Positions 1 to 64,000 of a stretch of DNA of 64,000 bases are shown in pieces. The stretch comes from Rhizobium sp. 32-5/1. Lineage in GTDB: Bacteria; Pseudomonadota; Alphaproteobacteria; Rhizobiales; Rhizobiaceae. Numbering within the stretch: position 1 is the first letter of the stretch; every line of letters starts with the position of its first letter. The notes under the pieces are model-generated. The model was not told the DNA's origin. It did no database searches and worked only from the letters and a program-made list of their open reading frames with translations. The stretch spans positions 1,674,001-1,738,000 of the forward strand of contig NZ_CP120638.1 in NCBI RefSeq assembly GCF_029537235.1, given 5' to 3'. The translations under genes were made by a program, and so were the position numbers.

Positions 1-278
1 AGGGCGGCTCGACGCTCGTCTGCTTCGAGATGAAGGGTGGCAAGGAGGCGGCGTTCGCGCTGCAGAACGCGTTGGAGATCATCAAGATCTCCAACAATCT
101 CGGCGACTCGAAGAGCCTGATCACCCATCCGGCGACCACGACCCACAAGAACCTCTCCGACGAGGCCCGCGCCGAGCTCGGCATTTCGCCCGGCACGGTG
201 CGTCTCTCGGCCGGCATCGAGGACAGCCAGGATCTGGTCGATGATTTCGCCCGCGCGCTCAAGGCGGTTACGGCCTGA
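1..278 (+). CDS. metZ: O-succinylhomoserine sulfhydrylase, C-terminal part
   Basis: This is the 3' end of a PLP-dependent Cys/Met-metabolism transsulfuration enzyme; the gene begins before the window. Reading from base 3 the visible protein starts GGSTLVCFEMKGGKEAAF. The tail has the family blocks IKISNNLGDSKSLITHPATT and LSAGIEDSQDLVDDF, which form the substrate and cofactor end of the C-terminal domain. The enzyme makes homocysteine from O-succinylhomoserine and sulfide in methionine synthesis. The PLP lysine lies outside the window. The assignment to metZ rather than another sulfhydrylase rests on the HPATTTH block and the following apaG, the usual rhizobial order. Confidence 0.85.
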   Translation, partial: GGSTLVCFEMKGGKEAAFALQNALEIIKISNNLGDSKSLITHPATTTHKNLSDEARAELGISPGTVRLSAGIEDSQDLVDDFARALKAVTA

Positions 279-305
279 TACAAACCTGAACTGGAAGAAA
301 CAGAG

Positions 306-339
306 CCGCCTGAAACACGTTTTCAGGCGGTTTTCTTTT
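306..339 (+). terminator. Rho-independent terminator after metZ
   Basis: A perfect 10-bp inverted repeat (CCGCCTGAAA at 306-315, TTTCAGGCGG at 321-330) with a 5-base loop is followed by TTTTCTTTT. It lies 28 bases after the metZ stop codon. Confidence 0.85.
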
Positions 340-478
340 GTCCGGACGGTTCTTCCCTCGAAGCATAATCCAGCCTGTCGCAGATCGGCACGGAATGTGC
401 CCCGTCGCCGCCGCCGTTATTCTTGACGAAACCATATTGGTGTAGAATAGGTTCTGCGATTTTAAAAAGGTATTGCAT

Positions 479-871
479 ATGTATCGCGCGCTGACCCGCG
501 ACATTGAGGTGACTGTCGAGCCCTATTATCTGGAGGAGCAATCCGATCCCGACGACAGCCGCTATGTATGGGGCTACAGGATCGTGATCTCCAACCATTC
601 CGATATTTCCGTGCGGCTGGTCACCCGCTACTGGAACATTACCGACGAAACCGGACAGGTGGACGAAGTCAACGGCCCTGGTGTCATCGGTGAACAACCG
701 GTGCTCAATCCAGGCGATACTTACGAATATTCATCAGGCTGCCCGCTCGACACACCATCCGGCGTCATGTTCGGCCACTACGGCATGGAGGCCGAAAGCG
801 GGGAAATGTTCGACGTCAACATCCCCGCCTTCTCGCTCGATGCACCAGGGCTCAGCCGCGTGCTGAACTGA
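479..871 (+). CDS. apaG: ApaG protein
   Basis: This 130-residue protein is the single-domain ApaG family (immunoglobulin-like fold), linked in bacteria to divalent cation resistance with no settled biochemical role. The conserved blocks are visible: [47 protein letters not shown] and [20 protein letters not shown]. The length is typical. ATG at 479 is preferred to the in-frame TTG at 473, because an AAAAAGG purine run lies at a normal distance before it. It sits between metZ and the convergent hslO. Confidence 0.9.
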
Positions 872-874
872 AGC

Positions 875-1864
875 CTATTGCGGGCGCACTTCCGTCGCTT
901 CGAACTTGTAGCTCGTGGAGCAGAACTCGCAATTGACCGTAACGACACCGTCAACCACCGTGTGGTCGATGTCGTCCTGGCTCAGGCTCGCCAGAACATC
1001 GCGGATCTTCTCGCGTGAACAGTTGCAACGGTCATAGACTGCCTGCGGAGGATAGACCCGCACGCCGCGCTCGTGAAACAGACGATACAGCAGCCGCTCG
1101 GGACCAACCATCGGATCGGTGAGTTCGTCGGCGGCAATCGTTTCCACCATCACCTTCGCCTCGCCCCAGAGATCGTCAGTCTCGACACTCTCGTCCCTGA
1201 TATCACCGTCGCCGCCGTGCAGGTCCGGCTGGCGCATACGCTCCAGCGTTTCCGGCAGGAACTGCGCAACCACGCCGCCGGCCCGCCAGCGATGGCGCGG
1301 CTTGCCGGCATCGTCCCGGTCCAGAAGTTCGGCGACGCTGAGGCGCACCTTGGTCGGAATCTGTTCCGACTGGCGGAAATAGACGCCGGCGATCTCTTCC
1401 AGGGTGCCGCCATCAAGCGGCACGATGCCCTGATAGCGCTGCATGTCCGCGCCCTGATCGATGGTGAAGGCGAGGATGCCCTCGCCGAGCAACTGGTGCG
1501 GCTCTGCCATGCCATTTTCCTGGGCGATCGCCAGCGCTTCGCTGTTGTAGCGGGCATAGGCGCGCACCCTGTCCGGCGTCGAGAAATCAGCAACGACGAG
1601 ATCGACCGGGCCATTGCTCTGCGTCTGCACGATCAGCTTGCCTTCGAATTTCAGCGACGTGCCAAGCAGCACGGTCAGAACGACCGTTTCGGCAACGAGG
1701 CGGGCAACCGGCAGCGGATAATTATGGCGCTCGAGAATGGCGTCGAGCATCGGGCCAAGCTGCACGGCACGACCGCGCACGTCGAGCCCCTCCACCTGAA
1801 AAGGCACGACATGATCATCGCCCGCAAAATCAAACTGGCCAAGGCCCTCTACTGCTTCCACCAT
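875..1864 (-). CDS. hslO: Hsp33 redox-regulated chaperone
   Basis: The 329-residue product is Hsp33, a cytoplasmic holdase activated by oxidation of zinc-bound cysteines. The C-terminal zinc site is complete: DRCNCSREK, then VNCEFCSTSYKF. The N-terminal substrate-binding domain contains VQLGPMLDAILERHNYP and SNGPVDLVVADF. I chose ATG at 1864 because AGGAG precedes it by seven bases, although the frame is open from ATG 1888. Its stop is 3 bases from the apaG stop, so the two genes converge. It is read in the same direction as argD and argF, with a 270-base gap. Confidence 0.92.
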   Translation of the reverse strand: MVEAVEGLGQFDFAGDDHVVPFQVEGLDVRGRAVQLGPMLDAILERHNYPLPVARLVAETVVLTVLLGTSLKFEGKLIVQTQSNGPVDLVVADFSTPDRVRAYARYNSEALAIAQENGMAEPHQLLGEGILAFTIDQGADMQRYQGIVPLDGGTLEEIAGVYFRQSEQIPTKVRLSVAELLDRDDAGKPRHRWRAGGVVAQFLPETLERMRQPDLHGGDGDIRDESVETDDLWGEAKVMVETIAADELTDPMVGPERLLYRLFHERGVRVYPPQAVYDRCNCSREKIRDVLASLSQDDIDHTVVDGVVTVNCEFCSTSYKFEATEVRPQ

Positions 1865-2137
1865 CACTCTGCTCCTTGCATCGGACATGCGGAACGCGGC
1901 GAGCGTCCAAAGACGCCCGAAGGGCGAAACCCGATGTCCATATTGATCCCTGCGTCGGCCCGTTTGTCCAGATCGGTGGCCGAAAAACAGGCCGATCGCC
2001 GACGGTTGGGCAAGCCGCCCTGCCGATGATTGAAATCGCTCGCGCTCTGGATAAAACCCTGTCCGGCTGCGCGATCATCCGCAGTCGCTTAGATCGTGCG
2101 CCCACCCTTTAATTTCAATGGCCGGCAGGCAATGGGC

Positions 2138-3055
2138 TCAAAGCGCGCCGAGGCACCAGGCGAGGACCGATTTCTGTGCGTGCAGACGATTTTCCGCCTC
2201 GTCGAAGACGACGGACTGCGGACCATCGATCACCTCGTCGGTGACTTCCTCACCGCGATGCGCCGGCAGGCAGTGCATGAACAGGGCGTCCTTGGCCGCC
2301 TTTTCCATCAGGCCCGCATTGACCTGATAGGGCTGGAAGACATTGTGGCCACGCGCCCGGTGCTCCTGGTTCATGGAAATCCAGGTGTCGGTCACGACGC
2401 AATGCGCTCCCGCCACCGCCTGATCGGCGTCGTGATAGAGCTTGATCTCGCCGCCATTGTTGCGCGCCCAGTTGAGGATCTTGTCATCCGGCTCGGAACC
2501 GAGCGGTACCGCCATGTTCATGCGGTAGCCGAAGCGCGCCGAGCCCTCGATGAAGGAATGCAGCACATTGTTGCCGTCACCGGTCCAGGCGATCGTCTTG
2601 TCCTTCACCGGGCCGCTATGCTCCTCGAAGGTCATGATATCGGCCATGATCTGGCAGGGATGGGTCGTGTCCGTCAGCCCGTTGATGACAGGCACGGTCG
2701 CATGTTCGGCCAGTTCGAGCAGGCGCGTGTGATCGGTGGTGCGGATCATGATGGCGTCGACATAACGCGACAGCACCTTGGCTGTATCGCCGATCGTCTC
2801 GGCGCGACCGAGCTGCATTTCCGTGCCAGACAGGAACAGGGTTTCACCGCCGAGCTGGCGCATACCGACGTCGAATGAGACGCGGGTGCGGGTGGACGGC
2901 TTCTCGAAGATCATGGCCAGCATCTTGCCGGCCAGCGGCTTTTCAGCCGTGCCAGCCTTGGTCGCCGTCTTGCGCGTCTTGGCGTCGTCGATGATTGCGC
3001 GCAGATCTCCCGCGGTCATCGCGGAGAGATCGAGAAAGTGTCTTGTACCGGCCAT
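2138..3055 (-). CDS. argF: Ornithine carbamoyltransferase
   Basis: The 305-residue protein carries the carbamoyl-phosphate motif STRTR (in [13 protein letters not shown]), HPCQIMADI, and the ornithine-binding HCLPA (in [13 protein letters not shown]). It makes citrulline from ornithine and carbamoyl phosphate in arginine synthesis. It starts 36 bases after the argD stop on the same strand, so argD-argF are probably co-transcribed. The length is normal and all catalytic motifs are intact. Confidence 0.95.
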
Positions 3056-3091
3056 GTTCTATTCCTGTTGTGCCTGCTTGACGCTCTACGC

Positions 3092-4291
3092 TCAGGCCGA
3101 CGCCTTGTGTTTTACGGACGTCAGCTGTTCTGCAGCACGCTCGATGCGAGCAAGCCCCTCGCGTGCTTCTGCCGCAGTGGTGATCAGCGGCGGAAGAAGG
3201 CGGATGACGTTTTCACCGGCGGGAACCGCCAGAAGTTTTTCCGCACGGATCGCCTTCAGAAGATCCGCCGACGGAACCTTTGCCTTGATGCCCAGCATCA
3301 GACCCTCGCCGCGCACCTCTTCGATGACATCGGGGAACCGGTCCTGCAGCGAGGCAAGGCCTTGGCGGAAGACCAGTGAGACATCGCTTACGTGTTCGAG
3401 GAAGCCCTCTTCGAGAACCACGTCGAGCACCGCATTGCCGACTGCCATTGCAAGCGGATTGCCGCCATAGGTCGAGCCGTGAGTGCCCGCGACCATGCCG
3501 GCCGCAGCCTCTGCCGTGGCAAGGCAAGCGCCGAGCGGAAAACCACCGCCGATCCCCTTGGCGACAGCCATGATATCTGGCGCGATGCCCGTCGCTTCAT
3601 AGGCAAAGAGTTTTCCCGTCCGGCCGATACCGCACTGGACCTCGTCAAAGATCAAAAGCAGGCCGTACTCGTCGCACAGCGCGCGCAGTTCCTGCAGGAA
3701 TTCCTTGGACGCCACGCGGATGCCGCCCTCGCCCTGGATCGGCTCGATCAGGATCGCTGCCGTTTCTTCGCTGATCGCTTCCTTCAGCGCGGCGATATCG
3801 GCGAAAGGCACCTGGTAGAAACCGGGCGCCTTCGGGCCAAAACCCTCGAGATACTTCGCCTGGCCGCCGGCGGCGATGGTTGCCAGCGTGCGGCCGTGGA
3901 AGGCACCCTCGAAGGTGATGATGTGGAATTTTTCCGGCTGCCCCTTGGCAAAGTGATAGCGCCGCGCCGTCTTGATGGCGCATTCCAGCGCCTCGGCGCC
4001 AGAGTTCGTAAAAAACACCTTGTCGGCAAATGTCGCTTCGGTCATCCGGGCGGCAAGCTTTTCCTGGCCGGGAACCTCATAGAGGTTGGAAAGATGCCAG
4101 ACCTTGTCGGCTTGATCTTTTAAGGCCGAAACAAGATGCGGATGGGCATGGCCCAGCGAATTGACCGCGACACCAGCTGCAAAATCCAGATAGCGCGTGC
4201 CGTCTTCGGCAATCAGCCAGACACCTTCGCCGCGTTCGAAGCGAAGCGGTGCGCGCGCGTAGGTATCAAAAAGCGGCGTGGCTTCGGCCAT
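3092..4291 (-). CDS. argD: Acetylornithine / succinyldiaminopimelate aminotransferase
   Basis: The 399-residue class III PLP aminotransferase converts N-acetylglutamate semialdehyde to N-acetylornithine, the step before argF acts. [17 protein letters not shown] holds the phosphate-binding part, [17 protein letters not shown] the PLP aspartate, and [15 protein letters not shown] the Schiff-base lysine. The N-terminus ([21 protein letters not shown]) is typical of the family. It leads the argD-argF unit; the divergent gcrA lies upstream across a 430-base region. Confidence 0.93.
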
Positions 4292-4540
4292 GGCGAAAGT
4301 CTCCTAGATCAAGGCGGCATAGACACCGCATGACGGTATTTTTCGGCCGATCTCCGGCCCCTGAAAATCAAAAATGCCGCCTTGCGGCGGCGGAGGCACT
4401 ATCTTCATTCCGCACTGCAATGTCAACAAAAGCCCTGCGTTTGCGGTAATTCGCACAGCATACAGGCGTTTGTATTTTTTGTGCGGCGGGCTTGCAAAAA
4501 TGCCACGCCATCGAAGCAAGTTGGGGAAAACCCAGAAATC

Positions 4541-4606
4541 GATTCGCCTCGATTCGAGGGACTCTTGTCACGGAGTCACCCGTTCACTAGGTTAATAATC
4601 AATTAC
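4541..4606 (+). promoter_or_regulatory. gcrA upstream region with clustered GANTC sites and a CtrA-like box
   Basis: Four GANTC methylation sites occur at 4541-4545, 4551-4555, 4560-4564 and 4573-4577. Just after them, TTAA-N7-TTAC at 4592-4606 differs by one base from the CtrA consensus TTAA-N7-TTAA. GcrA acts through CcrM-methylated GANTC sites and CtrA represses gcrA in Caulobacter, so a cell-cycle-controlled gcrA promoter is the natural reading. The rest of the 4292-4721 gap holds no gene that I can see. Confidence 0.6.
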
Positions 4607-4721
4607 TAGACGCATGCGGCGGACCTAGTCACCAAAAGTGTTATCGCGTTGCAGTTCCGGATTGCTCCGGGGCGCGGTGAGGGATTCCATCATCATCAAC
4701 GCCGGGAACGGAGACAATATC

Positions 4722-5249
4722 ATGAACTGGACTGACGAGCGGGTGGAGAAACTCAAGAAGCTGTGGTCCGAGGGGTTGAGCGCGAGCCAGATCGCCGCAC
4801 AACTGGGCGGCGTCAGCCGCAACGCCGTCATCGGCAAGGTCCACCGGCTGTGCCTGCCGGGGCGCGCCAAGGCAGGCGGAACTGCCGCCGCTTCGCGCAC
4901 AAAGCGCCCGACGTCGGCACCGCGCGCGCCGAACTACGCCTCCCGCGTCACCGCGACCACCCGCACCATCACTACACGCCCCGTAGGCGCCGCCGTGATG
5001 AAGGAAGAGGAGGAGATGGAATACGTGACCGGCCAGGAGCTGGAGCCGGTCAGCAATGTCGTCGTGCCGATGTCGCGTCGCCTTGTCCTCACCCAGCTTA
5101 CAGACCGCACCTGCAAGTGGCCGATCGGCGACCCCATGAAGGAAGAATTTCACTTCTGCGGCAATGACAGCCCGGAAGCGGCTCCTTATTGCAGCTTTCA
5201 TGCCAAGCTTGCCTACCAGCCCTCAGGCGAACGTCGCCGGGCGCGCTGA
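4722..5249 (+). CDS. gcrA: GcrA cell-cycle regulator
   Basis: The 175-residue protein starts MNWTDERVEKLKKLWSEGL, followed by SASQIAAQLGGVSRNAVIGK, the GcrA DNA-binding helix-turn-helix. The middle is Arg/Thr/Pro-rich and low in complexity. The C-terminal domain (CKWPIGDPMKEEFHFCG, then YCSFHAKLAYQP) matches the sigma-70-binding half of the family. GcrA recruits sigma70 RNA polymerase to promoters carrying methylated GANTC. I chose ATG 4722 because the family begins exactly at MNWTDE; in-frame codons further upstream add unrelated residues. The gene converges with phoR. Confidence 0.93.
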   Translation: MNWTDERVEKLKKLWSEGLSASQIAAQLGGVSRNAVIGKVHRLCLPGRAKAGGTAAASRTKRPTSAPRAPNYASRVTATTRTITTRPVGAAVMKEEEEMEYVTGQELEPVSNVVVPMSRRLVLTQLTDRTCKWPIGDPMKEEFHFCGNDSPEAAPYCSFHAKLAYQPSGERRRAR

Positions 5250-5322
5250 TCACAATTGGGGATCAATGGTGGCGGCACAGTCCGCCATCATCCAATGACC
5301 TTGCTTCTCCCTGGAGCGCCGA

Positions 5323-6602
5323 TCAAAACCGCACGGTAAACAGCGTTCCTTTTCCGACTTCGGACTGAACGATCATCCGGGCCCGATGCCGGGTCAGGAT
5401 GTGCTTGACGATGGCGAGCCCCAGACCCGTGCCCTTTTTCGACCGGCTGGCCTCGACATTCACCCGATAGAAGCGCTCGGTGATACGCGGCACGTGTTCG
5501 GCCGGAATGCCCGGGCCGAAATCACGCACAGTCACCTCGACCGGCTTGCCGTCTCCCCCTGAAAGGCCGACCTCGACCTTCTTGCCCTCCTGCCCGTATT
5601 TGCAGGCGTTCTCGATCAGGTTTTCGAAAACCTCAGTCAGTTCGTCGCGGTCGCCATGAACGAAAACCGGCGCGTCGGGAATGTCCAGCGCAATCGAGAC
5701 ATCGACATCCCGCGCCAGCGGCGTGAGGGAATCGATGACATGGCCGAGCAGCGGCGCGAGATCGATTTTTGCGTCGGGTGCGATGTGGGATTTCAGCTCA
5801 AGCCTTGACAGCGACAGGAGATCATCGACCAGACGGCTCATGCGCGTTGCCTGCTCGTGCATGATGCCGAGGAATTTCTCATGCGCCTTGACGTCGTTGC
5901 GCGCCGGACCTTGCAGCGTTTCGATGAAGCCGCGCAGGGAGGCAAGCGGGGTCCTAAGTTCATGGCTGGCATTGGCGACGAAATCCGACCGCATCCTGTC
6001 GATGCGCCGGGCCTGCGAAATATCGCGGTATGACAGAATATAAAGCCGTTCGCCGCCGTTTATGGCAATGTCGGCCGGCGCGACACGCACAATATAAAAC
6101 GCCTCTGAGGGCAGCCGTTCGGAATGTTCGATCTGATTGACCTTGCCGGTGGAGATGGTTTCGCGCACCATGTCGAGAATGCCGGGGAGCGCACCCGCGC
6201 CGCCAGATAGATATTCTGCGGGATGGTTCCGAACGCTTTTTCGGCGGCGAGATTTTGCAAAAGCACGGTTTCATCGGCGGCGACGACGAGAACCGGCATG
6301 TCGAGCGCGTTCAGAACGATGACCAGTGTATCGAGCGGATTGCCGGTGGCGACATTGCTCTGGATGACCGGCGCGATCGGTGGAGCAACCGTCTCGGAGC
6401 GGCTGAGGAGAGCAACTGCAAGGACCATCCAGAACAGGCAGACCGCGAGAAGGTGCAGCCCGGAAACGACCAGCACGAGGGTGATCAGAACGGACAGAAG
6501 CAGGGTCCATTTTTCCGCGGCGATTCTTGCCCCCAGCATCCGCCAGAATCTGTCTTCCTGTTCCAAGTTCCGTCCTTTTCCCGCGAAGGTCGCCGATCGC
6601 AA
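5323..6602 (-). pseudogene. phoR: PhoR phosphate-sensor histidine kinase, frameshifted
   Basis: The two halves lie in different frames. The N-terminal half (from 6602) has two membrane segments around residues 33-66 and the start of a PAS-like region (NALDMPVLVVAADETVLL). The C-terminal half ends the PAS region and has the H-box VANASHELRTPLASLRG, N-box ENLIENACKYG, and G-boxes DFGPGIPAEH and KKGTGLGLAIVKHIL. One base is missing at the GGGG run 6184-6187. Adding it gives a continuous 426-residue kinase reading ...SPGILDMVRETI. Phosphate limitation would be sensed at the membrane and passed to PhoB. No phoB, phoU or pst gene is next to it. It may be a sequencing error rather than a dead gene. 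Confidence 0.85.
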
Positions 6603-6740
6603 CCTCGCCGCATCCGCCAGTGATAGAGCGTCTTCATGACATGATTTTCACGGCATGCTTGAATTCGCAATGCAATTATGGCCTGCTCGCGGGAAATCAG
6701 TGGGCGGCGGTGACAAGGTCGCACTCATCGGGAGAACACC

Positions 6741-7622
6741 ATGGCAGACAAGACGACCAGCCGCGCAGTGGAGTTGAAGATCGACGGCAAGAAGCGGGTG
6801 TTCGATATCGACAATCCGGAATTGCCTGATTGGATCGACAGTGAAGCCTTCGCATCCGATGACTTTCCCTATGACAAGAAACTGGACCGCGACGAATACG
6901 ACGCAACGCTGGAGAAGCTGCAGATCGAACTGGTCAAGGTGCAGTTCTGGCTGCAGGCAACCGGCAAGCGGGTCATCAGCGTGTTCGAGGGTCGGGATGC
7001 CGCCGGAAAGGGCGGAGCAATTCATGACACGATGGCCTATATGAACCCGCGGTCGGCGCGCATCGTGGCGCTGACCAAGCCGACGGAAACCGAACGGGGC
7101 CAGTGGTACTACCAGCGCTATGTCGCGACCTTCCCGACTGCGGGCGAATTCGTGCTCTTCGATCGTTCCTGGTACAACCGGGCCGGCGTCGAGCCGGTGA
7201 TGGGCTTCTGCGAGCCGGCGCAATACCAGCACTTCCTCAAGCAGACACCGCGCTTTGAAAAGCTGATCGTTGATGACGGCATCCATCTGTTCAAGTTCTG
7301 GCTGAACATAGGCCGAGAAATGCAGCTGAAGCGTTTTCATGATCGTCGGCATGATCCGCTCAAGGTGTGGAAGCTATCGTCGATGGATATCGCAGCCCTC
7401 ACCAAGTGGGACGATTATTCCGAAAAGCGCGACCGGATGCTCAATGAGACCCACACCACACATGCGCCATGGACAGTGATCCGCGCCAACGACAAGCGCC
7501 GCCTGCGGATCAACCTCATCCGCCACATCCTGCTCAGCCTGAATTACGACGGTCGGGACAAGGATGCGATTGGCGAAATCGACCGGAAAATCCTGGGTTT
7601 CGGGCCCGGCTTCGTCAAATAG
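6741..7622 (+). CDS. ppk2: Polyphosphate kinase 2
   Basis: The 293-residue protein is a single-domain class I PPK2, which transfers phosphate between polyphosphate and nucleoside diphosphates. Walker A is [15 protein letters not shown], Walker B is [15 protein letters not shown], and the lid region includes [14 protein letters not shown]. The N-terminal extension ([19 protein letters not shown]) is common in rhizobial members. It is divergent from phoR, and the pair links phosphate sensing to polyphosphate turnover. ATG 6741 follows a GGGAG element. Confidence 0.92.
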
Positions 7623-7663
7623 CCCCCAATATTCCGCCTGCCCGCGCCGGTCTTTGTCAGAGA

Positions 7664-8827
7664 TTATTGGCCGGGCAGGATACGGATCGCAAACAGATTG
7701 AGGCTCTGGCCGCCTCCGGCCACATCGCTGTTGATGAGGATACGGCCCGGCTCGCTCGGCGCGAGACTGCGGTCGAAGGTGATCTTGAACAGCATGTCGA
7801 CCTTCTCATCGTTGACGGTAAAACGATGACGACCACAGTCGCCCAGTGAGGCGAACGCGCATTCGACGGAAAACTGGGTCGGCTTGTCGGCGCCGGAACG
7901 CACGGTCAGCGCGACGGTCGATGTCTTGCCCGACAGTTGCTCCAATACGGCCACCGGAACTTCAATCAGGACATCGCCTTCGGCGTCGGTGGAAGAAGAC
8001 GTGATGCGCAGCCGTGGTCCAGCCTCGTCGCTGACAGGTTCCGCCTTTGCGCGGCTGCGCGGTGTGATCGCCGCGGCTTTCGCCGGATCGAACACCTCGA
8101 TCCAGTCGCCCGTGAAGCCGGACTGCGAACCGAGCGTGGTCAGCCCCTGCGAACCGTCGAAATCCTCGGACTGCACGGTTTCCGGGGGATTGGCGACGCT
8201 GGTGTCCCGCTCCGCTGCCGATTTCAGGAGGCCGCTGGTTTCCGCCCACCAGAGCGCGGCACCGAAAGCGGCACCCAGTGTAACGATGACCATGACGAAG
8301 GACAGAAACCGCCCGCGACGGCGACGGGGCTTTGCTGACGCCGCGGAAACCGGCAGGGGACGCTCCTTACCGCGTTTGCCGGCCACGGCCTCCACAGGCA
8401 CCGCGGTTGCCGTGCCAGCCGGCGCGGCGTCATCGAGGCGTTCCGGCCGCAGACTGTCGAGGCTGTCGTCACCGGTGCGGGAAACGGCTTCGCCCGGCTC
8501 ACGATGGGCGGATAACGGCGCATCTTCGCGGACAGGGGCTTGGCGACGATCATCGGATGCAACCGCATCATCCAGCCGAACCGGCGGCGGCACGACGATG
8601 GCGGCCTCGGCTTTCAGGGCGGCGCGCTCCTGTGTTTCGATCGCATGAATGATCACTTCCAGGCGATGCCGCTGCTGGGCGATAACCTCGGGGTCATGCA
8701 CATCCTGCTTGCGCAAGCCGGCCTCCAAGGCGTTGCGCGCGGACTGGTAAATCCGGGCCCGCGTCTCGGCACTCGTCCTGTCCGAGCGGTCGAGCGCATG
8801 TCTTATAGCCGTTTCCAGTCCGCTCAC
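7664..8827 (-). CDS. Membrane-anchored protein of unknown function
   Basis: From GTG 8827, with AAGGA six bases upstream, the product is 387 residues; the frame is also open from 8974 but without such a site. An N-terminal region of about 75 residues is helical and charged (ETAIRHALDRSDRTSAETR, then HRLEVIIHAIETQE). A Pro/Ala-rich acidic linker follows, then a basic stretch and one membrane segment (FLSFVMVIVTLGAAFGAALWW), then an about 190-residue C-terminal domain probably outside the cytoplasm. That domain (VAVLEQLSGKTSTVALTVR, CAFASLGDCGRHRF) looks like a beta-rich carbohydrate-binding-like fold, but I cannot name it. It converges with ppk2. Confidence 0.8.
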   Translation of the reverse strand: MSGLETAIRHALDRSDRTSAETRARIYQSARNALEAGLRKQDVHDPEVIAQQRHRLEVIIHAIETQERAALKAEAAIVVPPPVRLDDAVASDDRRQAPVREDAPLSAHREPGEAVSRTGDDSLDSLRPERLDDAAPAGTATAVPVEAVAGKRGKERPLPVSAASAKPRRRRGRFLSFVMVIVTLGAAFGAALWWAETSGLLKSAAERDTSVANPPETVQSEDFDGSQGLTTLGSQSGFTGDWIEVFDPAKAAAITPRSRAKAEPVSDEAGPRLRITSSSTDAEGDVLIEVPVAVLEQLSGKTSTVALTVRSGADKPTQFSVECAFASLGDCGRHRFTVNDEKVDMLFKITFDRSLAPSEPGRILINSDVAGGGQSLNLFAIRILPGQ

Positions 8828-9137
8828 ATCATGTCCTTCTTGACCGGAGGACAGGCTATTCTGCGCCCATCTTTCCCTCGACAAACCGGGGATCAGGCCA
8901 GGCCTTGCCCCGCACTGGCGGCACCCCGTTGGATTTGTTAACAATTGGGTAACGGCAGATTTGGCAATTCGCAAGCCTGCAGGCTAAAACTGGCTAGTTC
9001 CGCCAAGGGAAACGCACGGGTTTCACGACGGGCGATGCACCCTTGCAATAGAACCATCTTTTCAAGACGGCATTTCGCTGCTAGATATTTTTGACGTTTA
9101 CGCAAACGTCAATATTTTCAGGTGGAGGAGAAACACC
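8828..9137. other. Intergenic region upstream of the nitronate monooxygenase gene
   Basis: No gene is visible in this 310-base stretch. Its only strong element is the palindrome at 9091-9112, listed separately. Confidence 0.7.
9091..9112 (+). promoter_or_regulatory. Palindromic operator before the nitronate monooxygenase gene
   Basis: TTGACGTTT, four bases, then AAACGTCAA form a perfect 9-4-9 inverted repeat 25 bases before the start codon. The first 12 bases (TTGACGTTTACG) recur before fadD at 51731. It resembles sites of MerR-type regulators of acyl-CoA catabolism; that comparison is from memory. Confidence 0.6.
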
Positions 9138-10097
9138 ATGGCGCTGCCGCCGATCTTGACGGGAACCACAAGGCTGCCCGTCGTTGCCGCCCCGCTCTTC
9201 ATCATTTCGCATCCGGCGCTGACGCTGGCACAGTGCAAGGCGGGCGTGGTCGGGTCCTTTCCGGCGCTGAACGCCCGTCCGGAAGCCCAGCTCGACGAAT
9301 GGCTGGCGCAGATTACCGAAGAACTGGCAGATCACGACCGGCACAACCCGGACAGGCCCGCTGCCCCCTTCGCCGTCAACCAGATCGTCCACAAGTCCAA
9401 CAAGCGGCTCGAGCACGACCTGATGCTCTGCGTCAAATACAAGGTGCCGATCGTCATTTCCTCACTCGGGGCCGTTCCCGAGGTCAACGCCGCGATCCAT
9501 TCCTATGGCGGCATCGTGCTGCATGACGTGATCAACAACCGCCATGCCAGTTCGGCGATCCGCAAGGGGGCCGATGGCCTGATCGCGGTGGCAACCGGCG
9601 CCGGCGGCCATGCCGGAACCCTGTCGCCCTTCGCGCTTGTCCAGGAAATCCGCAGCTGGTTTGACGGCCCGCTGCTGCTATCAGGCGCCATCGCCACCGG
9701 CGGTGCGGTGCTGGCGGCCCAGGCCATGGGTGCCGACATGGCCTATATCGGCTCGCCCTTCATCGCCACGAACGAGGCCCGCGCCAGCGACGCCTACAAG
9801 CAGTCGATCGTCGACAGCACCGCCGCCGACATCGTCTATTCCAACTATTTTACCGGCATCCACGGCAACTATCTCAAACCCTCGATCGCCGCGGCCGGCA
9901 TGGATCCTGACAAACTGCCGGAGGCGGACCCGTCGAAGATGGATTTCGAGGCAGCGACCACAGGCGCCAAGGCCTGGAAAGACATCTGGGGCTGTGGCCA
10001 GGGGATCGGCGCGGTGACCGAAATCACCTCCGTCGAAGGGCTGGTCTCCCGGCTGGACAACGAATACAAGACCGCCCGAAAGAGGCTTTCGCTCTGA
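9138..10097 (+). CDS. Nitronate monooxygenase (2-nitropropane dioxygenase family)
   Basis: The 319-residue FMN TIM-barrel protein contains the family blocks LPVVAAPLFIISHP, VGSFPALNARP, GAGGHAGTLSPFAL and GAIATGGAVLAAQAMGADMAYIGSPF. It would oxidise alkyl nitronates; some relatives act in lipid or unsaturated acyl-CoA metabolism. The start follows GGAGGAG at a normal distance. The palindrome upstream is shared with fadD, which would fit a fatty-acid-linked role. The last core gene before tRNA-Thr. Confidence 0.88.
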   Translation: MALPPILTGTTRLPVVAAPLFIISHPALTLAQCKAGVVGSFPALNARPEAQLDEWLAQITEELADHDRHNPDRPAAPFAVNQIVHKSNKRLEHDLMLCVKYKVPIVISSLGAVPEVNAAIHSYGGIVLHDVINNRHASSAIRKGADGLIAVATGAGGHAGTLSPFALVQEIRSWFDGPLLLSGAIATGGAVLAAQAMGADMAYIGSPFIATNEARASDAYKQSIVDSTAADIVYSNYFTGIHGNYLKPSIAAAGMDPDKLPEADPSKMDFEAATTGAKAWKDIWGCGQGIGAVTEITSVEGLVSRLDNEYKTARKRLSL

Positions 10098-10273
10098 ACA
10101 CAACCACACACAGGGATCGATGATCGGATTCCACGGCCTTATCCATCGATCATTGCTGTTGGGCGCTGATCCCGCGATTTTTTACCAATCGAAGATCTGA
10201 CGGCTTGAAATCCCGTCGCTTTGCAGGTATCAGCGCCTCACACATCGCTTCGCCGATTGCGAAACGCATGCTG

Positions 10274-10349
10274 GCCGCTTTAGCTCAGGTGGTAGAGCAC
10301 ATCATTCGTAATGATGGGGTCAGAGGTTCGAGTCCTCTAAGCGGCACCA
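10274..10349 (+). tRNA. tRNA-Thr (anticodon CGT)
   Basis: The 76-base cloverleaf is complete. The acceptor stem GCCGCTT (10274-10280) pairs with AAGCGGC (10339-10345), and the anticodon stem ATCAT/ATGAT encloses TTCGTAA with anticodon CGT. The T-arm is AGAGG-TTCGAGT-CCTCT, and CCA is encoded. It reads ACG codons. Its 3' half is the integration site of the element that follows. Confidence 0.97.
10302..10349 (+). repeat. attL: 48-bp direct repeat in the tRNA-Thr 3' half
   Basis: The 48 bases from the anticodon stem to CCA are repeated exactly at 34884-34931 and, from base 10305 on, with one mismatch at 46417-46461. Integration kept the tRNA intact, as is usual for tyrosine integrases using tRNA 3' ends. 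Confidence 0.92.
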
Positions 10350-10805
10350 TTTAACTTCTTGATAAAAATAGACTTAATGCTTTAGGCCAGATCGCGAAAG
10401 CATTTCCGTTCAAGCTGGGTCGCCACCGGGTCGCCACAGAGCGGAATTCTTTGGGTGAATTAGGCCCTTTTGACTGTTAGCCGCCAATTAAATTGCCTTA
10501 ACTCGCTGAAAAATCGCACTCCTCAATTTCTTAATAAATTCTTCCCGCGAGCGGCGCTCCTTTGTGTGCTTTTAGGGCCTGACATAATTCATGAGGTTAG
10601 CGCTTATCGCGCGCGCACGCGTATCTGTTGCGGAATGGGTCCACTGAGGTCGCCAAGCACTGGATAAAGAAAGCGATTGATAGGCGTCGGTTTAGGTTTT
10701 CTGAGGTTTGGGGATCTGCTGTGAGGGAAGGCAGCAAATCTCACTACTTTGCTGTTTTCTAGTATGCAGCACTTCGGCTTGAACCCACCTCTAGACCTCG
10801 ACGGA
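10350..10805. other. Left-end non-coding region of the element
   Basis: No gene is convincing in these 456 bases. They hold the putative integrase arm site at 10418-10437 and an alternating CG tract near 10608-10620. Confidence 0.6.
10418..10437 (+). promoter_or_regulatory. Putative left arm-type integrase site
   Basis: Two near-identical decamers, GGTCGCCACC and GGGTCGCCAC, stand in tandem 69 bases inside the left att core. The identical 20 bases, in the same orientation, lie at 34749-34768 inside the right end. Direct-repeat arm sites flanking the cores are expected for integrases with a DUF4102 arm-binding domain, which this element encodes. Confidence 0.6.
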
Positions 10806-11195
10806 CTAAGCCTCGTCGCTCCCCTTCAGAAGTGATCGAAGATTTTCGGCGATCAAAGCCGCATGCCGGGGCGGCAGCACATCAAGCCCTGCCTCGATAC
10901 GGCCAACGATGTCCTTACACAAAGCCTTAGAGATTTGAGCGAATTCTTTCGCATTCTTCATCTCCCAATCAGGATGAGAGAACATCTTCGAAAGGTCTAG
11001 GCTGCTGTCATGTGTCACCAATTCGTGACAGCCGTTTTGCAGGAGCAACTGGTCACGGCCGTGCGGAGCAGGCTTAGTGTTAATCCAGACGAAGTAATCA
11101 GGCGCCACACAAACGCACAGCGCATATTTCTCTTTCGGAGGCTTCGAAAGGACGGTATTGACGATGTAGATGTGCCCGAGCTTACAAGACGCCAT
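10806..11195 (-). CDS. Probable toxin partner of the Panacea antitoxin
   Basis: The 129-residue protein starts MASCKLGHIYIVNTVLSKPP from ATG 11195, inside the last codons of the Panacea gene (14-base overlap). I do not recognise the family. The N-terminal half (GHIYIV, YALCVCVAP, YFVWINTKP) predicts a small beta-barrel reminiscent of PemK/MazF-type folds, which is inference only. The C-terminal half is helical (KNAKEFAQISKALCKDIVGRIEAG). The order antitoxin then toxin with overlapping ends is what PanA-type systems usually show. Confidence 0.6.
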   Translation of the reverse strand: MASCKLGHIYIVNTVLSKPPKEKYALCVCVAPDYFVWINTKPAPHGRDQLLLQNGCHELVTHDSSLDLSKMFSHPDWEMKNAKEFAQISKALCKDIVGRIEAGLDVLPPRHAALIAENLRSLLKGSDEA

Positions 11196-11718
11196 AGGAA
11201 GCAAATTGCTCCGCTTCCTCAAAGATTTCAGGCGATACCCCATCAAGCATATCCTCAAAGCGCATTGGCGCATTAAGGGCAGCCTTTTTCCAGGCTAGAT
11301 GCTCGTGCGTCTCGTCAGAAATCTGGCCGAACGAACGCCCCCTGCAATATTCGAAAGCTCGATCAAGGCATTCCAAATCTGTCTTGCTGAAGTAGCTTAG
11401 ATCAGGGGAGCGATGAGCCTTGTAGGTAGGGTGCTTTTCGCTATCGCCATGGGATAGGGCCCCCACAACTACTTCCCGTTCCGGCTCCGGAAGCTCCTCT
11501 TTGACCGCGTTATAGGCGTAAGAGGGTACCGGTCCGTTCTCCATAGCGATATATCGATCGCCGGTGATCGGCCGCCCGAAAGTGCGCAGGTGGTCGAGAT
11601 CAGCGTAGTATAGCGTCTTTAGGGCGTGGAAACGCCCAACCTCTCCGTACCGGGACACGATATAGAGCAGGGCCTCGATTGTTTTCTCTTTGTCGACACT
11701 AAATCTCATGGACTTCAT
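11182..11718 (-). CDS. Panacea-domain (SocA/DUF4065-like) antitoxin
   Basis: From ATG 11718 the protein has 178 residues. Panacea-domain landmarks are clear: RFHALKTLYYADLDHLRTFG, then PITGDRYIAMENGPVPSYAY, and the C-terminal DLECLDRAFEYCRGRSFGQI and HEHLAWKKA. Panacea proteins are versatile antitoxins paired with many unrelated toxins. The downstream overlapping gene is therefore the likely toxin. The in-frame sequence before 11718 is not protein-like. The pair lies at the tRNA-proximal end of the element, a common place for stabilisation or defence cargo. Confidence 0.8.
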   Translation of the reverse strand: MKSMRFSVDKEKTIEALLYIVSRYGEVGRFHALKTLYYADLDHLRTFGRPITGDRYIAMENGPVPSYAYNAVKEELPEPEREVVVGALSHGDSEKHPTYKAHRSPDLSYFSKTDLECLDRAFEYCRGRSFGQISDETHEHLAWKKAALNAPMRFEDMLDGVSPEIFEEAEQFASYGVL

Positions 11719-11788
11719 ATAAGCCTGAGTTTCGTTAAAGAAAAGATTTATAGCATGGTGGGTGCTATCCGCCGACCTGTTTTGGTTG

Positions 11789-12832
11789 TTAACGCACCAG
11801 TAAGTCGAAATGGCCAAGACCTCGCATTCGCGCTTTGGCTGGTAGTGGCAGTGGCAAGCCGTGAGTGTCGATTGTATATTGGTAGTCCACCGAAAAAGTG
11901 CCCTGGAAGCGCTCACCGTGGACGAATCCGACAGCTTCAGTATAGCAAATGCACTTGAACGAAACAGGAAGGACCATAGCCGGGCGGCCGAAGCCTGCCG
12001 GTATTGACATCCCCTGCGGTGCATTGACTTCAACAATGTTGGTAAACAGCGTTGGCACTTCGACGTCTGTTGAAACGAATTCGTCGCTTGTCTTAAATAC
12101 GAAAGTGCCGAGCCCAACCGCTTGGTTGATGGCGTCAAAAGTGCTGTGAGCCGATTTCAACAGCACTTGCGCCATGATAAGCCCGTCGCCTGTCCGTTCC
12201 ACACCGATGCCAGAGACGGTTTGCCGCATACCATCCATAGTGGATAGATCCCCAGGCAAATCTTCAGAAATGTGTTCGTCATAGACGATATCGCCCCCTA
12301 TGATTTCCAGCTTTGAGCGCAAGCCCTCTGCTATGGGCTTTCCGAGGTCGATTGGGGACGAAAACTTCTTTTGAAGCGCGGTAGGGCTAAGGAAAGACTT
12401 CAGTATTGGCAGCACGTCTCCTGTCTCGGCTATTGCCCATTCAAAGAGCGGCTTGTCAGGATGGCTGATCTGAAACACCTGTCCCTGGCGCCCATTTATC
12501 AGCATATAATAAAAAGCCCCAACGTCTGGATGTGCTGAGTAACTGTGCGCCTGCTGGGCATCATCGATGCTCAACGGCTGGGACGGCGGTTTTGCTTCGA
12601 CAGTCCAGCGAGCATAAGGGGTGTATTCGCAAATATAATCGGCCCGACCTTGTAGTTCAGCGTCCGTCGCCTTTTTCCGACCAAGGAACATCTTGCTGTA
12701 ACGCAGTGTCCTCTCGGTTAAAATATTTGCTTGCGTTCCCTGCCTGAACCCGAGCGCGTGCAGTAGCGGACGAATTATAATCTCCCGAACGTCCGTTTCA
12801 TTCATGGAGATGAGATCAAAATGGCCAAACAT
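11789..12832 (-). CDS. Lone HsdR_N-type nuclease domain protein
   Basis: The 347-residue protein matches the N-terminal domain of type I restriction endonucleases (PD-(D/E)XK fold). It begins with the typical NETDVREIIIRPLLHALGF. It continues with GRADYICEY, RWTVEAKPPSQPL (the ExK end of the catalytic motif) and DAQQAHSYSAHPDVGAFYYM. There is no helicase domain and no hsdM or hsdS nearby, so it is not a complete restriction system. The C-terminal 180 residues are of unknown fold. ATG 12832 or 12805 are possible starts. It lies upstream of the Panacea pair on the same strand and could be part of a small defence cargo. Confidence 0.7.
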   Translation of the reverse strand: MFGHFDLISMNETDVREIIIRPLLHALGFRQGTQANILTERTLRYSKMFLGRKKATDAELQGRADYICEYTPYARWTVEAKPPSQPLSIDDAQQAHSYSAHPDVGAFYYMLINGRQGQVFQISHPDKPLFEWAIAETGDVLPILKSFLSPTALQKKFSSPIDLGKPIAEGLRSKLEIIGGDIVYDEHISEDLPGDLSTMDGMRQTVSGIGVERTGDGLIMAQVLLKSAHSTFDAINQAVGLGTFVFKTSDEFVSTDVEVPTLFTNIVEVNAPQGMSIPAGFGRPAMVLPVSFKCICYTEAVGFVHGERFQGTFSVDYQYTIDTHGLPLPLPAKARMRGLGHFDLLVR

Positions 12833-13126
12833 CTATTTCACACCTGAGCGCTTTGAAACTACTTAAACTGGTGCGATTCGGATCTTTGGTGCAAGCTATA
12901 ATAGAGCTTGTGTGCTTGGAGCCCTGTCCTTCAATCCGGAAAGTTCATTACATCCCACTCAAGGTCGGTCAACACGCTTGTCTCTAGGGTTACCAGTTCA
13001 TCAAACAGGTGCAAATTTTAGCCAGCAGCCATCTCGGAGCCCAGCCCGCCACCCCGCGAAAGCCGGCAACAAGAAGTAACGGTCTGGGAAGCGAAACGAG
13101 GCTTCCAAATCGTGGATCAACGGACC

Positions 13127-13426
13127 TTAATCGGTCAGTCGATAATAAGGGTCTTCTCGATAGGTTGTGCCGACGTAGCAGTTTGTCCCAAAGCATCTTG
13201 GGCTTCTGCGGTCCCTCGCTAGATAAAAGACGTGCTGTGGCGCTTTCCGATGGTACCCGGCCCTCGGTGCAACATAATAATCGCGGCGCTCTCCAACGAT
13301 CTGCTCTCGATAAGCCGTAGCTGGGGCGACGTCATAGTATCTGTATCCGTCATCGTAGACGCAGCCACTTAACGTTGCCACGGACGATCCAAGCACACTC
13401 AGAACGATGCACATCTTACGGCTCAT
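13127..13426 (-). CDS. Small Tyr-rich lipoprotein
   Basis: The 99-residue product has a signal sequence and lipobox (MCIVLSVLGSSVATLSGC), so it is likely lipidated at Cys22 of MSRKMC.... The mature part is rich in Tyr and Arg (YDDGYRYYDVAPATAYREQ). I do not recognise a family. ATG 13426 is chosen because the signal peptide starts there; the frame is open from 13468. Confidence 0.65.
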   Translation of the reverse strand: MSRKMCIVLSVLGSSVATLSGCVYDDGYRYYDVAPATAYREQIVGERRDYYVAPRAGYHRKAPQHVFYLARDRRSPRCFGTNCYVGTTYREDPYYRLTD

Positions 13427-13684
13427 GCTTGCCTCCAGATTGGATATAATGGCGCGATGTTGAAACAATGCAAGCCCTGGTCGGCTCAGAGAACCACCAG
13501 TGATTAGGCCAGGGAAGTCTCAAAATAGGCGAGAGCCGCCCGCTACGCTGGTGGGTCGCGCGTGCGCGCGCGTATCTGTCCGATAATGCCGGCGGGGCAA
13601 CTTGCTGCAGGCTTATGATGCACGAAAAACCTTCGCGGGATGGCTACCGCAAAAAGCGGCACCGTTCACTGGCTTCGATCTGAT

Positions 13685-14254
13685 CTAAGTTGCCAGAGGC
13701 AATTTATCGAACGGCAGAGCAGGGGCACCACCGTGGAACTCAAAGCCACCGTCGCGCCTGACTTTGCGCGATGATGCTTCAACCTGCCCCAGAAGGCGCA
13801 TAACGCGCCATTCCGAGCCGTCAGAATTGGTCGCTTGCCTCACTTCCAGGTCTGTGACGGGCCGCCATGTGTTGTTCGTGTATGTGCGAACATCAATCGC
13901 CTTTGCCAAGCTGACCGGGAGGTCGCTTGCGCGGCACAACCATCCTCTGATGTCTTGAGGCTGTGCTGCTCGCTCCAAGGCGGCAACGTGTTGGCTCGTC
14001 CACTCCGGATATCGGCCCTGAACCTCAGCCCACGGGAAAAACTCGGTTTCCTCAAATGTGAGCCGGACGAGCTTCACTATGCCCAAGCGGTAGCCGTCCC
14101 GAACCGTCGCTGTGATATCTCCTCGGGGCGAGGTCGTGGCCCAGACGAAATCAGGCGACGGAAAATCGGCGATACGCTGTTGAGATTGCACTAGCGCGCC
14201 ACTGGCGAGTATCCAAGGCAGATGCCATGAAGATGTGTAATGGTAAGCGGGCAT
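13685..14254 (-). CDS. ADP-ribosyltransferase-like hypothetical protein
   Basis: The 189-residue protein begins MPAYHYTSSWHLPWILASG. The H-Y-T ... W/L-P-x-I-L-x-S-G pattern resembles the first NAD-binding motif of DarT and RNA 2'-phosphotransferase (KptA) like proteins. DFVWATTSPRGDITATVRDG and YGLxIVKLVRLTF-like strands follow. The other catalytic residues cannot be placed by eye, so the assignment is tentative. It could be a phage moron or counter-defence gene. No antitoxin-like partner overlaps it. Confidence 0.5.
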   Translation of the reverse strand: MPAYHYTSSWHLPWILASGALVQSQQRIADFPSPDFVWATTSPRGDITATVRDGYRLGIVKLVRLTFEETEFFPWAEVQGRYPEWTSQHVAALERAAQPQDIRGWLCRASDLPVSLAKAIDVRTYTNNTWRPVTDLEVRQATNSDGSEWRVMRLLGQVEASSRKVRRDGGFEFHGGAPALPFDKLPLAT

Positions 14255-14268
14255 GGCATTCTCCAGTG

Positions 14269-14550
14269 TCAATGGCGGCGCGATATATCCTCGAATGGCG
14301 CGGGAAGATATGCAAGCCGCCAACTAGAACGGGGTAGGTAACTTCGCTTTTTCCATCTGATCCCATGCGAGAACGGAACAGACTGCGCGTCCCACTGCTC
14401 CCACGCCAGCCTATGCGCATCGATAGCATCGACCAAATCGCTATTCTTCGCTGGCAATCCGGGAATAGTGAATAGCATGTGCAGGCCGTACGCGTTGATG
14501 ACCATTCGATAGATGTTCAAATCTGGATTGGCCCTGATGATCTGGGCCAT
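14269..14550 (-). CDS. Hypothetical protein, possibly truncated
   Basis: The 93-residue frame has a plausible first half (GLPAKNSDLVDAIDAHRLAWEQWDA), like short helical repeats seen in rhizobial phage proteins. The second half is basic and less protein-like. It may be shortened by a frameshift near its middle. No function can be given. Confidence 0.35.
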   Translation of the reverse strand: MAQIIRANPDLNIYRMVINAYGLHMLFTIPGLPAKNSDLVDAIDAHRLAWEQWDAQSVPFSHGIRWKKRSYLPRSSWRLAYLPAPFEDISRRH

Positions 14551-14692
14551 TCTTGACCAAGGGCAAAGAGGCGGTCAAATGCTGTCGGAATAGGTGCCCT
14601 CAAATCTGAGGAGAGCTATTCCGAGGTTTTCCATTTCTGTTTCCGTTATCGAAAGGTGCAGCGACGGGGCTGAACGCTCAACGCATACGCAC

Positions 14693-15538
14693 TCAGGATA
14701 AATCCCCCGCAGTAAAATTCAGAACTCCATCAATGAAGTGAGAAATTTCAGCGAATATGTTGTCCTCGCTGAGAATAGCGGCGTAGAAGCCGGACGTAGC
14801 TATTGCGAGAGCTTTCATTCGCAGGCCTTCCGCAGTATGTGCTGTGACCCTTGAAACCTGCCTACGGGCTTCATTGGCGGCGATTTTGGCGGCTGAAACC
14901 CGCTGCTTCGCCTTCTCGACGCCGGCTTGTTCCCTTAGCCGCGATGTTTCGGCCTCGTACCGCCGCGCCAGGGCCAATGCCTGCTCGTATTCCTTTGTGA
15001 ATTTTTCTCGGTAGGCAATGTTCTGCGCCAATGCCTTGGCCGTCCTGCCCTTTGGCACCTTGGCCTTCCAGTACGAGAGACGATCCTCTGCCTCGTTCGG
15101 CGTCATCACCGCGAAGCACAGCCGTTCGTTGGTTCTACGTTTGAACCGTTTGGTGAAATCGACCGTATCCCGGATGATGAACCGGCCAATAATGTCGCGT
15201 TCAGCATCCTCGGATACATGGTACGTGTTCGCATTGGCACAGCCGAGAAGCTCCTCCGGCGCGAGCGGCCACAGATGACGCCATTCGTCTGCAATCCACC
15301 CTAGCGCCTCTTCTGCGGCAGTCAGCTCGCGTTCTGCCTCTTTGAAGCGTTCATATGCGGCGATGAGGTCAGGATTTTCACCAATGTCTTTCACTGGTAG
15401 CTCAGTTGGCGTCGGAATGACGATCGGCGCGGCCACTGCGGCGATCGGCGCGGCCAGTGCGGCCATACCGCTCAGGATAGCGCGGCGGGTGATTTTCGGC
15501 ATGGCTTCGGCAGCGGCCGGAACGACGCTATTCGGCAT
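14693..15538 (-). CDS. Hypothetical protein with Tat-type signal
   Basis: The 281-residue protein has a twin-arginine-like start (ITRRAILSGMAALAAPIAAV) and GGGAG eight bases before ATG 15538. The body is largely helical and charged (AYERFKEAERELTAAEEALG, EKFTKEYEQALALARRYEAE). Such proteins recur next to the following two genes in rhizobial prophages; no function is known to me. Confidence 0.65.
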   Translation of the reverse strand: MPNSVVPAAAEAMPKITRRAILSGMAALAAPIAAVAAPIVIPTPTELPVKDIGENPDLIAAYERFKEAERELTAAEEALGWIADEWRHLWPLAPEELLGCANANTYHVSEDAERDIIGRFIIRDTVDFTKRFKRRTNERLCFAVMTPNEAEDRLSYWKAKVPKGRTAKALAQNIAYREKFTKEYEQALALARRYEAETSRLREQAGVEKAKQRVSAAKIAANEARRQVSRVTAHTAEGLRMKALAIATSGFYAAILSEDNIFAEISHFIDGVLNFTAGDLS

Positions 15539-15589
15539 TGGATTAACTCCCAGGTTATGAAAGATTTTGCTTGGTGACTATACGGTCGG

Positions 15590-16141
15590 TCAGGTCGAAT
15601 GCAGTCCTCTGTCCGAACGGACGAGATGCAAGGGCTTGAAAGAACCAGAATTTTTCAATTCGCCGGCGTTCTGCTTACCAGAGCGTTTCGGTAAACGGCG
15701 AGAACAGTGTTTCGCCACGAAAGCCTCGTCATCGACGATACAAGCTTCGAACCTATTGATTCCGACTGGCTGGAAGTCCGCCCGGCATTGAGCAAAGAGC
15801 TGCTTTTTCCATTCGAGTGTTTCGACTGAGTACGCTGGTGCGCTGAGCGCTTCATTGCGCCGGCACATCCAACGGAGGTTCTGGACTTTCACTTCTTCAA
15901 GTCTGCACCGGTTCGTTTCGCCGTTCCATTGCCCGTTTTCATCGTATCCCAGCAATGCTTTGGCGTACTCCCAGCACGCGGCCGAGACATTGAGATCGGC
16001 GCGGGCCCTATCGAATAGGAAGCGTCGATCGAGTATTAGGCTTGCAACGTACTCCTCATCGGTCATGCCGGCCGGCGTTTCCCTGCTACGGAAGGAAAGG
16101 ATTTTGTCTTCCGTCTTTGGCTCTAGTGTTCGTTGCGGCAT
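15590..16141 (-). CDS. Hypothetical phage-associated protein
   Basis: The 183-residue protein has conserved-looking parts GMTDEEYVASLILDRRFLFD and CWEYAKALLGYDENGQW. Its start codon shares one base with the stop of the upstream gene (TAATG), so translation is probably coupled. No family is recognised. Confidence 0.6.
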   Translation of the reverse strand: MPQRTLEPKTEDKILSFRSRETPAGMTDEEYVASLILDRRFLFDRARADLNVSAACWEYAKALLGYDENGQWNGETNRCRLEEVKVQNLRWMCRRNEALSAPAYSVETLEWKKQLFAQCRADFQPVGINRFEACIVDDEAFVAKHCSRRLPKRSGKQNAGELKNSGSFKPLHLVRSDRGLHST

Positions 16142-16446
16142 TATGCGTACTCCCGCTCTATGGCTCGTAGTTCTGCAGACAGGGCGCTACGCTCGCGTGC
16201 GATGCTGTAGCGGAAGGATTTGTAATCGAGTGTCTGAATGGTGCTTCGAAGGGCGGCCACCCGTGCGGCGATGGCTGCGGGCAGCTGAGCTTTTACAAGG
16301 GCTTCTTTCGCCCGACGCCATTCAACCTTCAGGCAGTCGCCGAACCGTACAACGGTGCCAGCGAGAAAGGGGTTGCCTGCGACATAAGCCTGAGCCTTGC
16401 GGAAGTGCGTCCAAGCGCCTTTCATGATTTCCGAGCGATTGAACAT
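16141..16446 (-). CDS. Hypothetical phage protein (NRSEIMKxAW type)
   Basis: The 101-residue protein begins MFNRSEIMKGAWTHFRKAQA, a start seen in many small rhizobial phage proteins. The rest is helical and basic. It is transcribed divergently from the XRE repressor across the operator region, so it is probably the first gene of a repressor-controlled leftward unit. Confidence 0.65.
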   Translation of the reverse strand: MFNRSEIMKGAWTHFRKAQAYVAGNPFLAGTVVRFGDCLKVEWRRAKEALVKAQLPAAIAARVAALRSTIQTLDYKSFRYSIARERSALSAELRAIEREYA

Positions 16447-16473
16447 TTCATTTGCATCCTCAGGACGTTTAAA

Positions 16474-16547
16474 TTATTCCTAGAGAATAAATTTCAAGTC
16501 TTGGGGTGTCAATACCCTAGAGATATTTTTTTATCCCTGAGGAATAA
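16474..16547. promoter_or_regulatory. Three 17-bp operator-like palindromes
   Basis: The sites are TTATTCCTAGAGAATAA (16474-16490), AATACCCTAGAGATATT (16511-16527) and TTATCCCTGAGGAATAA (16531-16547). All share the pattern TAT(T/C)CC-T-(A/G)AG-(G)ATA with dyad symmetry. The third overlaps the ribosome-binding site of the XRE gene, whose ATG is at 16549. This is the layout of an autoregulated phage switch between divergent genes. Confidence 0.75.
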
Positions 16548-16548
16548 T

Positions 16549-16800
16549 ATGCTGAGTGCAGAGCAGATACGGGCAGCCAGAGCAATCCTCCGCATGGAGC
16601 AGAAAGAGCTTGCTGAGCGGTCGGGCGTGTCGCTTCCATCCATCAAACGACTTGAACAAATGTCGGGCGACTTGACCGCTACACGAGTGAGCACCGTTGA
16701 GGCCATAAGGGTGACGTTAGAGGCGGCTGGGGTTCAGTTCATACCCGAAAACGGCGGTGGCGCTGGCGTGAGATTAGCTAAGCCGAAAGCGCAATCATAA
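16549..16800 (+). CDS. XRE-family repressor-like regulator
   Basis: The 83-residue protein is almost only a lambda-repressor-like helix-turn-helix: AARAILRMEQKELAERSGVS, then LPSIKRLEQMSGDLTATRVS. It ends with the short tail common in rhizobial XRE proteins (LEAAGVQFIPENGGGAGVRL). ATG 16549 is used because the upstream open frame to 16405 crosses the operators. The operators at its start suggest that it represses itself and the divergent genes. Confidence 0.8.
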   Translation: MLSAEQIRAARAILRMEQKELAERSGVSLPSIKRLEQMSGDLTATRVSTVEAIRVTLEAAGVQFIPENGGGAGVRLAKPKAQS

Positions 16801-16831
16801 CGATGAATTCGGTCGCTCGGTGGAGGAGTCG

Positions 16832-17047
16832 ATGGCAGAGAAAGTGAAATCCGATAGGCTTCTGAAGCTCAAGGACGTTAAAGACCGGACCGCTTTGGGG
16901 AGTTCTTCTATTTACCGCCGTATAGCGGCTGGGACATTTCCCAGGCCTCGCCAACTGAGTCCAGCGTGCGTCCGATGGATGGAATCGGAAATCGACTACT
17001 GGATAACAACGCTGCCACCGACTGGTGCGCCAGAGCCCCTGCCTTGA
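16832..17047 (+). CDS. AlpA-family transcriptional regulator
   Basis: The 71-residue protein has the AlpA/phage_AlpA pattern: DRLLKLKDVKDRTALGSSSI, YRRIAAGTFPRPRQLSP and WMESEIDYWI. These winged-helix-like proteins activate integrase or excision genes in cryptic prophages. ATG 16832 follows GGAGGAG. It probably forms a unit with the XRE gene 31 bases upstream. Confidence 0.8.
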   Translation: MAEKVKSDRLLKLKDVKDRTALGSSSIYRRIAAGTFPRPRQLSPACVRWMESEIDYWITTLPPTGAPEPLP

Positions 17048-17095
17048 CTCCCACGTGCATCCTGTCACGTTGCACGGATGGCGATGGGAGGATGA

Positions 17096-17278
17096 ATGTC
17101 AGCTTTTATTTTAATCCTTGGTATTTTGCAGATGCTCGGAGTCATTGCTGTAGCGCTTGGGGCCAAGTCGGCAATTCATGAGATCCTTGCTTGTGCATTC
17201 GGGCTAGGTGCGATCACTTTCGCGCTGGCGATCATCACTGCGAAGGTCGACGATGCACTGAAAGCAAGAAATGCGTGA
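17096..17278 (+). CDS. Small membrane protein
   Basis: The 60-residue product has two membrane segments (FILILGILQMLGVIAVALGA and EILACAFGLGAITFALAIIT) and a short charged tail. GGGAGGATGA precedes the start. It overlaps the next gene by 8 bases. Function unknown. Confidence 0.6.
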   Translation: MSAFILILGILQMLGVIAVALGAKSAIHEILACAFGLGAITFALAIITAKVDDALKARNA

Positions 17279-17594
17279 GGGAGCAGAATTGGAGGATTAT
17301 GCGCAGAAACTTCGTTTTTCGATCAAGGCCGCTTATGAATATCTGGAAGCTGCCTTAGATGTCGACGAAGACATCATCTGCACATTTTATGCGTCAGGCA
17401 GTGAGTTTAGCCTGTATCTCGGGGCCGTTGGTTCCTCATCCGCTGGATACCTTCAGGTCACTGGTAGGAGTATCGAGAGCTACGCCCACGTGATTTTTAT
17501 TGTCCCCGCAGATCACACAACATTCAAATTCGAGGTTACCCCACTTAAACACTCTTCAAGGTTGGGTTTTTCTGGTGGCCCTGACGGCTCCTAA
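17271..17594 (+). CDS. Hypothetical protein
   Basis: The 107-residue protein overlaps the membrane protein gene by 8 bases. It has an ordered, mixed alpha/beta composition (LRFSIKAAYEYLEAALDVDE, SYAHVIFIVPADHTTFKF). I recognise no family. Confidence 0.5.
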   Translation: MREGAELEDYAQKLRFSIKAAYEYLEAALDVDEDIICTFYASGSEFSLYLGAVGSSSAGYLQVTGRSIESYAHVIFIVPADHTTFKFEVTPLKHSSRLGFSGGPDGS

Positions 17595-18379
17595 TCCGCC
17601 TTCCCGAACCACCCGTCGAATATCTCGGGCGAGACGTTCACAGATGTGCCACCGGCTCCACCATCTCCGGCGGTGACGATCGACAACATGTGGCGCTTCA
17701 AACCATTTTTCAGCCGCAGACTGATCAATGCCGGGAGAAAGATTTGGCTTCGTTGCGGGCGTGCCAGATGGCCTCCGTATGATTGACAACATCACAGAAG
17801 AGCACCTTCCGTGGCGAGGTAGCGAGGTAAAACTCTCTCGACTTGGAGCCGCGCCGCTTCAAGAGGCTGGCAAAAAGATTGCCTGGTAGGGACAACCATT
17901 CCATCTCCAACAGCTGCCCAAACCTGCTTATCGCAAAGACCGGGGAGCCCAGCGTTTCCATGAACTAAGCCTCCACCGCGCACGCAGCAATCGACCATTT
18001 TGGCACTTTGCAGATAGTTTGGCGCGATATTGAAAGCGAGCGAAGTTTCACTCACCTAAGATCATCTGGCTTCCGAACTTCGAAAGAGGAAGCAGGCCGT
18101 CGTCTCCGAATTTGGAAGCAGGAGGCGGCGGCCCCCTCGGAGCGCCTCGTTAGCCCGCCCCAGATGCGTAAACATCAATCGGGCAGACCGCATGTTATCT
18201 CTGCTCCCGCTGTACCGACTGTAATCGATGGTCCCGTTCTGCAAGGAACTTGGACGCGGGGTGTCCCGTTACTGGTGCAAGGAACATCTGCCGTCCGATT
18301 ACTGGGAAGGAACAGACCGTGGCGCACATCGCGTGGAAAATTAGATATCCCGGACGACAGAACATTCAGAAGGTGACAA
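17595..18379. other. Region without a confident gene
   Basis: One minus-strand frame (17725-17961) has a protein-like composition but no good ribosome-binding site. The other open frames here look like chance. This may be decayed phage sequence. Confidence 0.5.
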
Positions 18380-18565
18380 ATGATCGCCGAGATGGTCGAC
18401 GTATTACGCATCTTGGATCTTGAAGGCGTAGCGCCGGCCGAGTTTGTCACAATCGAAGTCGAAGTGTCGGAGCATGGCACGTATATCCACAATCAGGGCG
18501 GGGATGATGAGTGGTCGTTGACGTGGACCAAGGTCGATGACGCTTCGGCAGACGCGGAACATTAG
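18380..18565 (+). CDS. Small acidic protein, copy 1 of a duplicated gene
   Basis: The 61-residue protein contains APAEFVTIEVEVSEHGTY and DDEWSLTWTKVDD and ends AEH. A diverged copy is at 19855-20058. Both are followed by a similar leader (a CCCGCAAAGGA or CCGGCAAAGGA element) before another ATG. Function unknown. Confidence 0.5.
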   Translation: MIAEMVDVLRILDLEGVAPAEFVTIEVEVSEHGTYIHNQGGDDEWSLTWTKVDDASADAEH

Positions 18566-18737
18566 CCGCGGCTTCATAATTCTCCCGCAAAGGAAAGCCC
18601 TATGAACTTTGAGGCCCAAAACATCCAGTTGGCGACCCGACCCAGCCCCGGCAGCCGAAAGGATGGCGGGATTTCTTGTTTCAGGAAATCGACATCAACC
18701 CACTATCTGTGGACGATAATTTCGCCCTGCCGAGTTA

Positions 18738-19493
18738 TCAGTTCTTCTGGGTGAGTGCCGGATTTAAACGATCCTTATCAAACAGCTCGATGCTCGTCTG
18801 CCGAAGAGCTTGCCGCAGTATCCCATATCCGTCTGCCTGAAGGTGAAGTAGATCAGGCCGGAACATTGAGCAGTTGCGAGAATTCCAAGAGCAGCTAATT
18901 TTGCCCTCGTCGACTTCAACGAAAGCGGCGGTCCCGCTGCCTGCGAAACGCTTGGCAAGATAGTTGTTCACTTCCCGTCTTTCCTGGCTTCGGAATTCAA
19001 AATGCTCCCCTCGAGGCAGTAGCTGCACTACGAAAGTAAAAGCCTCGGGCCATTGGTACCCGATTTCCTCGACTACAGCCTCGATGCCTCCACTAACCCC
19101 GCATGGCGTCGCGGATTTGTCAGCAAGATTATTGGTGCCGATAAGGACCACGATCTCGCGTGGCGAAACCTTGGGCTTCATATTTCTCAATCGCCAGAGT
19201 ACCTCCTGAGTTTTATCGCCGCCAACTCCGAAGTTGTGTACCGCCCTTCCGGGGAAGTCTCTGCTGACATGCGGTTGCCACTGTTGAACAAGAGAATCCC
19301 CAACCAGTAGCAGGTCCGGGTTCGGGCCCTGCACTTTACGAACGTCTATTGCTCGCTTTAGTCGCCCAGGCGATTGCTCGATGACTGGCGTTGTTGAAAC
19401 CCGTATCTGGACCGGGTCGCATTCTCCCTCAGCCGCGGCAAGCGTGTTCAATAGGCACATCAGCACTACTGAATAACAAAGAGCTTTCCGCAT
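18738..19493 (-). CDS. Secreted SGNH/GDSL hydrolase
   Basis: From ATG 19493 the 251-residue protein has a signal peptide (MRKALCYSVVLMCLLNTLAA) and the SGNH blocks in order: LLLVGDSLVQQW (nucleophile Ser), FGVGGDKTQEV (Gly), VLIGTNNLADK (Asn) and DLLHLQADGY (Asp and His). It probably removes acyl or acetyl groups from a polysaccharide or similar substrate in the periplasm. It is unusual cargo for a prophage; the flanking genes do not point to a substrate. Confidence 0.82.
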   Translation of the reverse strand: MRKALCYSVVLMCLLNTLAAAEGECDPVQIRVSTTPVIEQSPGRLKRAIDVRKVQGPNPDLLLVGDSLVQQWQPHVSRDFPGRAVHNFGVGGDKTQEVLWRLRNMKPKVSPREIVVLIGTNNLADKSATPCGVSGGIEAVVEEIGYQWPEAFTFVVQLLPRGEHFEFRSQERREVNNYLAKRFAGSGTAAFVEVDEGKISCSWNSRNCSMFRPDLLHLQADGYGILRQALRQTSIELFDKDRLNPALTQKN

Positions 19494-19539
19494 TTCCGTT
19501 CCTAAAAAAATCGCAAGACGGCTAAATGGAGAGACGGTT

Positions 19540-19743
19540 TTAAGCGCCCGGTCCGCCAAACCCTTCCAAGCCATCAAGCCGGTTAACCGCAACCCCGAGG
19601 GTCCTGACGGCCTCCATCGTTATCGCAAGGCTTTCCATGACAAGCCAAAGATCACGGTCCTGATCCGGATGGTTCAATGCTGGGGCTCGATTGTACAAGA
19701 GTTCACTGTGAGTTTTCAGCTGCGCAATGATATCTTCGTTCAT
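19540..19743 (-). CDS. Small helical hypothetical protein
   Basis: The 67-residue protein (MNEDIIAQLKTHSELLYNRA..., LWLVMESLAITMEAVRTLGV) has even, helix-like composition. It is upstream of the SGNH gene on the same strand with a 46-base gap. No function is recognised. Confidence 0.45.
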   Translation of the reverse strand: MNEDIIAQLKTHSELLYNRAPALNHPDQDRDLWLVMESLAITMEAVRTLGVAVNRLDGLEGFGGPGA

Positions 19744-19854
19744 TCAAAACTCCCTGGGTTGTTATGCCGGTCCTGAAAAACGCCCGGCACGAGAAGTTCG
19801 CTTAGGCGCTCGCCAAAGGCAACGCAGCCAGCGAGAATAATCATTATCGCTGCT

Positions 19855-20058
19855 TTGTCGGCCTGCTTTTTCACCTGGCTTGATCGGCTCCTGCGGGTTC
19901 TTGTTCTCGATGTGCCCCGGCTAGCGCCGGCCGAGTTTGTCATCATGGAGGTCGAGGCATCCGAGTATTGCAAACACGTCTACAACGAATGCGGCGCCGA
20001 TGAATGGTCGCTGACCTGGACGAAGGTTGATGAGCCGATCAGCGGAGCGGAACATTAG
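19855..20058 (+). CDS. Small acidic protein, copy 2 of a duplicated gene
   Basis: This is a diverged copy of the gene at 18380: APAEFVIMEVEASEYCKHVY and ADEWSLTWTKVDEP, again ending AEH. Its first 22 residues differ from copy 1 and may be a poor start. It is followed after 37 bases by the gene at 20096. Confidence 0.45.
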   Translation: MSACFFTWLDRLLRVLVLDVPRLAPAEFVIMEVEASEYCKHVYNECGADEWSLTWTKVDEPISGAEH

Positions 20059-20095
20059 GCCCAGAAGCGCAGTTCTCCGGCAAAGGAGAAATCTG

Positions 20096-20400
20096 ATGGA
20101 TATTGCAACTCCTAAGCGCTCGATTGACGACGATCACTACAATGCGGGTCTGCAGGAAGCGCTGGACTATCCCGTCCTCGATTTGCTCGACCAGGTCAGC
20201 GCGGCCGGGTGGAGCAAGCGGGAAGCGTTCAAGGCTCTTGCGGAGGTGATCCACAACCAGCCGTTGGCGCCGATCGCCTCGTCGAGGCTTTCATAGACGG
20301 ACGCGATGTTGGGCCGCAGCCTCAGCCCACACGCTACCTATTCGCAAGCATGGCACAACAGGGCCCACGAAAAATAAAAGCGAAGATACACTTAGCGTAA
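20096..20400 (+). pseudogene. Hypothetical rhizobial small protein, frameshifted
   Basis: The first frame reads MDIATPKRSIDDDHYNAGLQ, EALDYPVLDLLDQVSAAGWS and stops at 20296. The continuation DRLVEAFIDGRDVGPQPQ is in the next frame. Adding one base near 20266-20270 gives a 101-residue protein. A related C-terminal end (DRLVAAFVDGRDVGP) occurs in the short frame at 21093. GGAGA before ATG 20096 supports the start. Confidence 0.55.
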
Positions 20401-20515
20401 CTACGCGCTGGCTCCCTGCCGATTTAACCCGAATCCCCGGACTAACGCTACACTAATACACTCCGTATCGAACAATTGTATCCAGTCAAAGATAAGTCGG
20501 AGATTGGCGAAAATA

Positions 20516-20725
20516 TTAGCGTACAGATCTCGCTTTCAGAGCCCTAGCGATCTGCTGCACGCTCTCTTGGGTTACTACGCTGCGCGCTTTGTCCTTGCCG
20601 TCCTTATCTTGCGCAACCGACATGAAAGAAAGTTTAGTCCCGTTCGGAACGGGTATAATGTCGGACACCTTTGAGGCGTCTACCAGGATCTGTTCACCTC
20701 TGGTATTGGTTAAGAATAGCCACAT
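20516..20725 (-). CDS. Small hypothetical protein (FlbD-like size and shape)
   Basis: The 69-residue protein MWLFLTNTRGEQILVDASKV, SDIIPVPNGTKLSFMSV... resembles small beta-rich proteins of the FlbD type, but similarity is weak. It is chosen over the longer frame because the extra N-terminus crosses a terminator hairpin at 20845-20877. Confidence 0.5.
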   Translation of the reverse strand: MWLFLTNTRGEQILVDASKVSDIIPVPNGTKLSFMSVAQDKDGKDKARSVVTQESVQQIARALKARSVR

Positions 20726-20844
20726 ACTCAAAACTCCACTTTGGGCCAGTAATAGATTTATTATTACGTGCACTCTGCTTTGCGTCAACACTTTCTCAAC
20801 TATGTGGTTAAAGTGCGTAGCGAGTGTCACAACCAAAAACAAAA

Positions 20845-20877
20845 AAGCCCCGCTCGCCGGTGAGGCAAGCGGGGCTT
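20845..20877. terminator. Hairpin terminator
   Basis: AAGCCCCGCT and AGCGGGGCTT form a perfect 10-bp stem around 13 bases, with an A-rich tract on its left side (a T tract when read leftward). It can therefore act on the minus strand. A similar but imperfect hairpin lies at 21456-21491. Confidence 0.65.
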
Positions 20878-21042
20878 GGGTAGGCGAGTGTGGGTGGTTA
20901 CAGTTGATCAAGGGGCGTGGGGGTGTCACGCTGATGTCACGCTCTGGGATTCGCAACTTTAAAAAACCCGTGCTAATTCAGAGGTGTTTAGAGGCGATCC
21001 CTTTTTCAGGTGCCCGCCCCGCAGGCGATATTTCATTACGAT

Positions 21043-21078
21043 AGCCCCGATCTGTCTGACCGCAGATCGGGGCTTTTT
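21043..21078 (+). terminator. Rho-independent terminator
   Basis: AGCCCCGATCT (21043-21053) pairs with AGATCGGGGCT (21064-21074), followed by TTTT. The stem is perfect over 11 bp. Confidence 0.8.
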
Positions 21079-21092
21079 ATAATGAAAGGGCG

Positions 21093-21227
21093 GTGGGCCG
21101 GCTAAACAAGCCCGATGACCACGATGGCCACACTCGCATCAGCAATGTTGCCGCGATCGAGACTTCGGAGAACCCAGCCGATCGCTTGGTCGCGGCTTTT
21201 GTCGACGGACGCGACGTAGGCCCATAA
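21093..21227 (+). CDS. Very small ORF sharing a C-terminal motif with the 20096 gene
   Basis: From GTG 21093 it encodes 44 residues starting MGRLNKPDDHDGHTRISNVA and ending DRLVAAFVDGRDVGP. The same last 15-residue pattern is in the frameshifted gene at 20096. It is either a real small gene or a remnant of a second copy. Confidence 0.35.
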   Translation: MGRLNKPDDHDGHTRISNVAAIETSENPADRLVAAFVDGRDVGP

Positions 21228-21658
21228 CCAAAAAGGAAAGAGGGCTCCGCATCTCTCACAACCCGAAGCCCTCGATACCGAGCGGTCTGATGGTTAGTCC
21301 GGGCTCGAAACAAAGATTTCATCACATGGCTGGCCAAGGGTCAATCGGGTGTAGCTACCGCCTTTTGATTGTGGGCGCGCTAGCAAGCGCCAAAATTGGA
21401 CCTATCGCGGACATTCACCGAACTTACAGAGAACACACCAAACGCACGGGACGAAAATGCCCCGCTCGCCAGTTAAGGCAAGCGAGGCATTGTCAGGTTC
21501 GTCGCGGTGGCGGAAGAGCCTGATTCGCGGGAAAAGCCCCATACACTTGATCTAGGGGTGGGTTCACAGACTGGTAACCTTAGTCTCTGAATCTACAATT
21601 CGGCGTTGCAAACTCTCTGAAATCACCAGATCAATCGCCCGCGATCAGGGATATTCAG
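21228..21658. other. Region without a confident gene
   Basis: It holds only the imperfect hairpin at 21456-21491 (ATGCCCCGCT ... AGCGAGGCAT), a relative of the hairpin at 20845. No coding frame is convincing. Confidence 0.5.
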
Positions 21659-21835
21659 ATGATCATTTTTAAAACCATTAATTTTGAATACAAAATTGAA
21701 ATCCGCCAGACATGGTTCGGTAAATGGACGTACGTGATACACCTCGATGAATTCCGCAGCAGAACGAGCCGGAACTTCCCAACACGGGAGTGTGCCTTAG
21801 CTGATGCCGAGCGGCTGCTCCACCTCATGTCCTAG
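21659..21835 (+). CDS. Small hypothetical protein (58 aa)
   Basis: ATG 21659 opens a frame MIIFKTINFEYKIEIRQTWF, GKWTYVIHLDEF... to TAG at 21833. CAGGGATATTC gives an AGGG site eight bases before the start. The composition is that of a small beta protein. It is AT-richer than its neighbours. Confidence 0.5.
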   Translation: MIIFKTINFEYKIEIRQTWFGKWTYVIHLDEFRSRTSRNFPTRECALADAERLLHLMS

Positions 21836-22106
21836 ACGAGATTGATCAAGGGCGATGAGATCAGCGGGGGCGTGACCGGCCCCACCCGCCGCTAGGGCGG
21901 CACTGCCGAGGGAAAAGAAAACAGGGGAGGTTCACTGTCACTGAGTAATCAGCATTGAGTGAGCGAAAAACTACCACAAGCACCACAAGTGCCACGGCCG
22001 TTGAAATCGCTGTATTTTTTGATGGCATTAAGTTGCGTGATGGCAGTTGCGGCAAGGTGGGCTACAGGGGTTTGAAACACGGCCAAGGCCGATAGTGAGC
22101 AGAGAT

Positions 22107-23134
22107 ATGGCACGAAAGCGACGCAACCACTTTATTCCGCGAATGCTTCTGAAGAGATTTGCATCAAGGGTTTCGGCTAATGGAGAAAAACAGTTCATTT
22201 GGCGATACGAATTAGACAAGCCCCGATTGAGCTTTCGACCAAGGATGCTGCTGTAGCCAAGGACTTCTATGGCGAAAACGATGATGTGCTGGAGAACAGC
22301 TTTATATCATTGGAAGGCGCGCATTCTTCGGCCCTCCGGGAGATCGAAAACGGCACCTTTAACTTCACCAATCGTCACGCTCTCCTGGCAGACATGGTGT
22401 GGCTATTCGCGTTAAGGACCGAGGCGAACAGATCCATGCTGGAAGTTACGATTAAATCGGCCCTGAGTGAAACATCACGGCAGATTAAGGCGGGGAAAGC
22501 CAAGACCTATTTAAAGAGGAATATGGAAACTGCGTGGGAACAGCGCCTTAGCGAGCTTCCCGAGCACCAGAGATATTTGTTGTCACTGCCTCAGATGCAA
22601 CCACACCTGAGAGCACAGAAGAAAGAGTTCCTTCAGGGAGCGGGTGAAATATTTGGCTCGTTGGTAAACCATCTCTTGCATGATCCGGGAATGCCGAAAC
22701 TGTTCAAGGACTCGCAGAACGAAGGATTGAGTGGCCACATTGCCGCTGGCGCAAAATGCCCCGCGTCAAAAGTGCCTTTGTCGTGGACAGTCGTCAAAAG
22801 TGAGAATTTGGAATTCCTTCTCGGCGATACCTGCGTGTTCGGTTTGGACCAAAAAGGTCGACCGACGCCGCTTGTCGGGGGTGAGAAACTCACCCAAGTC
22901 TACTTTCCGATTAGTCCATACACCGCTTTGGTCGGCTTCTATGGTGAAGTGCTACCAGCCCTAAGCGTGGAAATGATCAGGCAATATTCCATTGCTTTCT
23001 CGACGAGATACGTTTTTTCAAGACAAAGCACCGCTGAGATGACCACGATGGCCGGAAAGCTTATCGGATCTCAGGCAACTATAATAAAAGCAGGCGACGA
23101 AAAAACCATCGTAAGCGAGATGTGGCGTCGGTAG
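22107..23134 (+). pseudogene. DUF4238 protein, frameshifted
   Basis: The N-terminus MARKRRNHFIPRMLLKRFAS is the DUF4238 signature (NHFIPRxLLxxF). After WRYELDK the frame breaks, and the continuation APIELSTKDAAVAKDFYGEN runs in another frame to 23134. One missing base at about 22219-22224 (AAGCCCC) explains it and gives 342 residues. C-terminal blocks typical of the family, such as FLLGDTCVFGLD and TQVYFPISPYTALVGF, are present. The function of DUF4238 is not known. It may be cargo carried by the element. Confidence 0.75.
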
Positions 23135-23141
23135 ATCATGC

Positions 23142-23444
23142 TCACTTTGACCTTGTCTTGCCATCGACTGCGGCTAGGAGGGCAGCTACATGCTCCCGCT
23201 CGATCGCAGCCATTTCCGGATCCCGCCTCGGCGTCGTCTTCGCTCCATCCGGGCGGCAGATCAGCCTAATGATGAGAAGGTCCTTGCTGTCAGGACTGGT
23301 ATCCAGTCCCATCTCAGCCGCCTGACGATAGATCTCCTCCTCTTCCCCCTGGTTTCCCACGATCCGAACTATTCGCGGGTTTGCCTTCGCTGGAGCAACA
23401 CTCGCTTCCAGCTTCGTCAGACGTGTGTGCAGGAGATTGGTCAT
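23142..23444 (-). CDS. Hypothetical phage protein
   Basis: The 100-residue protein (MTNLLHTRLTKLEASVAPAK, EMAAIEREHVAALLAAVDG) starts in a coiled-coil-like segment. Its start overlaps the stop of the DUF5681 gene by 4 bases (ATGA), so the two are coupled. Function unknown. Confidence 0.6.
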   Translation of the reverse strand: MTNLLHTRLTKLEASVAPAKANPRIVRIVGNQGEEEEIYRQAAEMGLDTSPDSKDLLIIRLICRPDGAKTTPRRDPEMAAIEREHVAALLAAVDGKTRSK

Positions 23445-23881
23445 TTCGTTGACATCCTTTCCTCAAGCGCTGCGATGCGGGCCGCCAAGTCGTGCGTTTC
23501 GATAGCCTTTCGGTGAGCCTCAACCAAGGTGACCACGGCTGCGCCTTCATCCGGCGAGAGTTCCCCATCGGCCACCTGTCTGGTTATGGCAGCAACGGCG
23601 CCCGGCAGATCATCGGCCGTCGTGACCGTCGGAAGATCGAACGGAACGCGCGCGCCCTTTCGAATGGGCCAGACACGATCGAGGATTGTCCTGGCTGCTG
23701 TGCTGTCGCCTTCCTTGGCCTTCTCAACCATTGCCAGAACAATCGCCTCCGCTTCCCCTTCGCCCAGAACGTCGAGAGCTAGAAGCACCTTTGATCGTGA
23801 GCCAGCGGTTCGACCGTTGGGGTTCCCGGATTGGCCGGGCTTGAAACGCGTATCCCGCGGCGTTTCTTTTTCAGTCGTCAT
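23441..23881 (-). CDS. DUF5681 protein
   Basis: The 146-residue protein has the N-terminal RFKPGQSGNPNGR motif of DUF5681, followed by a helical body. Such genes often stand just before terminase genes in alphaproteobacterial prophages. Here no terminase follows, which suggests a deletion to its left. Confidence 0.75.
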   Translation of the reverse strand: MTTEKETPRDTRFKPGQSGNPNGRTAGSRSKVLLALDVLGEGEAEAIVLAMVEKAKEGDSTAARTILDRVWPIRKGARVPFDLPTVTTADDLPGAVAAITRQVADGELSPDEGAAVVTLVEAHRKAIETHDLAARIAALEERMSTK

Positions 23882-23924
23882 ATCCTGCTTTTCCCCTGCA
23901 TTGGCAGGCGCTTGCGCATCTAAC

Positions 23925-25343
23925 TTAGTACAAACCCACGCTTCCGGTTCTTACGGCCTTGTCGTATTGACGAGAGGACTCACGCACCGACCGGCCATAG
24001 TCGTTCTCCTTGCCGTCTCCCTGCGATTTAGAGTTGGGAGCCTGCGGATAGCCTGTAAGTTGCGTATTCAGCTTGCCGTTCATCAGCGATTTACCGAGGG
24101 CAGCGCCAAGAAGACCGCCGATAGGACCGCCCACGAGGCTACCGAGAAGCCCGCCACCAACGCCGCCAAGAGCGCCCTTTGCGAAGTTTCCGAGGCGTGG
24201 GCCTATGTTGCGGTTGAATGGCTGCTGAGACAGGGAAGCCCGCTGCGCATCCACCATCTGCTGTTCCTGGGCAGAGAGAAGGCCGCCGACGCCGGCCGGA
24301 CCCGCCACGGAAGCGGTCTGTTCATAGCTTGGCTGCATCTCTTGCGGCTGCGCCTGAGGCTGCTGGACGGGCTGTTGCGATGGCTGCTGGTATGCGGGCC
24401 TGTCGGCCATTGGGTTTACCCCGGCGGCAAGTTGCTTTTTCTGCGCGTTGAGGCCATCGATCAGGCCTTGGTGGGCAACATCCTGGGAGAGCAGACCCGC
24501 TGGGGTTTCCTGCTGTGGAAGTCTGCCTGTCTTTTGGAGGACGCCACCGCCCGTCATTTGCTGTTTCTGCGCATTGAGAGAGTCAATCATGCGCTGATGG
24601 GCAACGTCCTGAGACAGCAAGCCGGATGCTGAGGGCTGCGTAAAGTTGGCAACCGCCGTTCCATTCGCAGCCGCCGGGCGCATTGCGTTCATACTGCCAA
24701 GCAATCCCATCTGTTGCGCGGGCTCTTGCTGACGAAGGGTATCGAGGGAGACTTGCGGCTCGGGGCGATAATAGGAGGTTGTCTTAACGGACCGCGTTGG
24801 AACGCTGAATTGGGGCGCTGGCTGCTCTTCCTGAACGGGGGAACAGGCTTCTAATAACCCCATGCGCTGGCTGACCGTAGCTGGCTGTTCGCTTGGGGAA
24901 AGAAGACCTGCGATGGCTTGCGTAGCGGTCTCAGCCTGCCGAGGCTGGCGGTACCCAAGAGACGTGCCGATTGCCCGATTTTGGGGATCGGAATAGTAGA
25001 TGTGGCCTGTGGTCGCCGTTTCCCGCTTCAACCCTCTAGGCAGGTTCCCAGACGCTGACGGGGTGGCATAAAAGGTGCCGTTGTGGATCGGGCCATTTGC
25101 CGCAACGTCATCGAGGGCCCGTTGGGCCATGCTGCGGTATGCGCCGACCCCTGCAGGCAGTCTTTTGCCGTAGGCGTTGAACTCTCGTCTATTTGAAACA
25201 ACCTGTTCCGGCGTGACACCCAATGACCGTGCCCGGTTGGCGATGACTGAGGCGATAGCCTTCATGTCGGCGTAGCGTTTGGTCGGAGACCCGGACACGG
25301 CCTCTCCGAGGATAACATCAACTAGCGTGAGAGCCTTGGACAT
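23925..25343 (-). CDS. Virion-associated peptidoglycan hydrolase (SleB-like) with repeats
   Basis: The 472-residue protein has an N-terminal cell-wall-hydrolase domain (EAVSGSPTKRYADMKAIASV, then IANRARSLG; likely catalytic Glu14). A Gln/Pro-rich linker contains two near-identical repeats beginning GLLSQDVAHQ at residues 241 and 283, and a weaker third copy. A Gly-rich hydrophobic segment near the end (GGVGGGLLGSLVGGPIGG) could insert in membranes. It probably serves as an internal virion protein that opens the cell wall at DNA entry. It lies 10 bases after the large ejection-type gene. Confidence 0.75.
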   Translation of the reverse strand: MSKALTLVDVILGEAVSGSPTKRYADMKAIASVIANRARSLGVTPEQVVSNRREFNAYGKRLPAGVGAYRSMAQRALDDVAANGPIHNGTFYATPSASGNLPRGLKRETATTGHIYYSDPQNRAIGTSLGYRQPRQAETATQAIAGLLSPSEQPATVSQRMGLLEACSPVQEEQPAPQFSVPTRSVKTTSYYRPEPQVSLDTLRQQEPAQQMGLLGSMNAMRPAAANGTAVANFTQPSASGLLSQDVAHQRMIDSLNAQKQQMTGGGVLQKTGRLPQQETPAGLLSQDVAHQGLIDGLNAQKKQLAAGVNPMADRPAYQQPSQQPVQQPQAQPQEMQPSYEQTASVAGPAGVGGLLSAQEQQMVDAQRASLSQQPFNRNIGPRLGNFAKGALGGVGGGLLGSLVGGPIGGLLGAALGKSLMNGKLNTQLTGYPQAPNSKSQGDGKENDYGRSVRESSRQYDKAVRTGSVGLY

Positions 25344-25352
25344 GGTCGCTCC

Positions 25353-28300
25353 TTATCTCGCCGGGACCGGCACGGTGATTTCAAGGGGCCGTTTCGTGTC
25401 GCCGTTACTGGAACCCTGGCTCACTGCGACCGAGGGGACTATCGAGCGGCGATAGACCCTCGCCAGCATGTCCCCGACCGACTTTGCTGTACGCGGCTGG
25501 TACTTCGACAAGAGCAGTCGTGCGCGGCCTGGGTTCAACATCGCATCGGCAACGAGGTCGTTGACGCTTTCAATGCCGAACTCACGCAGTGCGCCGGCCG
25601 TCTTGGCTCCCAAAACACCCACGATGCCGCCACCGATGCCACCCGATGCAAAGCCGCCCGTCGCTGCGGTCGCCATGAGGATGCGGCCAAGTATCGTCGT
25701 TGGAGCGTCGCCCTCTCTGACCTTCTGCCAGTCCTGCGCCGTGTTCGAGCCACCGGGCAGTTTGACGGCTGTAAGCGACCGATTGGCGCGCTGAATATCA
25801 CTGGCGACCGAGGTCATGAGTTTGATCTCATCATCCGAGAAACCAGCCAGACGAAGCGCAGGTTTGTTTTCTTTCATGAAGGTCTGGAACTGGTCCGCCT
25901 TGATCGTAGCCTGTCCTGTCGTGGCAGCTTCCGTGTTGCCGACGAAACGGCTAATGACGTGATCGACCACGGCTTTCCGAAGACCCTGTTTAGCCTCCGG
26001 GTCACCGGCGACGACAGACGCAAGCCGTCCCATCTGGTTGTTGCGGTCCTGAAGCTGGAAGATGCTGCCGATAGCCCGTGTGACGTCGCCGGGGTCGGAC
26101 AGGTTCATCATTTGCCCCAAGCGGGAGCGGCGGGCCTGATCAACAACAGCTTTCTGCTGGGATGCGACTTCCGCCATGGTGCGTCCAGCCGTCGTGGCGT
26201 CCGCCAGGCGTCGGTCGAGTTGGGGGAGGGCTTTGAGCGCATCGGAATGGGCACGACGCCAGCTTTCCAGCTTTGCGGGGTCTAGCGTGCCGTCATCACG
26301 CAAGGCAGCCTTACGCACCCTATCAACGGCGAATTCTTCAATCTGCCGCATAGCATCGCGGTCACCAACGGCAGCGCGGAATTTACCGATAGCCTCGGCG
26401 CTGCCGGCACGCGAGGAGAAGATACGCTGCGGAACTGACGCTGACGCCATGTCATAGGGTGACACAGTGGAAGGGCGGCGGCGGATAGGCGAGAGAGTCT
26501 TGTTGTCGAAGGCTTCAAGGCGGCTGCGGGTAGCAAGCTGGGCAGCCGTCAGGCGCTCGGCAGCTCCGGCGTCGAAGTTTGCTTCAGGAAGTGCTGTCTG
26601 TACTCCCGAACGGCCCGCAGGACGTCCAGCTTGCCTTCCTGTCTGGCCTGCTGTTCTGCCTTGGCTAGGAACGGCAAAATCTCCACCTTGTCCAAACGGG
26701 ACAGAGCGTGTTCCATCGTTCGCAAGCGCTGTGCTTCCTTGTCGTTCATCTACCCAGCCGTCAACCATCCGCTGCATATTGGCAAGGAGGGTCTGCTCGA
26801 AATCCATGTCGCCACGCGCAACGGCTTCCACCTGCTGCTGAATTTTGCCGGAAACAGCGGCCTCAATATCAGCGTAGAGGGCGGAGTTGAGTTGCGAAAG
26901 GCGACGATAGGCGGCGCTCTCGCCATTGGCAAGACGCTCTGTCCGCAGCTCCGTTTTGACGCGGCTCTGCAGGGCGGTGATTTCGGAGAAAGGCGCGACA
27001 TCGCCAAGCTGACCCGAGACCTGATAGATCGCGGCCTCTTCACCAGTGGGCGGCTTGGCCGTCTTCGGCATGTCTGCAAGGATATCGGCAACCTGCTTAC
27101 GCGCGTTGGCTGCAGGGAGGGCAAGGGAGCCGTCCGGATCAACCGCGCTCCACAACTGGCGCTCGGTCTCCTTTGCCGCCTTGCGGGCTTCCTCAAGGCT
27201 GGTGCGCATGTCGTCACCAACCACTTCGGGTGATGCGCCACGACCGACTGCCTCGGTGCTCTGCCGGGCTCTGGAAGTGGCAGCCTCGAATGCCTGTTCG
27301 GCGCGCTGCTCGACGGCCTGGATTACGGCACGGGCGGACTGCGCAACTTTTCCGGTGCGCCTTCAGCCTGGACGCCACCAAGAGCCGATACACGGGCGTT
27401 GTTCTGATCAGCGCGACGCTGATTGAAGATTTCCGGCCTGCGAGTTTGGGCTCCTCTTTCAAGGCCGCCCAAGCCCATATCGCCCGTGAGCTGGAACGTG
27501 GTTGGCGATGAACCGCTAACGAGGTCGGCGGGCAGGTCTTCCAAGGCCATGCGCACGGCTTGCGGATCGGTCGCATTGTCGCGAATTTGGGCGGCGGCAA
27601 GGCTTTCGCGTCCGGACTTGGTCAAAGGGGCAGCAAACTCGCCCACAGCCCGTCCAGCAGCGCGAGCGAACTGCGGAGTGGTCGCAGCAAGTGCGCCTGC
27701 GAAACCGCCACCCATGCCGCCCGCAATGCCCGCAATTGGCTTCCATTCTTCTGGTACAGCTTCCATCGCAGCGGAGGCACCAATGCCAGATGCGCCCCCG
27801 ACGACAGCGTTCCCAGCAACTTGCCCAACGCTTGCACCAGTCCCAAACAGACGCCCGCCAATCTCAGCAAACCGGGGAGACATCGCCCCCGCACGGGCCA
27901 GACCCGAAAATGCGGCTTCCGGCGCGACAGCGTAGCCGACGCCTTCACCCATTCCACGCGCGATCCGCTCGCCAGTCGTTGCGGCCATGATATCTTTCGG
28001 CTCCGGAACGCCAACGGCTCCGAACATTCCGGAGATCGACTCCGAACCGCCGAAACTATCGGACGGGATGGGCGAAATGTCGGTGCCTGCCACGGCGTTG
28101 ATGCCGCGTGCACCGAGATTAATCGCTCCGCGTGCCAGATCGACGGGCGCACCAAGTGTGGAGTAGATCGCGTTGTTCAAGCCAGCAGTAGCGTTGAGAG
28201 CGAGGCCATCGCCTCCGGGTACCTGTTCGGTCCCATTTCCGGATCGAAGCCCGATTTTGGAGCGAAACTCGTCTTCCGGCATGTCGGAGTAGAACTTGGC

Positions 28301-28381
28301 ATGCAGTGCCCCCGCAAGAGCTTCATCGCTCATGTCTTCGTATTGCGGGTACTGCTGACGGATTTCTGCGAGAGAGGCCAT
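25353..28381 (-). pseudogene. Large phage ejection/internal virion protein, frameshifted
   Basis: The first part (28381 down to about 27350) starts MASLAEIRQQYPQYEDMSDE and is rich in Gly/Ala (YAVAPEAAFSGLARAGA, GMGGGFAGALAATTPQFAR). The second part continues in another frame (VAQSARAVIQAVEQRAEQAF, ... AKTAGALREFGIESVNDLVA). One base is missing at the TTTT run 27348-27351; restoring it gives one 1009-residue protein. Size, hydrophobic glycine segments and neighbours match podovirus-like internal core/ejection proteins. Its start shares a base with the stop of the gene before it (TAATG). Confidence 0.7.
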
Positions 28382-29427
28382 TAGCGAATTCCCAGAGGAT
28401 CAGCCCCGGAGGGCGCTGCGCGGTTGCCGCCTGCCTGTGCCTGTAGTTTAGCAGCGCCTGCTTGGACGGCATCATTGAACTCTCTAAGCGCTTCCTTAAA
28501 ATCGGTTTCATTCTGTGCCTCGTTCATGCGGACGATTGCCGCTTCGGCCTTCTTGCCTTCAAAGTCGGTGATAGCACCGCCACCCTTGAGCATCTGCCGG
28601 GCCTCCAAAAATGCATCGCCTTTAAGCTGATCAATTTTGCTTTGCACACGAGCGCCATCAGCCGAATAAGTCGGAATACGAGAATCAAAAGGCCCGATCA
28701 TCCTATCGAGATATGGATCTTCGATCAGGCTGGTAACCTTTTTGGCAATACTTGCCGCCGACGCCTTCGCCCCCGGCAGTGCCGTGGTTGCCTCTGCCTG
28801 CGATGCGCCCATGTCAGTCTGAAATTTCGCCCCGGCCAGATCTTTCGGAATTTGCCCGATAGGCTGACGTGTAATTGGGTCGAGAAGAACAAAATGCGTC
28901 CCTGCATCAAACTTGATCGGCTCCTTCGAAAGAGTAATTCCGTCAGGAAGCGCCGTCTGCTTCGATGTGCCGCCCTTGCTCAATTGCAGGATGACCGGGT
29001 TTCCCTGGGCATCGACACCGTATTGAGGATTGAGACCGTATTCCGAATCGTTCCCAGCGCCGGCAGGTTTCGCCGCCTGGCCGAGAGGGTTGAACGTGCC
29101 CGCATTGTTGTCGGCAAAACCATAAGTGCCGTCCGGGAGTGTCTGGAAGGATCGGTTCGGCTTTGCTGGCTTCTGTGCCTCCAAGTGCGTTTTGTAGGCC
29201 TCAAGGGGAGATAGAGCACCAGCCTCGACAGCCTGCGCCAGCTCGGGGTTCATCTGTTTCAAGAAGTTGAGGGTCCTGTTTTTGCTCCGACCCTGGGCAA
29301 ACCCCTGCAACCCCATCGCTGCCTGTTCGCTGGCATTCCTCCCGCCGATAAGCCCGATGCCAGTCTGAAGCAACGTGTCGGAATTGTTTTGCAGGAAGCC
29401 GCCAAACTTGCCGTCGAAAAGTCCCAT
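28381..29427 (-). CDS. Phage virion-associated protein
   Basis: The 348-residue protein begins MGLFDGKFGGFLQNNSDTLL and includes GLIGGRNASEQAAMGLQGFA and a C-terminal helical part (FKEALREFNDAVQAGAAKLQ). It resembles the protein that precedes ejection proteins in podovirus-like prophages; the exact role is not known. ATG 29427 is chosen because AGGG is eight bases upstream, too close to the ATG at 29433. Confidence 0.65.
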   Translation of the reverse strand: MGLFDGKFGGFLQNNSDTLLQTGIGLIGGRNASEQAAMGLQGFAQGRSKNRTLNFLKQMNPELAQAVEAGALSPLEAYKTHLEAQKPAKPNRSFQTLPDGTYGFADNNAGTFNPLGQAAKPAGAGNDSEYGLNPQYGVDAQGNPVILQLSKGGTSKQTALPDGITLSKEPIKFDAGTHFVLLDPITRQPIGQIPKDLAGAKFQTDMGASQAEATTALPGAKASAASIAKKVTSLIEDPYLDRMIGPFDSRIPTYSADGARVQSKIDQLKGDAFLEARQMLKGGGAITDFEGKKAEAAIVRMNEAQNETDFKEALREFNDAVQAGAAKLQAQAGGNRAAPSGADPLGIR

Positions 29428-29441
29428 CACCATATCCCTCG

Positions 29442-29654
29442 TTATCGTGCCGCGTTCACGTCGCCAGGACTAAACAGCCCGGAAAAATGTCGGCCCGACG
29501 CCTGAAGCTTTTCAGCGGCAGCACGTAAGACAAACTCGTGGGTGGATATGCCGGAGCGGTTCGCCGCATCATCGAGAGCGTCACGAAATGTTGTTGTCAC
29601 CCGGCTTGTGCCCAGGGCCAATGTCGCGGGCCGATCTGCTGTTTTCTGAAGCAT
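29442..29654 (-). CDS. Small ribbon-helix-helix-like protein
   Basis: The 70-residue product (TTFRDALDDAANRSGISTHE, FVLRAAAEKLQASG) resembles DUF1778/RHH DNA-binding proteins. AGGAG is well placed before ATG 29654. No toxin partner is seen beside it, so it is more likely a regulator of the virion unit. Confidence 0.5.
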   Translation of the reverse strand: MLQKTADRPATLALGTSRVTTTFRDALDDAANRSGISTHEFVLRAAAEKLQASGRHFSGLFSPGDVNAAR

Positions 29655-29738
29655 GGAAATATCTCCTTTCTGCCAGGAATCTGACACGTTTCCAGTGGCT
29701 TGGGTATTGTGCAAACCTAAGCAAACTTGTGGTTCTGT

Positions 29739-30291
29739 TTAGAAATCGGTCGGTTTTTTTATGCCCATGACGCGATAGGCGTTGACGACGCGGGGGTGCT
29801 CGTAATCTCCTGCCCGTATTGCCTCTAGCGCCTCGGGATCACCATTTTTGGCGAAGAAGAGCGCAACCTTGTTCATGAAGATTTTTGCACCGGCATTTGA
29901 CCGGATGAATATCCGATATTGAGCATCGAGGCGCTTCAGGGTATCGCGGGAAATCCCATGGGTCGATATGGCGCCGGGGATATCGATCGCTTCCGCTGCT
30001 GAGAAGATTGGGACGGGAACCAATGTCATTGGCATCCCCCTTACCGGTGAGGTCTATGACAGGGAGGCCGTATGCCTGGCCGATTTCCCGTGCCTCGTGG
30101 AGCGCCTTGATCATATCTTCACCGTCCCAGATACTCTGGCGGTTGCCGACGTTATCTACGACCTCCACTAAGACTCTAGCCCTTTCTTTGTAGATTGGCA
30201 CAAGATCATATTTCCCGGTTTTGTCGGTTCGAAAGATGGCGTCCATGATGCCGATCAGGACCTCAACGCGGTCGAAAGAATGAGCGCTCAT
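29739..30291 (-). pseudogene. Phage protein of unknown function, frameshifted
   Basis: The first frame (MSAHSFDRVEVLIGIMDAIF, ALHEAREIGQAYGLPVIDLT) loses protein-like character after GK. A second frame continues with MPMTLVPVPIFSAAEAIDIP to 29739. Removing one base from the CCCCC run at 30036-30040 joins them into 183 residues. Its start overlaps the RNase HI stop by 4 bases (ATGA). Two overlapping genes are a less likely alternative. Confidence 0.55.
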
Positions 30292-30848
30292 GAGCTGATA
30301 CCTCGCTGCTCATAGATAGCAACTGATGCAAGACGATCGGCACGCTCGTTGCCTGTGATGCCGGAATGACCGCGTATCCAGTTCAAACGAATAGGGTAGG
30401 CTGTTAAAGCCTCGTCCAGGCTCTTCCACAGATCGGCGTTTGGGATTTCCGTCGCGCCTTTACGCCAACCCTTCGCCTTCCATCCCTTTCGCCATTCGTT
30501 GCAGCCATTGACGGCGTAGGAGCTATCAGAGTGCAGGTTGGCGCGTGACAGGTCGGGGCGAGAGACCAGCCAACCGAGTGCGGCGAGAACCGCGCCCAGC
30601 TCCATGCGGTTATTCGTGGTACGCCGGTGAAAACCAGTCTCAGAGTAGACCTCGTGGCCTTCGACATAGACCACGAACGACCACCCGCCGGGCCCAGGGT
30701 TCGGATAACATGCGCCATCGGTGAAGACGTGAATGCCATTTGCGAATTGCTTGTCGAGCGAAGATTGCCGCTTTCCCTGCTGTGGAGGGGTTCTCGGGTT
30801 TTCCGATTTCTCCCTCTCAAAAGCCCATCGGACTTTACCGCTCGGCAA
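30288..30848 (-). CDS. rnhA: Ribonuclease HI
   Basis: The 186-residue protein is an RNase HI: IHVFTDGACYPNPGPGGWSF (first Asp), NNRMELGAVLAALGW (Glu), LHSDSSYAVNGCNEWRKGW (Asp) and WIRGHSGITGNERADRLA (His and Asp). The catalytic set is complete. About 35 N-terminal residues are extra and basic; the true start is uncertain. It would remove RNA from RNA-DNA hybrids in phage replication. The next gene overlaps its stop. Confidence 0.85.
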   Translation of the reverse strand: MPSGKVRWAFEREKSENPRTPPQQGKRQSSLDKQFANGIHVFTDGACYPNPGPGGWSFVVYVEGHEVYSETGFHRRTTNNRMELGAVLAALGWLVSRPDLSRANLHSDSSYAVNGCNEWRKGWKAKGWRKGATEIPNADLWKSLDEALTAYPIRLNWIRGHSGITGNERADRLASVAIYEQRGISS

Positions 30849-30899
30849 AGAGTTTCGGTTCTTCGCACGATCACTTTTTCGGCTTTCGAAAAGAGGGCT

Positions 30900-31018
30900 C
30901 TCAGGTTTTGTCTCTGTCTGGTTTTGGTCTCGGTCTCCTCTCCGGTCTGGTCTCCTGTCTCGGTCTCCTGTCTCTTGTATATCGATAGGGTCTCGATACG
31001 GTCTCGATACGGTATCAT
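30900..31018 (-). repeat. GAGACC-rich purine repeat and coupled ORF start
   Basis: Read on the minus strand this segment repeats GAGACC / GGAGACC / GAGACAGG units and a doubled GTATCGAGACC. An ATG at 31018 overlaps the upstream stop (ATGA) and opens a frame of Glu/Thr/Arg-rich residues (KRQETETGDQTGEETETKTR) that then runs antiparallel in frame to RNase HI. It may be the N-terminal extension of RNase HI in a shifted frame or a short real peptide. Confidence 0.4.
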
Positions 31019-31551
31019 TGGCCTCTCCTATTCAGGTAAGAGGATTCAGCTAGCCGGCTGCCTACAGCGTGCAACTGCGGCTTCTCCGGCTTGGGAGGGC
31101 GAGATGCTCTGATCTCCTCAGATTTGAGGAAATCCTCTTCGGCCACCTCTCGGATAACATCGCTTTCGAGTGCAGAAATTCGCCGCTCCACGGCCTGAGC
31201 GTGCTTCGGGTTCATCGCAGGATTGGTTTCAAACCAGCCGGTTATGAAAATCTCGCTCGTCTCGATATCGAAGACGATCAGCCCGGCATCGACCACAGCA
31301 GCGCGGGCCTTCTCGTATCGGCCGGCATCCCAACCAAGATCCGAAGCGGCATAGCCATCGGGCAAACGATAGCAACCCGCGCTGTTCTGGTGCTCGCAAG
31401 TGACGAAATAGAGCATCGCCAATTTTGCGTCCGACGATTCAAGCCGGCAGAACCGCCTATCACGCCAGAAAAGGGGGAGACCTTTGAGAAGTCTCTCATG
31501 GGCCGGCCCTCCGTTGATCACGCAGATGTTGGGCCAAGGCGCACGCGTCAC
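31015..31551 (-). CDS. Phage replication-associated DNA-binding-like protein
   Basis: The 178-residue protein contains DAKLAMLYFVTCEHQNSAGC, YRLPDGYAASDLGWDAGRYE and KARAAVVDAGLIVFDIETSE, a winged-helix-like layout seen in replication-module proteins of rhizobial phages. The C-terminus is charged. It overlaps the small gene before it by 56 bases. The role is inferred from position beside RNase HI. Confidence 0.6.
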   Translation of the reverse strand: MTRAPWPNICVINGGPAHERLLKGLPLFWRDRRFCRLESSDAKLAMLYFVTCEHQNSAGCYRLPDGYAASDLGWDAGRYEKARAAVVDAGLIVFDIETSEIFITGWFETNPAMNPKHAQAVERRISALESDVIREVAEEDFLKSEEIRASRPPKPEKPQLHAVGSRLAESSYLNRRGQ

Positions 31552-31684
31552 AGGCTTCCTTTATGGAAAGAGTAAACATGCGCTGCAGGGTCGGAACCAC
31601 CCTAGCGGGTGGCTCCTGCTGACCAGCGAGCCATTCAGCGGCTTGCTGGATTGTTTTGGTCGTTGCGGGGGCATTTGGGATCAT
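31496..31684 (-). CDS. Small phage protein
   Basis: The 62-residue protein MIPNAPATTKTIQQAAEWLA... has a C-terminal FTLSIKEACDACALAQHL segment. Its ATG overlaps the stop of the HNH-like gene (ATGA). No family recognised. Confidence 0.5.
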   Translation of the reverse strand: MIPNAPATTKTIQQAAEWLAGQQEPPARVVPTLQRMFTLSIKEACDACALAQHLRDQRRAGP

Positions 31685-31902
31685 TCGGCGCCCCCGTCGT
31701 GCAACTTCAGGCCGCGATGCTCTTCCTTGTGATGCGGGCGGCAAAGCCAGCGAACGTCCATGGGACGGTCATAGTCGTCGTGATGCGCCTCGCTGTGCTC
31801 GCAGCCGCAACGTTCGCACGGCTGCTTCTCGACAAGGCCGCGCCGCAAAGCTGACCGCAGGGCCATATGAGCCCAGCGGGCTTGTGGGTTGGCTTTCCCC
31901 AC
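31681..31902 (-). CDS. Small HNH-like zinc protein
   Basis: The 73-residue protein has CERCGCEHSEAHHDDYDRPM and VRWLCRPHHKEEH. These give a Cys4-like zinc ribbon with an HH...H core resembling a minimal HNH nuclease, as in phage small terminase-adjacent or homing proteins. It is coupled to the next gene by ATGA overlap. Confidence 0.6.
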   Translation of the reverse strand: MGKANPQARWAHMALRSALRRGLVEKQPCERCGCEHSEAHHDDYDRPMDVRWLCRPHHKEEHRGLKLHDGGAE

Positions 31903-31939
31903 TTCTCTTGCCGGGTGATCTTCTTTTCGGGTTCAGCAA

Positions 31940-32152
31940 TCATACCGAACCGCCAATCCCTGCGAGATTGCAGATGGTTATCGCGTGATAATACGAAACG
32001 CGGAAGCGGCGCATGATAGTGCGAGCTGCCAGTTTTTCCGATTGAAGTTCAGGGTGGATTTCGATAAGCTTCTGAGTATCGACGGACCTGCCAAGATCAT
32101 CGATTTTCAGAGCCCTGCCGCTACCTGCGGCGGGGTTTTTCATTTGGGTCAT
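31940..32152 (-). CDS. Small hypothetical phage protein
   Basis: The 70-residue protein (LGRSVDTQKLIEIHPELQSE, KLAARTIMRRFRVSYYHAIT) probably holds a helix-turn-helix near its C-terminus. It sits 9 bases after the excisionase-like gene. Confidence 0.5.
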   Translation of the reverse strand: MTQMKNPAAGSGRALKIDDLGRSVDTQKLIEIHPELQSEKLAARTIMRRFRVSYYHAITICNLAGIGGSV

Positions 32153-32161
32153 GTTCGCACC

Positions 32162-32374
32162 TCACGCTGCTACAGAGGTGGAGCGGCGGCGCTTGGACGA
32201 GAGCCAAGCATCGAGGTCGGCCGGATCGTAGACGACTGTCTTGCCCAACTTGATGTAGGCGGGGCCACCACCAGTCAGGCGAAGTTTGTTCAGCGTCGAA
32301 GCGGAAGCTCCGGTGTAAATGGCGGCGGCGGCGGTCCGCATTTTTGGGCGTTCGGCAGTAAGATTGGTGGTCAT
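32162..32374 (-). CDS. Excisionase-like helix-turn-helix protein
   Basis: The 70-residue protein matches the MerR-like HTH_17 / excisionase pattern: AAAIYTGASASTLNKLRLTG, GGPAYIKLGKTVVYDPADLD, AWLSSKRR. It lies in the integrase-proximal module and is the best candidate for Xis. Confidence 0.7.
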   Translation of the reverse strand: MTTNLTAERPKMRTAAAAIYTGASASTLNKLRLTGGGPAYIKLGKTVVYDPADLDAWLSSKRRRSTSVAA

Positions 32375-32488
32375 ATGATTTCCTCATAGTGAACCCGGAA
32401 CGTCGCTCCGGTGAGAGGAAACATGAGACAATACGTGTTGCTAGCCTATCCAGATATGCCCATGACGCAAAGGGTTTTGGCTTGCAAA

Positions 32489-32680
32489 TTAAGGGGTTGA
32501 CCCATCACTTAACCAATTGAAATTTATTGCTTTATATGGGTCATCCCCATTAGCTTTGGCGGCTCTTCCTTTCTGGCTTTCTGCGGTCCGACAAATGGTG
32601 GCCATACGCTCAGCTTGCGTCTCGGAGAAAGGCAACGCCGGATAGAGACGCTGCCAATCCGACTTAATTTCCACGATCAT
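32489..32680 (-). CDS. Small hypothetical protein
   Basis: The 63-residue frame (WQRLYPALPFSETQAERMAT) has plausible helical composition. Support is limited to its position in the leftward early unit. Confidence 0.35.
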   Translation of the reverse strand: MIVEIKSDWQRLYPALPFSETQAERMATICRTAESQKGRAAKANGDDPYKAINFNWLSDGSTP

Positions 32681-32759
32681 GGCTTCTTTTTGGGAAGGTT
32701 AGCGGCTTCCAGATTCAGGCGCTGAAGTGTTGAAAGAAGGACGTGTAAATATTCGGAAA

Positions 32760-33338
32760 TTAGCAGCGTTGTGCCCCCTCGGTTGCCTTTGGCGTGGGTG
32801 CGGTAGCCGGCTCTTGCAACTTTGCGAGAAACTTATTGAACGAAGCTTGTACAAGATAAATGCGATGGTCACCTGTTGGATCAAAGCCACCCCGCCCGCC
32901 TCTCATTCCAACAGTTTTCCGAAGCGGATCGGTAAGATTCATCCGGCAAAGCGCAAATCGAAAGTCTGCGCTGTCTACGTTCCAATCACTAGCCTTTGGC
33001 CCCCGAAACCGAGAATTTTGGGGGCTGTGTTGTTGGACGAAATCTCCGCCATCCAACTTTACAAGCGCGAATTCTAGTTCTTCGTCCGCGATGGCGTCTC
33101 GAAATGCGTCGATCACCTTTTTCCATCGACCCCACGCTTCCGAGGCCTTGTGTTCGGGTTTAGGAGAGAAGAGCCCTAATACAATTGGATCGCTGTCACT
33201 CCAATCCTCGACAATATAGGGTGCCGCTTCTAGTACGGCGCGAGCCAGGAAAATGTAGCCTTTTGCGTTCCGAGGCCAATTTCTACTGCTGTTCCAAAAC
33301 CTTCCGCGTTCATTCAAGTCGTCGTTGCTTATTTCCAT
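32760..33338 (-). CDS. Hypothetical protein
   Basis: The 192-residue protein from ATG 33338 begins MEISNDDLNERGRFWNSSRN and contains LARAVLEAAPYIVEDWSDSD. The base composition is AT-richer than the host genes. It stands next to the integrase. No family recognised. Confidence 0.5.
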   Translation of the reverse strand: MEISNDDLNERGRFWNSSRNWPRNAKGYIFLARAVLEAAPYIVEDWSDSDPIVLGLFSPKPEHKASEAWGRWKKVIDAFRDAIADEELEFALVKLDGGDFVQQHSPQNSRFRGPKASDWNVDSADFRFALCRMNLTDPLRKTVGMRGGRGGFDPTGDHRIYLVQASFNKFLAKLQEPATAPTPKATEGAQRC

Positions 33339-33437
33339 TGTGCAGCACCTTGCGTGGTGCACCTGTTTGGCCGCAGGGAAACCGGGGGTGCTGCCCAGCT
33401 TGTCGGATGGCCGTCCTATCCCTGCGGATTTGAAATT

Positions 33438-34732
33438 CTAAACGTTGCCCTTTTTGATCAGGACAACGTTTTCCTTTTTCTCAATGCGCCCGCCCATGGC
33501 GTCCATTATCCGAGAGCCGATAGCGTTTGATGCAAATCTCACCGGATCAGCGTCGAGATGGGCGTACCGTTGCGTCGTAGATGCTTGAGTGTGACCAAGA
33601 AGCTTTCCGATGATAGGCAGCCCCATCCCGCCGCCGGCACCAAAGCTTGCAAAGTTATGCCGAAGGTCGTGCAAACGCACGTCAGTCAGGTTGGCGTGCC
33701 GGCGAACAGCCTCCCAAGGGCGCTTCAGGTCGGCGCGCGGCTTTTCCTCATCTGTTCCGGCACTATCGCTGGCGATAACAAATTTGCCGATCCGGGTAAG
33801 ATTCGCCAGCAACTCCATTGCGGGAGCATTGAGAACGATGGTCTTCTTTCCTGTCTTGGATTTGGGCAGCAGTAGCAGCCCGCGCTCCAGGTCAACATGC
33901 GACCATTCAAGATGAAGGATTTCACGCAGTCGGGCGCCCGTGAATATGAGGAGGCGAAGTGCTGCAGCGGCGTGTTCCCCAATGACGGTCTCGCGGTTCT
34001 CCTTGGGAACGTGTTTTGCTTTCTTGTTTGGATCGATATGCCACGGCAGGCCCGTGGTTTCTGCCAACCGGATCGATGTGCCAAGCCTCTCAAGTTCAGC
34101 AGTCGAAAGATAGCGCTCGACGCCCTCCTCATCGTACTTCTCAATGTCAGTGGTCGGCCCCTGCCCTCTAGGAATTAGGCCCATTTTCATGCCGAAACTG
34201 AACATCGAGCTGATGATTGCCGTTGTCTTGTTCGCCATGGAGGGGTGGCCCGCATATCATAATGGAGCTTGGCAACGTTCGCGGCCTTCACGTCCACGGC
34301 TTTCATCTTTCCCAATCGCGGTATGATGTGACGCGTGATGATTTCCTCGTATGCTGAAGCTGTGTTTGCTGAGCGTTTGGCCTTGACGTGATGTTTGATG
34401 AAATCTTTTGAAAGCTCTTCAACAGTGAGCGCCTCTCGCGCTCTGGCTTTATCTGCTTGCGGGTCTTCGCCAACCTTCACCCTCGAACGCAGAGTATCTG
34501 CTCGCTTGCGCGCCTCGTCAGGGGTGAACTCAGTGGCGCTGCCGATCGTCACGCGCTTCTTGGCTTCAGAACGCCCACCGGCTCCAGGCCTGTATTCGAA
34601 GACATAGGTCTTTTGCCCGGTTGGATAGACGCGAAGGCCGAAGCCCTTCACGTCAGTATCGAACAAGGTGTAACGCGCAGCTCGTGGCTCTGCCCCGTCA
34701 ACCGTTCGTTTTGTGATTTTCAAGCCTACCAT
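33438..34732 (-). pseudogene. int: Tyrosine integrase (DUF4102 arm domain), frameshifted
   Basis: From ATG 34732 (MVGLKITKRTVDGAEP) an arm-binding DUF4102 domain (GFGLRVYPTGQKTYVFEYRP) and a SAM-like core-binding domain are read. The frame breaks after MRATPP near 34238-34245. The catalytic domain continues in another frame: TGARLREILHLEW (Arg), RLHDLRHNFASFG (His-x-x-Arg), LLGHTQASTTQRYAHL (His, Tyr). All catalytic residues are present. One inserted base gives a normal 431-residue integrase. It reads away from the right att site, 152 bases from it. Confidence 0.85.
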
Positions 34733-34748
34733 CTCAGTCCTAAAGCCA

Positions 34749-34768
34749 GGTCGCCACCGGGTCGCCAC
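34749..34768 (+). promoter_or_regulatory. Putative right arm-type integrase site
   Basis: It is identical to 10418-10437: tandem decamers GGTCGCCACC and GGGTCGCCAC in the same orientation. It lies between the integrase start (34732) and the att core (34884), so binding here could also control integrase expression. Confidence 0.6.
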
Positions 34769-34883
34769 CTAAAATTCCAACATACGGAAACGCAGGGAAC
34801 GATAATAGTGCCAGAAACGCTTATTTTGCGGACTTTATGATACTGCCGGAATGATAGGGATACAAGCGGAAACTAGCGCCTTG

Positions 34884-34931
34884 TCATTCGTAATGATGGG
34901 GTCAGAGGTTCGAGTCCTCTAAGCGGCACCA
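34884..34931 (+). repeat. Middle att site (tRNA-Thr 3' half copy)
   Basis: This is an exact 48-bp copy of 10302-10349 without the 5' half of a tRNA, so it is not a tRNA gene. It closes the prophage element and opens the next segment. Confidence 0.92.
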
Positions 34932-35338
34932 ATCTTTTCAACAAGTTACAATCTTGTTTTCATGCCGCATTAGCCGGCCGGCCGGCCCGGGGTAACAAAC
35001 GGCGCTATATTCGATGTTCAGGGCTCGGTGAGACCGAGATCGCGCTTCACACCGGGTGCGAGGCGCAGCATCCCATTGACTCTCGCAAATTTTTTCGCAC
35101 GCGGGAGGTCATCTCCGGCATAATAGAACATGAGATTCTGCCATAGCCAGCCTTTGACGCCTCGTTCGACAGGCGGGCCGCCGTTCTATAACCCAATGGA
35201 GGCCGTCCGCGCTTATGAACTTGTTATGGAAACTGGTCTTCAGCTTGGCTGCCTCCTTGCCGCCGCACACCTCGGCATGGATGAGCATAGGGTGTTTTGC
35301 CCTGCCCGTCGTCAGCAAGGCAACCAAGTGGTCTCCAA

Positions 35339-37661
35339 TCATCCGTTTGCGTTGAGCGTTTCTTTGTGCTTTGCCAACGCCTGCTGGGCTGCGGCCGCGA
35401 TGTTGCCATTGCTTTCCCCCTGCGACCTGCACCGTCGGGAACGCAGGCTTGATGTTGTTGTCGTGAAACGCCTGGTTGATCCGCATCAGGGCGCGTCGCT
35501 TGAGCGTGAATTGTTCACCGGGAATCGTGGTGAATTTCATCCGGAGGATCAGGCCTGAATCGCCCATGCTGTCGATGCCCTGCATCTTAAGCGGTTCGAT
35601 GGTGATCGGCGCAAGCTCCGGATCGGCGAGCAGTTCCTGCCCGATTTTCTTGATGATCTTGCGCGCCTTGTCGACGTCGGTATCGTAGCCGACCGTTACC
35701 GTCAGCTTCTCGACCACCCAGTCGCGGCTGAGATTCTGGACGGCGCCGAGCTCGCTGAACGGAACGATGTAGATCGCGCCGCGATGATGGCGAAGCTTCA
35801 CCGATCTCAGGCTGAACGATTCGACAGTGCCCTTGTAGGACCCGCTCGATATATATTCGCCGACCCGGAAGGCGTCGTCGAGCAGGTAGAACATGCCGCT
35901 GATGATGTCCTTGACGACCGTCTGCGCGCCAAAACCGATGGCGACGCCGACCACGCCGGCGCCTGCGATAAGAGGCGCGATCTCGACGCCCAGCGCTGAC
36001 AAAGCCATCATGATGGCGACTGCCACGAACAAAATCATCAGCACATTCTTGAGAATGGGTAGAAGCGTCCGGATGCGGGCACGCCGTCGTTCGCGTTCGC
36101 TGCCATGCGCATGCGCGAGTTCGGTTTCGCCAAGCTTCCGGTCGATCAGCACTTTCACGATATTCCAGACAAGGTCGATCACCAGCAGAATAATGCCGGC
36201 GCTCAAGGCCCCGCGCATCAATCGTCGCGCCGCCGAATCCTGCTCGGTAATTCCGGTCAGATTGATCTCGAGCACGTCAGCCAGGAAAAGGATTGCCCCG
36301 ACGATGAGCGCAGCGCGTATGCCGCGTTCGACCATGACCGAGATGACGCCCGGTTTGCTCTGGACCACGACGACGGCTTCAGTATCGGGATTGGCGATGA
36401 CAGATCCATCCGGCAGAGTATCTGAGCCGGGCTGAACCTCAATTGCTGTAGGGAGGGCGGTGTCGGGTTGAGTACCGACATTGTAAGGTGAGTCTGGGTC
36501 GGCACCGGTTTCGACAATATTGTTTCTGAGAAGATTGTCGACAGAAGCCCGTGTCAGGGCGATTGCGCCGGGGAGCGCTGCCGCGACAACGGCAATCCAG
36601 AACGGCTTCATCATTCCGACAACCCAGAGAAGCCAGAGCGAAACGAAGTAGACCGACCAAAGCCAGTTGCGTGCACGCATGCCGATACGGCCAAAGCGGG
36701 TCGCCTCACCAACGGATGGCATGGCTTCCGGCCGATTCCAGATCGCTTCGATACCGAGAATGAGAAGAACGATCCCAAGCGCATAGGCCGCGACGTGCAG
36801 GGACGGTTCGGCAAAGCCAAGCGCCCGGAGAAGGTAAACGGTGATTGACCCGAATGCGTACCAGCCAACGATATAGCCAAGTCGTTTAGTCCAATGGGCG
36901 GCCGACTGATCGCTGACGGGGACAACGCGGAAGCGTTCCGCATGGGCAAAACCACCCGATCCGGGCGGTGCAAGGAGAAAATCGAAAGAGGCCCTTGCGA
37001 GCCGGAAGATCACCACCGCGAAAAGGTAGCCGACGATGATCTCGCGGATCAGCGGTGGCCATTCGAATGCCAGGAAAAAGCCGATACTGCCAAGCGCGAA
37101 GGCCAATATGGAGCAGATTGCCCAAAGCAGTCTGACGGAAATCGCGATGAGCTTCTCGCGCACGGTCAATACCCGCAGGGAGGCAATCCAGGCGCGCCAG
37201 CCCGCGCTCAACCACCAGAAGCACCATTGGGCAGCCAGACCGGCAGCGACGAATGCGATCACGAAGTAGACTGGGCGTATCCCGATGCTGGTGTCGATTT
37301 CGTTTTGCAGGACCGCCGCGGCTTTGCCGAATTCTGCCGGGAATGCCTGCATGCCTTCAACAAGGAGCGCGACATGTGCCCGAAAGGTTGTCGCGAAACT
37401 CGCATAGGAGACCGGTTTGTCCACCACGACTGGGGGTGTTGTCGTTTCCTTGGCCGATTTCGCATTCAGCAGCCATGCACGAACTTGCGGGTCTTCGACC
37501 AATTCCAGGAAGCGCTGTACCTTTTCCTCCAGGGCAGGATCAGTGGCCGTGGTCTGGGCCGACGCCGGTGATGAATAGACATGAAGTCCAAACGCCAGAA
37601 CGAGCCCGCAAAGAACTATACGAATGGCGGCGGATAGCCGGATCGAAAGCGACATCTTCAT
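35339..37661 (-). pseudogene. MscS-family mechanosensitive channel, C-terminus shifted
   Basis: From ATG 37661 (coupled by ATGA to the gene before) the protein has a signal peptide (VLCGLVLAFGLHVYSSPASA), many membrane helices and the MscS core (APLIAGAGVVGVAIGFGAQT, DIISGMFYLLDDAFRVGEYI). Its cytoplasmic beta domain follows. After FPTVQVAG an extra base in the CCCCC run 35416-35420 sends translation into a long unrelated tail ending at 35109. Removing it gives ESNGNIAAAAQQALAKHKET and a stop at 35339 (773 residues). It would release solutes at low external osmolarity. The channel core is intact in either frame. Confidence 0.82.
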
Positions 37662-38974
37662 TGTTTCCTGCAGTTTACAGACGAGGCGGCCTGGCATTTT
37701 GGCAGTGGTTTTGACCGGGACATGCCGGCTGGCCCTAGCGCGTCGAGCTGGCTCGAGAAATTGTCACGGGTATTCGCATCGACGATGGCGACCGGGGCCG
37801 CGAGTAACAGCCCTGCAGCGTTTCCTGCCGCCGCCGCAGTGCCGGTTGTCGCCGCGAGTATGGTGTCCCCAAGCCCGATACGGTTGTCAGTGAGGGTCTG
37901 GCCGTCCGAGATCCGCGCGCCAATGAGACGAACGATCTCCGGCGATTCGGCAAATTTTCCATGATTGAGCCTGTCGCCCGCCTTCACTTTGGTCAGATCG
38001 ATGACCTTGATGTCGGCATCCGCCAGTTCCTGCTTGTAGGGCGCCTGTTCGGGGTCGATGGAACCGAGACGGGCTACATCGCCCCAGACGCGGCGAGAGA
38101 CCGCCAGCGCCCGATCGTCGCGCGAGACGAAAAGCGTGAACTGCGGGTGCGGTGTGCCCATATCAACGATCTGCGAACGGAAGACGTCGACATCGACATC
38201 GGGAGCCGCCAGCATCACGTTCTTGAATTTGGCCGGCAGCCCACCATTGCGGATCGCCATCTGCCGCAGCGCTTCCAGCGTCAGCCAGTTGCCCATTGAA
38301 TGAGCGAGGATCGAGACTTCCTTCACCTCCGCGTCCTTGGCCAGGTACTGGAACAGGTTTTCCAGCGCATTGCGGGTGTAATTGGTGCTCTCGCGGTCAT
38401 AACCATAGGCAAGCAGGCTGCCGCGCGATGGCCATGTCACGAGGATCGGTGCGCTGCGGACACCGGAGTCCTGCACGATTTGGGCAAAACGGTAGACGCT
38501 GTCCTCAAACCTGGTGTTAAACCCGTGGATGAAAACGAGCGCGCTACCATCGGGCGTCTTTCTGACAGACGTGTTAAGCCAGGCCTTGGCCGCATCTATG
38601 TCGATCATGTCGGCCTTGAGGGTCGCAAAATCCGTGGCCGGGTTTGGCGGAAGTTTCTTCGGCCAGGATACTTCGCCCACCTTGCGTGCGCCGTCCGGCG
38701 GCACAGAGACCGTGATGTCGGCGAAATTCGGCGCCCGCGCCCGCTCGCCCGTAAACATCTCGCCGCGACTCACCGATGGGCTTCGTGTCGTTGCGATCAG
38801 CATTTCGACCCTGTGCGATTGCGGTGCCGTATCGGCAACGGGTGTCAAAACACCCTTGGGATGTCCGCCGCAGCCGGAAAGCAATAGGCCGGAAACAACA
38901 AGGATCGCGCAGAAAAGCCCCCGGTTGAGGACTTTTTCGGGTCTCTGGTACGCCCTTTGATTGTTCACGTGCAC
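37658..38974 (-). CDS. DUF900 alpha/beta hydrolase lipoprotein
   Basis: The 438-residue protein has a lipoprotein signal (LFCAILVVSGLLLSGCGG) and the DUF900 hydrolase core: SALVFIHGFNTRFEDSVYRF, then VSILAHSMGNWLTLEAL with the nucleophile Ser in AHSMG. PDVDVDVFRSQ is the usual following block. The substrate is unknown; relatives are secreted esterases or lipases. It overlaps the MscS gene by 4 bases, so the two are one operon. Confidence 0.85.
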   Translation of the reverse strand: MHVNNQRAYQRPEKVLNRGLFCAILVVSGLLLSGCGGHPKGVLTPVADTAPQSHRVEMLIATTRSPSVSRGEMFTGERARAPNFADITVSVPPDGARKVGEVSWPKKLPPNPATDFATLKADMIDIDAAKAWLNTSVRKTPDGSALVFIHGFNTRFEDSVYRFAQIVQDSGVRSAPILVTWPSRGSLLAYGYDRESTNYTRNALENLFQYLAKDAEVKEVSILAHSMGNWLTLEALRQMAIRNGGLPAKFKNVMLAAPDVDVDVFRSQIVDMGTPHPQFTLFVSRDDRALAVSRRVWGDVARLGSIDPEQAPYKQELADADIKVIDLTKVKAGDRLNHGKFAESPEIVRLIGARISDGQTLTDNRIGLGDTILAATTGTAAAAGNAAGLLLAAPVAIVDANTRDNFSSQLDALGPAGMSRSKPLPKCQAASSVNCRKQ

Positions 38975-39259
38975 TGTCCTGTCGCCGCGGTTTTCCGAGG
39001 ACGGAATTTCGAAACTCCGCTCCCGTGACTATTGGAGGCATACGACCCGGAAGCCGGTCGTGCGCGCGCTGTTGATGCAATACCAGTCGGACCTGATCTG
39101 CGGTCGCCGAGCACAAGCCGCGCCAGCACGACGCTGCTGTTGACCAGAGACAATCCGGACGTCATGGCTTTCCTATCGTTCCATTCACACAGTCGTCCGC
39201 ACTATGCAGGTGGCGCCGGAGAACGGGAGTATCTTACTGTAACCTACGGGCTTGATCGT

Positions 39260-41052
39260 TTATGGAAGTTCGGTGGCATCCGCGAAGGCACGCTCATCGA
39301 CCCGGATTGTCATTCCGGCTTTGCGCAGACCCGCAACGAGGCGATTGAGGTCCGTGATACGCATATTCCGCGATGTCATCTCCGAAATGAAGTTTGGCAG
39401 AAAATCCGGTCTCATTGTTTCGAACACCGCAGCAGCCCGGCGTGCATCCGCCATCATTCCCGCGTCGGCGTAGATGATCGCGGCGACGGCATGAAACAGC
39501 GGAAACTTCTGCATGTCTGACCGCTTGATCTGCAACACCGCATTCTCCGTATCGCCCAGCATGTAGGATGCCAGCCCACGCGTGCCGCGGTAGAATCCGC
39601 CACCGCCGGGGTTAAGGATGATGGCCTGGTCCAGCAGTTCGGCGCCACGCTGCCATTGTCCGGCGATGGCGATCCTGGTCCCGAACTCGCCCATCAGTTC
39701 GGTATCGTTGGGGTTCATGGCCAGCGCCTGCTCGCCGACATGAATGGCTTCGGCCAGTTGCTTGTCGAAGAACAGTGCCGTCATCAGCGCCTGCTGTGCA
39801 CGCGTGTTGCCGGGTTCCACCTGGACCGCCCGGCGCGCCGCCTGAAGTGCCCGCTCTATCGGCGGCGGACCTTCGGTCTTCGGGTTGAATTTGTACCGCT
39901 CCTCGTCGAGGTAAATCATCGATAGCATGGCGCGCGCGGTCGCATAGGCCGGATAGCGCTCAACGGCCTTTTCCAGGCAGCCTCTCACGACCGCATGTGC
40001 TCCAACACTCAGCTGCATGCGGTAATCGTAGAAATCCAGCGTGCATTGATATGCGCCCAGATCGTCCGGGGCGCGCGCGCGACATCCGCCTGCGCAATAA
40101 TGCCATAGGGCTGCGCCACCGATGCTGCGACCCGGTTCGCCACATCGGTCTGGATGGTGAACAGGTCGCCTGAACGAAGATCGTGGTCATAGTTCTGCGA
40201 CCAGAGGATGGCGCCGTCCCGGGTGTCCACGAGCCTTACGCTGGCACGCATCCTATCGCCAGCAACCCGGACACCGCCCGCCAGAAGGTACCCTGCGCCA
40301 AACCGTTCGCGAACGTCTGCGACATCGACCTCGGGCAGCAGAGTTCTCGACGTTTCGCGGCCGAAAACCTTGATCTCCTTGAAGCGCGGCAACGTCGTCA
40401 GCAATTCTTCGGTGAGGCCGATCGTATAAAGATGGGCTTGCGGGCCGTCGCCAAGGTTTGCGAACGGCGCGATGAGCAACGTTGGTTTATCCGGCTGCAG
40501 CTTGCTGGTCTGATTGACCCCTGTCACCGCGTCGTAAGGCAAGGTCCAGTAGGTGGCAAACGTGACAAAGACCGCCAGTCCGGCAAGGACTGCCAGTCTG
40601 GGCGCCTTCCTCGACCACCAGGACACTTTCGTCGGAGATCCGGACGGGGAAATCGGGGCCTTGTCGGAGGTTTCGCGATGGACCGCCCCTGGACAATGCC
40701 ATGTGAACACGGGGACGTAGCCGCCCTTCGGAATGTCGATGCGGATCGGGTCGGTCTGGCCGGCGACCAGGTAATATCGTTCGATCGCACGTCTCAGCCG
40801 TCCCGCTTCGATCCGGACAACCGGATCATCCTGACTAAAATGTTCGTCCCGCCGAAAGATCTCCAGTGCGATGGAATATCCCTTGAGCCGACTTGCGCGG
40901 CCGGCAAGAGCTTCCTCCACTATATATGTCAGAAAAGCGGCCCCGCGGCCGACGGTCGGAAACTCGGGACTGGTGACGATACGCTCGAGCTGCGCACGAA
41001 TTTCGTCCGCGTTGGGCGGCTGTCGTGTTCCGACGGCGTTCAGATCCTGCAC
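39260..41052 (-). pseudogene. TolB-like/TPR regulatory protein, frameshifted
   Basis: From GTG 41052 (AGGGG six bases upstream) the N-terminal region has the domain found in rhizobial adenylate-cyclase-like regulators (QLERIVTSPEFPTVGRGAAF, ...DDPVVRIEAGRLRRAIERYY). One membrane helix follows (LAVLAGLAVFVTFATYW), then a TolB-like part (LLIAPFANLGDG). TPR repeats follow in another frame (ARRAVQVEPGNTRAQQALMT). A base missing at the GGGG run 40068-40071 explains the break; 597 residues result. It is divergent from the efflux operon and may control it. No cyclase catalytic domain is present. Confidence 0.75.
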
Positions 41053-41206
41053 GGTCTTCCCCTCCCCGACGAGCCACCGCACCTACCACCCGTATGTTAC
41101 CGTAATATACTCAACAAACGTCCCGCCTTACTTGAAACTTCTTTCTTGAAGCGCACGCGGCAGTGGTGAATTTTTGTATTCCTTGAACAGAAAGAAATCA
41201 AGAAAG

Positions 41207-41470
41207 ATGGATGAGGACGCCCTTGCGGCCTGCCGCCGTTTTCCGACCCGCGCCGGGGCGATTATCGAGCTTTCGGCCCGGGATGAAGGGTTTCGGGATC
41301 TCTGCGCGGACTTTGCCATAGCCGAAACCGAACTGCACAAGTGGCGTGGCTCACACCACGTGCTGCGCGATCAAAGAATTTCGGAATATGCGGTTCTCGT
41401 CGAGGCGCTTGCCGGAGAAATCGTATCGACGCTGGAGAACGCATCCGTCGTGCCATTTCCGCGGCGCTGA
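41207..41470 (+). CDS. Small hypothetical protein
   Basis: The 87-residue protein (MDEDALAACRRFPTRAGAII, LHKWRGSHHVLRDQRISEYA) begins the rightward unit that leads to the efflux genes. ATG 41174 in frame is possible but adds a basic stretch. No function recognised. Confidence 0.5.
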   Translation: MDEDALAACRRFPTRAGAIIELSARDEGFRDLCADFAIAETELHKWRGSHHVLRDQRISEYAVLVEALAGEIVSTLENASVVPFPRR

Positions 41471-41630
41471 TCCGCTCTGGAGTGTTGCTCGGGACGCGTA
41501 TGTTACCGTTGCCTACATTGCGCCGGATCGTTCGACAGTTGACAAAAAGCCTTGGGCAGATGGGCCGATCCGGCCGCCGTCTCCATCCACACCGCCCCCG
41601 ATGAGGTCGGTCCAACGAACGGGAGTGATC

Positions 41631-42152
41631 ATGTCTGTCAACACCGAGAACACCATCGAGCCGGTAGCGGCCACCTGGCGCTTCAAGCTGGGGATTGCCC
41701 TTGTATGCCTTGCTATCGGCATGTGGCTCTGCGTGCCGCTTGCGGCCTGGGCCGGCGTTCCGAGCACACGGATCGCCGCAATCACCGGCGTCATCTTCAT
41801 CGTCAACAAGATCCTTCTGCTTCTCGTGATAGCCGTAATGGGCAAATCCGGATTCCAGCAGCTCAAGGGGAAAATCTTCGGTGTCTTCAAGTTGGCACCC
41901 GATACCAGCGTCGGCAGTGCGCGTTACAAGCTCGGTCTCGTCATGTTCTGCCTGCCGTTGATCACGAGCTGGCTTGAACCATATATCGATGCTGTTGCTC
42001 CGGGCCTGCGACCCAACATCTGGCAGCTGCAGCTGCTGGGCGACGTGATGTTCCTGGCGAGCTTTTTCGTGCTCGGCGGTAATTTCTGGGAAAAGATACG
42101 GTCCCTGTTCATCCGCACGAGCCGCGTCATCTATACGCCAACGGCAGAGTGA
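41631..42152 (+). CDS. Four-helix membrane protein (transporter suffix domain type)
   Basis: The 173-residue protein has four membrane segments (LGIALVCLAIGMWLCVPLAA, IAAITGVIFIVNKILLLLVI, LGLVMFCLPLITSWL, LLGDVMFLASFFVLGG). Such proteins precede HlyD/DUF2955 efflux genes and are often called transporter suffix domain proteins. It starts 12 bases upstream of the HlyD gene. Confidence 0.75.
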   Translation: MSVNTENTIEPVAATWRFKLGIALVCLAIGMWLCVPLAAWAGVPSTRIAAITGVIFIVNKILLLLVIAVMGKSGFQQLKGKIFGVFKLAPDTSVGSARYKLGLVMFCLPLITSWLEPYIDAVAPGLRPNIWQLQLLGDVMFLASFFVLGGNFWEKIRSLFIRTSRVIYTPTAE

Positions 42153-42164
42153 AGGAGTGCAGTT

Positions 42165-43274
42165 GTGGCTTCCGATGAAACTCTGGCTGGACCGACGCCC
42201 CAGGAGACTGCCCCCAGCGCCAATCCGCTGCGAAGGGTCGCATTGATTGTCGTCCTGCTGGGGCTGATACTCTTTGTCCTTTCCGTCTTCATGGAACGAC
42301 GGACGCCTTCGTCGTCGCAGGCCCAGGTCCAGGCCTATGTCGTCGGCATCGCGCCGGAGGTGACGGGGCGGGTCGTTGAGGTGAACGTGACCGACAACGC
42401 GGCAGTCGAACCGGATCAGGTTCTCTTTCGCATCGACCCGGCCCGCTACCAGATCGCTGTTACGGAAGCCGAAGCGGCTCTTGCTCGTGTCGGCCAGTCG
42501 ATCGGGGCTTCGACGGCACAGGTCGATGCCGTTCAGGCAAGGCTCGTTCAAGCGCAAGCCAGCCGCGACAATGCCGGAGAACAACTGGGCCGCGCGACCG
42601 AGCTGACCAAACGCGGCGTTTACGCCAATACAAAACTGGACGAAGCACAGCTGGCATTCGATCAGGCCCAGGCGGCTGTCACCGCGGCCGAAGCCGACCT
42701 TGTCAGTGCGCAGGCCGATCTTGGCCCGGCGGGGAACGACAATCCGGAGCTCAAGCAGGCCCTTGCTACCCTGGAACGTGCCCAGCTCGATCTGCTGCGA
42801 ACAACGGCGCGCGCGCCTTCGATAGGCGTCGTTACCAATCTGCAACTTTCCATCGGCAAGGTGGTCAGTGCCGGACAATCCGCCATGACCTTCATTGACG
42901 TCGGAACGGTGTGGATCGCGGCTGCTTTCAAGGAGAACAGTCTCGAAAGGGTTGCGATCGGCAATCGTGCAGAGGTCCTGTTCGATGCGCTTCCGGGGCA
43001 GATTTTCGGAGCGACGGTCGAAAGCGTCGGCCTCGGCGTATCGCAGGGAAGCACGGATCCGAGCACCGGCCTTCCGACGATCCGAAACGATAGTGGCTGG
43101 GTGCAGGAAGCGCAGCGCTTTCCGGTCCGGCTCGTCATGGATGACGGAAGACCAAAGGGCGTCCGTTACGGTTCGCAGGCGACAGTGGTGATCTACACCG
43201 GAGACCACCCGGTCACCAACGCCTGGGGATCGCTCTGGATCCGGATCATGTCTGTGCTGACCTATGTCAATTGA
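42165..43274 (+). CDS. HlyD/EmrA-type membrane fusion protein
   Basis: The 369-residue protein from GTG 42165 (GAAGGAG upstream) has one N-terminal membrane helix (VALIVVLLGLILFVLSVFME), a biotinyl-lipoyl-like hybrid domain (VTGRVVEVNVTDNAAVEPDQ), a long coiled coil and a beta-barrel (TTARAPSIGVVTNLQLSIGK). It would span the periplasm for an inner-membrane exporter. The stop overlaps the DUF2955 start. Confidence 0.9.
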   Translation: MASDETLAGPTPQETAPSANPLRRVALIVVLLGLILFVLSVFMERRTPSSSQAQVQAYVVGIAPEVTGRVVEVNVTDNAAVEPDQVLFRIDPARYQIAVTEAEAALARVGQSIGASTAQVDAVQARLVQAQASRDNAGEQLGRATELTKRGVYANTKLDEAQLAFDQAQAAVTAAEADLVSAQADLGPAGNDNPELKQALATLERAQLDLLRTTARAPSIGVVTNLQLSIGKVVSAGQSAMTFIDVGTVWIAAAFKENSLERVAIGNRAEVLFDALPGQIFGATVESVGLGVSQGSTDPSTGLPTIRNDSGWVQEAQRFPVRLVMDDGRPKGVRYGSQATVVIYTGDHPVTNAWGSLWIRIMSVLTYVN

Positions 43275-44283
43275 CAGCGCCCTAGCCGCGCAACGACGCA
43301 AGGGACTGCGGGTGGCGCTCGCGGTTTCCCTCGGCTTCACCGCCTCGGTTGCATCGGGCGCGCTCGTTCCGTTTCTGGGACCGCTGTTTGCGGCGCAATT
43401 CCTTTTGTCGAGTACCGCGCCAATGCCTTTTGCCAAAACCCTCGGCATGGCGATCCTCATCTTCGTGGTCGGCACGGTCATGTCTATCCTGACATCGTGG
43501 TTCGGCGAACACCCGGCCAGCTTTCTACTTCTGCTTGGCCTGTTCTACTTCTCCTGCTTTGTCGCCCAGTCGAGCGGCAAGGGCGGTGCCGCTATCTCCC
43601 TTGTGCTGATCGTGGGCGTCATCGTGCCGCTGCTCGGTATTCTCAACAAGGAACTAGCCGCCTCTATCCTGTCGATCCTGCTCCTGGGCGTGATCAGCGG
43701 TGCGGTGCTGATGTGGCTTGCCCACGCGGTCTTTCCTGAACCCGCCATCGTCGATGAGCCAGAGCAGCAGGCCGTTATCTGTCCTCCCGATTACGGGCGG
43801 GCGCTGGCGAATACCGGAATCCTGCTCGCCATTATGGCGATCTGCCTGACCAGCGATAACCTGACATCCGCGGCCGTCATTCCGATAACGGTGATAACAC
43901 TTCTGACGCAGCTTGATGCTGCTGCCACCGGAAGGGCAGCGTTCGGCCTTGCCATCGTGAACCTCTTCGGCGGGATTATTGCCTCCGTCGCCTATGAGGC
44001 GCTCAATCTTCGACCCAACCTGCTCTCCCTGTTTCTCATTACGCTTGTCGTCTGCCTTTTCATTGGCGGACGGGCGGCGGCACGGTCACCGGACGCACGG
44101 GTGTATGCGGGCGCACTGACGATATTCCTGATCCTGTTCGGGCTCGGCGTCTCGCCTTTGCCCGGGAGCGCTGCGGAATCGTTTTCGACGCGCATCCTCT
44201 ATGTCGGTGCGGCAATCCTCTACACGCTTTTGGCAACCGCACTGCTCTGGCGGCCGCGTGTTGCCAAAGTTGAAGTGGCGTAA
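43264..44283 (+). CDS. DUF2955 inner-membrane exporter
   Basis: The 339-residue protein has about ten membrane helices and the DUF2955 layout related to FUSC/AaeB aromatic-acid exporters (VALAVSLGFTASVASGALVP, FLGPLFAAQFLLSS). It overlaps the HlyD gene by 11 bases. With it, it should form an efflux pump for organic acids or similar compounds; the substrate cannot be read from sequence. Confidence 0.85.
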   Translation: MSIDSALAAQRRKGLRVALAVSLGFTASVASGALVPFLGPLFAAQFLLSSTAPMPFAKTLGMAILIFVVGTVMSILTSWFGEHPASFLLLLGLFYFSCFVAQSSGKGGAAISLVLIVGVIVPLLGILNKELAASILSILLLGVISGAVLMWLAHAVFPEPAIVDEPEQQAVICPPDYGRALANTGILLAIMAICLTSDNLTSAAVIPITVITLLTQLDAAATGRAAFGLAIVNLFGGIIASVAYEALNLRPNLLSLFLITLVVCLFIGGRAAARSPDARVYAGALTIFLILFGLGVSPLPGSAAESFSTRILYVGAAILYTLLATALLWRPRVAKVEVA

Positions 44284-44302
44284 CAGGCAGACAGGAGTTT
44301 CC

Positions 44303-44784
44303 ATGCGTTGGAGAACAGGTGGCATTGTCTACGCGCTCCTTCTTGCCGGGCAGACGATTGCTGCGTCAGCATTGTTTTGGATCGTGTTTCCGGTTTTCCA
44401 CGAGATCGTCACGAATCTGGGCGAGCGGCAGGAGTTACCGCCGTCGCAACAGCTTTCAGCACTTGGCAGCGCAGCGTTCCTGCACCTGTGCTACTGGACT
44501 AGGTTGACGTGGGTTCCTGTCGTCGCTCCGTTCCACAGCGTGTTCCTTGGACATGTTTGCGCTTTCGCGAGCCGCGTCAGTTTCTTCTTCGGCGGGGCGC
44601 TGTTCTCGGTCCTCTTTTTCCGTCACCTGCCCGCGCTGGACGTCATGCCCCCTTGTCGCGGACGGCTTTCTCGACTGTCGAGGTCGTCGCCGTACTGTTT
44701 GGTCTCTACTGCTATTCGCGTGAACTCGATCGGTTGGCGATGGCGATCGAGGAGCCAATTCCTTGCACAACGGCCAAGCAATGA
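44303..44784 (+). pseudogene. Small membrane protein of the efflux operon, frameshifted
   Basis: The frame MRWRTGGIVYALLLAGQTIA ... GGALFSVLFFRHLPALDVM breaks at the CCCCC run 44648-44652. The continuation LSRTAFSTVEVVAVLFGLYC, YSRELDRLAMAIEE is in the next frame and ends at 44784. Adding one base gives a 160-residue protein with four membrane helices. It starts 19 bases after the DUF2955 gene. Confidence 0.7.
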
Positions 44785-44968
44785 CCGCTCCGTTCGATAA
44801 ATCTCGAATACCCTCGTATGAGGTAAAGGCTTTATCCTTCAAAATATGCACAGAAATATCAGCAAGACCCTCGCAGCCTGGACGCCACCAAAGCTCGTGC
44901 AGTCCGGCGTCGGGTGCGAAGCAAAGATGGGACGTCCGCCGATCGGCTGTGGGCTACAAATGGGAAGC

Positions 44969-45325
44969 ATGGCGATGATAGAAGGGTTGTATCAGGCGAT
45001 GTTTTACGCCGATCGTCAGCATAATGGCTTACCTGAAGAATGGTTTGGGCGCGGCGTCATGCACATTCGAGATGGAAAAATAATCGGAGGTGACAGCGAC
45101 TTCTACTATATCGGTCATTATATTCTTGATGGCACCCGGTTCGACGCTTCATTAAAAGTGACCCCGCACACCAAGCAGCCACGTTCTGGATCACCCTTCG
45201 GTTCAAAGGGTTCCGACCTTTTCGTCAGGGGCACCGCCGATACCGTCGAAATTCGGTGCGGCGGAACCATCTGCGACTCGCCCGGCGGCCGTATTCACAT
45301 AGGGCTCACCTGGCTTGCACAGTAG
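44969..45325 (+). CDS. GrlR-like regulatory protein
   Basis: The 118-residue protein MAMIEGLYQAMFYADRQHNG ... GRGVMHIRDGKIIGGDSDFY, YIGHYILDGTRFDASLKVTP resembles the small beta-barrel GrlR family. GrlR is a negative regulator of a virulence activator in enterobacteria; in rhizobia such proteins are uncharacterised. ATG 44969 follows GGGAAG. The in-frame extension to 44846 is not protein-like. Confidence 0.65.
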   Translation: MAMIEGLYQAMFYADRQHNGLPEEWFGRGVMHIRDGKIIGGDSDFYYIGHYILDGTRFDASLKVTPHTKQPRSGSPFGSKGSDLFVRGTADTVEIRCGGTICDSPGGRIHIGLTWLAQ

Positions 45326-45528
45326 CGCAACGCAACTACAGCTCGAGTCCAGGCTGAGAAGGGTGAGCAGTTTGGTGCTGCATTTATCCTCTTGATGCGC
45401 TTCTAAGCAATCTCGACGCCAATCTAAGCAGCGGCAATAGTCATCACCCAGAACTCAGCAAGCTTTATCGCTCCGGATGAACTCCGCATAGATAGTCCGA
45501 GGGCAATGACGGAATCGGTTTGGATTTT

Positions 45529-46180
45529 TCATCGAGCCATCCTCCGCTTCGCCTTGTGTTCGACGACGACAGGTTTGCGCGCTTTGCCGACGGCCGGCGT
45601 CACCGTTCTCCATCCCGGTTCTTCGGGATGGCTCCTCTGGATGCTCACCGGCAGGGTGAGGGAAGCCCGGAACCTTGCGTTCCAATCGCCGTATTCGAGG
45701 ATTTGCGCGGTGCCGATGTCTCCGGCGACGTAGGCCAGTTTTCGCTGGACCTCGGCGTTCGTGTTGCACCGGAAGAGGATGAACCGGTGCCGTTTCTCGT
45801 TGTAAACATCCAAGAGCGGACCTTCGAAGCAGAAATCACCGTCAGGCCTGTAGGCATTCCAAGCAGCCCCGGCCATCACGTATTCGGTGATGACGGCTTC
45901 CAGGTCGCGGGTGCACTCCTTCGGCGGCAAGGGGTCCACCTTTTTCCAGCGAGCGGGCCTCCTCAAGCAGATCCTCCGAAAGACTGAATCCGCCGCGGCC
46001 CCGTGACGCCTGCAACAGTAGTTTGAGAGCGAACTCTTCCGCAGTGCGCGCAGGGAAGCCGGCGATGCGATCTGCAAGCAATGCTGCGATATCAGCATGT
46101 GATTTCCAGAGGTCGAAAAGATCGCGAATGGAGGAAGGTGATATAGCGCCACTGCCGGCGGTCGGAATCTGGTTTTCCAT
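45529..46180 (-). pseudogene. Hypothetical protein, frameshifted
   Basis: From ATG 46180 the protein reads SIRDLFDLWKSHADIAALLA, DRIAGFPARTAEEFALKLLL. After EARSLEK the frame is shifted by one extra base in the TTTTT run 45941-45945. The continuation is VDPLPPKECTRDLEAVITEY ... LLDVYNEKRHRFILFRCN. Corrected length is 216 residues. No family recognised. It is the last gene before the third att copy. Confidence 0.6.
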
Positions 46181-46416
46181 TGTTTGGCCGTGATTGAGAG
46201 GGTTGTTCGGTGTTGCCGCTCAGTGATGCCGTTCGGAATACCGGCGTCTTCATGCAGATGCTGCAAATCAGCTGTGGCTTTAACGGAGCGCGCGATACAG
46301 GTCTTTCCGGCGCCTTCCATGCCGACAACAAAATGCTATATTTTTCAATGGAGACAAGGCATTAAACGGAGAAAAATGATTGGCGGTGATATGTCGAGTT
46401 GAGAGGAAGCACATAC

Positions 46417-46461
46417 TTCGTAATGATGGGGTCAGAGGTTCGAGTCCTCTAACCGGCACCA
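46417..46461 (+). repeat. Third att copy (tRNA-Thr 3' half, one mismatch)
   Basis: 45 bases match 10305-10349 with one change (G to C at 46453, in the acceptor stem). It lacks a 5' tRNA half. Core-type genes resume immediately after it. Confidence 0.88.
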
Positions 46462-46483
46462 CTTACCCACACAATTCAGCCCG

Positions 46484-47137
46484 TCAAAACTCCACCTCAA
46501 GCTCGACGATCTCGTCCGGTTCGGCAATGGCGCCTTCTGTCCATTCGACCATGAGCGGCCAGGAGAGGACGTGCTCGGCATAGGCGGCGAGCTTTGGTTC
46601 AAGATCCACGGAATAGGTGCGAAAGCGGGTGCAGATCGGGGCGTACATGGCGTCGGCAACGGTGGGTGATTCGCCGAACAGCCAGGGGCCGCCGCTCATT
46701 TCAAGGCATTCGGTCCAGATCGCCTTGACGCGCTCGACATCCGGCCGCGCGCCGGAAAAGATCTTGAATTTTTCATGCCGCGCCTTGAGGTTCATCGGCA
46801 AAGCAGAGCGGAGATTGTGGAAGCCGGAATGCATTTCGCCGGAGACGGAGCGACAGCGGGCGCGGGCTGCCAGATCCTTGGGCCAAAGCCCTGATTTCGG
46901 CGTGACCTCGTGCAGATATTCGGCAATTGCAAGCGTATCCCAGACCGTCACATCCTTGTAGGTCAGTCGCGGCACGAGAACCGAAGGGGAGAGCAGCAGA
47001 AGCTCCTGGCGGGCCGCATCGTTGAGTTCCACCAGCACTTCGGTGAAGTCCAGACCTGCCATACGGCAGAGCAGCCAGCCGCGCAGCGACCAGGAGGAGT
47101 AGTTCTTCGAGGAAATCGTCAGCGTCGCCTGTGCCAT
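46484..47137 (-). CDS. Glutathione S-transferase family protein
   Basis: From ATG 47137 the 217-residue protein has a thioredoxin-like N-domain (LTISSKNYSSWSLRGWLLCR, PSVLVPRLTYKDVTVWDTLA) and a helical C-domain (LFGESPTVADAMYAPICTRF). SSWSLR carries the likely catalytic Ser. It would conjugate or reduce with glutathione in the cytoplasm. Upstream in-frame codons (to 47194) are not needed. Confidence 0.88.
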   Translation of the reverse strand: MAQATLTISSKNYSSWSLRGWLLCRMAGLDFTEVLVELNDAARQELLLLSPSVLVPRLTYKDVTVWDTLAIAEYLHEVTPKSGLWPKDLAARARCRSVSGEMHSGFHNLRSALPMNLKARHEKFKIFSGARPDVERVKAIWTECLEMSGGPWLFGESPTVADAMYAPICTRFRTYSVDLEPKLAAYAEHVLSWPLMVEWTEGAIAEPDEIVELEVEF

Positions 47138-47262
47138 CGCGTCCCGTTCCTTGGCCGTAGAATGTTTCATGAACCCGTCACAATCTTCTCGCATGGCGCA
47201 CGATATTGCACTAGCATTTTTTGCACTGCCGAATTTCTGCGGCGCTGCGGGAGATATTGCCG

Positions 47263-48471
47263 ATGCTCTATCAGGCCTACCAGCTTCAGGATGACGCCAT
47301 CGCCCCTTTGCGCGATTGGGCGCGACGCTTGCAGACCTTCCCGGCGGTGTCGTTCTGGGGCGCCGACGCGCCCCGCTATTTTGCAGCGGCGATGGAAATG
47401 ATCTCCCGCTACAGGATCACCCATGAACGCCCGGATTTCGGCATCAGCTCGGTAATGATCGGCAACCGCGATGTGCCGATAACGCTTGAGACCGTCCTCG
47501 AAATGCCGTTTGGCACGCTTTTGCGCTTTGCGGCTGACGTCGACATCCGGCGACCCCGCGTGCTCGTCGTCGCGCCGCTCTCGGGGCATTTCGCCACCCT
47601 GCTGACCGGCACCGTGCGCACACTGCTGCGCGATCACGATGTCTATATCACCGACTGGGTCAATGCCCGCGACGTGCCGCTATCGGCCGGGCGCTTCGGC
47701 ATGGACGAATATGTCGATTACGTCATCCGCTTCCTGGAGGAAATCGGGCCCGGAAGCCATCTTCTGGCCGTCTGCCAGCCTTGCGTCCAGGCGCTTGCGG
47801 CGGTCGCCGTGATGTCGGAGGACCAGAACCCGGCAACGCCGCGCACCATGACGCTGATGGCAGGCCCGATCGACACGCGCGAGAGCCCGACGGCGGTCAA
47901 CAAGCTTGCGGTGTCAAAGCCGCTGTCCTGGTTTAAATCCTCGCTGATCAGCAGCGTGCCAAAGCGATTTGCCGGCGGCGGACGCCGCGTCTATCCGGGC
48001 TTTCTGCAACTCACGGCCTTCATGGCGATGAACAAGAAGCGGCATGAAGATACCCACAAGAAGCTCTTCAACCACCTGGCCAGGGGCGAAACGGCGGAGG
48101 CCGAGAAGATCAAGGATTTTTACGACGAATACTTCGCCGTGCTCGACATGACCGAAGAATTCTACATCGAGACCATCGATCGCGTGTTCCAGAAGGCCGA
48201 CCTTGCCGCTGGCAATCTGACCTATCATGGCCGCAAGGTCGATCCGGGCCAGATCCGCAAGACCGCCCTTCTGACGGTCGAGGGCGGACGCGACGACATC
48301 TGCGCCCTTGGCCAGACATCCTCCGCCCATGATCTCTGCCGATCGCTGCGCCCACATTTGAAGCGGCATCATCTCCAGGCGAATGTAGGACACTACGGCG
48401 TGTTCAACGGCCGCCGTTGGGAGGCCGAAATCTACCCTGTCGTCCGCAACATGATACTCGCCATGGAGTAA
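47263..48471 (+). CDS. phaZ: Intracellular polyhydroxyalkanoate depolymerase
   Basis: The 402-residue protein matches intracellular PHB depolymerases. It begins MLYQAYQLQDDAIAPLRDWA, has the Cys nucleophile in LAVCQPCVQALAAVAV, Asp in VEGGRDDICALGQT and His in NVGHYGVFNGRRWE. It releases 3-hydroxybutyrate from storage granules. It is divergent from the GST gene. Confidence 0.92.
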   Translation: MLYQAYQLQDDAIAPLRDWARRLQTFPAVSFWGADAPRYFAAAMEMISRYRITHERPDFGISSVMIGNRDVPITLETVLEMPFGTLLRFAADVDIRRPRVLVVAPLSGHFATLLTGTVRTLLRDHDVYITDWVNARDVPLSAGRFGMDEYVDYVIRFLEEIGPGSHLLAVCQPCVQALAAVAVMSEDQNPATPRTMTLMAGPIDTRESPTAVNKLAVSKPLSWFKSSLISSVPKRFAGGGRRVYPGFLQLTAFMAMNKKRHEDTHKKLFNHLARGETAEAEKIKDFYDEYFAVLDMTEEFYIETIDRVFQKADLAAGNLTYHGRKVDPGQIRKTALLTVEGGRDDICALGQTSSAHDLCRSLRPHLKRHHLQANVGHYGVFNGRRWEAEIYPVVRNMILAME

Positions 48472-48605
48472 TACCAGCCGGACTCAATACCGTCCGGTTG
48501 TCGTGTTATCCAAACCCCGCTCGCGGCTTCAAGCCCGGCGCAAGCAACGCGCTCTAGCGTGTATGCAACCGTCGGCATGATGCCTGGCGCAGAGGAGGCA
48601 ATGAT

Positions 48606-48767
48606 ATGTCCAACGAGATCGAATACGCCGCACGCTCGCAGGATGCGGCTTTTGCGTTTCTGTTCAATCCGGACAATATGGATGAACTGACGGACATCCT
48701 TGTCGATGCGCTGGAAGACGCATTCCGGATTCTTGGCGAGGAAATTTCCGCCGAAACTCTAAACTGA
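48606..48767 (+). CDS. Small acidic protein (53 aa)
   Basis: ATG 48606, with GAGGAGG at the right distance, opens MSNEIEYAARSQDAAFAFLF, NPDNMDELTDILVDALEDAF and ends at TGA 48767. The acidic, leucine-spaced sequence and strong ribosome-binding site suggest a real small gene. Function unknown. Confidence 0.55.
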   Translation: MSNEIEYAARSQDAAFAFLFNPDNMDELTDILVDALEDAFRILGEEISAETLN

Positions 48768-48977
48768 CATCACGGTCACACGCAGATTGGCAGGAAAAGT
48801 CCTTAGTGTGATCGCATCCGGGCAATTTGCGATGCGTAAACCGGCGTCATTTCCTAGGCTGGTTCGCAGAGGCGCTGGCAGGTTTCACGAGAATTTCGGC
48901 GTGCATGGGACAATCTGAACCAGACATAGGGGCGGTCATCGCGCCGGCTTCTCTTCAGGTCGGCGACGCCATAATCG

Positions 48978-50141
48978 TTACGTGATGATTTTTCCGCTCT
49001 GCCCCGCGGGCGCGGTGACTTCGCGCAGCCACTCGCGCCAGATTGCCACCAGAAGCGCCATCAAGACCGGCCCGACAAACAGGCCGAGGAAACCCATCGT
49101 CTTGACGCCGCCTATCAGGCCGAAGAAGGTCGGCAAGAACGGCAGTTTGATCGGCCCGCCGACAAGCCGCGGCCGCAGCGTCTTATCGACGACGAAGAGC
49201 TCCGATGTTCCCCAGGCAAAAAGCAGGAGGCCGGCCATGGGAGAGCCGCTGGAGACGAGATAGATCGACACCAGCGTGAACGACAAGGGCGCCCCACCAG
49301 GAATGAGCGCCATAATGCCCGTCAGAATGCCGAGGGTAACGGGCGAAGGCACGCCAGCCAACCAGTAGGCGATGCCGAGCACGATACCCTCGCCAATAGC
49401 GATGACGCCCATGCCAGTCACTGTCGAGCTGATCGTCAGCGGAACGATGCGGGATATACGCTCCCAGCGCATCGGAAAGATGCGCTCGCCGAGCTTGTCG
49501 ATCTGGGCCACGAACCGCTCGCCGTCGCGATAGACGAAGAACAGCGAGATCAGCATGAAAAGCAGCGTCAGGAAGGAATGAAAGGCCGAAGCGCCGACGA
49601 CAAGCACACCGCGGTAGATATTGCCGATGTTAGAGCCGCTGACCAGTTGCACAATCTCGCCAAGCCCACCTGGATGGCCGATATACCGCGCCCATTGCTC
49701 ACCCAGCCATACGCCTATGCCGGGAATGCCGGGCACCCAGGCGGGAACCGGGGCTCCGCTGACATTGGCCTCGATCGCCCAGAGAACGACGGTTCGGACT
49801 TCATCAATCGCATAGACGGCAGCGATTGAGATCGGGACGACAATGAAAGACACGACAAAGGTAATCGCGATCGTGGCCGCAATTGTGCGGCGCCCACCTG
49901 TGGCCACAAGCAGCCGCCGATAGATAGGCCAGCTTGCGAAGCCAATGACCAGAGCAGCCAGCACCGGCACCAGGAAACCGTGGAAGAAGTACACGCCGGC
50001 CAGGAGAATGAAAACCAGAAGCCAGCGCGCCGCGGAAATTGGGCCTAGCAATGCCGAGCGCGCATGCGCGGGCTGCCCGAAAAGGCGTGGTTCGGCCGGC
50101 AGATTGTCGCGCTCACGATTACTCAGTTGCAAAAGCTCCAC
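48978..50141 (-). CDS. AI-2E family transporter (PerM/YdiK type)
   Basis: The 387-residue protein has the family layout of about eight membrane helices: WLLVFILLAGVYFFHGFLVP at the start, FHSFLTLLFMLISLFFVYRD in the middle, and GGVKTMGFLGLFVGPVLMAL at the end. Family members export small molecules or act in Na+/H+ antiport; the substrate is not predictable. Confidence 0.88.
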   Translation of the reverse strand: MELLQLSNRERDNLPAEPRLFGQPAHARSALLGPISAARWLLVFILLAGVYFFHGFLVPVLAALVIGFASWPIYRRLLVATGGRRTIAATIAITFVVSFIVVPISIAAVYAIDEVRTVVLWAIEANVSGAPVPAWVPGIPGIGVWLGEQWARYIGHPGGLGEIVQLVSGSNIGNIYRGVLVVGASAFHSFLTLLFMLISLFFVYRDGERFVAQIDKLGERIFPMRWERISRIVPLTISSTVTGMGVIAIGEGIVLGIAYWLAGVPSPVTLGILTGIMALIPGGAPLSFTLVSIYLVSSGSPMAGLLLFAWGTSELFVVDKTLRPRLVGGPIKLPFLPTFFGLIGGVKTMGFLGLFVGPVLMALLVAIWREWLREVTAPAGQSGKIIT

Positions 50142-50293
50142 TCCATGTCACCCAACCTTACAACAAACCCAGTCGCTTGCCAGCGCGTTTGTGTATGGCG
50201 TGGTTTTGTGTCGCGCCTAGATATCGCCTGAGGGACCGTAATCACAAGACATGACAGGAAGATTTTGGAAGCAGCGAAATCCTGTTTCTACCG

Positions 50294-51511
50294 TCAGGAT
50301 CTGGCGTTGCGACGAGCCGGTGTGCCTTCGAGAAAAACCGACGTGAAGAAGATGCCGAACCCAGCGACGGCCAGAATGGCGCCCACAAGCCCGGTGGAGG
50401 TCCAGCCATAGCCAGCTGCGATCGCTGCGCCGCCGAGCCATGCACCGAGAGCATTGGCAATATTGAAGGCCGAATGACTTAGAGCCGCGGCCAGCGTTTG
50501 GGCCTCGCCTGCCACATCCATCAGTCGCGTCTGGATGCCGGGAACCACGGCGAAACCGCCGCCGATCAGGAAGATGTTGATCGCCGCCATCACCGGATTT
50601 CCCATGGTGAAATAAAACAGGACATAGGCAAACAGGTTGAAGCCAAGCGCCAGGCCGATCGCCGGCAGCAGCGACCAGTCTGCAAGCCGCGAGCCGACGA
50701 TATTTCCAAGAATCATGCCGGCTCCGAAAACCGACAGCATGATCGGCACGGCAGCGAGGGAGACGCCTGCGACTTCTGTCAGTGCGGGCGTGATATAGGT
50801 AAAGACGGTAAACATGCCGCCGCAACCGACGGCGCAGATACCGAGCGTCAGCCAGACCTGGACCTTGCCAAGCGCGCCCAGTTCCTTCAGCGGCGTTGCC
50901 GCAGCGTTGGCTTTGTCATGGGGGACGTAAACCCATGTCAGCAAGACGGTCAGAAGGCTGATGGCTCCGACGATGCCGAAGGCTGCACGCCAGCCGAGCG
51001 CCTGGCCGAACCAGGCGGCCAGCGGTGTCCCGAGAAGCGTTGCGACCGTCAGGCCCATCATCACACGGCCGATGGCGCGGGCGCGCTGGTTTGGCGCAGC
51101 CATCCCAGCCGCGACAAGGGCCGCAACACCGAAATAGGCGCCGTGCGGCAGGCCAGCCAGGAACCGCGCCAGGATGAGAAGACCGAAACTATCGGCAACG
51201 GCGCTTGCCAGGTTTCCGAGCGCAAACAGGGCCATCAGGGCGAGGAGCACGTCTCGCCGCGAGAACCGCGCGGCCAACACGGCAATTAAAGGCGCACCCA
51301 CAACCACACCGATCGCATAGGCGCTGATGACACTGCCAGAGCTTGGGACTGATACGGAAAAGTCATCCGCCACCTGCGGCAGAAGGCCCATGATGGCAAA
51401 CTCCCCGGTTCCGATTCCGAAACCGCCGGCGGCCAGCGCAAACTCGGCCAGCGACATTCCTCCGCCCTGACGAACAACCGGGATAGGCGAAAGAACGTCA
51501 TCGGACATCAA
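50294..51511 (-). CDS. MFS drug/sugar efflux transporter
   Basis: The 405-residue protein has 12 membrane helices and the AraJ/arabinose-efflux-like motifs FALAAGGFGIGTGEFAIMGL, LARFLAGLPHGAYFG and GRVMMGLTVATLLGTPLAAW. It would use the proton gradient for export; the substrate is not known. It is separated from fadD by a 369-base divergent region. Confidence 0.9.
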   Translation of the reverse strand: MMSDDVLSPIPVVRQGGGMSLAEFALAAGGFGIGTGEFAIMGLLPQVADDFSVSVPSSGSVISAYAIGVVVGAPLIAVLAARFSRRDVLLALMALFALGNLASAVADSFGLLILARFLAGLPHGAYFGVAALVAAGMAAPNQRARAIGRVMMGLTVATLLGTPLAAWFGQALGWRAAFGIVGAISLLTVLLTWVYVPHDKANAAATPLKELGALGKVQVWLTLGICAVGCGGMFTVFTYITPALTEVAGVSLAAVPIMLSVFGAGMILGNIVGSRLADWSLLPAIGLALGFNLFAYVLFYFTMGNPVMAAINIFLIGGGFAVVPGIQTRLMDVAGEAQTLAAALSHSAFNIANALGAWLGGAAIAAGYGWTSTGLVGAILAVAGFGIFFTSVFLEGTPARRNARS

Positions 51512-51880
51512 AAAGACCTGTCTGGCCCGGCGGCCAATAAATCTGTGAAATAAAACGTGGCGGATGCAGCTTCGCTAAGGGCGTCATAAAGACATCCGAC
51601 GCAATATGAATATTGCGCTGCAATATCGCGTTTTGGGCCTGTGAGCAAAGGCTTTGGCGATGCCGTCCGTGGCGAAATCTGGCCATACCGCATTTCATGC
51701 CGCAACTGTTTTCATCCGTCCTCTGCAATATTGACGTTTACGTCAAGGTTATATAATCCGGAATGGGCTTGAAGGTGCAGCGTAAAAACAGCATCTTTGA
51801 TGTAGCGGTAAAACCTGGAGGGGTTCTATCGCTCAAGAAGCACCGGGGAACAGACCGGAAGGTATAAAGGGAGAGAGAGC
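51512..51880. other. Divergent intergenic region between the MFS gene and fadD
   Basis: Apart from the palindrome at 51731-51746 and a purine-rich ribosome-binding stretch before 51881, I see no gene here. Confidence 0.6.
51731..51746 (+). promoter_or_regulatory. Palindromic operator upstream of fadD
   Basis: TTGACG-TTTA-CGTCAA is a perfect 6-4-6 palindrome 134 bases before the fadD start. Its first 12 bases equal those of the palindrome before the nitronate monooxygenase gene at 9091. Confidence 0.6.
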
Positions 51881-53592
51881 ATGCCGGATACCGTGATGAA
51901 TGCACCGGGACCAGCCGCAGAAAAATCTGGCTGAAATCCTACCCGCCCGGCATGCCTGCCGAAATTGCACCCCTGCCCTATCGCTCGATCGGCGACCTGT
52001 TTAATCTCGCCTGCGGAAAACATGCGGCACGTCCGGCCTTTACCTGCATGGGCAAATCGCTGACGTTCAGCGACCTTGACCGGTTGTCCGCCCATGTCGG
52101 CGCCTGGCTGCAGTCGATCGGTCTCGTCAAGGGCGACCGTGTCGCCGTGATGATGCCGAATATCCTGCAGAACCCGGTCATTATCTTCGGCATTCTGCGC
52201 GCCGGCTTTACCGTCGTGAACGTCAATCCGCTCTACACGCCGCGCGAACTCGAACACCAGTTGAAGGATGCCGGCGCCAAGGCCATCTTCGTGCTCGAGA
52301 ACTTCGCCCATACCGTGGAACAGGTGGTCGCCAAAACCGCCGTCAAACATGTGGTCGTGACCACAATGGGCGATCTTCTCGGTCTGAAGGGCGTAATCGT
52401 CAATCTCGTCGTGCGCCGCGTGAAGAAGCTCGTACCCGCCTGGTCGCTTGCCGGACACCTGTCCTTCAAGGCCGTTCTATCCGCGGGCGCCAAGAAGACG
52501 CTGGTGAAAACCAATGTTGCGCCGTCCGATATCGCCTTCCTGCAATATACCGGCGGCACAACCGGTGTTTCAAAAGGGGCGGCGCTCACCCATTCCAATC
52601 TTCTGTCGAACATGGCGCAGATCGAGCTCTGGCTGGAAACCGCCTTTGTGCGGCGTCCGCGTCCTGACGATCTGGTGTTCGTCTGCGCACTGCCGCTCTA
52701 CCATATCTTTGCATTGACGATTAATGCGCTGATGGGTCTGAGCACGGGCGGACAGAATATCCTGATCCCCAACCCGCGCGACATCCCGGCCTTCGTCAAG
52801 GAGCTTGGCAAGTACAAGTTCAATATCTTCCCGGGCCTGAACACGCTGTTCAATGCCCTCATGAACAATGCCGATTTCCAGAAGCTCGATTTCTCCTCGC
52901 TGCTGCTCACGCTTGGCGGCGGTATGGCCGTGCAGCGTCCGGTGGCGGAGCGCTGGCAGAAGATGACCGGCTGCCCGATTGCCGAAGGCTACGGCCTGTC
53001 CGAAACCTCCCCGGTCGCCACGGCGAACCGCTTCGACACGACCGAATTTTCCGGCACGATCGGCATGCCGCTGCCGTCCACCGACATCGAGATCCGCGAC
53101 GATGACGGCAACACCTTGCCGGTTGGCGAGATCGGCGAAATCTGCATTCGCGGCCCGCAGGTGATGGCCGGTTACTGGCAGCGCCCCGACGAGACCCTGA
53201 AGGCAATTTCCGCAGATGGTTTCTTCCGCTCCGGCGATATCGGCTTTATGAATGCCGAAGGCTATACCAAGATCGTCGACCGCAAGAAGGACATGATCCT
53301 CGTTTCCGGCTTCAACGTCTTCCCCAACGAGATCGAGGAAGTCGCGATGACGCTTGCGGGCGTTCTCGAATGCGCCGCCATCGGCGTGGCCGACGAGCAT
53401 TCCGGCGAATCGGTAAAACTCTTCGTCGTCAAGAAGGACCAGGCGCTGACGGAGGCGGACGTGAAGGCTCACTGCGCGGCCAACCTCACCAACTACAAGC
53501 GCCCGAAATTCGTCGAGTTCCGCGCCGATCTGCCGAAAACCAACGTCGGCAAGATCCTGCGCAAGGACCTGCGTGATAAGCCGGTGACATAG
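51881..53592 (+). pseudogene. fadD: Long-chain fatty acid-CoA ligase, N-terminal frameshift
   Basis: ATG 51881 starts MPDTVMNAPGPAAEK and then stops early. One base missing from the AAAAA run 51921-51925 would give EKIWLKSYPPGMPAEIAPLP and continue to 53592 (570 residues), the usual FadD start and length. The rest is intact: FLQYTGGTTGVSKGAALTH (ATP), AEGYGLSETSPVATA, DGFFRSGDIGFMNAEGYTKI and RKKDMILVSGFNVFPNEIEE. It activates fatty acids for beta-oxidation. ATG 51952 could give a slightly shorter protein. Confidence 0.87.
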
Positions 53593-53603
53593 ACCGGCTT
53601 ATC
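53575..53603. other. Hairpin around the fadD stop codon
   Basis: GATAAGCCGGT and ACCGGCTTATC form a perfect 11-bp stem with a 7-base loop that contains the stop codon. No T tract follows, so it is more likely an mRNA 3' stabilising or attenuating hairpin than a terminator. Confidence 0.5.
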
Positions 53604-54038
53604 ACGCTCGGCTTGTCAAAACAGCATGAACACAGTATTTTGGCGGAGTGGTGACTGGAGCGGGAACTCCAGCCACCGTTTGCTTAGTTTAAGAATTGAA
53701 CCCGCACGGTGATTGACCAGCTCGTGCGGGTTTTTCTTAACGTCAGCGTGACACTAAATGGTCGAAACCACATAGTTCACCTCCACATCCAGGGACGAGG
53801 CTGTCGTCCTGCTACAGTCCGGGAAGCCCATCCGCCCGGATGCGCCAGCTGGCTTGGCGCTGCTGCTTCCGCCCTGAATGTTGCAAGCCTATTGCAAACA
53901 ATGGAATTTGCAACCATAGCGGGTCGTGCAATTGCGGCAAATGTTCCGGTTTTTTACATCGAAGCCGCCGCGGACTTGATTTGCGATAGCCAAACCGACT
54001 AGCTATCGCAGCCATCACGCATTGCCGGGAGCCCCACG
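53593..54038. other. Intergenic region between fadD and pgi
   Basis: It holds the second half of the stop-codon hairpin and the terminator at 53701-53738. No gene is convincing. Confidence 0.6.
53701..53738 (+). terminator. Rho-independent terminator after fadD
   Basis: CCCGCACG (53701-53708) pairs with CGTGCGGG (53723-53730) and is followed by TTTTTCTT. Confidence 0.75.
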
Positions 54039-55667
54039 ATGAAAGCGCTTGTCGAACAGCTGAAATCCACCGTCGCCGAGACCAAGGCCACCGATATCCG
54101 GGCTGCTTTCGCCGCTGATCCGAAACGCTTTTCAAGCTTCAGCACGACCTTCGAGGACATGCTGTTCGACTATTCGAAATGCGCGGTCAACGACAAGGTT
54201 CTGGCCGGCTTTGAAGCCATCGCAGAGGCCGGCAAGGTCGCGGAGAAACGCGACGCCATGTTTGCGGGCGAGGCGATCAACATCACCGAGGACCGCGCCG
54301 TGCTGCACACGGCCTTGCGCAACCGCTCCAACACGCCTGTTATCGTCGACGGCAAGGACGTCATGCCTGACGTGAACGCCGTACTCGATGCCATGGGCAA
54401 ATTTTCCGACGGCATCCGCTCGGGCGTGCTGAAGGGTGCAACCGGCAAGGCGATCACTGATGTCGTCAATATCGGCATCGGCGGATCGGATCTCGGCCCG
54501 GTCATGGCGACCTTGGCGCTGGCACCGGAGCATGACGGCCCGCGCCTGCACTTCGTCTCCAACATCGATGCCGCCCATATCGCCGATACGTTGAAGCTTG
54601 TGGATGCCGAGACAACGCTGTTCATCGTGGCGTCCAAGACCTTCACGACCATCGAGACCATGACCAATGCAGCCACCGCCCGCGCCTTCATCGCCGGCAA
54701 GCTTGGCGAGGATGCGGTCAAACATCATTTCTGCGCGGTTTCGACGGCGCTCGACAAGGTCGCCGCCTTCGGTATCGAGAGCGACCGGATCTTCGGGTTT
54801 TGGGATTGGGTCGGCGGCCGCTATTCGATCTGGTCGGCGATCGGCCTGCCGCTGATGATCGCCATCGGCAAGGACAATTTCGCCCAGTTCCTCGCCGGCG
54901 CGCATGCCATGGACCGTCACTTCCAGACGGCGCCGCTACGCGAAAACATCCCGATGCTGCTCGGCCTTCTCGGCTTCTATCATCGCAACGTGCTCGGCTA
55001 CGCAACTCGGGCGATCCTGCCCTATGACCAACGCCTGTCGCGTTTTCCAGCCTATCTGCAGCAGCTCGACATGGAATCAAACGGCAAGGGCGTGACGCTG
55101 GACGGTACGCCGGTCGAGGGCCAGTCCGGCCCGGTTGTCTGGGGCGAGCCCGGCACCAATGGCCAGCACGCCTTCTACCAGCTGATCCACCAGGGCACGA
55201 GCGTGATCCCGGCCGAATTCATGATCGCCGCCAACGGCCATGAGCCGGAGCTGCGTCCACTCCACCAACTCCTGATGGCCAATTGCCTGGCGCAATCGGA
55301 AGCGCTGATGAAAGGCCGCACGCTAGACGAGGCCAAGGCGCAGATGGCCGCCAAGGGGCTTGCTCCTGACTTCATCGAAAAGATCGCGCCGCATCGCGTG
55401 TTCGAAGGCAACCGCCCGTCGCTGACCATCGTCTACGACAAGATGACGCCGCATGCCTTCGGTCGGCTGATCGCACTTTACGAACATCGTGTCTTTGTCG
55501 AGGGCGCCCTCTTCAATATCAATTCCTTCGACCAGTGGGGCGTCGAACTCGGCAAGGAACTGGCATCCGGCCTCCTGCCTGTTATCGAGGGCAAGCAGAG
55601 CGCTGACGGGCATGACAGCTCCACTGCCGGGCTGGTTGCAGCGCTTCTGGCGAAGGCGGCGAATTAA
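54039..55667 (+). CDS. pgi: Glucose-6-phosphate isomerase
   Basis: The 542-residue protein carries the PGI signatures [38 protein letters not shown] and [17 protein letters not shown], and the C-terminal [18 protein letters not shown]. The length and catalytic residues are normal. It interconverts glucose-6-phosphate and fructose-6-phosphate. No operon partner is close. Confidence 0.96.
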
Positions 55668-55789
55668 ACTTCGCCATGCTCTTCGTGGCGCTCCGCCCCT
55701 CCGGCTTTGCGGCAGGTCGCCACGATAGCCTTCGAACCTCAGACGGTTTCCCGTCAGGTCGGATCGTCAGTTCGACCGCGACGACGGGA

Positions 55790-56611
55790 TCAACCGGCAT
55801 CGGCGATCGAAGCCCGCAATGCGGTGGCTGCCGGGGTGCCGGAAACGGCAAGATCCCGGACCGTGCTCATGTGATCACCACCAGCGACCTGCGATGCGCT
55901 GGCCGCAAGACCCTGAGCAATCAGCCGCTCCGTGAAGGCTTTTGCCTGTTGCCCGAAAGGGCTGGTTTCCCGTTCACCGGTCATGATCGAGATGCGCGTT
56001 GCGGGATCGTGCTTGTGATTCATCGGCGTAAATCGCTGCACCTCCTCGTCCGTCAAGGCGATCTCGTCGCGTAGGAAAGACGTCTGCAAGGGTTTGAGAT
56101 CGTAGAGCCCGCCGAGCAGGAAGGCAGAAACGATGCCGGAGGGCTCGTTCGACCGATGGAAGAGAAAGGTCGCCAAATGCGCGCCGGCGGAGTGGCCGCT
56201 GACCGAAAGCCTATCAGGTGCTGCGCCAAAATGACGTGCATGTGCGAGCAGGAAACTCTTGGCTTTCCGCACCTGGGCGATCAGAACGTCCATTCGCACT
56301 TTGGGCATCAGTGAATAATCGACGATGGCAGCGACTGCCCCGGAGCGGGTGATGGTCTCGGCGACACAGGAATAGTCCTCCTTGGAAAACATCCGCCAAT
56401 AGCCGCCATGGATGAACATGTGGATCGGCATGCCCGGCTTAGCGTCAACTGGCAGGAAGATGTCGAGGGTCTCGTCCGGTTCGCCGCCGTAGGCGACGTT
56501 GGCCTCCATGGCGACGCTTTCGCGCGTGGCGAGGCTGAGGGCGCGGATATCGCCGACAATATCATCGAAATTGGCGACATGGTCGCGAATGCGGAACGGA
56601 TCGGCAGCCAC
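55790..56611 (-). CDS. Alpha/beta hydrolase, arylformamidase-like
   Basis: From GTG 56611 (AGGAG five bases upstream) the 273-residue protein has the kynurenine-formamidase-like pattern: HMFIHGGYWRMFSKEDYSC (oxyanion HGGYW), LSVSGHSAGAHLATFLFHR (nucleophile Ser), and VAGGDHMSTVRDLA (His). It would hydrolyse a formamide, ester or similar bond. It starts 10 bases after the aldehyde dehydrogenase stop, at the end of a leftward operon. No other tryptophan-catabolism gene is near, so an unrelated substrate is more likely. Confidence 0.8.
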   Translation of the reverse strand: MAADPFRIRDHVANFDDIVGDIRALSLATRESVAMEANVAYGGEPDETLDIFLPVDAKPGMPIHMFIHGGYWRMFSKEDYSCVAETITRSGAVAAIVDYSLMPKVRMDVLIAQVRKAKSFLLAHARHFGAAPDRLSVSGHSAGAHLATFLFHRSNEPSGIVSAFLLGGLYDLKPLQTSFLRDEIALTDEEVQRFTPMNHKHDPATRISIMTGERETSPFGQQAKAFTERLIAQGLAASASQVAGGDHMSTVRDLAVSGTPAATALRASIADAG

Positions 56612-56621
56612 AATGTCTCCT

Positions 56622-58108
56622 CTAGAAACTTGTCGCAATATACTTTGCTTCCATGAATTCCGCGATGCCGTGATGCTGCCCGCCTTCGCGTCCAAGGCCG
56701 CTCTGCTTCACGCCGCCAAAGGGGGCGGCGGGATCGGAGACGAGTCCGCGATTGAGCGCGATCATGCCTGCCTCGACCTTCGAGGCGACGCGCATGCCAC
56801 GGCCGATGTCGCTTGTATAGATGTAAGCCGCGAGACCATATTCCGTATCGTTGGCAGCAGCGATAACTTCGGCCTCGCTTTCGAAGCGATAGAGGGTGCC
56901 ACGGGGCCGAAAATCTCTTCGCGGCCCATGTCCGCGGCGGGCGGAACATCGGCCAGCACCGTCGGCGGGTAGAAGAAACCGTTGCCTGCGGGTATCTGCC
57001 CGCCACAAAGGACACGTGCGCCGCGCGCAACGGCGTCGTCGACGAGCCGGCCGATCTTCTCCACCGCCTTGCTCGTGATCATTGGACCGCATTCCGTATC
57101 GGGGTCAACACCCGCACCGATCTTCAGGGCGGCCATACGCCGGGTGAATTTTTCGGCGAAAGCGTCGTGGATGCCTGATTGAACGTAGATGCGGTTTGCC
57201 GCCGTACAAGCCTCGCCGGCATTGCGCAGTTTCGCCACCATCAACCCCTCGATCGCCGCATCGATATCCGCATCGTCGAACACGATGAACGGCGCGTTGC
57301 CGCCGAGCTCCATGGAACAGGAGACGACCGTGTTTGCCGCTTCGGCGAGAAGCGCACGGCCAACGCCCGTCGAGCCCGTGAAGGACAGTTTTCGCACACG
57401 CGGATCGGCCAGCATGGCGGCAGTGACAGGGCCGGGTTTTGTCGTCGTTAGCACATTGACGACGCCCGGCGGCACGCCCGCCGCCTCGTACAGTGCGGCC
57501 AAGGCATAGGCCGTCAGCGGAGTCTCGCTCGCCGGCTTCAGGATGACGGTGCAGCCGGCGGCAAGAGCCGGCGCGATCTTGCGCGTCGCCATGGCGGCGG
57601 GGAAGTTCCATGGCGTGATCAGCACGCAGATTCCGATCGGCTGGTAATCGACGATGATCCGGTTTGTGCCGGAGGGCGCAATGCCGAACTCGCCGGAGAT
57701 ACGCACGGCTTCCTCGGCGTTCCAACGGAAGAATTCCGCCGCATAGGCCACCTCGCCGCGCGCATCGCGCAGGGCCTTGCCGTTTTCGAGTGAAATGAGT
57801 GCTGCGAGCGTTTCGGCCCGTTCCACCATGAGTTCGAAGCAGCGACGCAGGATCTCGGACCGTTTTCGCGGCGGCGTCTCGCGCCAGCCTTCCGCCGCAC
57901 TTGCAGCAGCCTCCACGGCCGCAGCCGCATCCACGACGGTCGCATCGGGCACTGTGGTAATGACTGCCTCGGTCGAAGGATCGACAACCTGAATCCGACC
58001 ATCACCTGTAGCAGGCCGCCAGGCACCGCCGATATAGAGGCCGTGCGAAAACGAACCCAACCCAAAGCGGTCGCGGTCTTGTTGCGAAGATTGCTTGATG
58101 ACGTTCAT
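56622..58108 (-). pseudogene. Aldehyde dehydrogenase (succinate-semialdehyde type), frameshifted
   Basis: The protein has [40 protein letters not shown] (Glu) and NAGEACTAANRIYVQSG (catalytic Cys). After EEIFGPVAP the frame shifts at the GGG run 56894-56896. The rest is LYRFESEAEVIAAANDTEYG ... PFGGVKQSGLGREG, ending at 56622. One base restores 495 residues. It would oxidise an aldehyde made by the Fe-alcohol dehydrogenase upstream. The full catalytic domain precedes the break. Confidence 0.85.
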
Positions 58109-58123
58109 GATATCTTCCCGATG

Positions 58124-59353
58124 TCAGAGGGCGGAAGCGGCCAGGTCGCCGTCGAACGCGGCGCGCACGAGGCCGCCCATAGAGGCTGAATCCAGCGAAC
58201 GCGGGTTGTTCTTGATCAGCCGGCCGATGCCCAGCGCCTGTTCGGCGGTCCAGTCGAGCCGGTCTTCCGGCAGGCCAAGCGCAGCAAGCGTCGGCGAGAT
58301 GCCGATCGCGGCAAAGAGGCGGCTGACCTCGCTGATCGCCGCATCGGCAAGCGTTTCATCATCTGCGCCCCCTTCAGGGTCAAGGCCGAGCGCCCTGCCG
58401 ACCACGGCGATTTCTGCGCTGGCGACGCGGCGATTATAGGTCATTACATAGGGCAACATGGTCGCGACCCCGAGCCCATGCGCGGTATGGGTCGCGGCAC
58501 CGACCGGATACTGCACTGCATGGGCGGCGGCTGTGCCCGCGGTGCCGAAAGCGCAGCCGGCCGCAAGCGCGCCCATCATCACGTCCGCGCGCGCCTCTAT
58601 GTCGGAGCCATCGGCGAAGGCTTTTTCGAGACTCCGGCCGAGAAGCCGGATGGCATGCAGGGCGAACTGGTCGGAAAGATCGCTCTTGCCAATGAAGACA
58701 TGCTGCTGCGCGAGTTCCGGATCGCCGGGCCGGCGCATGGCTGTGAAGGCCTCGATCGCATGGGTCAGCGCATCCGCGCCGGCAACGGCGGTCAGGCCCT
58801 TGGGGCAGGACAGCGTCAGTTCCGGGTCGCAGATCGCCGCCGCGGCAATCAGATAGGGGCTCGAAATGCCGACCTTCAAGGTGCGGTCAGGATCGGAGAT
58901 GACAGCAACGGGCGTAACTTCGGAGCCCGTGCCCGCCGTCGTCGGCACGGCGATGACCGGCAGGACTGGTCCCGGCACCTTGAACTCGCCGTAATAGTCC
59001 CCGAGCCCGCCGCCATGGGTGAGGAGCAGTGACGCGCACTTGGCCATATCGAGGCAACTGCCGCCGCCGATGCCGATCACCATGTCGGGCGCGAAGCCGC
59101 GCGCGGCCTCGACGCAAACCCCGACGGTGTCTCGCGGCACGTCCGGCAACGTCTGGTCATAGACAAGCACGGCGATACCAGCGGATTCAAGTGACGTCAT
59201 CATCTCCGCAAAAACTGGTGTTGCGGCGAACCGCGCATCGGTGCAGACAAGGGCGCGTCTGCCGGTTCGGCCTGCGACGCTGACAAGCGCATGGCGCTGG
59301 CCAGCGCCGAAAAGGATTTCCCGCGGCAGTCTCAGGACGGCGAACAGGCTCAT
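58124..59353 (-). CDS. Iron-containing alcohol dehydrogenase
   Basis: The 409-residue group III dehydrogenase has VIGIGGGSCLDMAKCASLLL (cofactor), VPTTAGTGSEVTPVAVISDP and the metal-binding GADALTHAIEAFTAM with AHAVQYPVGAATHTAHGLGV. It oxidises an alcohol or hydroxy acid. Its start overlaps the Ldh2 gene by 4 bases (ATGA) and it is 15 bases before the aldehyde dehydrogenase gene, so three successive oxidations are likely coupled. Confidence 0.9.
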   Translation of the reverse strand: MSLFAVLRLPREILFGAGQRHALVSVAGRTGRRALVCTDARFAATPVFAEMMTSLESAGIAVLVYDQTLPDVPRDTVGVCVEAARGFAPDMVIGIGGGSCLDMAKCASLLLTHGGGLGDYYGEFKVPGPVLPVIAVPTTAGTGSEVTPVAVISDPDRTLKVGISSPYLIAAAAICDPELTLSCPKGLTAVAGADALTHAIEAFTAMRRPGDPELAQQHVFIGKSDLSDQFALHAIRLLGRSLEKAFADGSDIEARADVMMGALAAGCAFGTAGTAAAHAVQYPVGAATHTAHGLGVATMLPYVMTYNRRVASAEIAVVGRALGLDPEGGADDETLADAAISEVSRLFAAIGISPTLAALGLPEDRLDWTAEQALGIGRLIKNNPRSLDSASMGGLVRAAFDGDLAASAL

Positions 59354-60384
59354 GATCTTTGTCCCTCGAAGGCCAGAACGCGGGAGCGGGAAAGCGCGTT
59401 CAGCTCCTCCCAGAGACGCTGGTCGATATCGAAGCCGTCTCGGCTCGCCGCAGCCTTCCGTTTCCGGGCCCGATCGCCAGGAACAAGCACCGGTTCGCCG
59501 GCTTCGGCGGGTGGCGATGCGCGCACTGCATCGAGATAGGCTAACAGTCGGGCGGGAAGTCCCGGTGCCAGGCTGGGTTCGATCAGGATGAAGACGTCGC
59601 CCTTGTTGCAGGGCGACCGGCTGTCAAGCGTGCCGCGCACATCCGGCGCCAGCGCCGAGCCCGCAAGCGCTGCCACCAGCAATTCCATGGCGATGCCGAG
59701 GCCGTAGCCCTTCGCGTCACCGAAGGGCGCGATGGCGCCGGCTTTGGCGCGGGCTGCATCGGCCGTCGGGTGACCGTCCGCATCGCGGGCCCATCCTTCG
59801 GGAATGGGCCTGCCGCTCGCCGCATGCTGATGGATCCGGCCCATCGGAACGAGGCTGGTGGCAAGATCAAGCACCAGCGGCTCGCCTGCGGTCGGCACCG
59901 CAATCGCCACAGGATTGGTGCCGAGCATGGCCCGCGTACCACCGTAGGGATGGACCAGCGCCTCGCTCGACGAGAGCGCAATTCCGACGAAACCGAGACC
60001 GGCGATGGCCTCGACATAGTGAGCGAGCATTCCGAGATGATTTGCATTGCGAACCGCAACGAGACCGATGCCTAGATCGGGAATGTGGGATGCCAGCCGC
60101 TCAATCGCAGCCATCGCGACGACAGGGCCGAACCCGGAGGAACCCTCGACATCCAGGATGGCATCAGCCCGCCAGCGCTGCGTGCCCTTCGTCTCCGGGT
60201 CCATGACGCCACGCTTGATCCGCTCAATCAGTCGGGGAAGCCGCTGCAGCCCGTGCGACGGGTGACCCTTCATCTCGGCTGTGACCAGGACGCGTGCCTG
60301 CAGCACCGCATGGTCTCGCGGTGCGCCGTGTTCTTCCAAAAGACGCGTGGCAAGCGCTAGGCCTGCCGTCTCGGTAATTCGCAT
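59350..60384 (-). CDS. Ldh2/malate dehydrogenase family oxidoreductase
   Basis: The 344-residue protein is of the YlbC/sulfolactate dehydrogenase type: GHPSHGLQRLPRLIERIKRG, GLVAVRNANHLGMLAHYVEA, GGTRAMLGTNPVAIAVP and FGDAKGYGLGIAMELLVAAL. It oxidises a 2-hydroxyacid with NAD(P). It is the first gene of the leftward operon and is divergent from the GntR regulator. Confidence 0.88.
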   Translation of the reverse strand: MRITETAGLALATRLLEEHGAPRDHAVLQARVLVTAEMKGHPSHGLQRLPRLIERIKRGVMDPETKGTQRWRADAILDVEGSSGFGPVVAMAAIERLASHIPDLGIGLVAVRNANHLGMLAHYVEAIAGLGFVGIALSSSEALVHPYGGTRAMLGTNPVAIAVPTAGEPLVLDLATSLVPMGRIHQHAASGRPIPEGWARDADGHPTADAARAKAGAIAPFGDAKGYGLGIAMELLVAALAGSALAPDVRGTLDSRSPCNKGDVFILIEPSLAPGLPARLLAYLDAVRASPPAEAGEPVLVPGDRARKRKAAASRDGFDIDQRLWEELNALSRSRVLAFEGQRS

Positions 60385-60409
60385 GATTTTTCCTCCCTAT
60401 ATTAAATCG

Positions 60410-60423
60410 TATAGGATATAGGA
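60410..60423 (+). promoter_or_regulatory. Tandem heptamer in the GntR/Ldh2 divergent region
   Basis: TATAGGA is repeated twice in tandem in the 96-base divergent region. It may overlap a promoter or be the operator of the adjacent FCD regulator; this is inference from position. Confidence 0.4.
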
Positions 60424-60480
60424 TTGTGTTGACCGCAGCATCGTGCTAGCGATTGAACCTGTCAAGAGGCAAGGCAGCAG

Positions 60481-61173
60481 ATGATTTCGACGAGACCAAA
60501 AGAACCATCAACGAGCCAGATACCGCGCGCCAACAGCCTGGCCGGCGATGTCTATGATGCGATCTTCAACCAGCTCATGTCGCTGAAGATCGCGCCCGGC
60601 GCGCGCATCACGGTCGATAATCTGGTCAAGGAGTTCAACGTCTCCCACACGCCAATCCGCGAAGCGCTGGGCCGGCTGGAAGGCGAAGGCCTTGTCGTCA
60701 AGCAGCATCTCGTCGGCTATCGTGCATCGCCCCAGATCACGCGCCACCGCTTCGACGAGCTCTATGAGCTGCGCCTGCTGCTCGAACCTGCCGGTGCTGC
60801 CAAGGCCGCCAAGGCCATGAACGAGGAGAGGCTAGCGATCCTTACGGAAGCCGCCGGCGTCATGACGCGCAGGGACAATGGGGACGAACGTGCGAACTAT
60901 TCCGCCTTTGCCCGCCAGGATGCGATTTTCCACGATCGCATCATGGAATTTGCCGGCAACGAGCTGATCCGCGAGATGCTGACATTCCAGCACACCCATT
61001 TTCACATCTTCCGCCTGATGTTCCATCGCCGCGTGACCGAGGAGGCACTCGGCGAACACCAGACGCTGCTCGATGCCTTTGCGGTGCACGACGCCAGCGC
61101 TGCGGAGAAGGCGATGCGCATTCACATCGAACATTCGCGCGACCGGCTGCTGCCGGCTTTCGACGAGATCTGA
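60481..61173 (+). CDS. GntR-family (FCD) transcriptional regulator
   Basis: The 230-residue protein has a winged helix (DAIFNQLMSLKIAPGARITV, SHTPIREALGRLEGEGLVV) and a C-terminal FCD ligand domain (DELYELRLLLEPAGAAKAAK, RQDAIFHDRIMEFAGNELIR; metal-binding His and Asp spaced as in the family). It very likely controls the catabolic genes on both sides by binding a carboxylate effector. Confidence 0.92.
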   Translation: MISTRPKEPSTSQIPRANSLAGDVYDAIFNQLMSLKIAPGARITVDNLVKEFNVSHTPIREALGRLEGEGLVVKQHLVGYRASPQITRHRFDELYELRLLLEPAGAAKAAKAMNEERLAILTEAAGVMTRRDNGDERANYSAFARQDAIFHDRIMEFAGNELIREMLTFQHTHFHIFRLMFHRRVTEEALGEHQTLLDAFAVHDASAAEKAMRIHIEHSRDRLLPAFDEI

Positions 61174-61228
61174 GAAATCCGGCAGGCGAGGAGACGCCTG
61201 CCCGACCTGACAACGAGGAGGAGAACCC

Positions 61229-61822
61229 ATGCCAGGCAAGAAAATCCTGATGCTCACCGGTGATTTCACCGAGGAGTACGAAATCTTCGTCTACCAGCAG
61301 GCGATGGAGGCTGTCGGCCATACCGTGCACATCGTCTGCCCGGACAAGAGCGCCGGAGACATCCTTAGAACATCGCTGCACGATTTCGAGGGCGACCAGA
61401 CCTACACCGAAAAACTCGGGCACAACGTCACTATCAACAAGACGTTTTCCGAAGCGGAGAAACAGCTCGACCAGTACCATGCCGTCTACTGCGCCGGCGG
61501 GCGCGGACCGGAATACATCCGCACCGACAAGCGGATACAGGCGATGGTGCGCCATTTCCACGAGGAGAAGAAGCCGATCTTCACCATCTGCCACGGGGTG
61601 CAGATTCTGATCGCCGTCGATGGCGTCGTTCGCGGCAAGAAGGTAGGTGCCTTGGGCGCCTGCGAACCCGAAGTCACCCTGGCTGGCGGCACCTATATCG
61701 ATCTTTCGCCGACCGAAGCCTATGTCGATGGCACGATGGTTTCCGCCAAGGGCTGGACGGCGCTCGCGGCCTTCATCCGGGAGTGCCTGAAGGTGCTGGG
61801 TACGGAAATCCGCCACACCTGA
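61229..61822 (+). CDS. DJ-1/PfpI family protein
   Basis: The 197-residue protein has KKILMLTGDFTEEYEIFVYQ, YCAGGRGPEYIRTDKRIQAM and the nucleophile Cys in IFTICHGVQILIAVDG (elbow). Members act as glyoxalase, deglycase or amidase-like enzymes. It follows the GntR gene by 55 bases with GAGGAGG before its start. It could remove a reactive aldehyde made by this pathway. Confidence 0.85.
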   Translation: MPGKKILMLTGDFTEEYEIFVYQQAMEAVGHTVHIVCPDKSAGDILRTSLHDFEGDQTYTEKLGHNVTINKTFSEAEKQLDQYHAVYCAGGRGPEYIRTDKRIQAMVRHFHEEKKPIFTICHGVQILIAVDGVVRGKKVGALGACEPEVTLAGGTYIDLSPTEAYVDGTMVSAKGWTALAAFIRECLKVLGTEIRHT

Positions 61823-61842
61823 GGCAGAGGACCAGATGACAC

Positions 61843-61873
61843 AAGGCCCGGCAGGAGACATCCGCCGGGCCTT
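61843..61873. terminator. Bidirectional terminator
   Basis: AAGGCCCGGC (61843-61852) pairs perfectly with GCCGGGCCTT (61864-61873) between the convergent DJ-1 and M24 genes. Confidence 0.8.
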
Positions 61874-61892
61874 CTGTGTTGTTAGGTTTCAC

Positions 61893-63080
61893 TTACCCTT
61901 CGACACGGTTCCAGCCGCGGCCGCGATCACCGAACATTTCGTAGCCGCCCGTGGTGATGGCAAGCGTGTCTTCCAACTTGATGAAGCCGCGCTTGGGGTG
62001 AAGCATCGTCGTCTCAACCGAGATCACCATGCCTGCTTCCAGCGGCCTGTCGGCATCGATCCCCTCATAGGCGACCGGGTGATTGGTCATCAGGAACGGC
62101 GCCTCGTGGCTGATAAGGCCCATGCCGTGGCAGAAGAAGTCGGTGAAGGCTGCCGATGGCGAAGCCTTTAGCAGAGCTTCCGCCGCCGCGATCATCTCGC
62201 TGCCCGCTGCCCCTGCCCTGACCTTTGCAAAGGCCGCCTGCTGGATCGCCTCAACCTCGGCCAGAAGATCCTTCAGCTCCGAATCCGGCTCCCCGAGAAT
62301 GCCCATGCGGCAGAGGTCGCCGATATAGCCGTGATAGTTGCCGCCGGAATCGATCGACAGCACTTCCCCTTTCGCCCAGGCCTGCGGCGAGGCGGCGCGG
62401 TTGTGGCTGGAGCCGAGCGTCAGAAGGCAATATTCGAAGTGCAGGCCACGGTTGGTTTCCTCGCGCCGCAACTGCTCGATAATCTGCGTCTTCGTCGAGC
62501 CCGCGCCGGCCGCAGCAATCGTTGCCAGCATCGAATCTGTAATCAGTTCAGAGGCGCGTTTCAGCTTGGCCAATTCATCCGGCGACTTTATAGCCCTCAA
62601 CCGTTCCAGCGCATGCGTGGCATCGACGAACCGTGCGCCCTTTATCCGCGAGGCGAGGAGATCGCGGGCGTCTGATGGCAGGAAGCCCGGCTCGATGCCG
62701 ATGCGCGCACCAGCTTTTCCAATCTTCTTCAGGTGCTCGACGGCGAGCGTTGCCGCATCCAGCGTGCCCCAGCTCGCCGTATGCACGGCGGGTGTCCAGA
62801 ACGGATTGTTGTGATGTTCCCCACCCTCCATGCGGTTGCCGACATAGGCCGAATGATCGGGCGCACCTTTCTCGTAGATGACCATCGGCAGGTATCGGCT
62901 ATGGCCGATGGCATCCATGGCGGCAAAGAAGATGAACTTGTAGCCACCCATCAGATATTGCGTGTTGTGTTTCGAGGTGGCGACGATGACGTCGATACCG
63001 GCCTCCTCCATCAGCCGGTCTAGCTTGGCCGTATCGAACGGCGGCACGGCGGGCCTTGTTTCCGCTGCATTGATGTTCAC
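61893..63080 (-). CDS. M24 (creatinase/Xaa-Pro peptidase-like) hydrolase
   Basis: The 395-residue protein has a creatinase-type N-domain (LDRLMEEAGIDVIVATSKHN) and a pita-bread catalytic domain with metal ligands in SIDSGGNYHGYIGDLCRM (two Asp), FFCHGMGLISHE (His), VISVETTMLHPKRG (Glu) and FIKLEDTLAI (Glu). It hydrolyses an amide, perhaps of a small non-peptide compound such as creatine or ectoine derivatives. It is downstream of the cupin gene in the leftward unit. Confidence 0.88.
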   Translation of the reverse strand: MNINAAETRPAVPPFDTAKLDRLMEEAGIDVIVATSKHNTQYLMGGYKFIFFAAMDAIGHSRYLPMVIYEKGAPDHSAYVGNRMEGGEHHNNPFWTPAVHTASWGTLDAATLAVEHLKKIGKAGARIGIEPGFLPSDARDLLASRIKGARFVDATHALERLRAIKSPDELAKLKRASELITDSMLATIAAAGAGSTKTQIIEQLRREETNRGLHFEYCLLTLGSSHNRAASPQAWAKGEVLSIDSGGNYHGYIGDLCRMGILGEPDSELKDLLAEVEAIQQAAFAKVRAGAAGSEMIAAAEALLKASPSAAFTDFFCHGMGLISHEAPFLMTNHPVAYEGIDADRPLEAGMVISVETTMLHPKRGFIKLEDTLAITTGGYEMFGDRGRGWNRVEG

Positions 63081-63126
63081 CGCTTTTCCTCCCAGAAAGT
63101 GTGTGGCTATTCGTAAGCTTCAGGCT

Positions 63127-63540
63127 TCAGGCGCCTGGTGGCAGCAGCCGGAAGTCCGGCAACTCGCGAAGCCCAAGCTCCGGCCCTGCTGGCGAATAGA
63201 CGACAAAAAGCTGCATGGGGCCGGCGCCGGTGTTCTTCGTGGAGTGGAAGCGGCTTTCCGGCACATAGACTGTACAGCCGGGGCCGACCTTCTGCGTGAT
63301 CGGATTGCCGCCCTCATCCTCGACCATCTGTTCGCCCTCGCCTGAAATCACGAAGATGATTTCCTCCGCACCCGGATGATTGTGGCGGGCATGGCCCTCG
63401 CCGCTCGGCAGATCGACGACGCCGCCGGAAAAGCGGCTGGCGCCGTTGACCTCGGGCGCCACGGTCAGTGACAGCCTGCCCCAGTCGAAACCGAATGCAC
63501 TGACGTCCTTCGGATAGATGAAATACCTGTTGTCTGCCAT
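63127..63540 (-). CDS. Cupin-domain protein
   Basis: From ATG 63540 the 137-residue protein has a single cupin: HARHNHPGAEEIIFVISGEG (metal-binding His/His/Glu) and GCTVYVPESRFHSTKNTGA (His). It could be an isomerase or dioxygenase, or a small sensor. It is 25 bases from the PEP-hydrolase-family gene. Confidence 0.85.
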   Translation of the reverse strand: MADNRYFIYPKDVSAFGFDWGRLSLTVAPEVNGASRFSGGVVDLPSGEGHARHNHPGAEEIIFVISGEGEQMVEDEGGNPITQKVGPGCTVYVPESRFHSTKNTGAGPMQLFVVYSPAGPELGLRELPDFRLLPPGA

Positions 63541-63565
63541 AAATGGCCTCCTCCCTTTTGTTTCC

Positions 63566-64000
63566 TCAGACGATCGCGCCGATCGAGAGCGCCTTGAAAT
63601 CTTCCGTCTGCTTGCGGATCGCGGCCTCTGCCGGCAGCCGCTCCATCGAGCTTGCACCGTAAAAGCCGTTGCAACCGGGGCAGCGCTCCAGGATGTAGCG
63701 CGCATCATCCGGCATGGAGATGGGCCCGCCGTGGCAGAGCACGATGACATCGTCGCGCACGGAACGCGCAGCCTTGGCGATTGCGGCAATCTCATCGACG
63801 CAGTCATCGAGCGACTTGCCGGATGTGGCGCCGATCGTGCCGCCGGTGGTCACTCCCATATGGGCCACGACAATGTCGGCGCCGGCCACCGTCATGTCGA
63901 TCGCCTCGCGCTCGTTGAAGACATAGGGCGTCGTCAGAAGGTCAAGCCCGTGCGCGGTGGCGATCATCTCGACCTCCAGACCGTAGCCCATGCCGGTTTC
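63566..64000 (-). CDS. PEP-hydrolase-family TIM-barrel protein, C-terminal part
   Basis: The gene continues beyond the right edge (the visible protein begins [16 protein letters not shown]). [40 protein letters not shown] and [16 protein letters not shown] identify the phosphoenolpyruvate hydrolase-like / TIM-barrel signal family (usually about 280 residues). Such genes often pair with Tm-1-like (UPF0261) proteins. The reaction in this group is not settled. Confidence 0.85.

Follow-up and report, generated by a model that had tools for sequence, protein, structure and literature searches.

The tRNA-Thr(CGT) locus

The window analyzed here is a 64-kb stretch (64,000 nucleotides) of Rhizobium sp. 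32-5/1, and coordinates count from its first nucleotide, with + and − giving the strand. The sole tRNA detected in it by ARAGORN is tRNA-Thr(CGT) (10274–10349, +), the integration target, which was also compared with its own genome by BLAST. The 3′ 48 bp of this gene (10302–10349) constitute an att core that recurs twice downstream: as an exact 48-bp copy (copy 2, 34884–34931, +) at the junction of two segments, A and B, and as a 45-bp copy with one mismatch (copy 3, 46417–46461, +), which BLAST extends to 54 bp at 94% identity. When both window strands were scanned without gaps, the top scores over the 48 positions were 48, 48, and 45 at these three sites; the next best site scored just 27, which excludes chance. 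A tandem array of three tRNA 3′ halves, as described in the first-pass annotation, is thereby borne out, and the circle sizes it predicted (24.6, 11.5, and 36.1 kb) agree with the att coordinates. A decayed fourth copy within A near 13 kb was rejected: the best match there, 27/48 at 12798, equals the best non-att matches in two relatives (G001 and G015, 27 each) and is therefore attributed to chance.

The mismatch in copy 3 is a G to C change in the 3′ acceptor half. It is absent from the tRNA genes of all 25 congeners compared, so the change arose in copy 3 itself and does not represent another tRNA allele. The earlier reading of this copy as an old, decaying distal att site is consistent with these data, and its greater divergence relative to copy 2 suggests that it is the older of the two.

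Segment A is a prophage remnant

Segment A (10350–34883), bounded by the tRNA and the exact copy 2, is phage-like mainly in its right half. Towards the left lie an ORF without a family match (10806–11273), an overlapping ORF with a Panacea (SocA-like antitoxin) domain (11182–12138, −; Pfam PF13274, 1.8e-19), a small gene without a family match that looks by eye like a putative lipoprotein (13127–13468, −), and an AlpA-type regulator/excisionase (16820–17047, +; PF05930, 4.8e-16; PHROG excisionase families). Further right, a DUF5681 protein (23441–23881, −; PF18932, 1.7e-13; phrog_9747, 6.2e-9) also shows a weak match to a terminase small subunit family (phrog_4102, 0.0065), and is followed by a cell-wall-hydrolase-like phage protein (23925–25343, −; PF07486, 4.4e-4, below the Pfam curated cut-off) that matches viral contigs L250 and L254 by tblastn. 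Two ORFs (25353–27224 and 27323–28381, both −) are the positional counterpart of an 806-aa ORF of the relative L249, to which they have no match at E 1e-6; by position only, they are probably one split gene. The remaining phage genes encode an ejection protein (28381–29433, −; phrog_2534, “released from the phage upon host infection,” 3.5e-17) with relatives in 11 viral contigs, an RNase H (30288–30848, −; PF00075, 1.3e-36; phrog_531, 3.4e-50), a DnaD-like phage replication protein (31015–31551, −; phrog_25711, 2.6e-48; phrog_1701, 8.6e-20), and a second excisionase-like small protein of the HTH_17 type (32162–32374, −; PF12728, 3.8e-6; phrog_66, 6.7e-7). Searches of 26 ORFs of A with Pfam and 28 with PHROGs gave no large terminase, portal, or capsid, and none of its ORFs matched the terminase-, portal-, or capsid-like ORFs of L249. 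We term A a remnant because it showed no large terminase, portal, or capsid and only a weak small-terminase match. PADLOC, run on 10 ORFs from the two segments A and B, identified no defence system; a DUF4238 model gave a weak match (0.0036).

A tyrosine recombinase integrase (33438–34768) lies 115 bp from copy 2, next to the att site. Its catalytic part (33438–34238, −; PF00589, 1.8e-22) and its N-terminal part with arm-binding and SAM-like domains (34187–34768, −; PF13356, 8.3e-18; PF14659, 1.8e-6) are in different frames. The first-pass description of this interval as phage-like with an integrase therefore holds for the presence of the integrase, while the phage-like content is mostly confined to the right half and the integrase, as assembled, is split between two frames. 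The repeat GTCGCCACCGGGTCGCCAC, found by pattern search, occurs at both ends of A, 69 bp behind the tRNA (10419–10437, +) and 115 bp before copy 2 (34750–34768, +), and is a candidate arm site for the integrase. A related element in the congener G011 has near-identical repeats in a similar arrangement: the GTCGCCAC unit lies 67 and 78 bp after the tRNA (69 and 80 bp in A) and at the same offset as in A before the att copy. The G011 integrase, 54% identical to that of A, adjoins a repeated 3′ end of tRNA-Thr, which shows that the integrase type of A uses tRNA-Thr(CGT).

Segment B carries a gene block and no recognized recombinase

Segment B (34932–46416) is flanked by the exact copy 2 and the near-exact copy 3. 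Its central block, comprising an MscS channel, a hydrolase, and an HlyD pump, has a second copy on the 1.09-Mb contig C2, apparently a separate replicon; this duplication was missed in the first-pass annotation. The MscS-type mechanosensitive channel gene (35361–37697, −), delimited by Pfam and by comparison with the C2 copy, belongs to an ORF that a 2-nt difference from C2 at 35418 extends to 35109. It is accompanied by a DUF900 alpha/beta hydrolase (37658–38974, −; PF05990, 6.4e-97) and by a TPR ORF with an upstream ORF (39260–41082, −), both absent from the C2 copy, which together stand where plasmid p3 of Pararhizobium qamdonense has an “adenylate cyclase” gene. On the opposite strand are a transporter-suffix protein (41346–42152, +; NF033684, 6.1e-22), an HlyD-type membrane-fusion protein (42165–43274, +; PF16576, 1.1e-17), and a DUF2955 protein (43264–44283, +; PF11168, 5.9e-8). 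A 739-aa ORF (41262–43481) was judged spurious: stops interrupt it in the best match of 10 of the 11 matching relatives, and the HlyD and DUF2955 genes on the opposite strand contradict it.

Similarity of B to relatives starts close to where the MscS gene ends, at 35361 (35348 in G012), and, in G013, stops with a 159-aa gene at 45327. The ends of B outside these limits (34932–35360 and 45328–46416, about 430 bp and 1.1 kb) have no match to plasmid records; the right one contains overlapping ORFs in two frames without a family match, perhaps a decayed gene. Pfam detected no recombinase, relaxase, or conjugation family among the 12 ORFs of B that were scanned, in keeping with the earlier description of this interval as cargo only. 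That cargo had also been proposed to be mobilizable in trans or jointly with A. This proposal finds no support: the terminal repeat of A is absent from both ends of B, the integrase is in two frames as assembled, and A has no head genes. The missing arm-type repeat also speaks, at the level of sequence, against A as a helper in cis.

Several frame breaks in the region have a short run of G or C close by: in the integrase (near 34235, beside a short G run), at the end of the MscS gene (35418), in a small gene near 44650, where the break is identical in B and C2, and near 6180 in a chromosomal gene. The stated genome completeness is 87.47%, and such run-adjacent breaks may be sequencing errors, possibly including the one that splits the integrase. 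The cyclase-like gene is likewise in two ORFs, with no adjacent G or C run.

Signs of gene conversion between B and contig C2

Comparison of B with C2 revealed two tracts without a single difference, of 3,235 bp (35419–38653) and 2,178 bp (42579–44756). The two matches contain 35 and 16 mismatches, every one of which falls outside these tracts, and the homologous edges are only 73–90% identical, so the tract ends are visible from the 10–27% difference between the copies. Long identical tracts with diverged edges are the signature of recent gene conversion between these two copies. The reading of B as a simple duplicate of the C2 block is rejected, as both the edges and the middle diverge.

Among 71 edge sites at which B and C2 differ, the closest relative, G023, agrees with B at 45, with C2 at 11, and with neither at 15. 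Near the edges at 35400 and 42200, G025 sides with C2 over B by 6:3 and 12:5, and G016 by 6:3 and 12:6. Copying from B to C2 appears the more likely direction, with some uncertainty. One flank of the C2 copy matches a plasmid copy in G025 at 84%. A shared position of the C2 and G023 copies was not established: the 98-bp match that had seemed a marker belongs to a dispersed repeat, and the remaining matches in the flanks are at 68–77%.

The site in related genomes

The comparison set consisted of the stretches downstream of the tRNA in 25 congeners (G-numbered), of which that of G009 spans only 2.3 kb and that of G011 is interrupted by a contig break. Relative to G013, where window position 48474 follows about 45 bp after the tRNA, the inserted DNA amounts to about 38 kb and ends at about 48473. 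The chromosomal flank (48474–55676) lies close behind the tRNA in relatives with an empty site, and from 48528 onward it is found at most 1.4 kb from the tRNA in 15 of the 25 congeners. The insertion extends past copy 3 to about 48473 because the GST gene (46484–47194, −) and the PHB depolymerase (PhaZ) gene (47221–48471, +) are also accessory; together they form an older layer (46462–48473) shared at this site with G023 alone among the 25 congeners. The GST gene, which the first-pass annotation expected directly behind an empty tRNA, is consequently rejected as the original flank.

None of the 25 fetched stretches carries segment B at the tRNA site, two of them (G009 and G011) being only partly covered. 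The finding of B genes at this site in relatives without an element would have spoken against insertion; their absence favours it. Four relatives have a distal att copy. Scored against the tRNA of the relative itself, it reaches 48/48 in G001 (followed by 13.8 kb more), 47/48 in G006, and 46/48 in G016; in G011 it reaches 42/48 against the tRNA of the window. G023 has a retron at the site and no att copy, so the intermediate step is not visible there. Segment A, searched by blastn after the tRNA of all 25 congeners, returned only homologs of the small gene at 13127–13468, plus 128 bp in G011. In relatives these homologs lie directly behind the tRNA or behind the distal att copy; those of G006 and G011 are outside the element, just past the distal att, whereas here the gene is inside A. 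This placement is unexplained by simple insertion and counts against an account by stepwise accretion.

Order of events

We nevertheless favour, with a probability of about 0.75, stepwise site-specific accretion at tRNA-Thr(CGT) followed by copying between B and C2. Accretion had been proposed in the first-pass annotation, and it gains weight from the 15 empty sites among 25 congeners, from the lack of B in every one of them within the coverage given above, and from the G011 integrase at its tRNA-Thr copy. We infer both the order of events and a former recombinase of B. The GST/PhaZ layer would have inserted first, before the split from G023. B would have come next, as an att-flanked element with a recombinase that it no longer has, bringing the gene block (MscS, DUF900 hydrolase, cyclase-like gene, and HlyD/DUF2955 pump) of which the C2 version is incomplete. 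A, a tyrosine-integrase prophage, would have integrated later into the rebuilt tRNA 3′ end, as its position between the tRNA and B suggests, and its genes for the head and for packaging would have been lost. Once B was there, homologous recombination would have transferred stretches of no less than 3.2 kb and 2.2 kb between it and C2.

It is rather improbable that A and B instead came as one composite element in a single 36-kb integration that ran from the tRNA as far as copy 3, with copy 2 as a relic of accretion in a donor. The geometry permits this, with copy 2 between A and B and copy 3 closing the pair, and the base composition of B is near that of its flanks and so does not date its arrival; joint movement by the integrase of A should, however, need its arm-type repeat on the far side of B as well, where there is none, and the greater divergence of copy 3 suggests that it is older than copy 2. 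Quite unlikely is a B that was never mobile, a resident block that recombination, homologous or illegitimate, or an assembly error has put between att copies: it duplicates a block elsewhere in the genome, with 5.4 kb in two tracts free of differences, and its similarity limits (35361/35348, and 45327 in G013) resemble those of a cleanly excised gene block, but it is bounded by exact and near-exact att copies and carries other DNA at both ends, and the strong divergence of edges and middle from the C2 copy is not that of a simple recent duplication and makes an assembly error hard to invoke.

Within stepwise accretion, a more speculative reading, to which we give rather little credence, is that the recombinase-less B serves as a second home for the block of the other replicon, keeping the cyclase region lost there and overwriting the rest of that copy by recombination. 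If true, the tRNA att site would be a route by which an operon is moved and renewed across replicons.

Comparison with known systems

Interlocus gene conversion between repeated bacterial genes is known from the nif gene copies of Rhizobium etli. Our case resembles it in its long identical tracts, abrupt diverged edges, and two copies per genome, and differs from the nif genes in that one partner is a segment of an island, flanked by att sites, and the other a block on a different contig. An att-flanked segment can hence exchange sequence with another genomic copy of its own genes, and, given such exchange, how similar island cargo is to host genes need not tell when the island arrived.

Stepwise stacking of this kind, with a later prophage added to a decayed element, is already known. 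For the ICESt1-related elements of Streptococcus thermophilus, a three-step model of accretion has been described in which a CIME (cis-mobilizable element) comes to lie beside an integrated element, and the partners in such tandems can also be prophages and as a rule show decay (PMC5704250). In common with that description, our locus has tandem elements at one target with a shared inner att, one member with att sites and no recombinase, and a later element at the target gene. B resembles a CIME in having att sites at both ends and, by Pfam over 12 of its ORFs, in the loss of integration and transfer genes. A CIME arises through decay of an ICE or IME; the two ends of B hold DNA without a plasmid match. 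Unlike in CIME accretion, the integrase-bearing member is a defective prophage rather than a conjugative element, and B lacks the terminal repeat of its neighbour and shows no relaxase or conjugation gene, so that mobilization in cis is not indicated.

Closer to our organism, phage-related sequences and genomic islands are found at tRNA genes in Sinorhizobium meliloti (PMC11476347). Both cases concern Rhizobiaceae, tRNA targets, and incomplete prophages or islands, and tRNA-Thr is among the hot spots in each. The locus described here is a tRNA-Thr(CGT) hotspot in this family, in which the order of the layers can be read and for which there are relatives with clean empty sites; the S. meliloti tRNA-Thr hot spot named there is tRNA-Thr(GGU) (PMC11476347), and ours is tRNA-Thr(CGT) with three att copies.

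Occupancy of the tRNA-Thr site

The tRNA-Thr(CGT) gene (10274-10349; window 1,674,001-1,738,000 of contig 1, in a genome of 5.62 Mb and three contigs) recurs downstream as an exact 48-bp copy of its 3' end at 34884 and as a further, inexact copy, with one mismatch, at 46417. The best ungapped scores across the window are 48, 48 and 45 versus 27 for the next, which bears out the first-pass annotation in its claim of three real copies. The tRNA was found in all 25 congeneric genomes searched, and none of these carries the mismatch of the third copy. The T-arm reads AGAGG/CCTCT in the three window copies and in four relatives (G023, G010, G022, G024), GCAGG/CCTGC in 19 and a third type in two (G018, G005), giving one genus three T-arm versions of this tRNA with paired changes in each. 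These versions may have been exchanged when elements integrated with a 3' half of their own.

For each of the 25 relatives, occupancy of the site was gauged from the distance between the tRNA and the chromosomal flank (window 48528). This distance is at most 1.4 kb in 15 (G002, G003, G004, G005, G007, G008, G012, G013, G014, G017, G019, G020, G021, G022, G024), 4.5 kb in G023 and 15-35 kb in G016, G010, G025, G006 and G001; the G011 site is also taken as occupied because flank and att copy sit on another contig. The flank was not found within 75 kb of the tRNA in G015 and G018, and the G009 contig stops 2.3 kb past it. In G013 only ~45 bp separate the tRNA from the counterpart of 48474, and 10350-48473 is therefore an insertion here relative to G013.

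Segment A (the prophage remnant, 10350-34883), segment B (34932-46416) and the GST/PhaZ layer (46462-48473) were compared by blastn with the fetched post-tRNA stretches of the 25 relatives, G009 contributing 2.3 kb only and G011 being interrupted by a contig break. Within these limits B was detected in none of the 25, and the GST/PhaZ layer was found in G023 only (83.9%). Matches to A were confined to homologs of a small gene at 13127-13468 (G002, G006, G007, G011, G014, G022, and a shorter one in G024) and to 128 bp (32178-32305) in G011. In G023, the closest relative, the hotspot is filled by a type II-A retron directly after the tRNA (5686-7502 of the fetched stretch L145), whose reverse transcriptase (2.3e-107) and partner gene (1.3e-46) lie within the 2.4 kb that stand in place of A and B.

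Distal att copies were detected in four of the 25 relatives: 22.6 kb past the tRNA in G006 (47/48), 14.9 kb in G016 (46/48), in G011 (42/48, scored against the window's tRNA) and in G001, where an exact 48-bp copy lies 21.3 kb past the tRNA and 13.8 kb from the flank. G001 is a second layered case (G001:C4:267905-303000; stretches L156, L157 and L303), without a second att copy. None was found in G010 and G025 (16.5 and 22.5 kb from tRNA to flank; best at most 25/48) or in G015 and G018 (at most 27/48). The order in G006 and G011 is att copy, small gene, flank. This small gene lies inside A here, 2.8 kb from the tRNA, and in relatives just past the tRNA or the distal att copy; its position inside A is unexplained by simple insertion.

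Segment A and the mobility of segment B

Segment A encodes a phage ejection protein (28381-29433; phrog_2534) with relatives in 11 viral contigs, an RNase H (30288-30848), a DnaD-like protein (31015-31551), an endonuclease (31681-31902; phrog_2340), a DUF5681 protein (23441-23881) and a hydrolase-like protein (23925-25343), and its left half holds a Panacea-domain ORF, AlpA, a GDSL lipase and a DUF4238 protein. Further family scans support the identification of RNase H here and, outside A, of HlyD and PHB depolymerase. On our reading of sequence and gene order, ORFs upstream of the ejection gene in the viral contig L249 look terminase-, portal- and capsid-like; none of the ORFs of at least 60 codons in A matched them, and 26 ORFs searched against Pfam and 28 against PHROGs gave no terminase, portal or capsid family beyond a weak small-terminase match. 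Two excisionase-like genes (16820-17047 and 32162-32374) mean that A may itself be composite. A 296-bp stretch of A (20517-20812) is 94% identical to 153034-153329 of C2, another contig of the same genome.

The integrase of A is split into two ORFs in different frames. Of 297 family genomes, 28 (this one among them) contain relatives of its catalytic part at E up to 1e-60, and 27 loci of relatives were inspected for att copies. The repeat GTCGCCACCGGGTCGCCAC has exact occurrences at just two window positions, 10419 and 34750. One of the 27 loci, in G011, bears the repeat and adjoins a 45-bp stretch that matches the tRNA-Thr 3' end at 91%; at another, in G316, the exact repeat adjoins tRNA-Arg, and one further locus has a weaker match. 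The unit GTCGCCAC stands 69 and 80 bp past the tRNA in A and 67 and 78 bp past it in G011, where one unit also lies ahead of the att copy, its offset matching that in A; the unit was not found past the tRNA in nine other relatives tested, nor at either end of B. We regard the repeats at the ends of A as candidate integrase arm sites. The earlier suggestion that B is mobilisable by A, in trans or jointly, is possible but finds no support: the ends of B lack the repeat, A lacks head genes and its integrase lies in two frames.

A second copy of the segment B block

B encodes MscS, DUF900, TPR, HlyD and DUF2955 proteins (Pfam, 12 ORFs). Its block is also annotated on plasmid p3 of Pararhizobium qamdonense and occurs on various contigs among relatives, in G025 on a contig at coordinates matching those of p3. 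The own genome holds one further copy, on C2 (1,086,621 bases), which we infer to be a separate replicon. The two copies match over 35361-38883 and 42219-44801, and C2 has only ~500 bp where B has 38884-42218. They are without any difference over 35419-38653 (3,235 bp) and 42579-44756 (2,178 bp), all mismatches (35 and 16 in the two matches) falling outside these tracts, where the edges are 73-90% identical. In these tracts, G023 shares 88% identity with either copy. A dispersed repeat of ~98 bp occurs at 714597, 774553 and 792958 of C2, and in G023 too.

The direction of copying was assessed at 71 edge sites that differ between B and C2. G023 has the B base at 45 of them, the C2 base at 11 and a different one at 15 (B:C2 per edge 7:2, 21:2, 13:4 and 4:3). 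On this basis, and despite G025 and G016 agreeing more with C2 at two edges, we judge B to be the probable donor, at about 65%.

Frame breaks near 6180, 34235, 35418 and 44650 adjoin short runs of G or C; one lies in a chromosomal gene, and one is identical in B and its C2 copy. They are possibly sequencing errors.

Comparison with known systems

Gene conversion is known among the nif copies of Rhizobium etli. In the library searched, no paper was found that treats gene conversion, concerted evolution and Rhizobium replicons together, and we make no claim that the case is unpublished in kind. For the tRNA site, two sources offer comparisons: accretion in three steps, namely an element, its decay to a CIME and a second integration (PMC5704250), and the tRNA hot spots of Sinorhizobium (PMC11476347).
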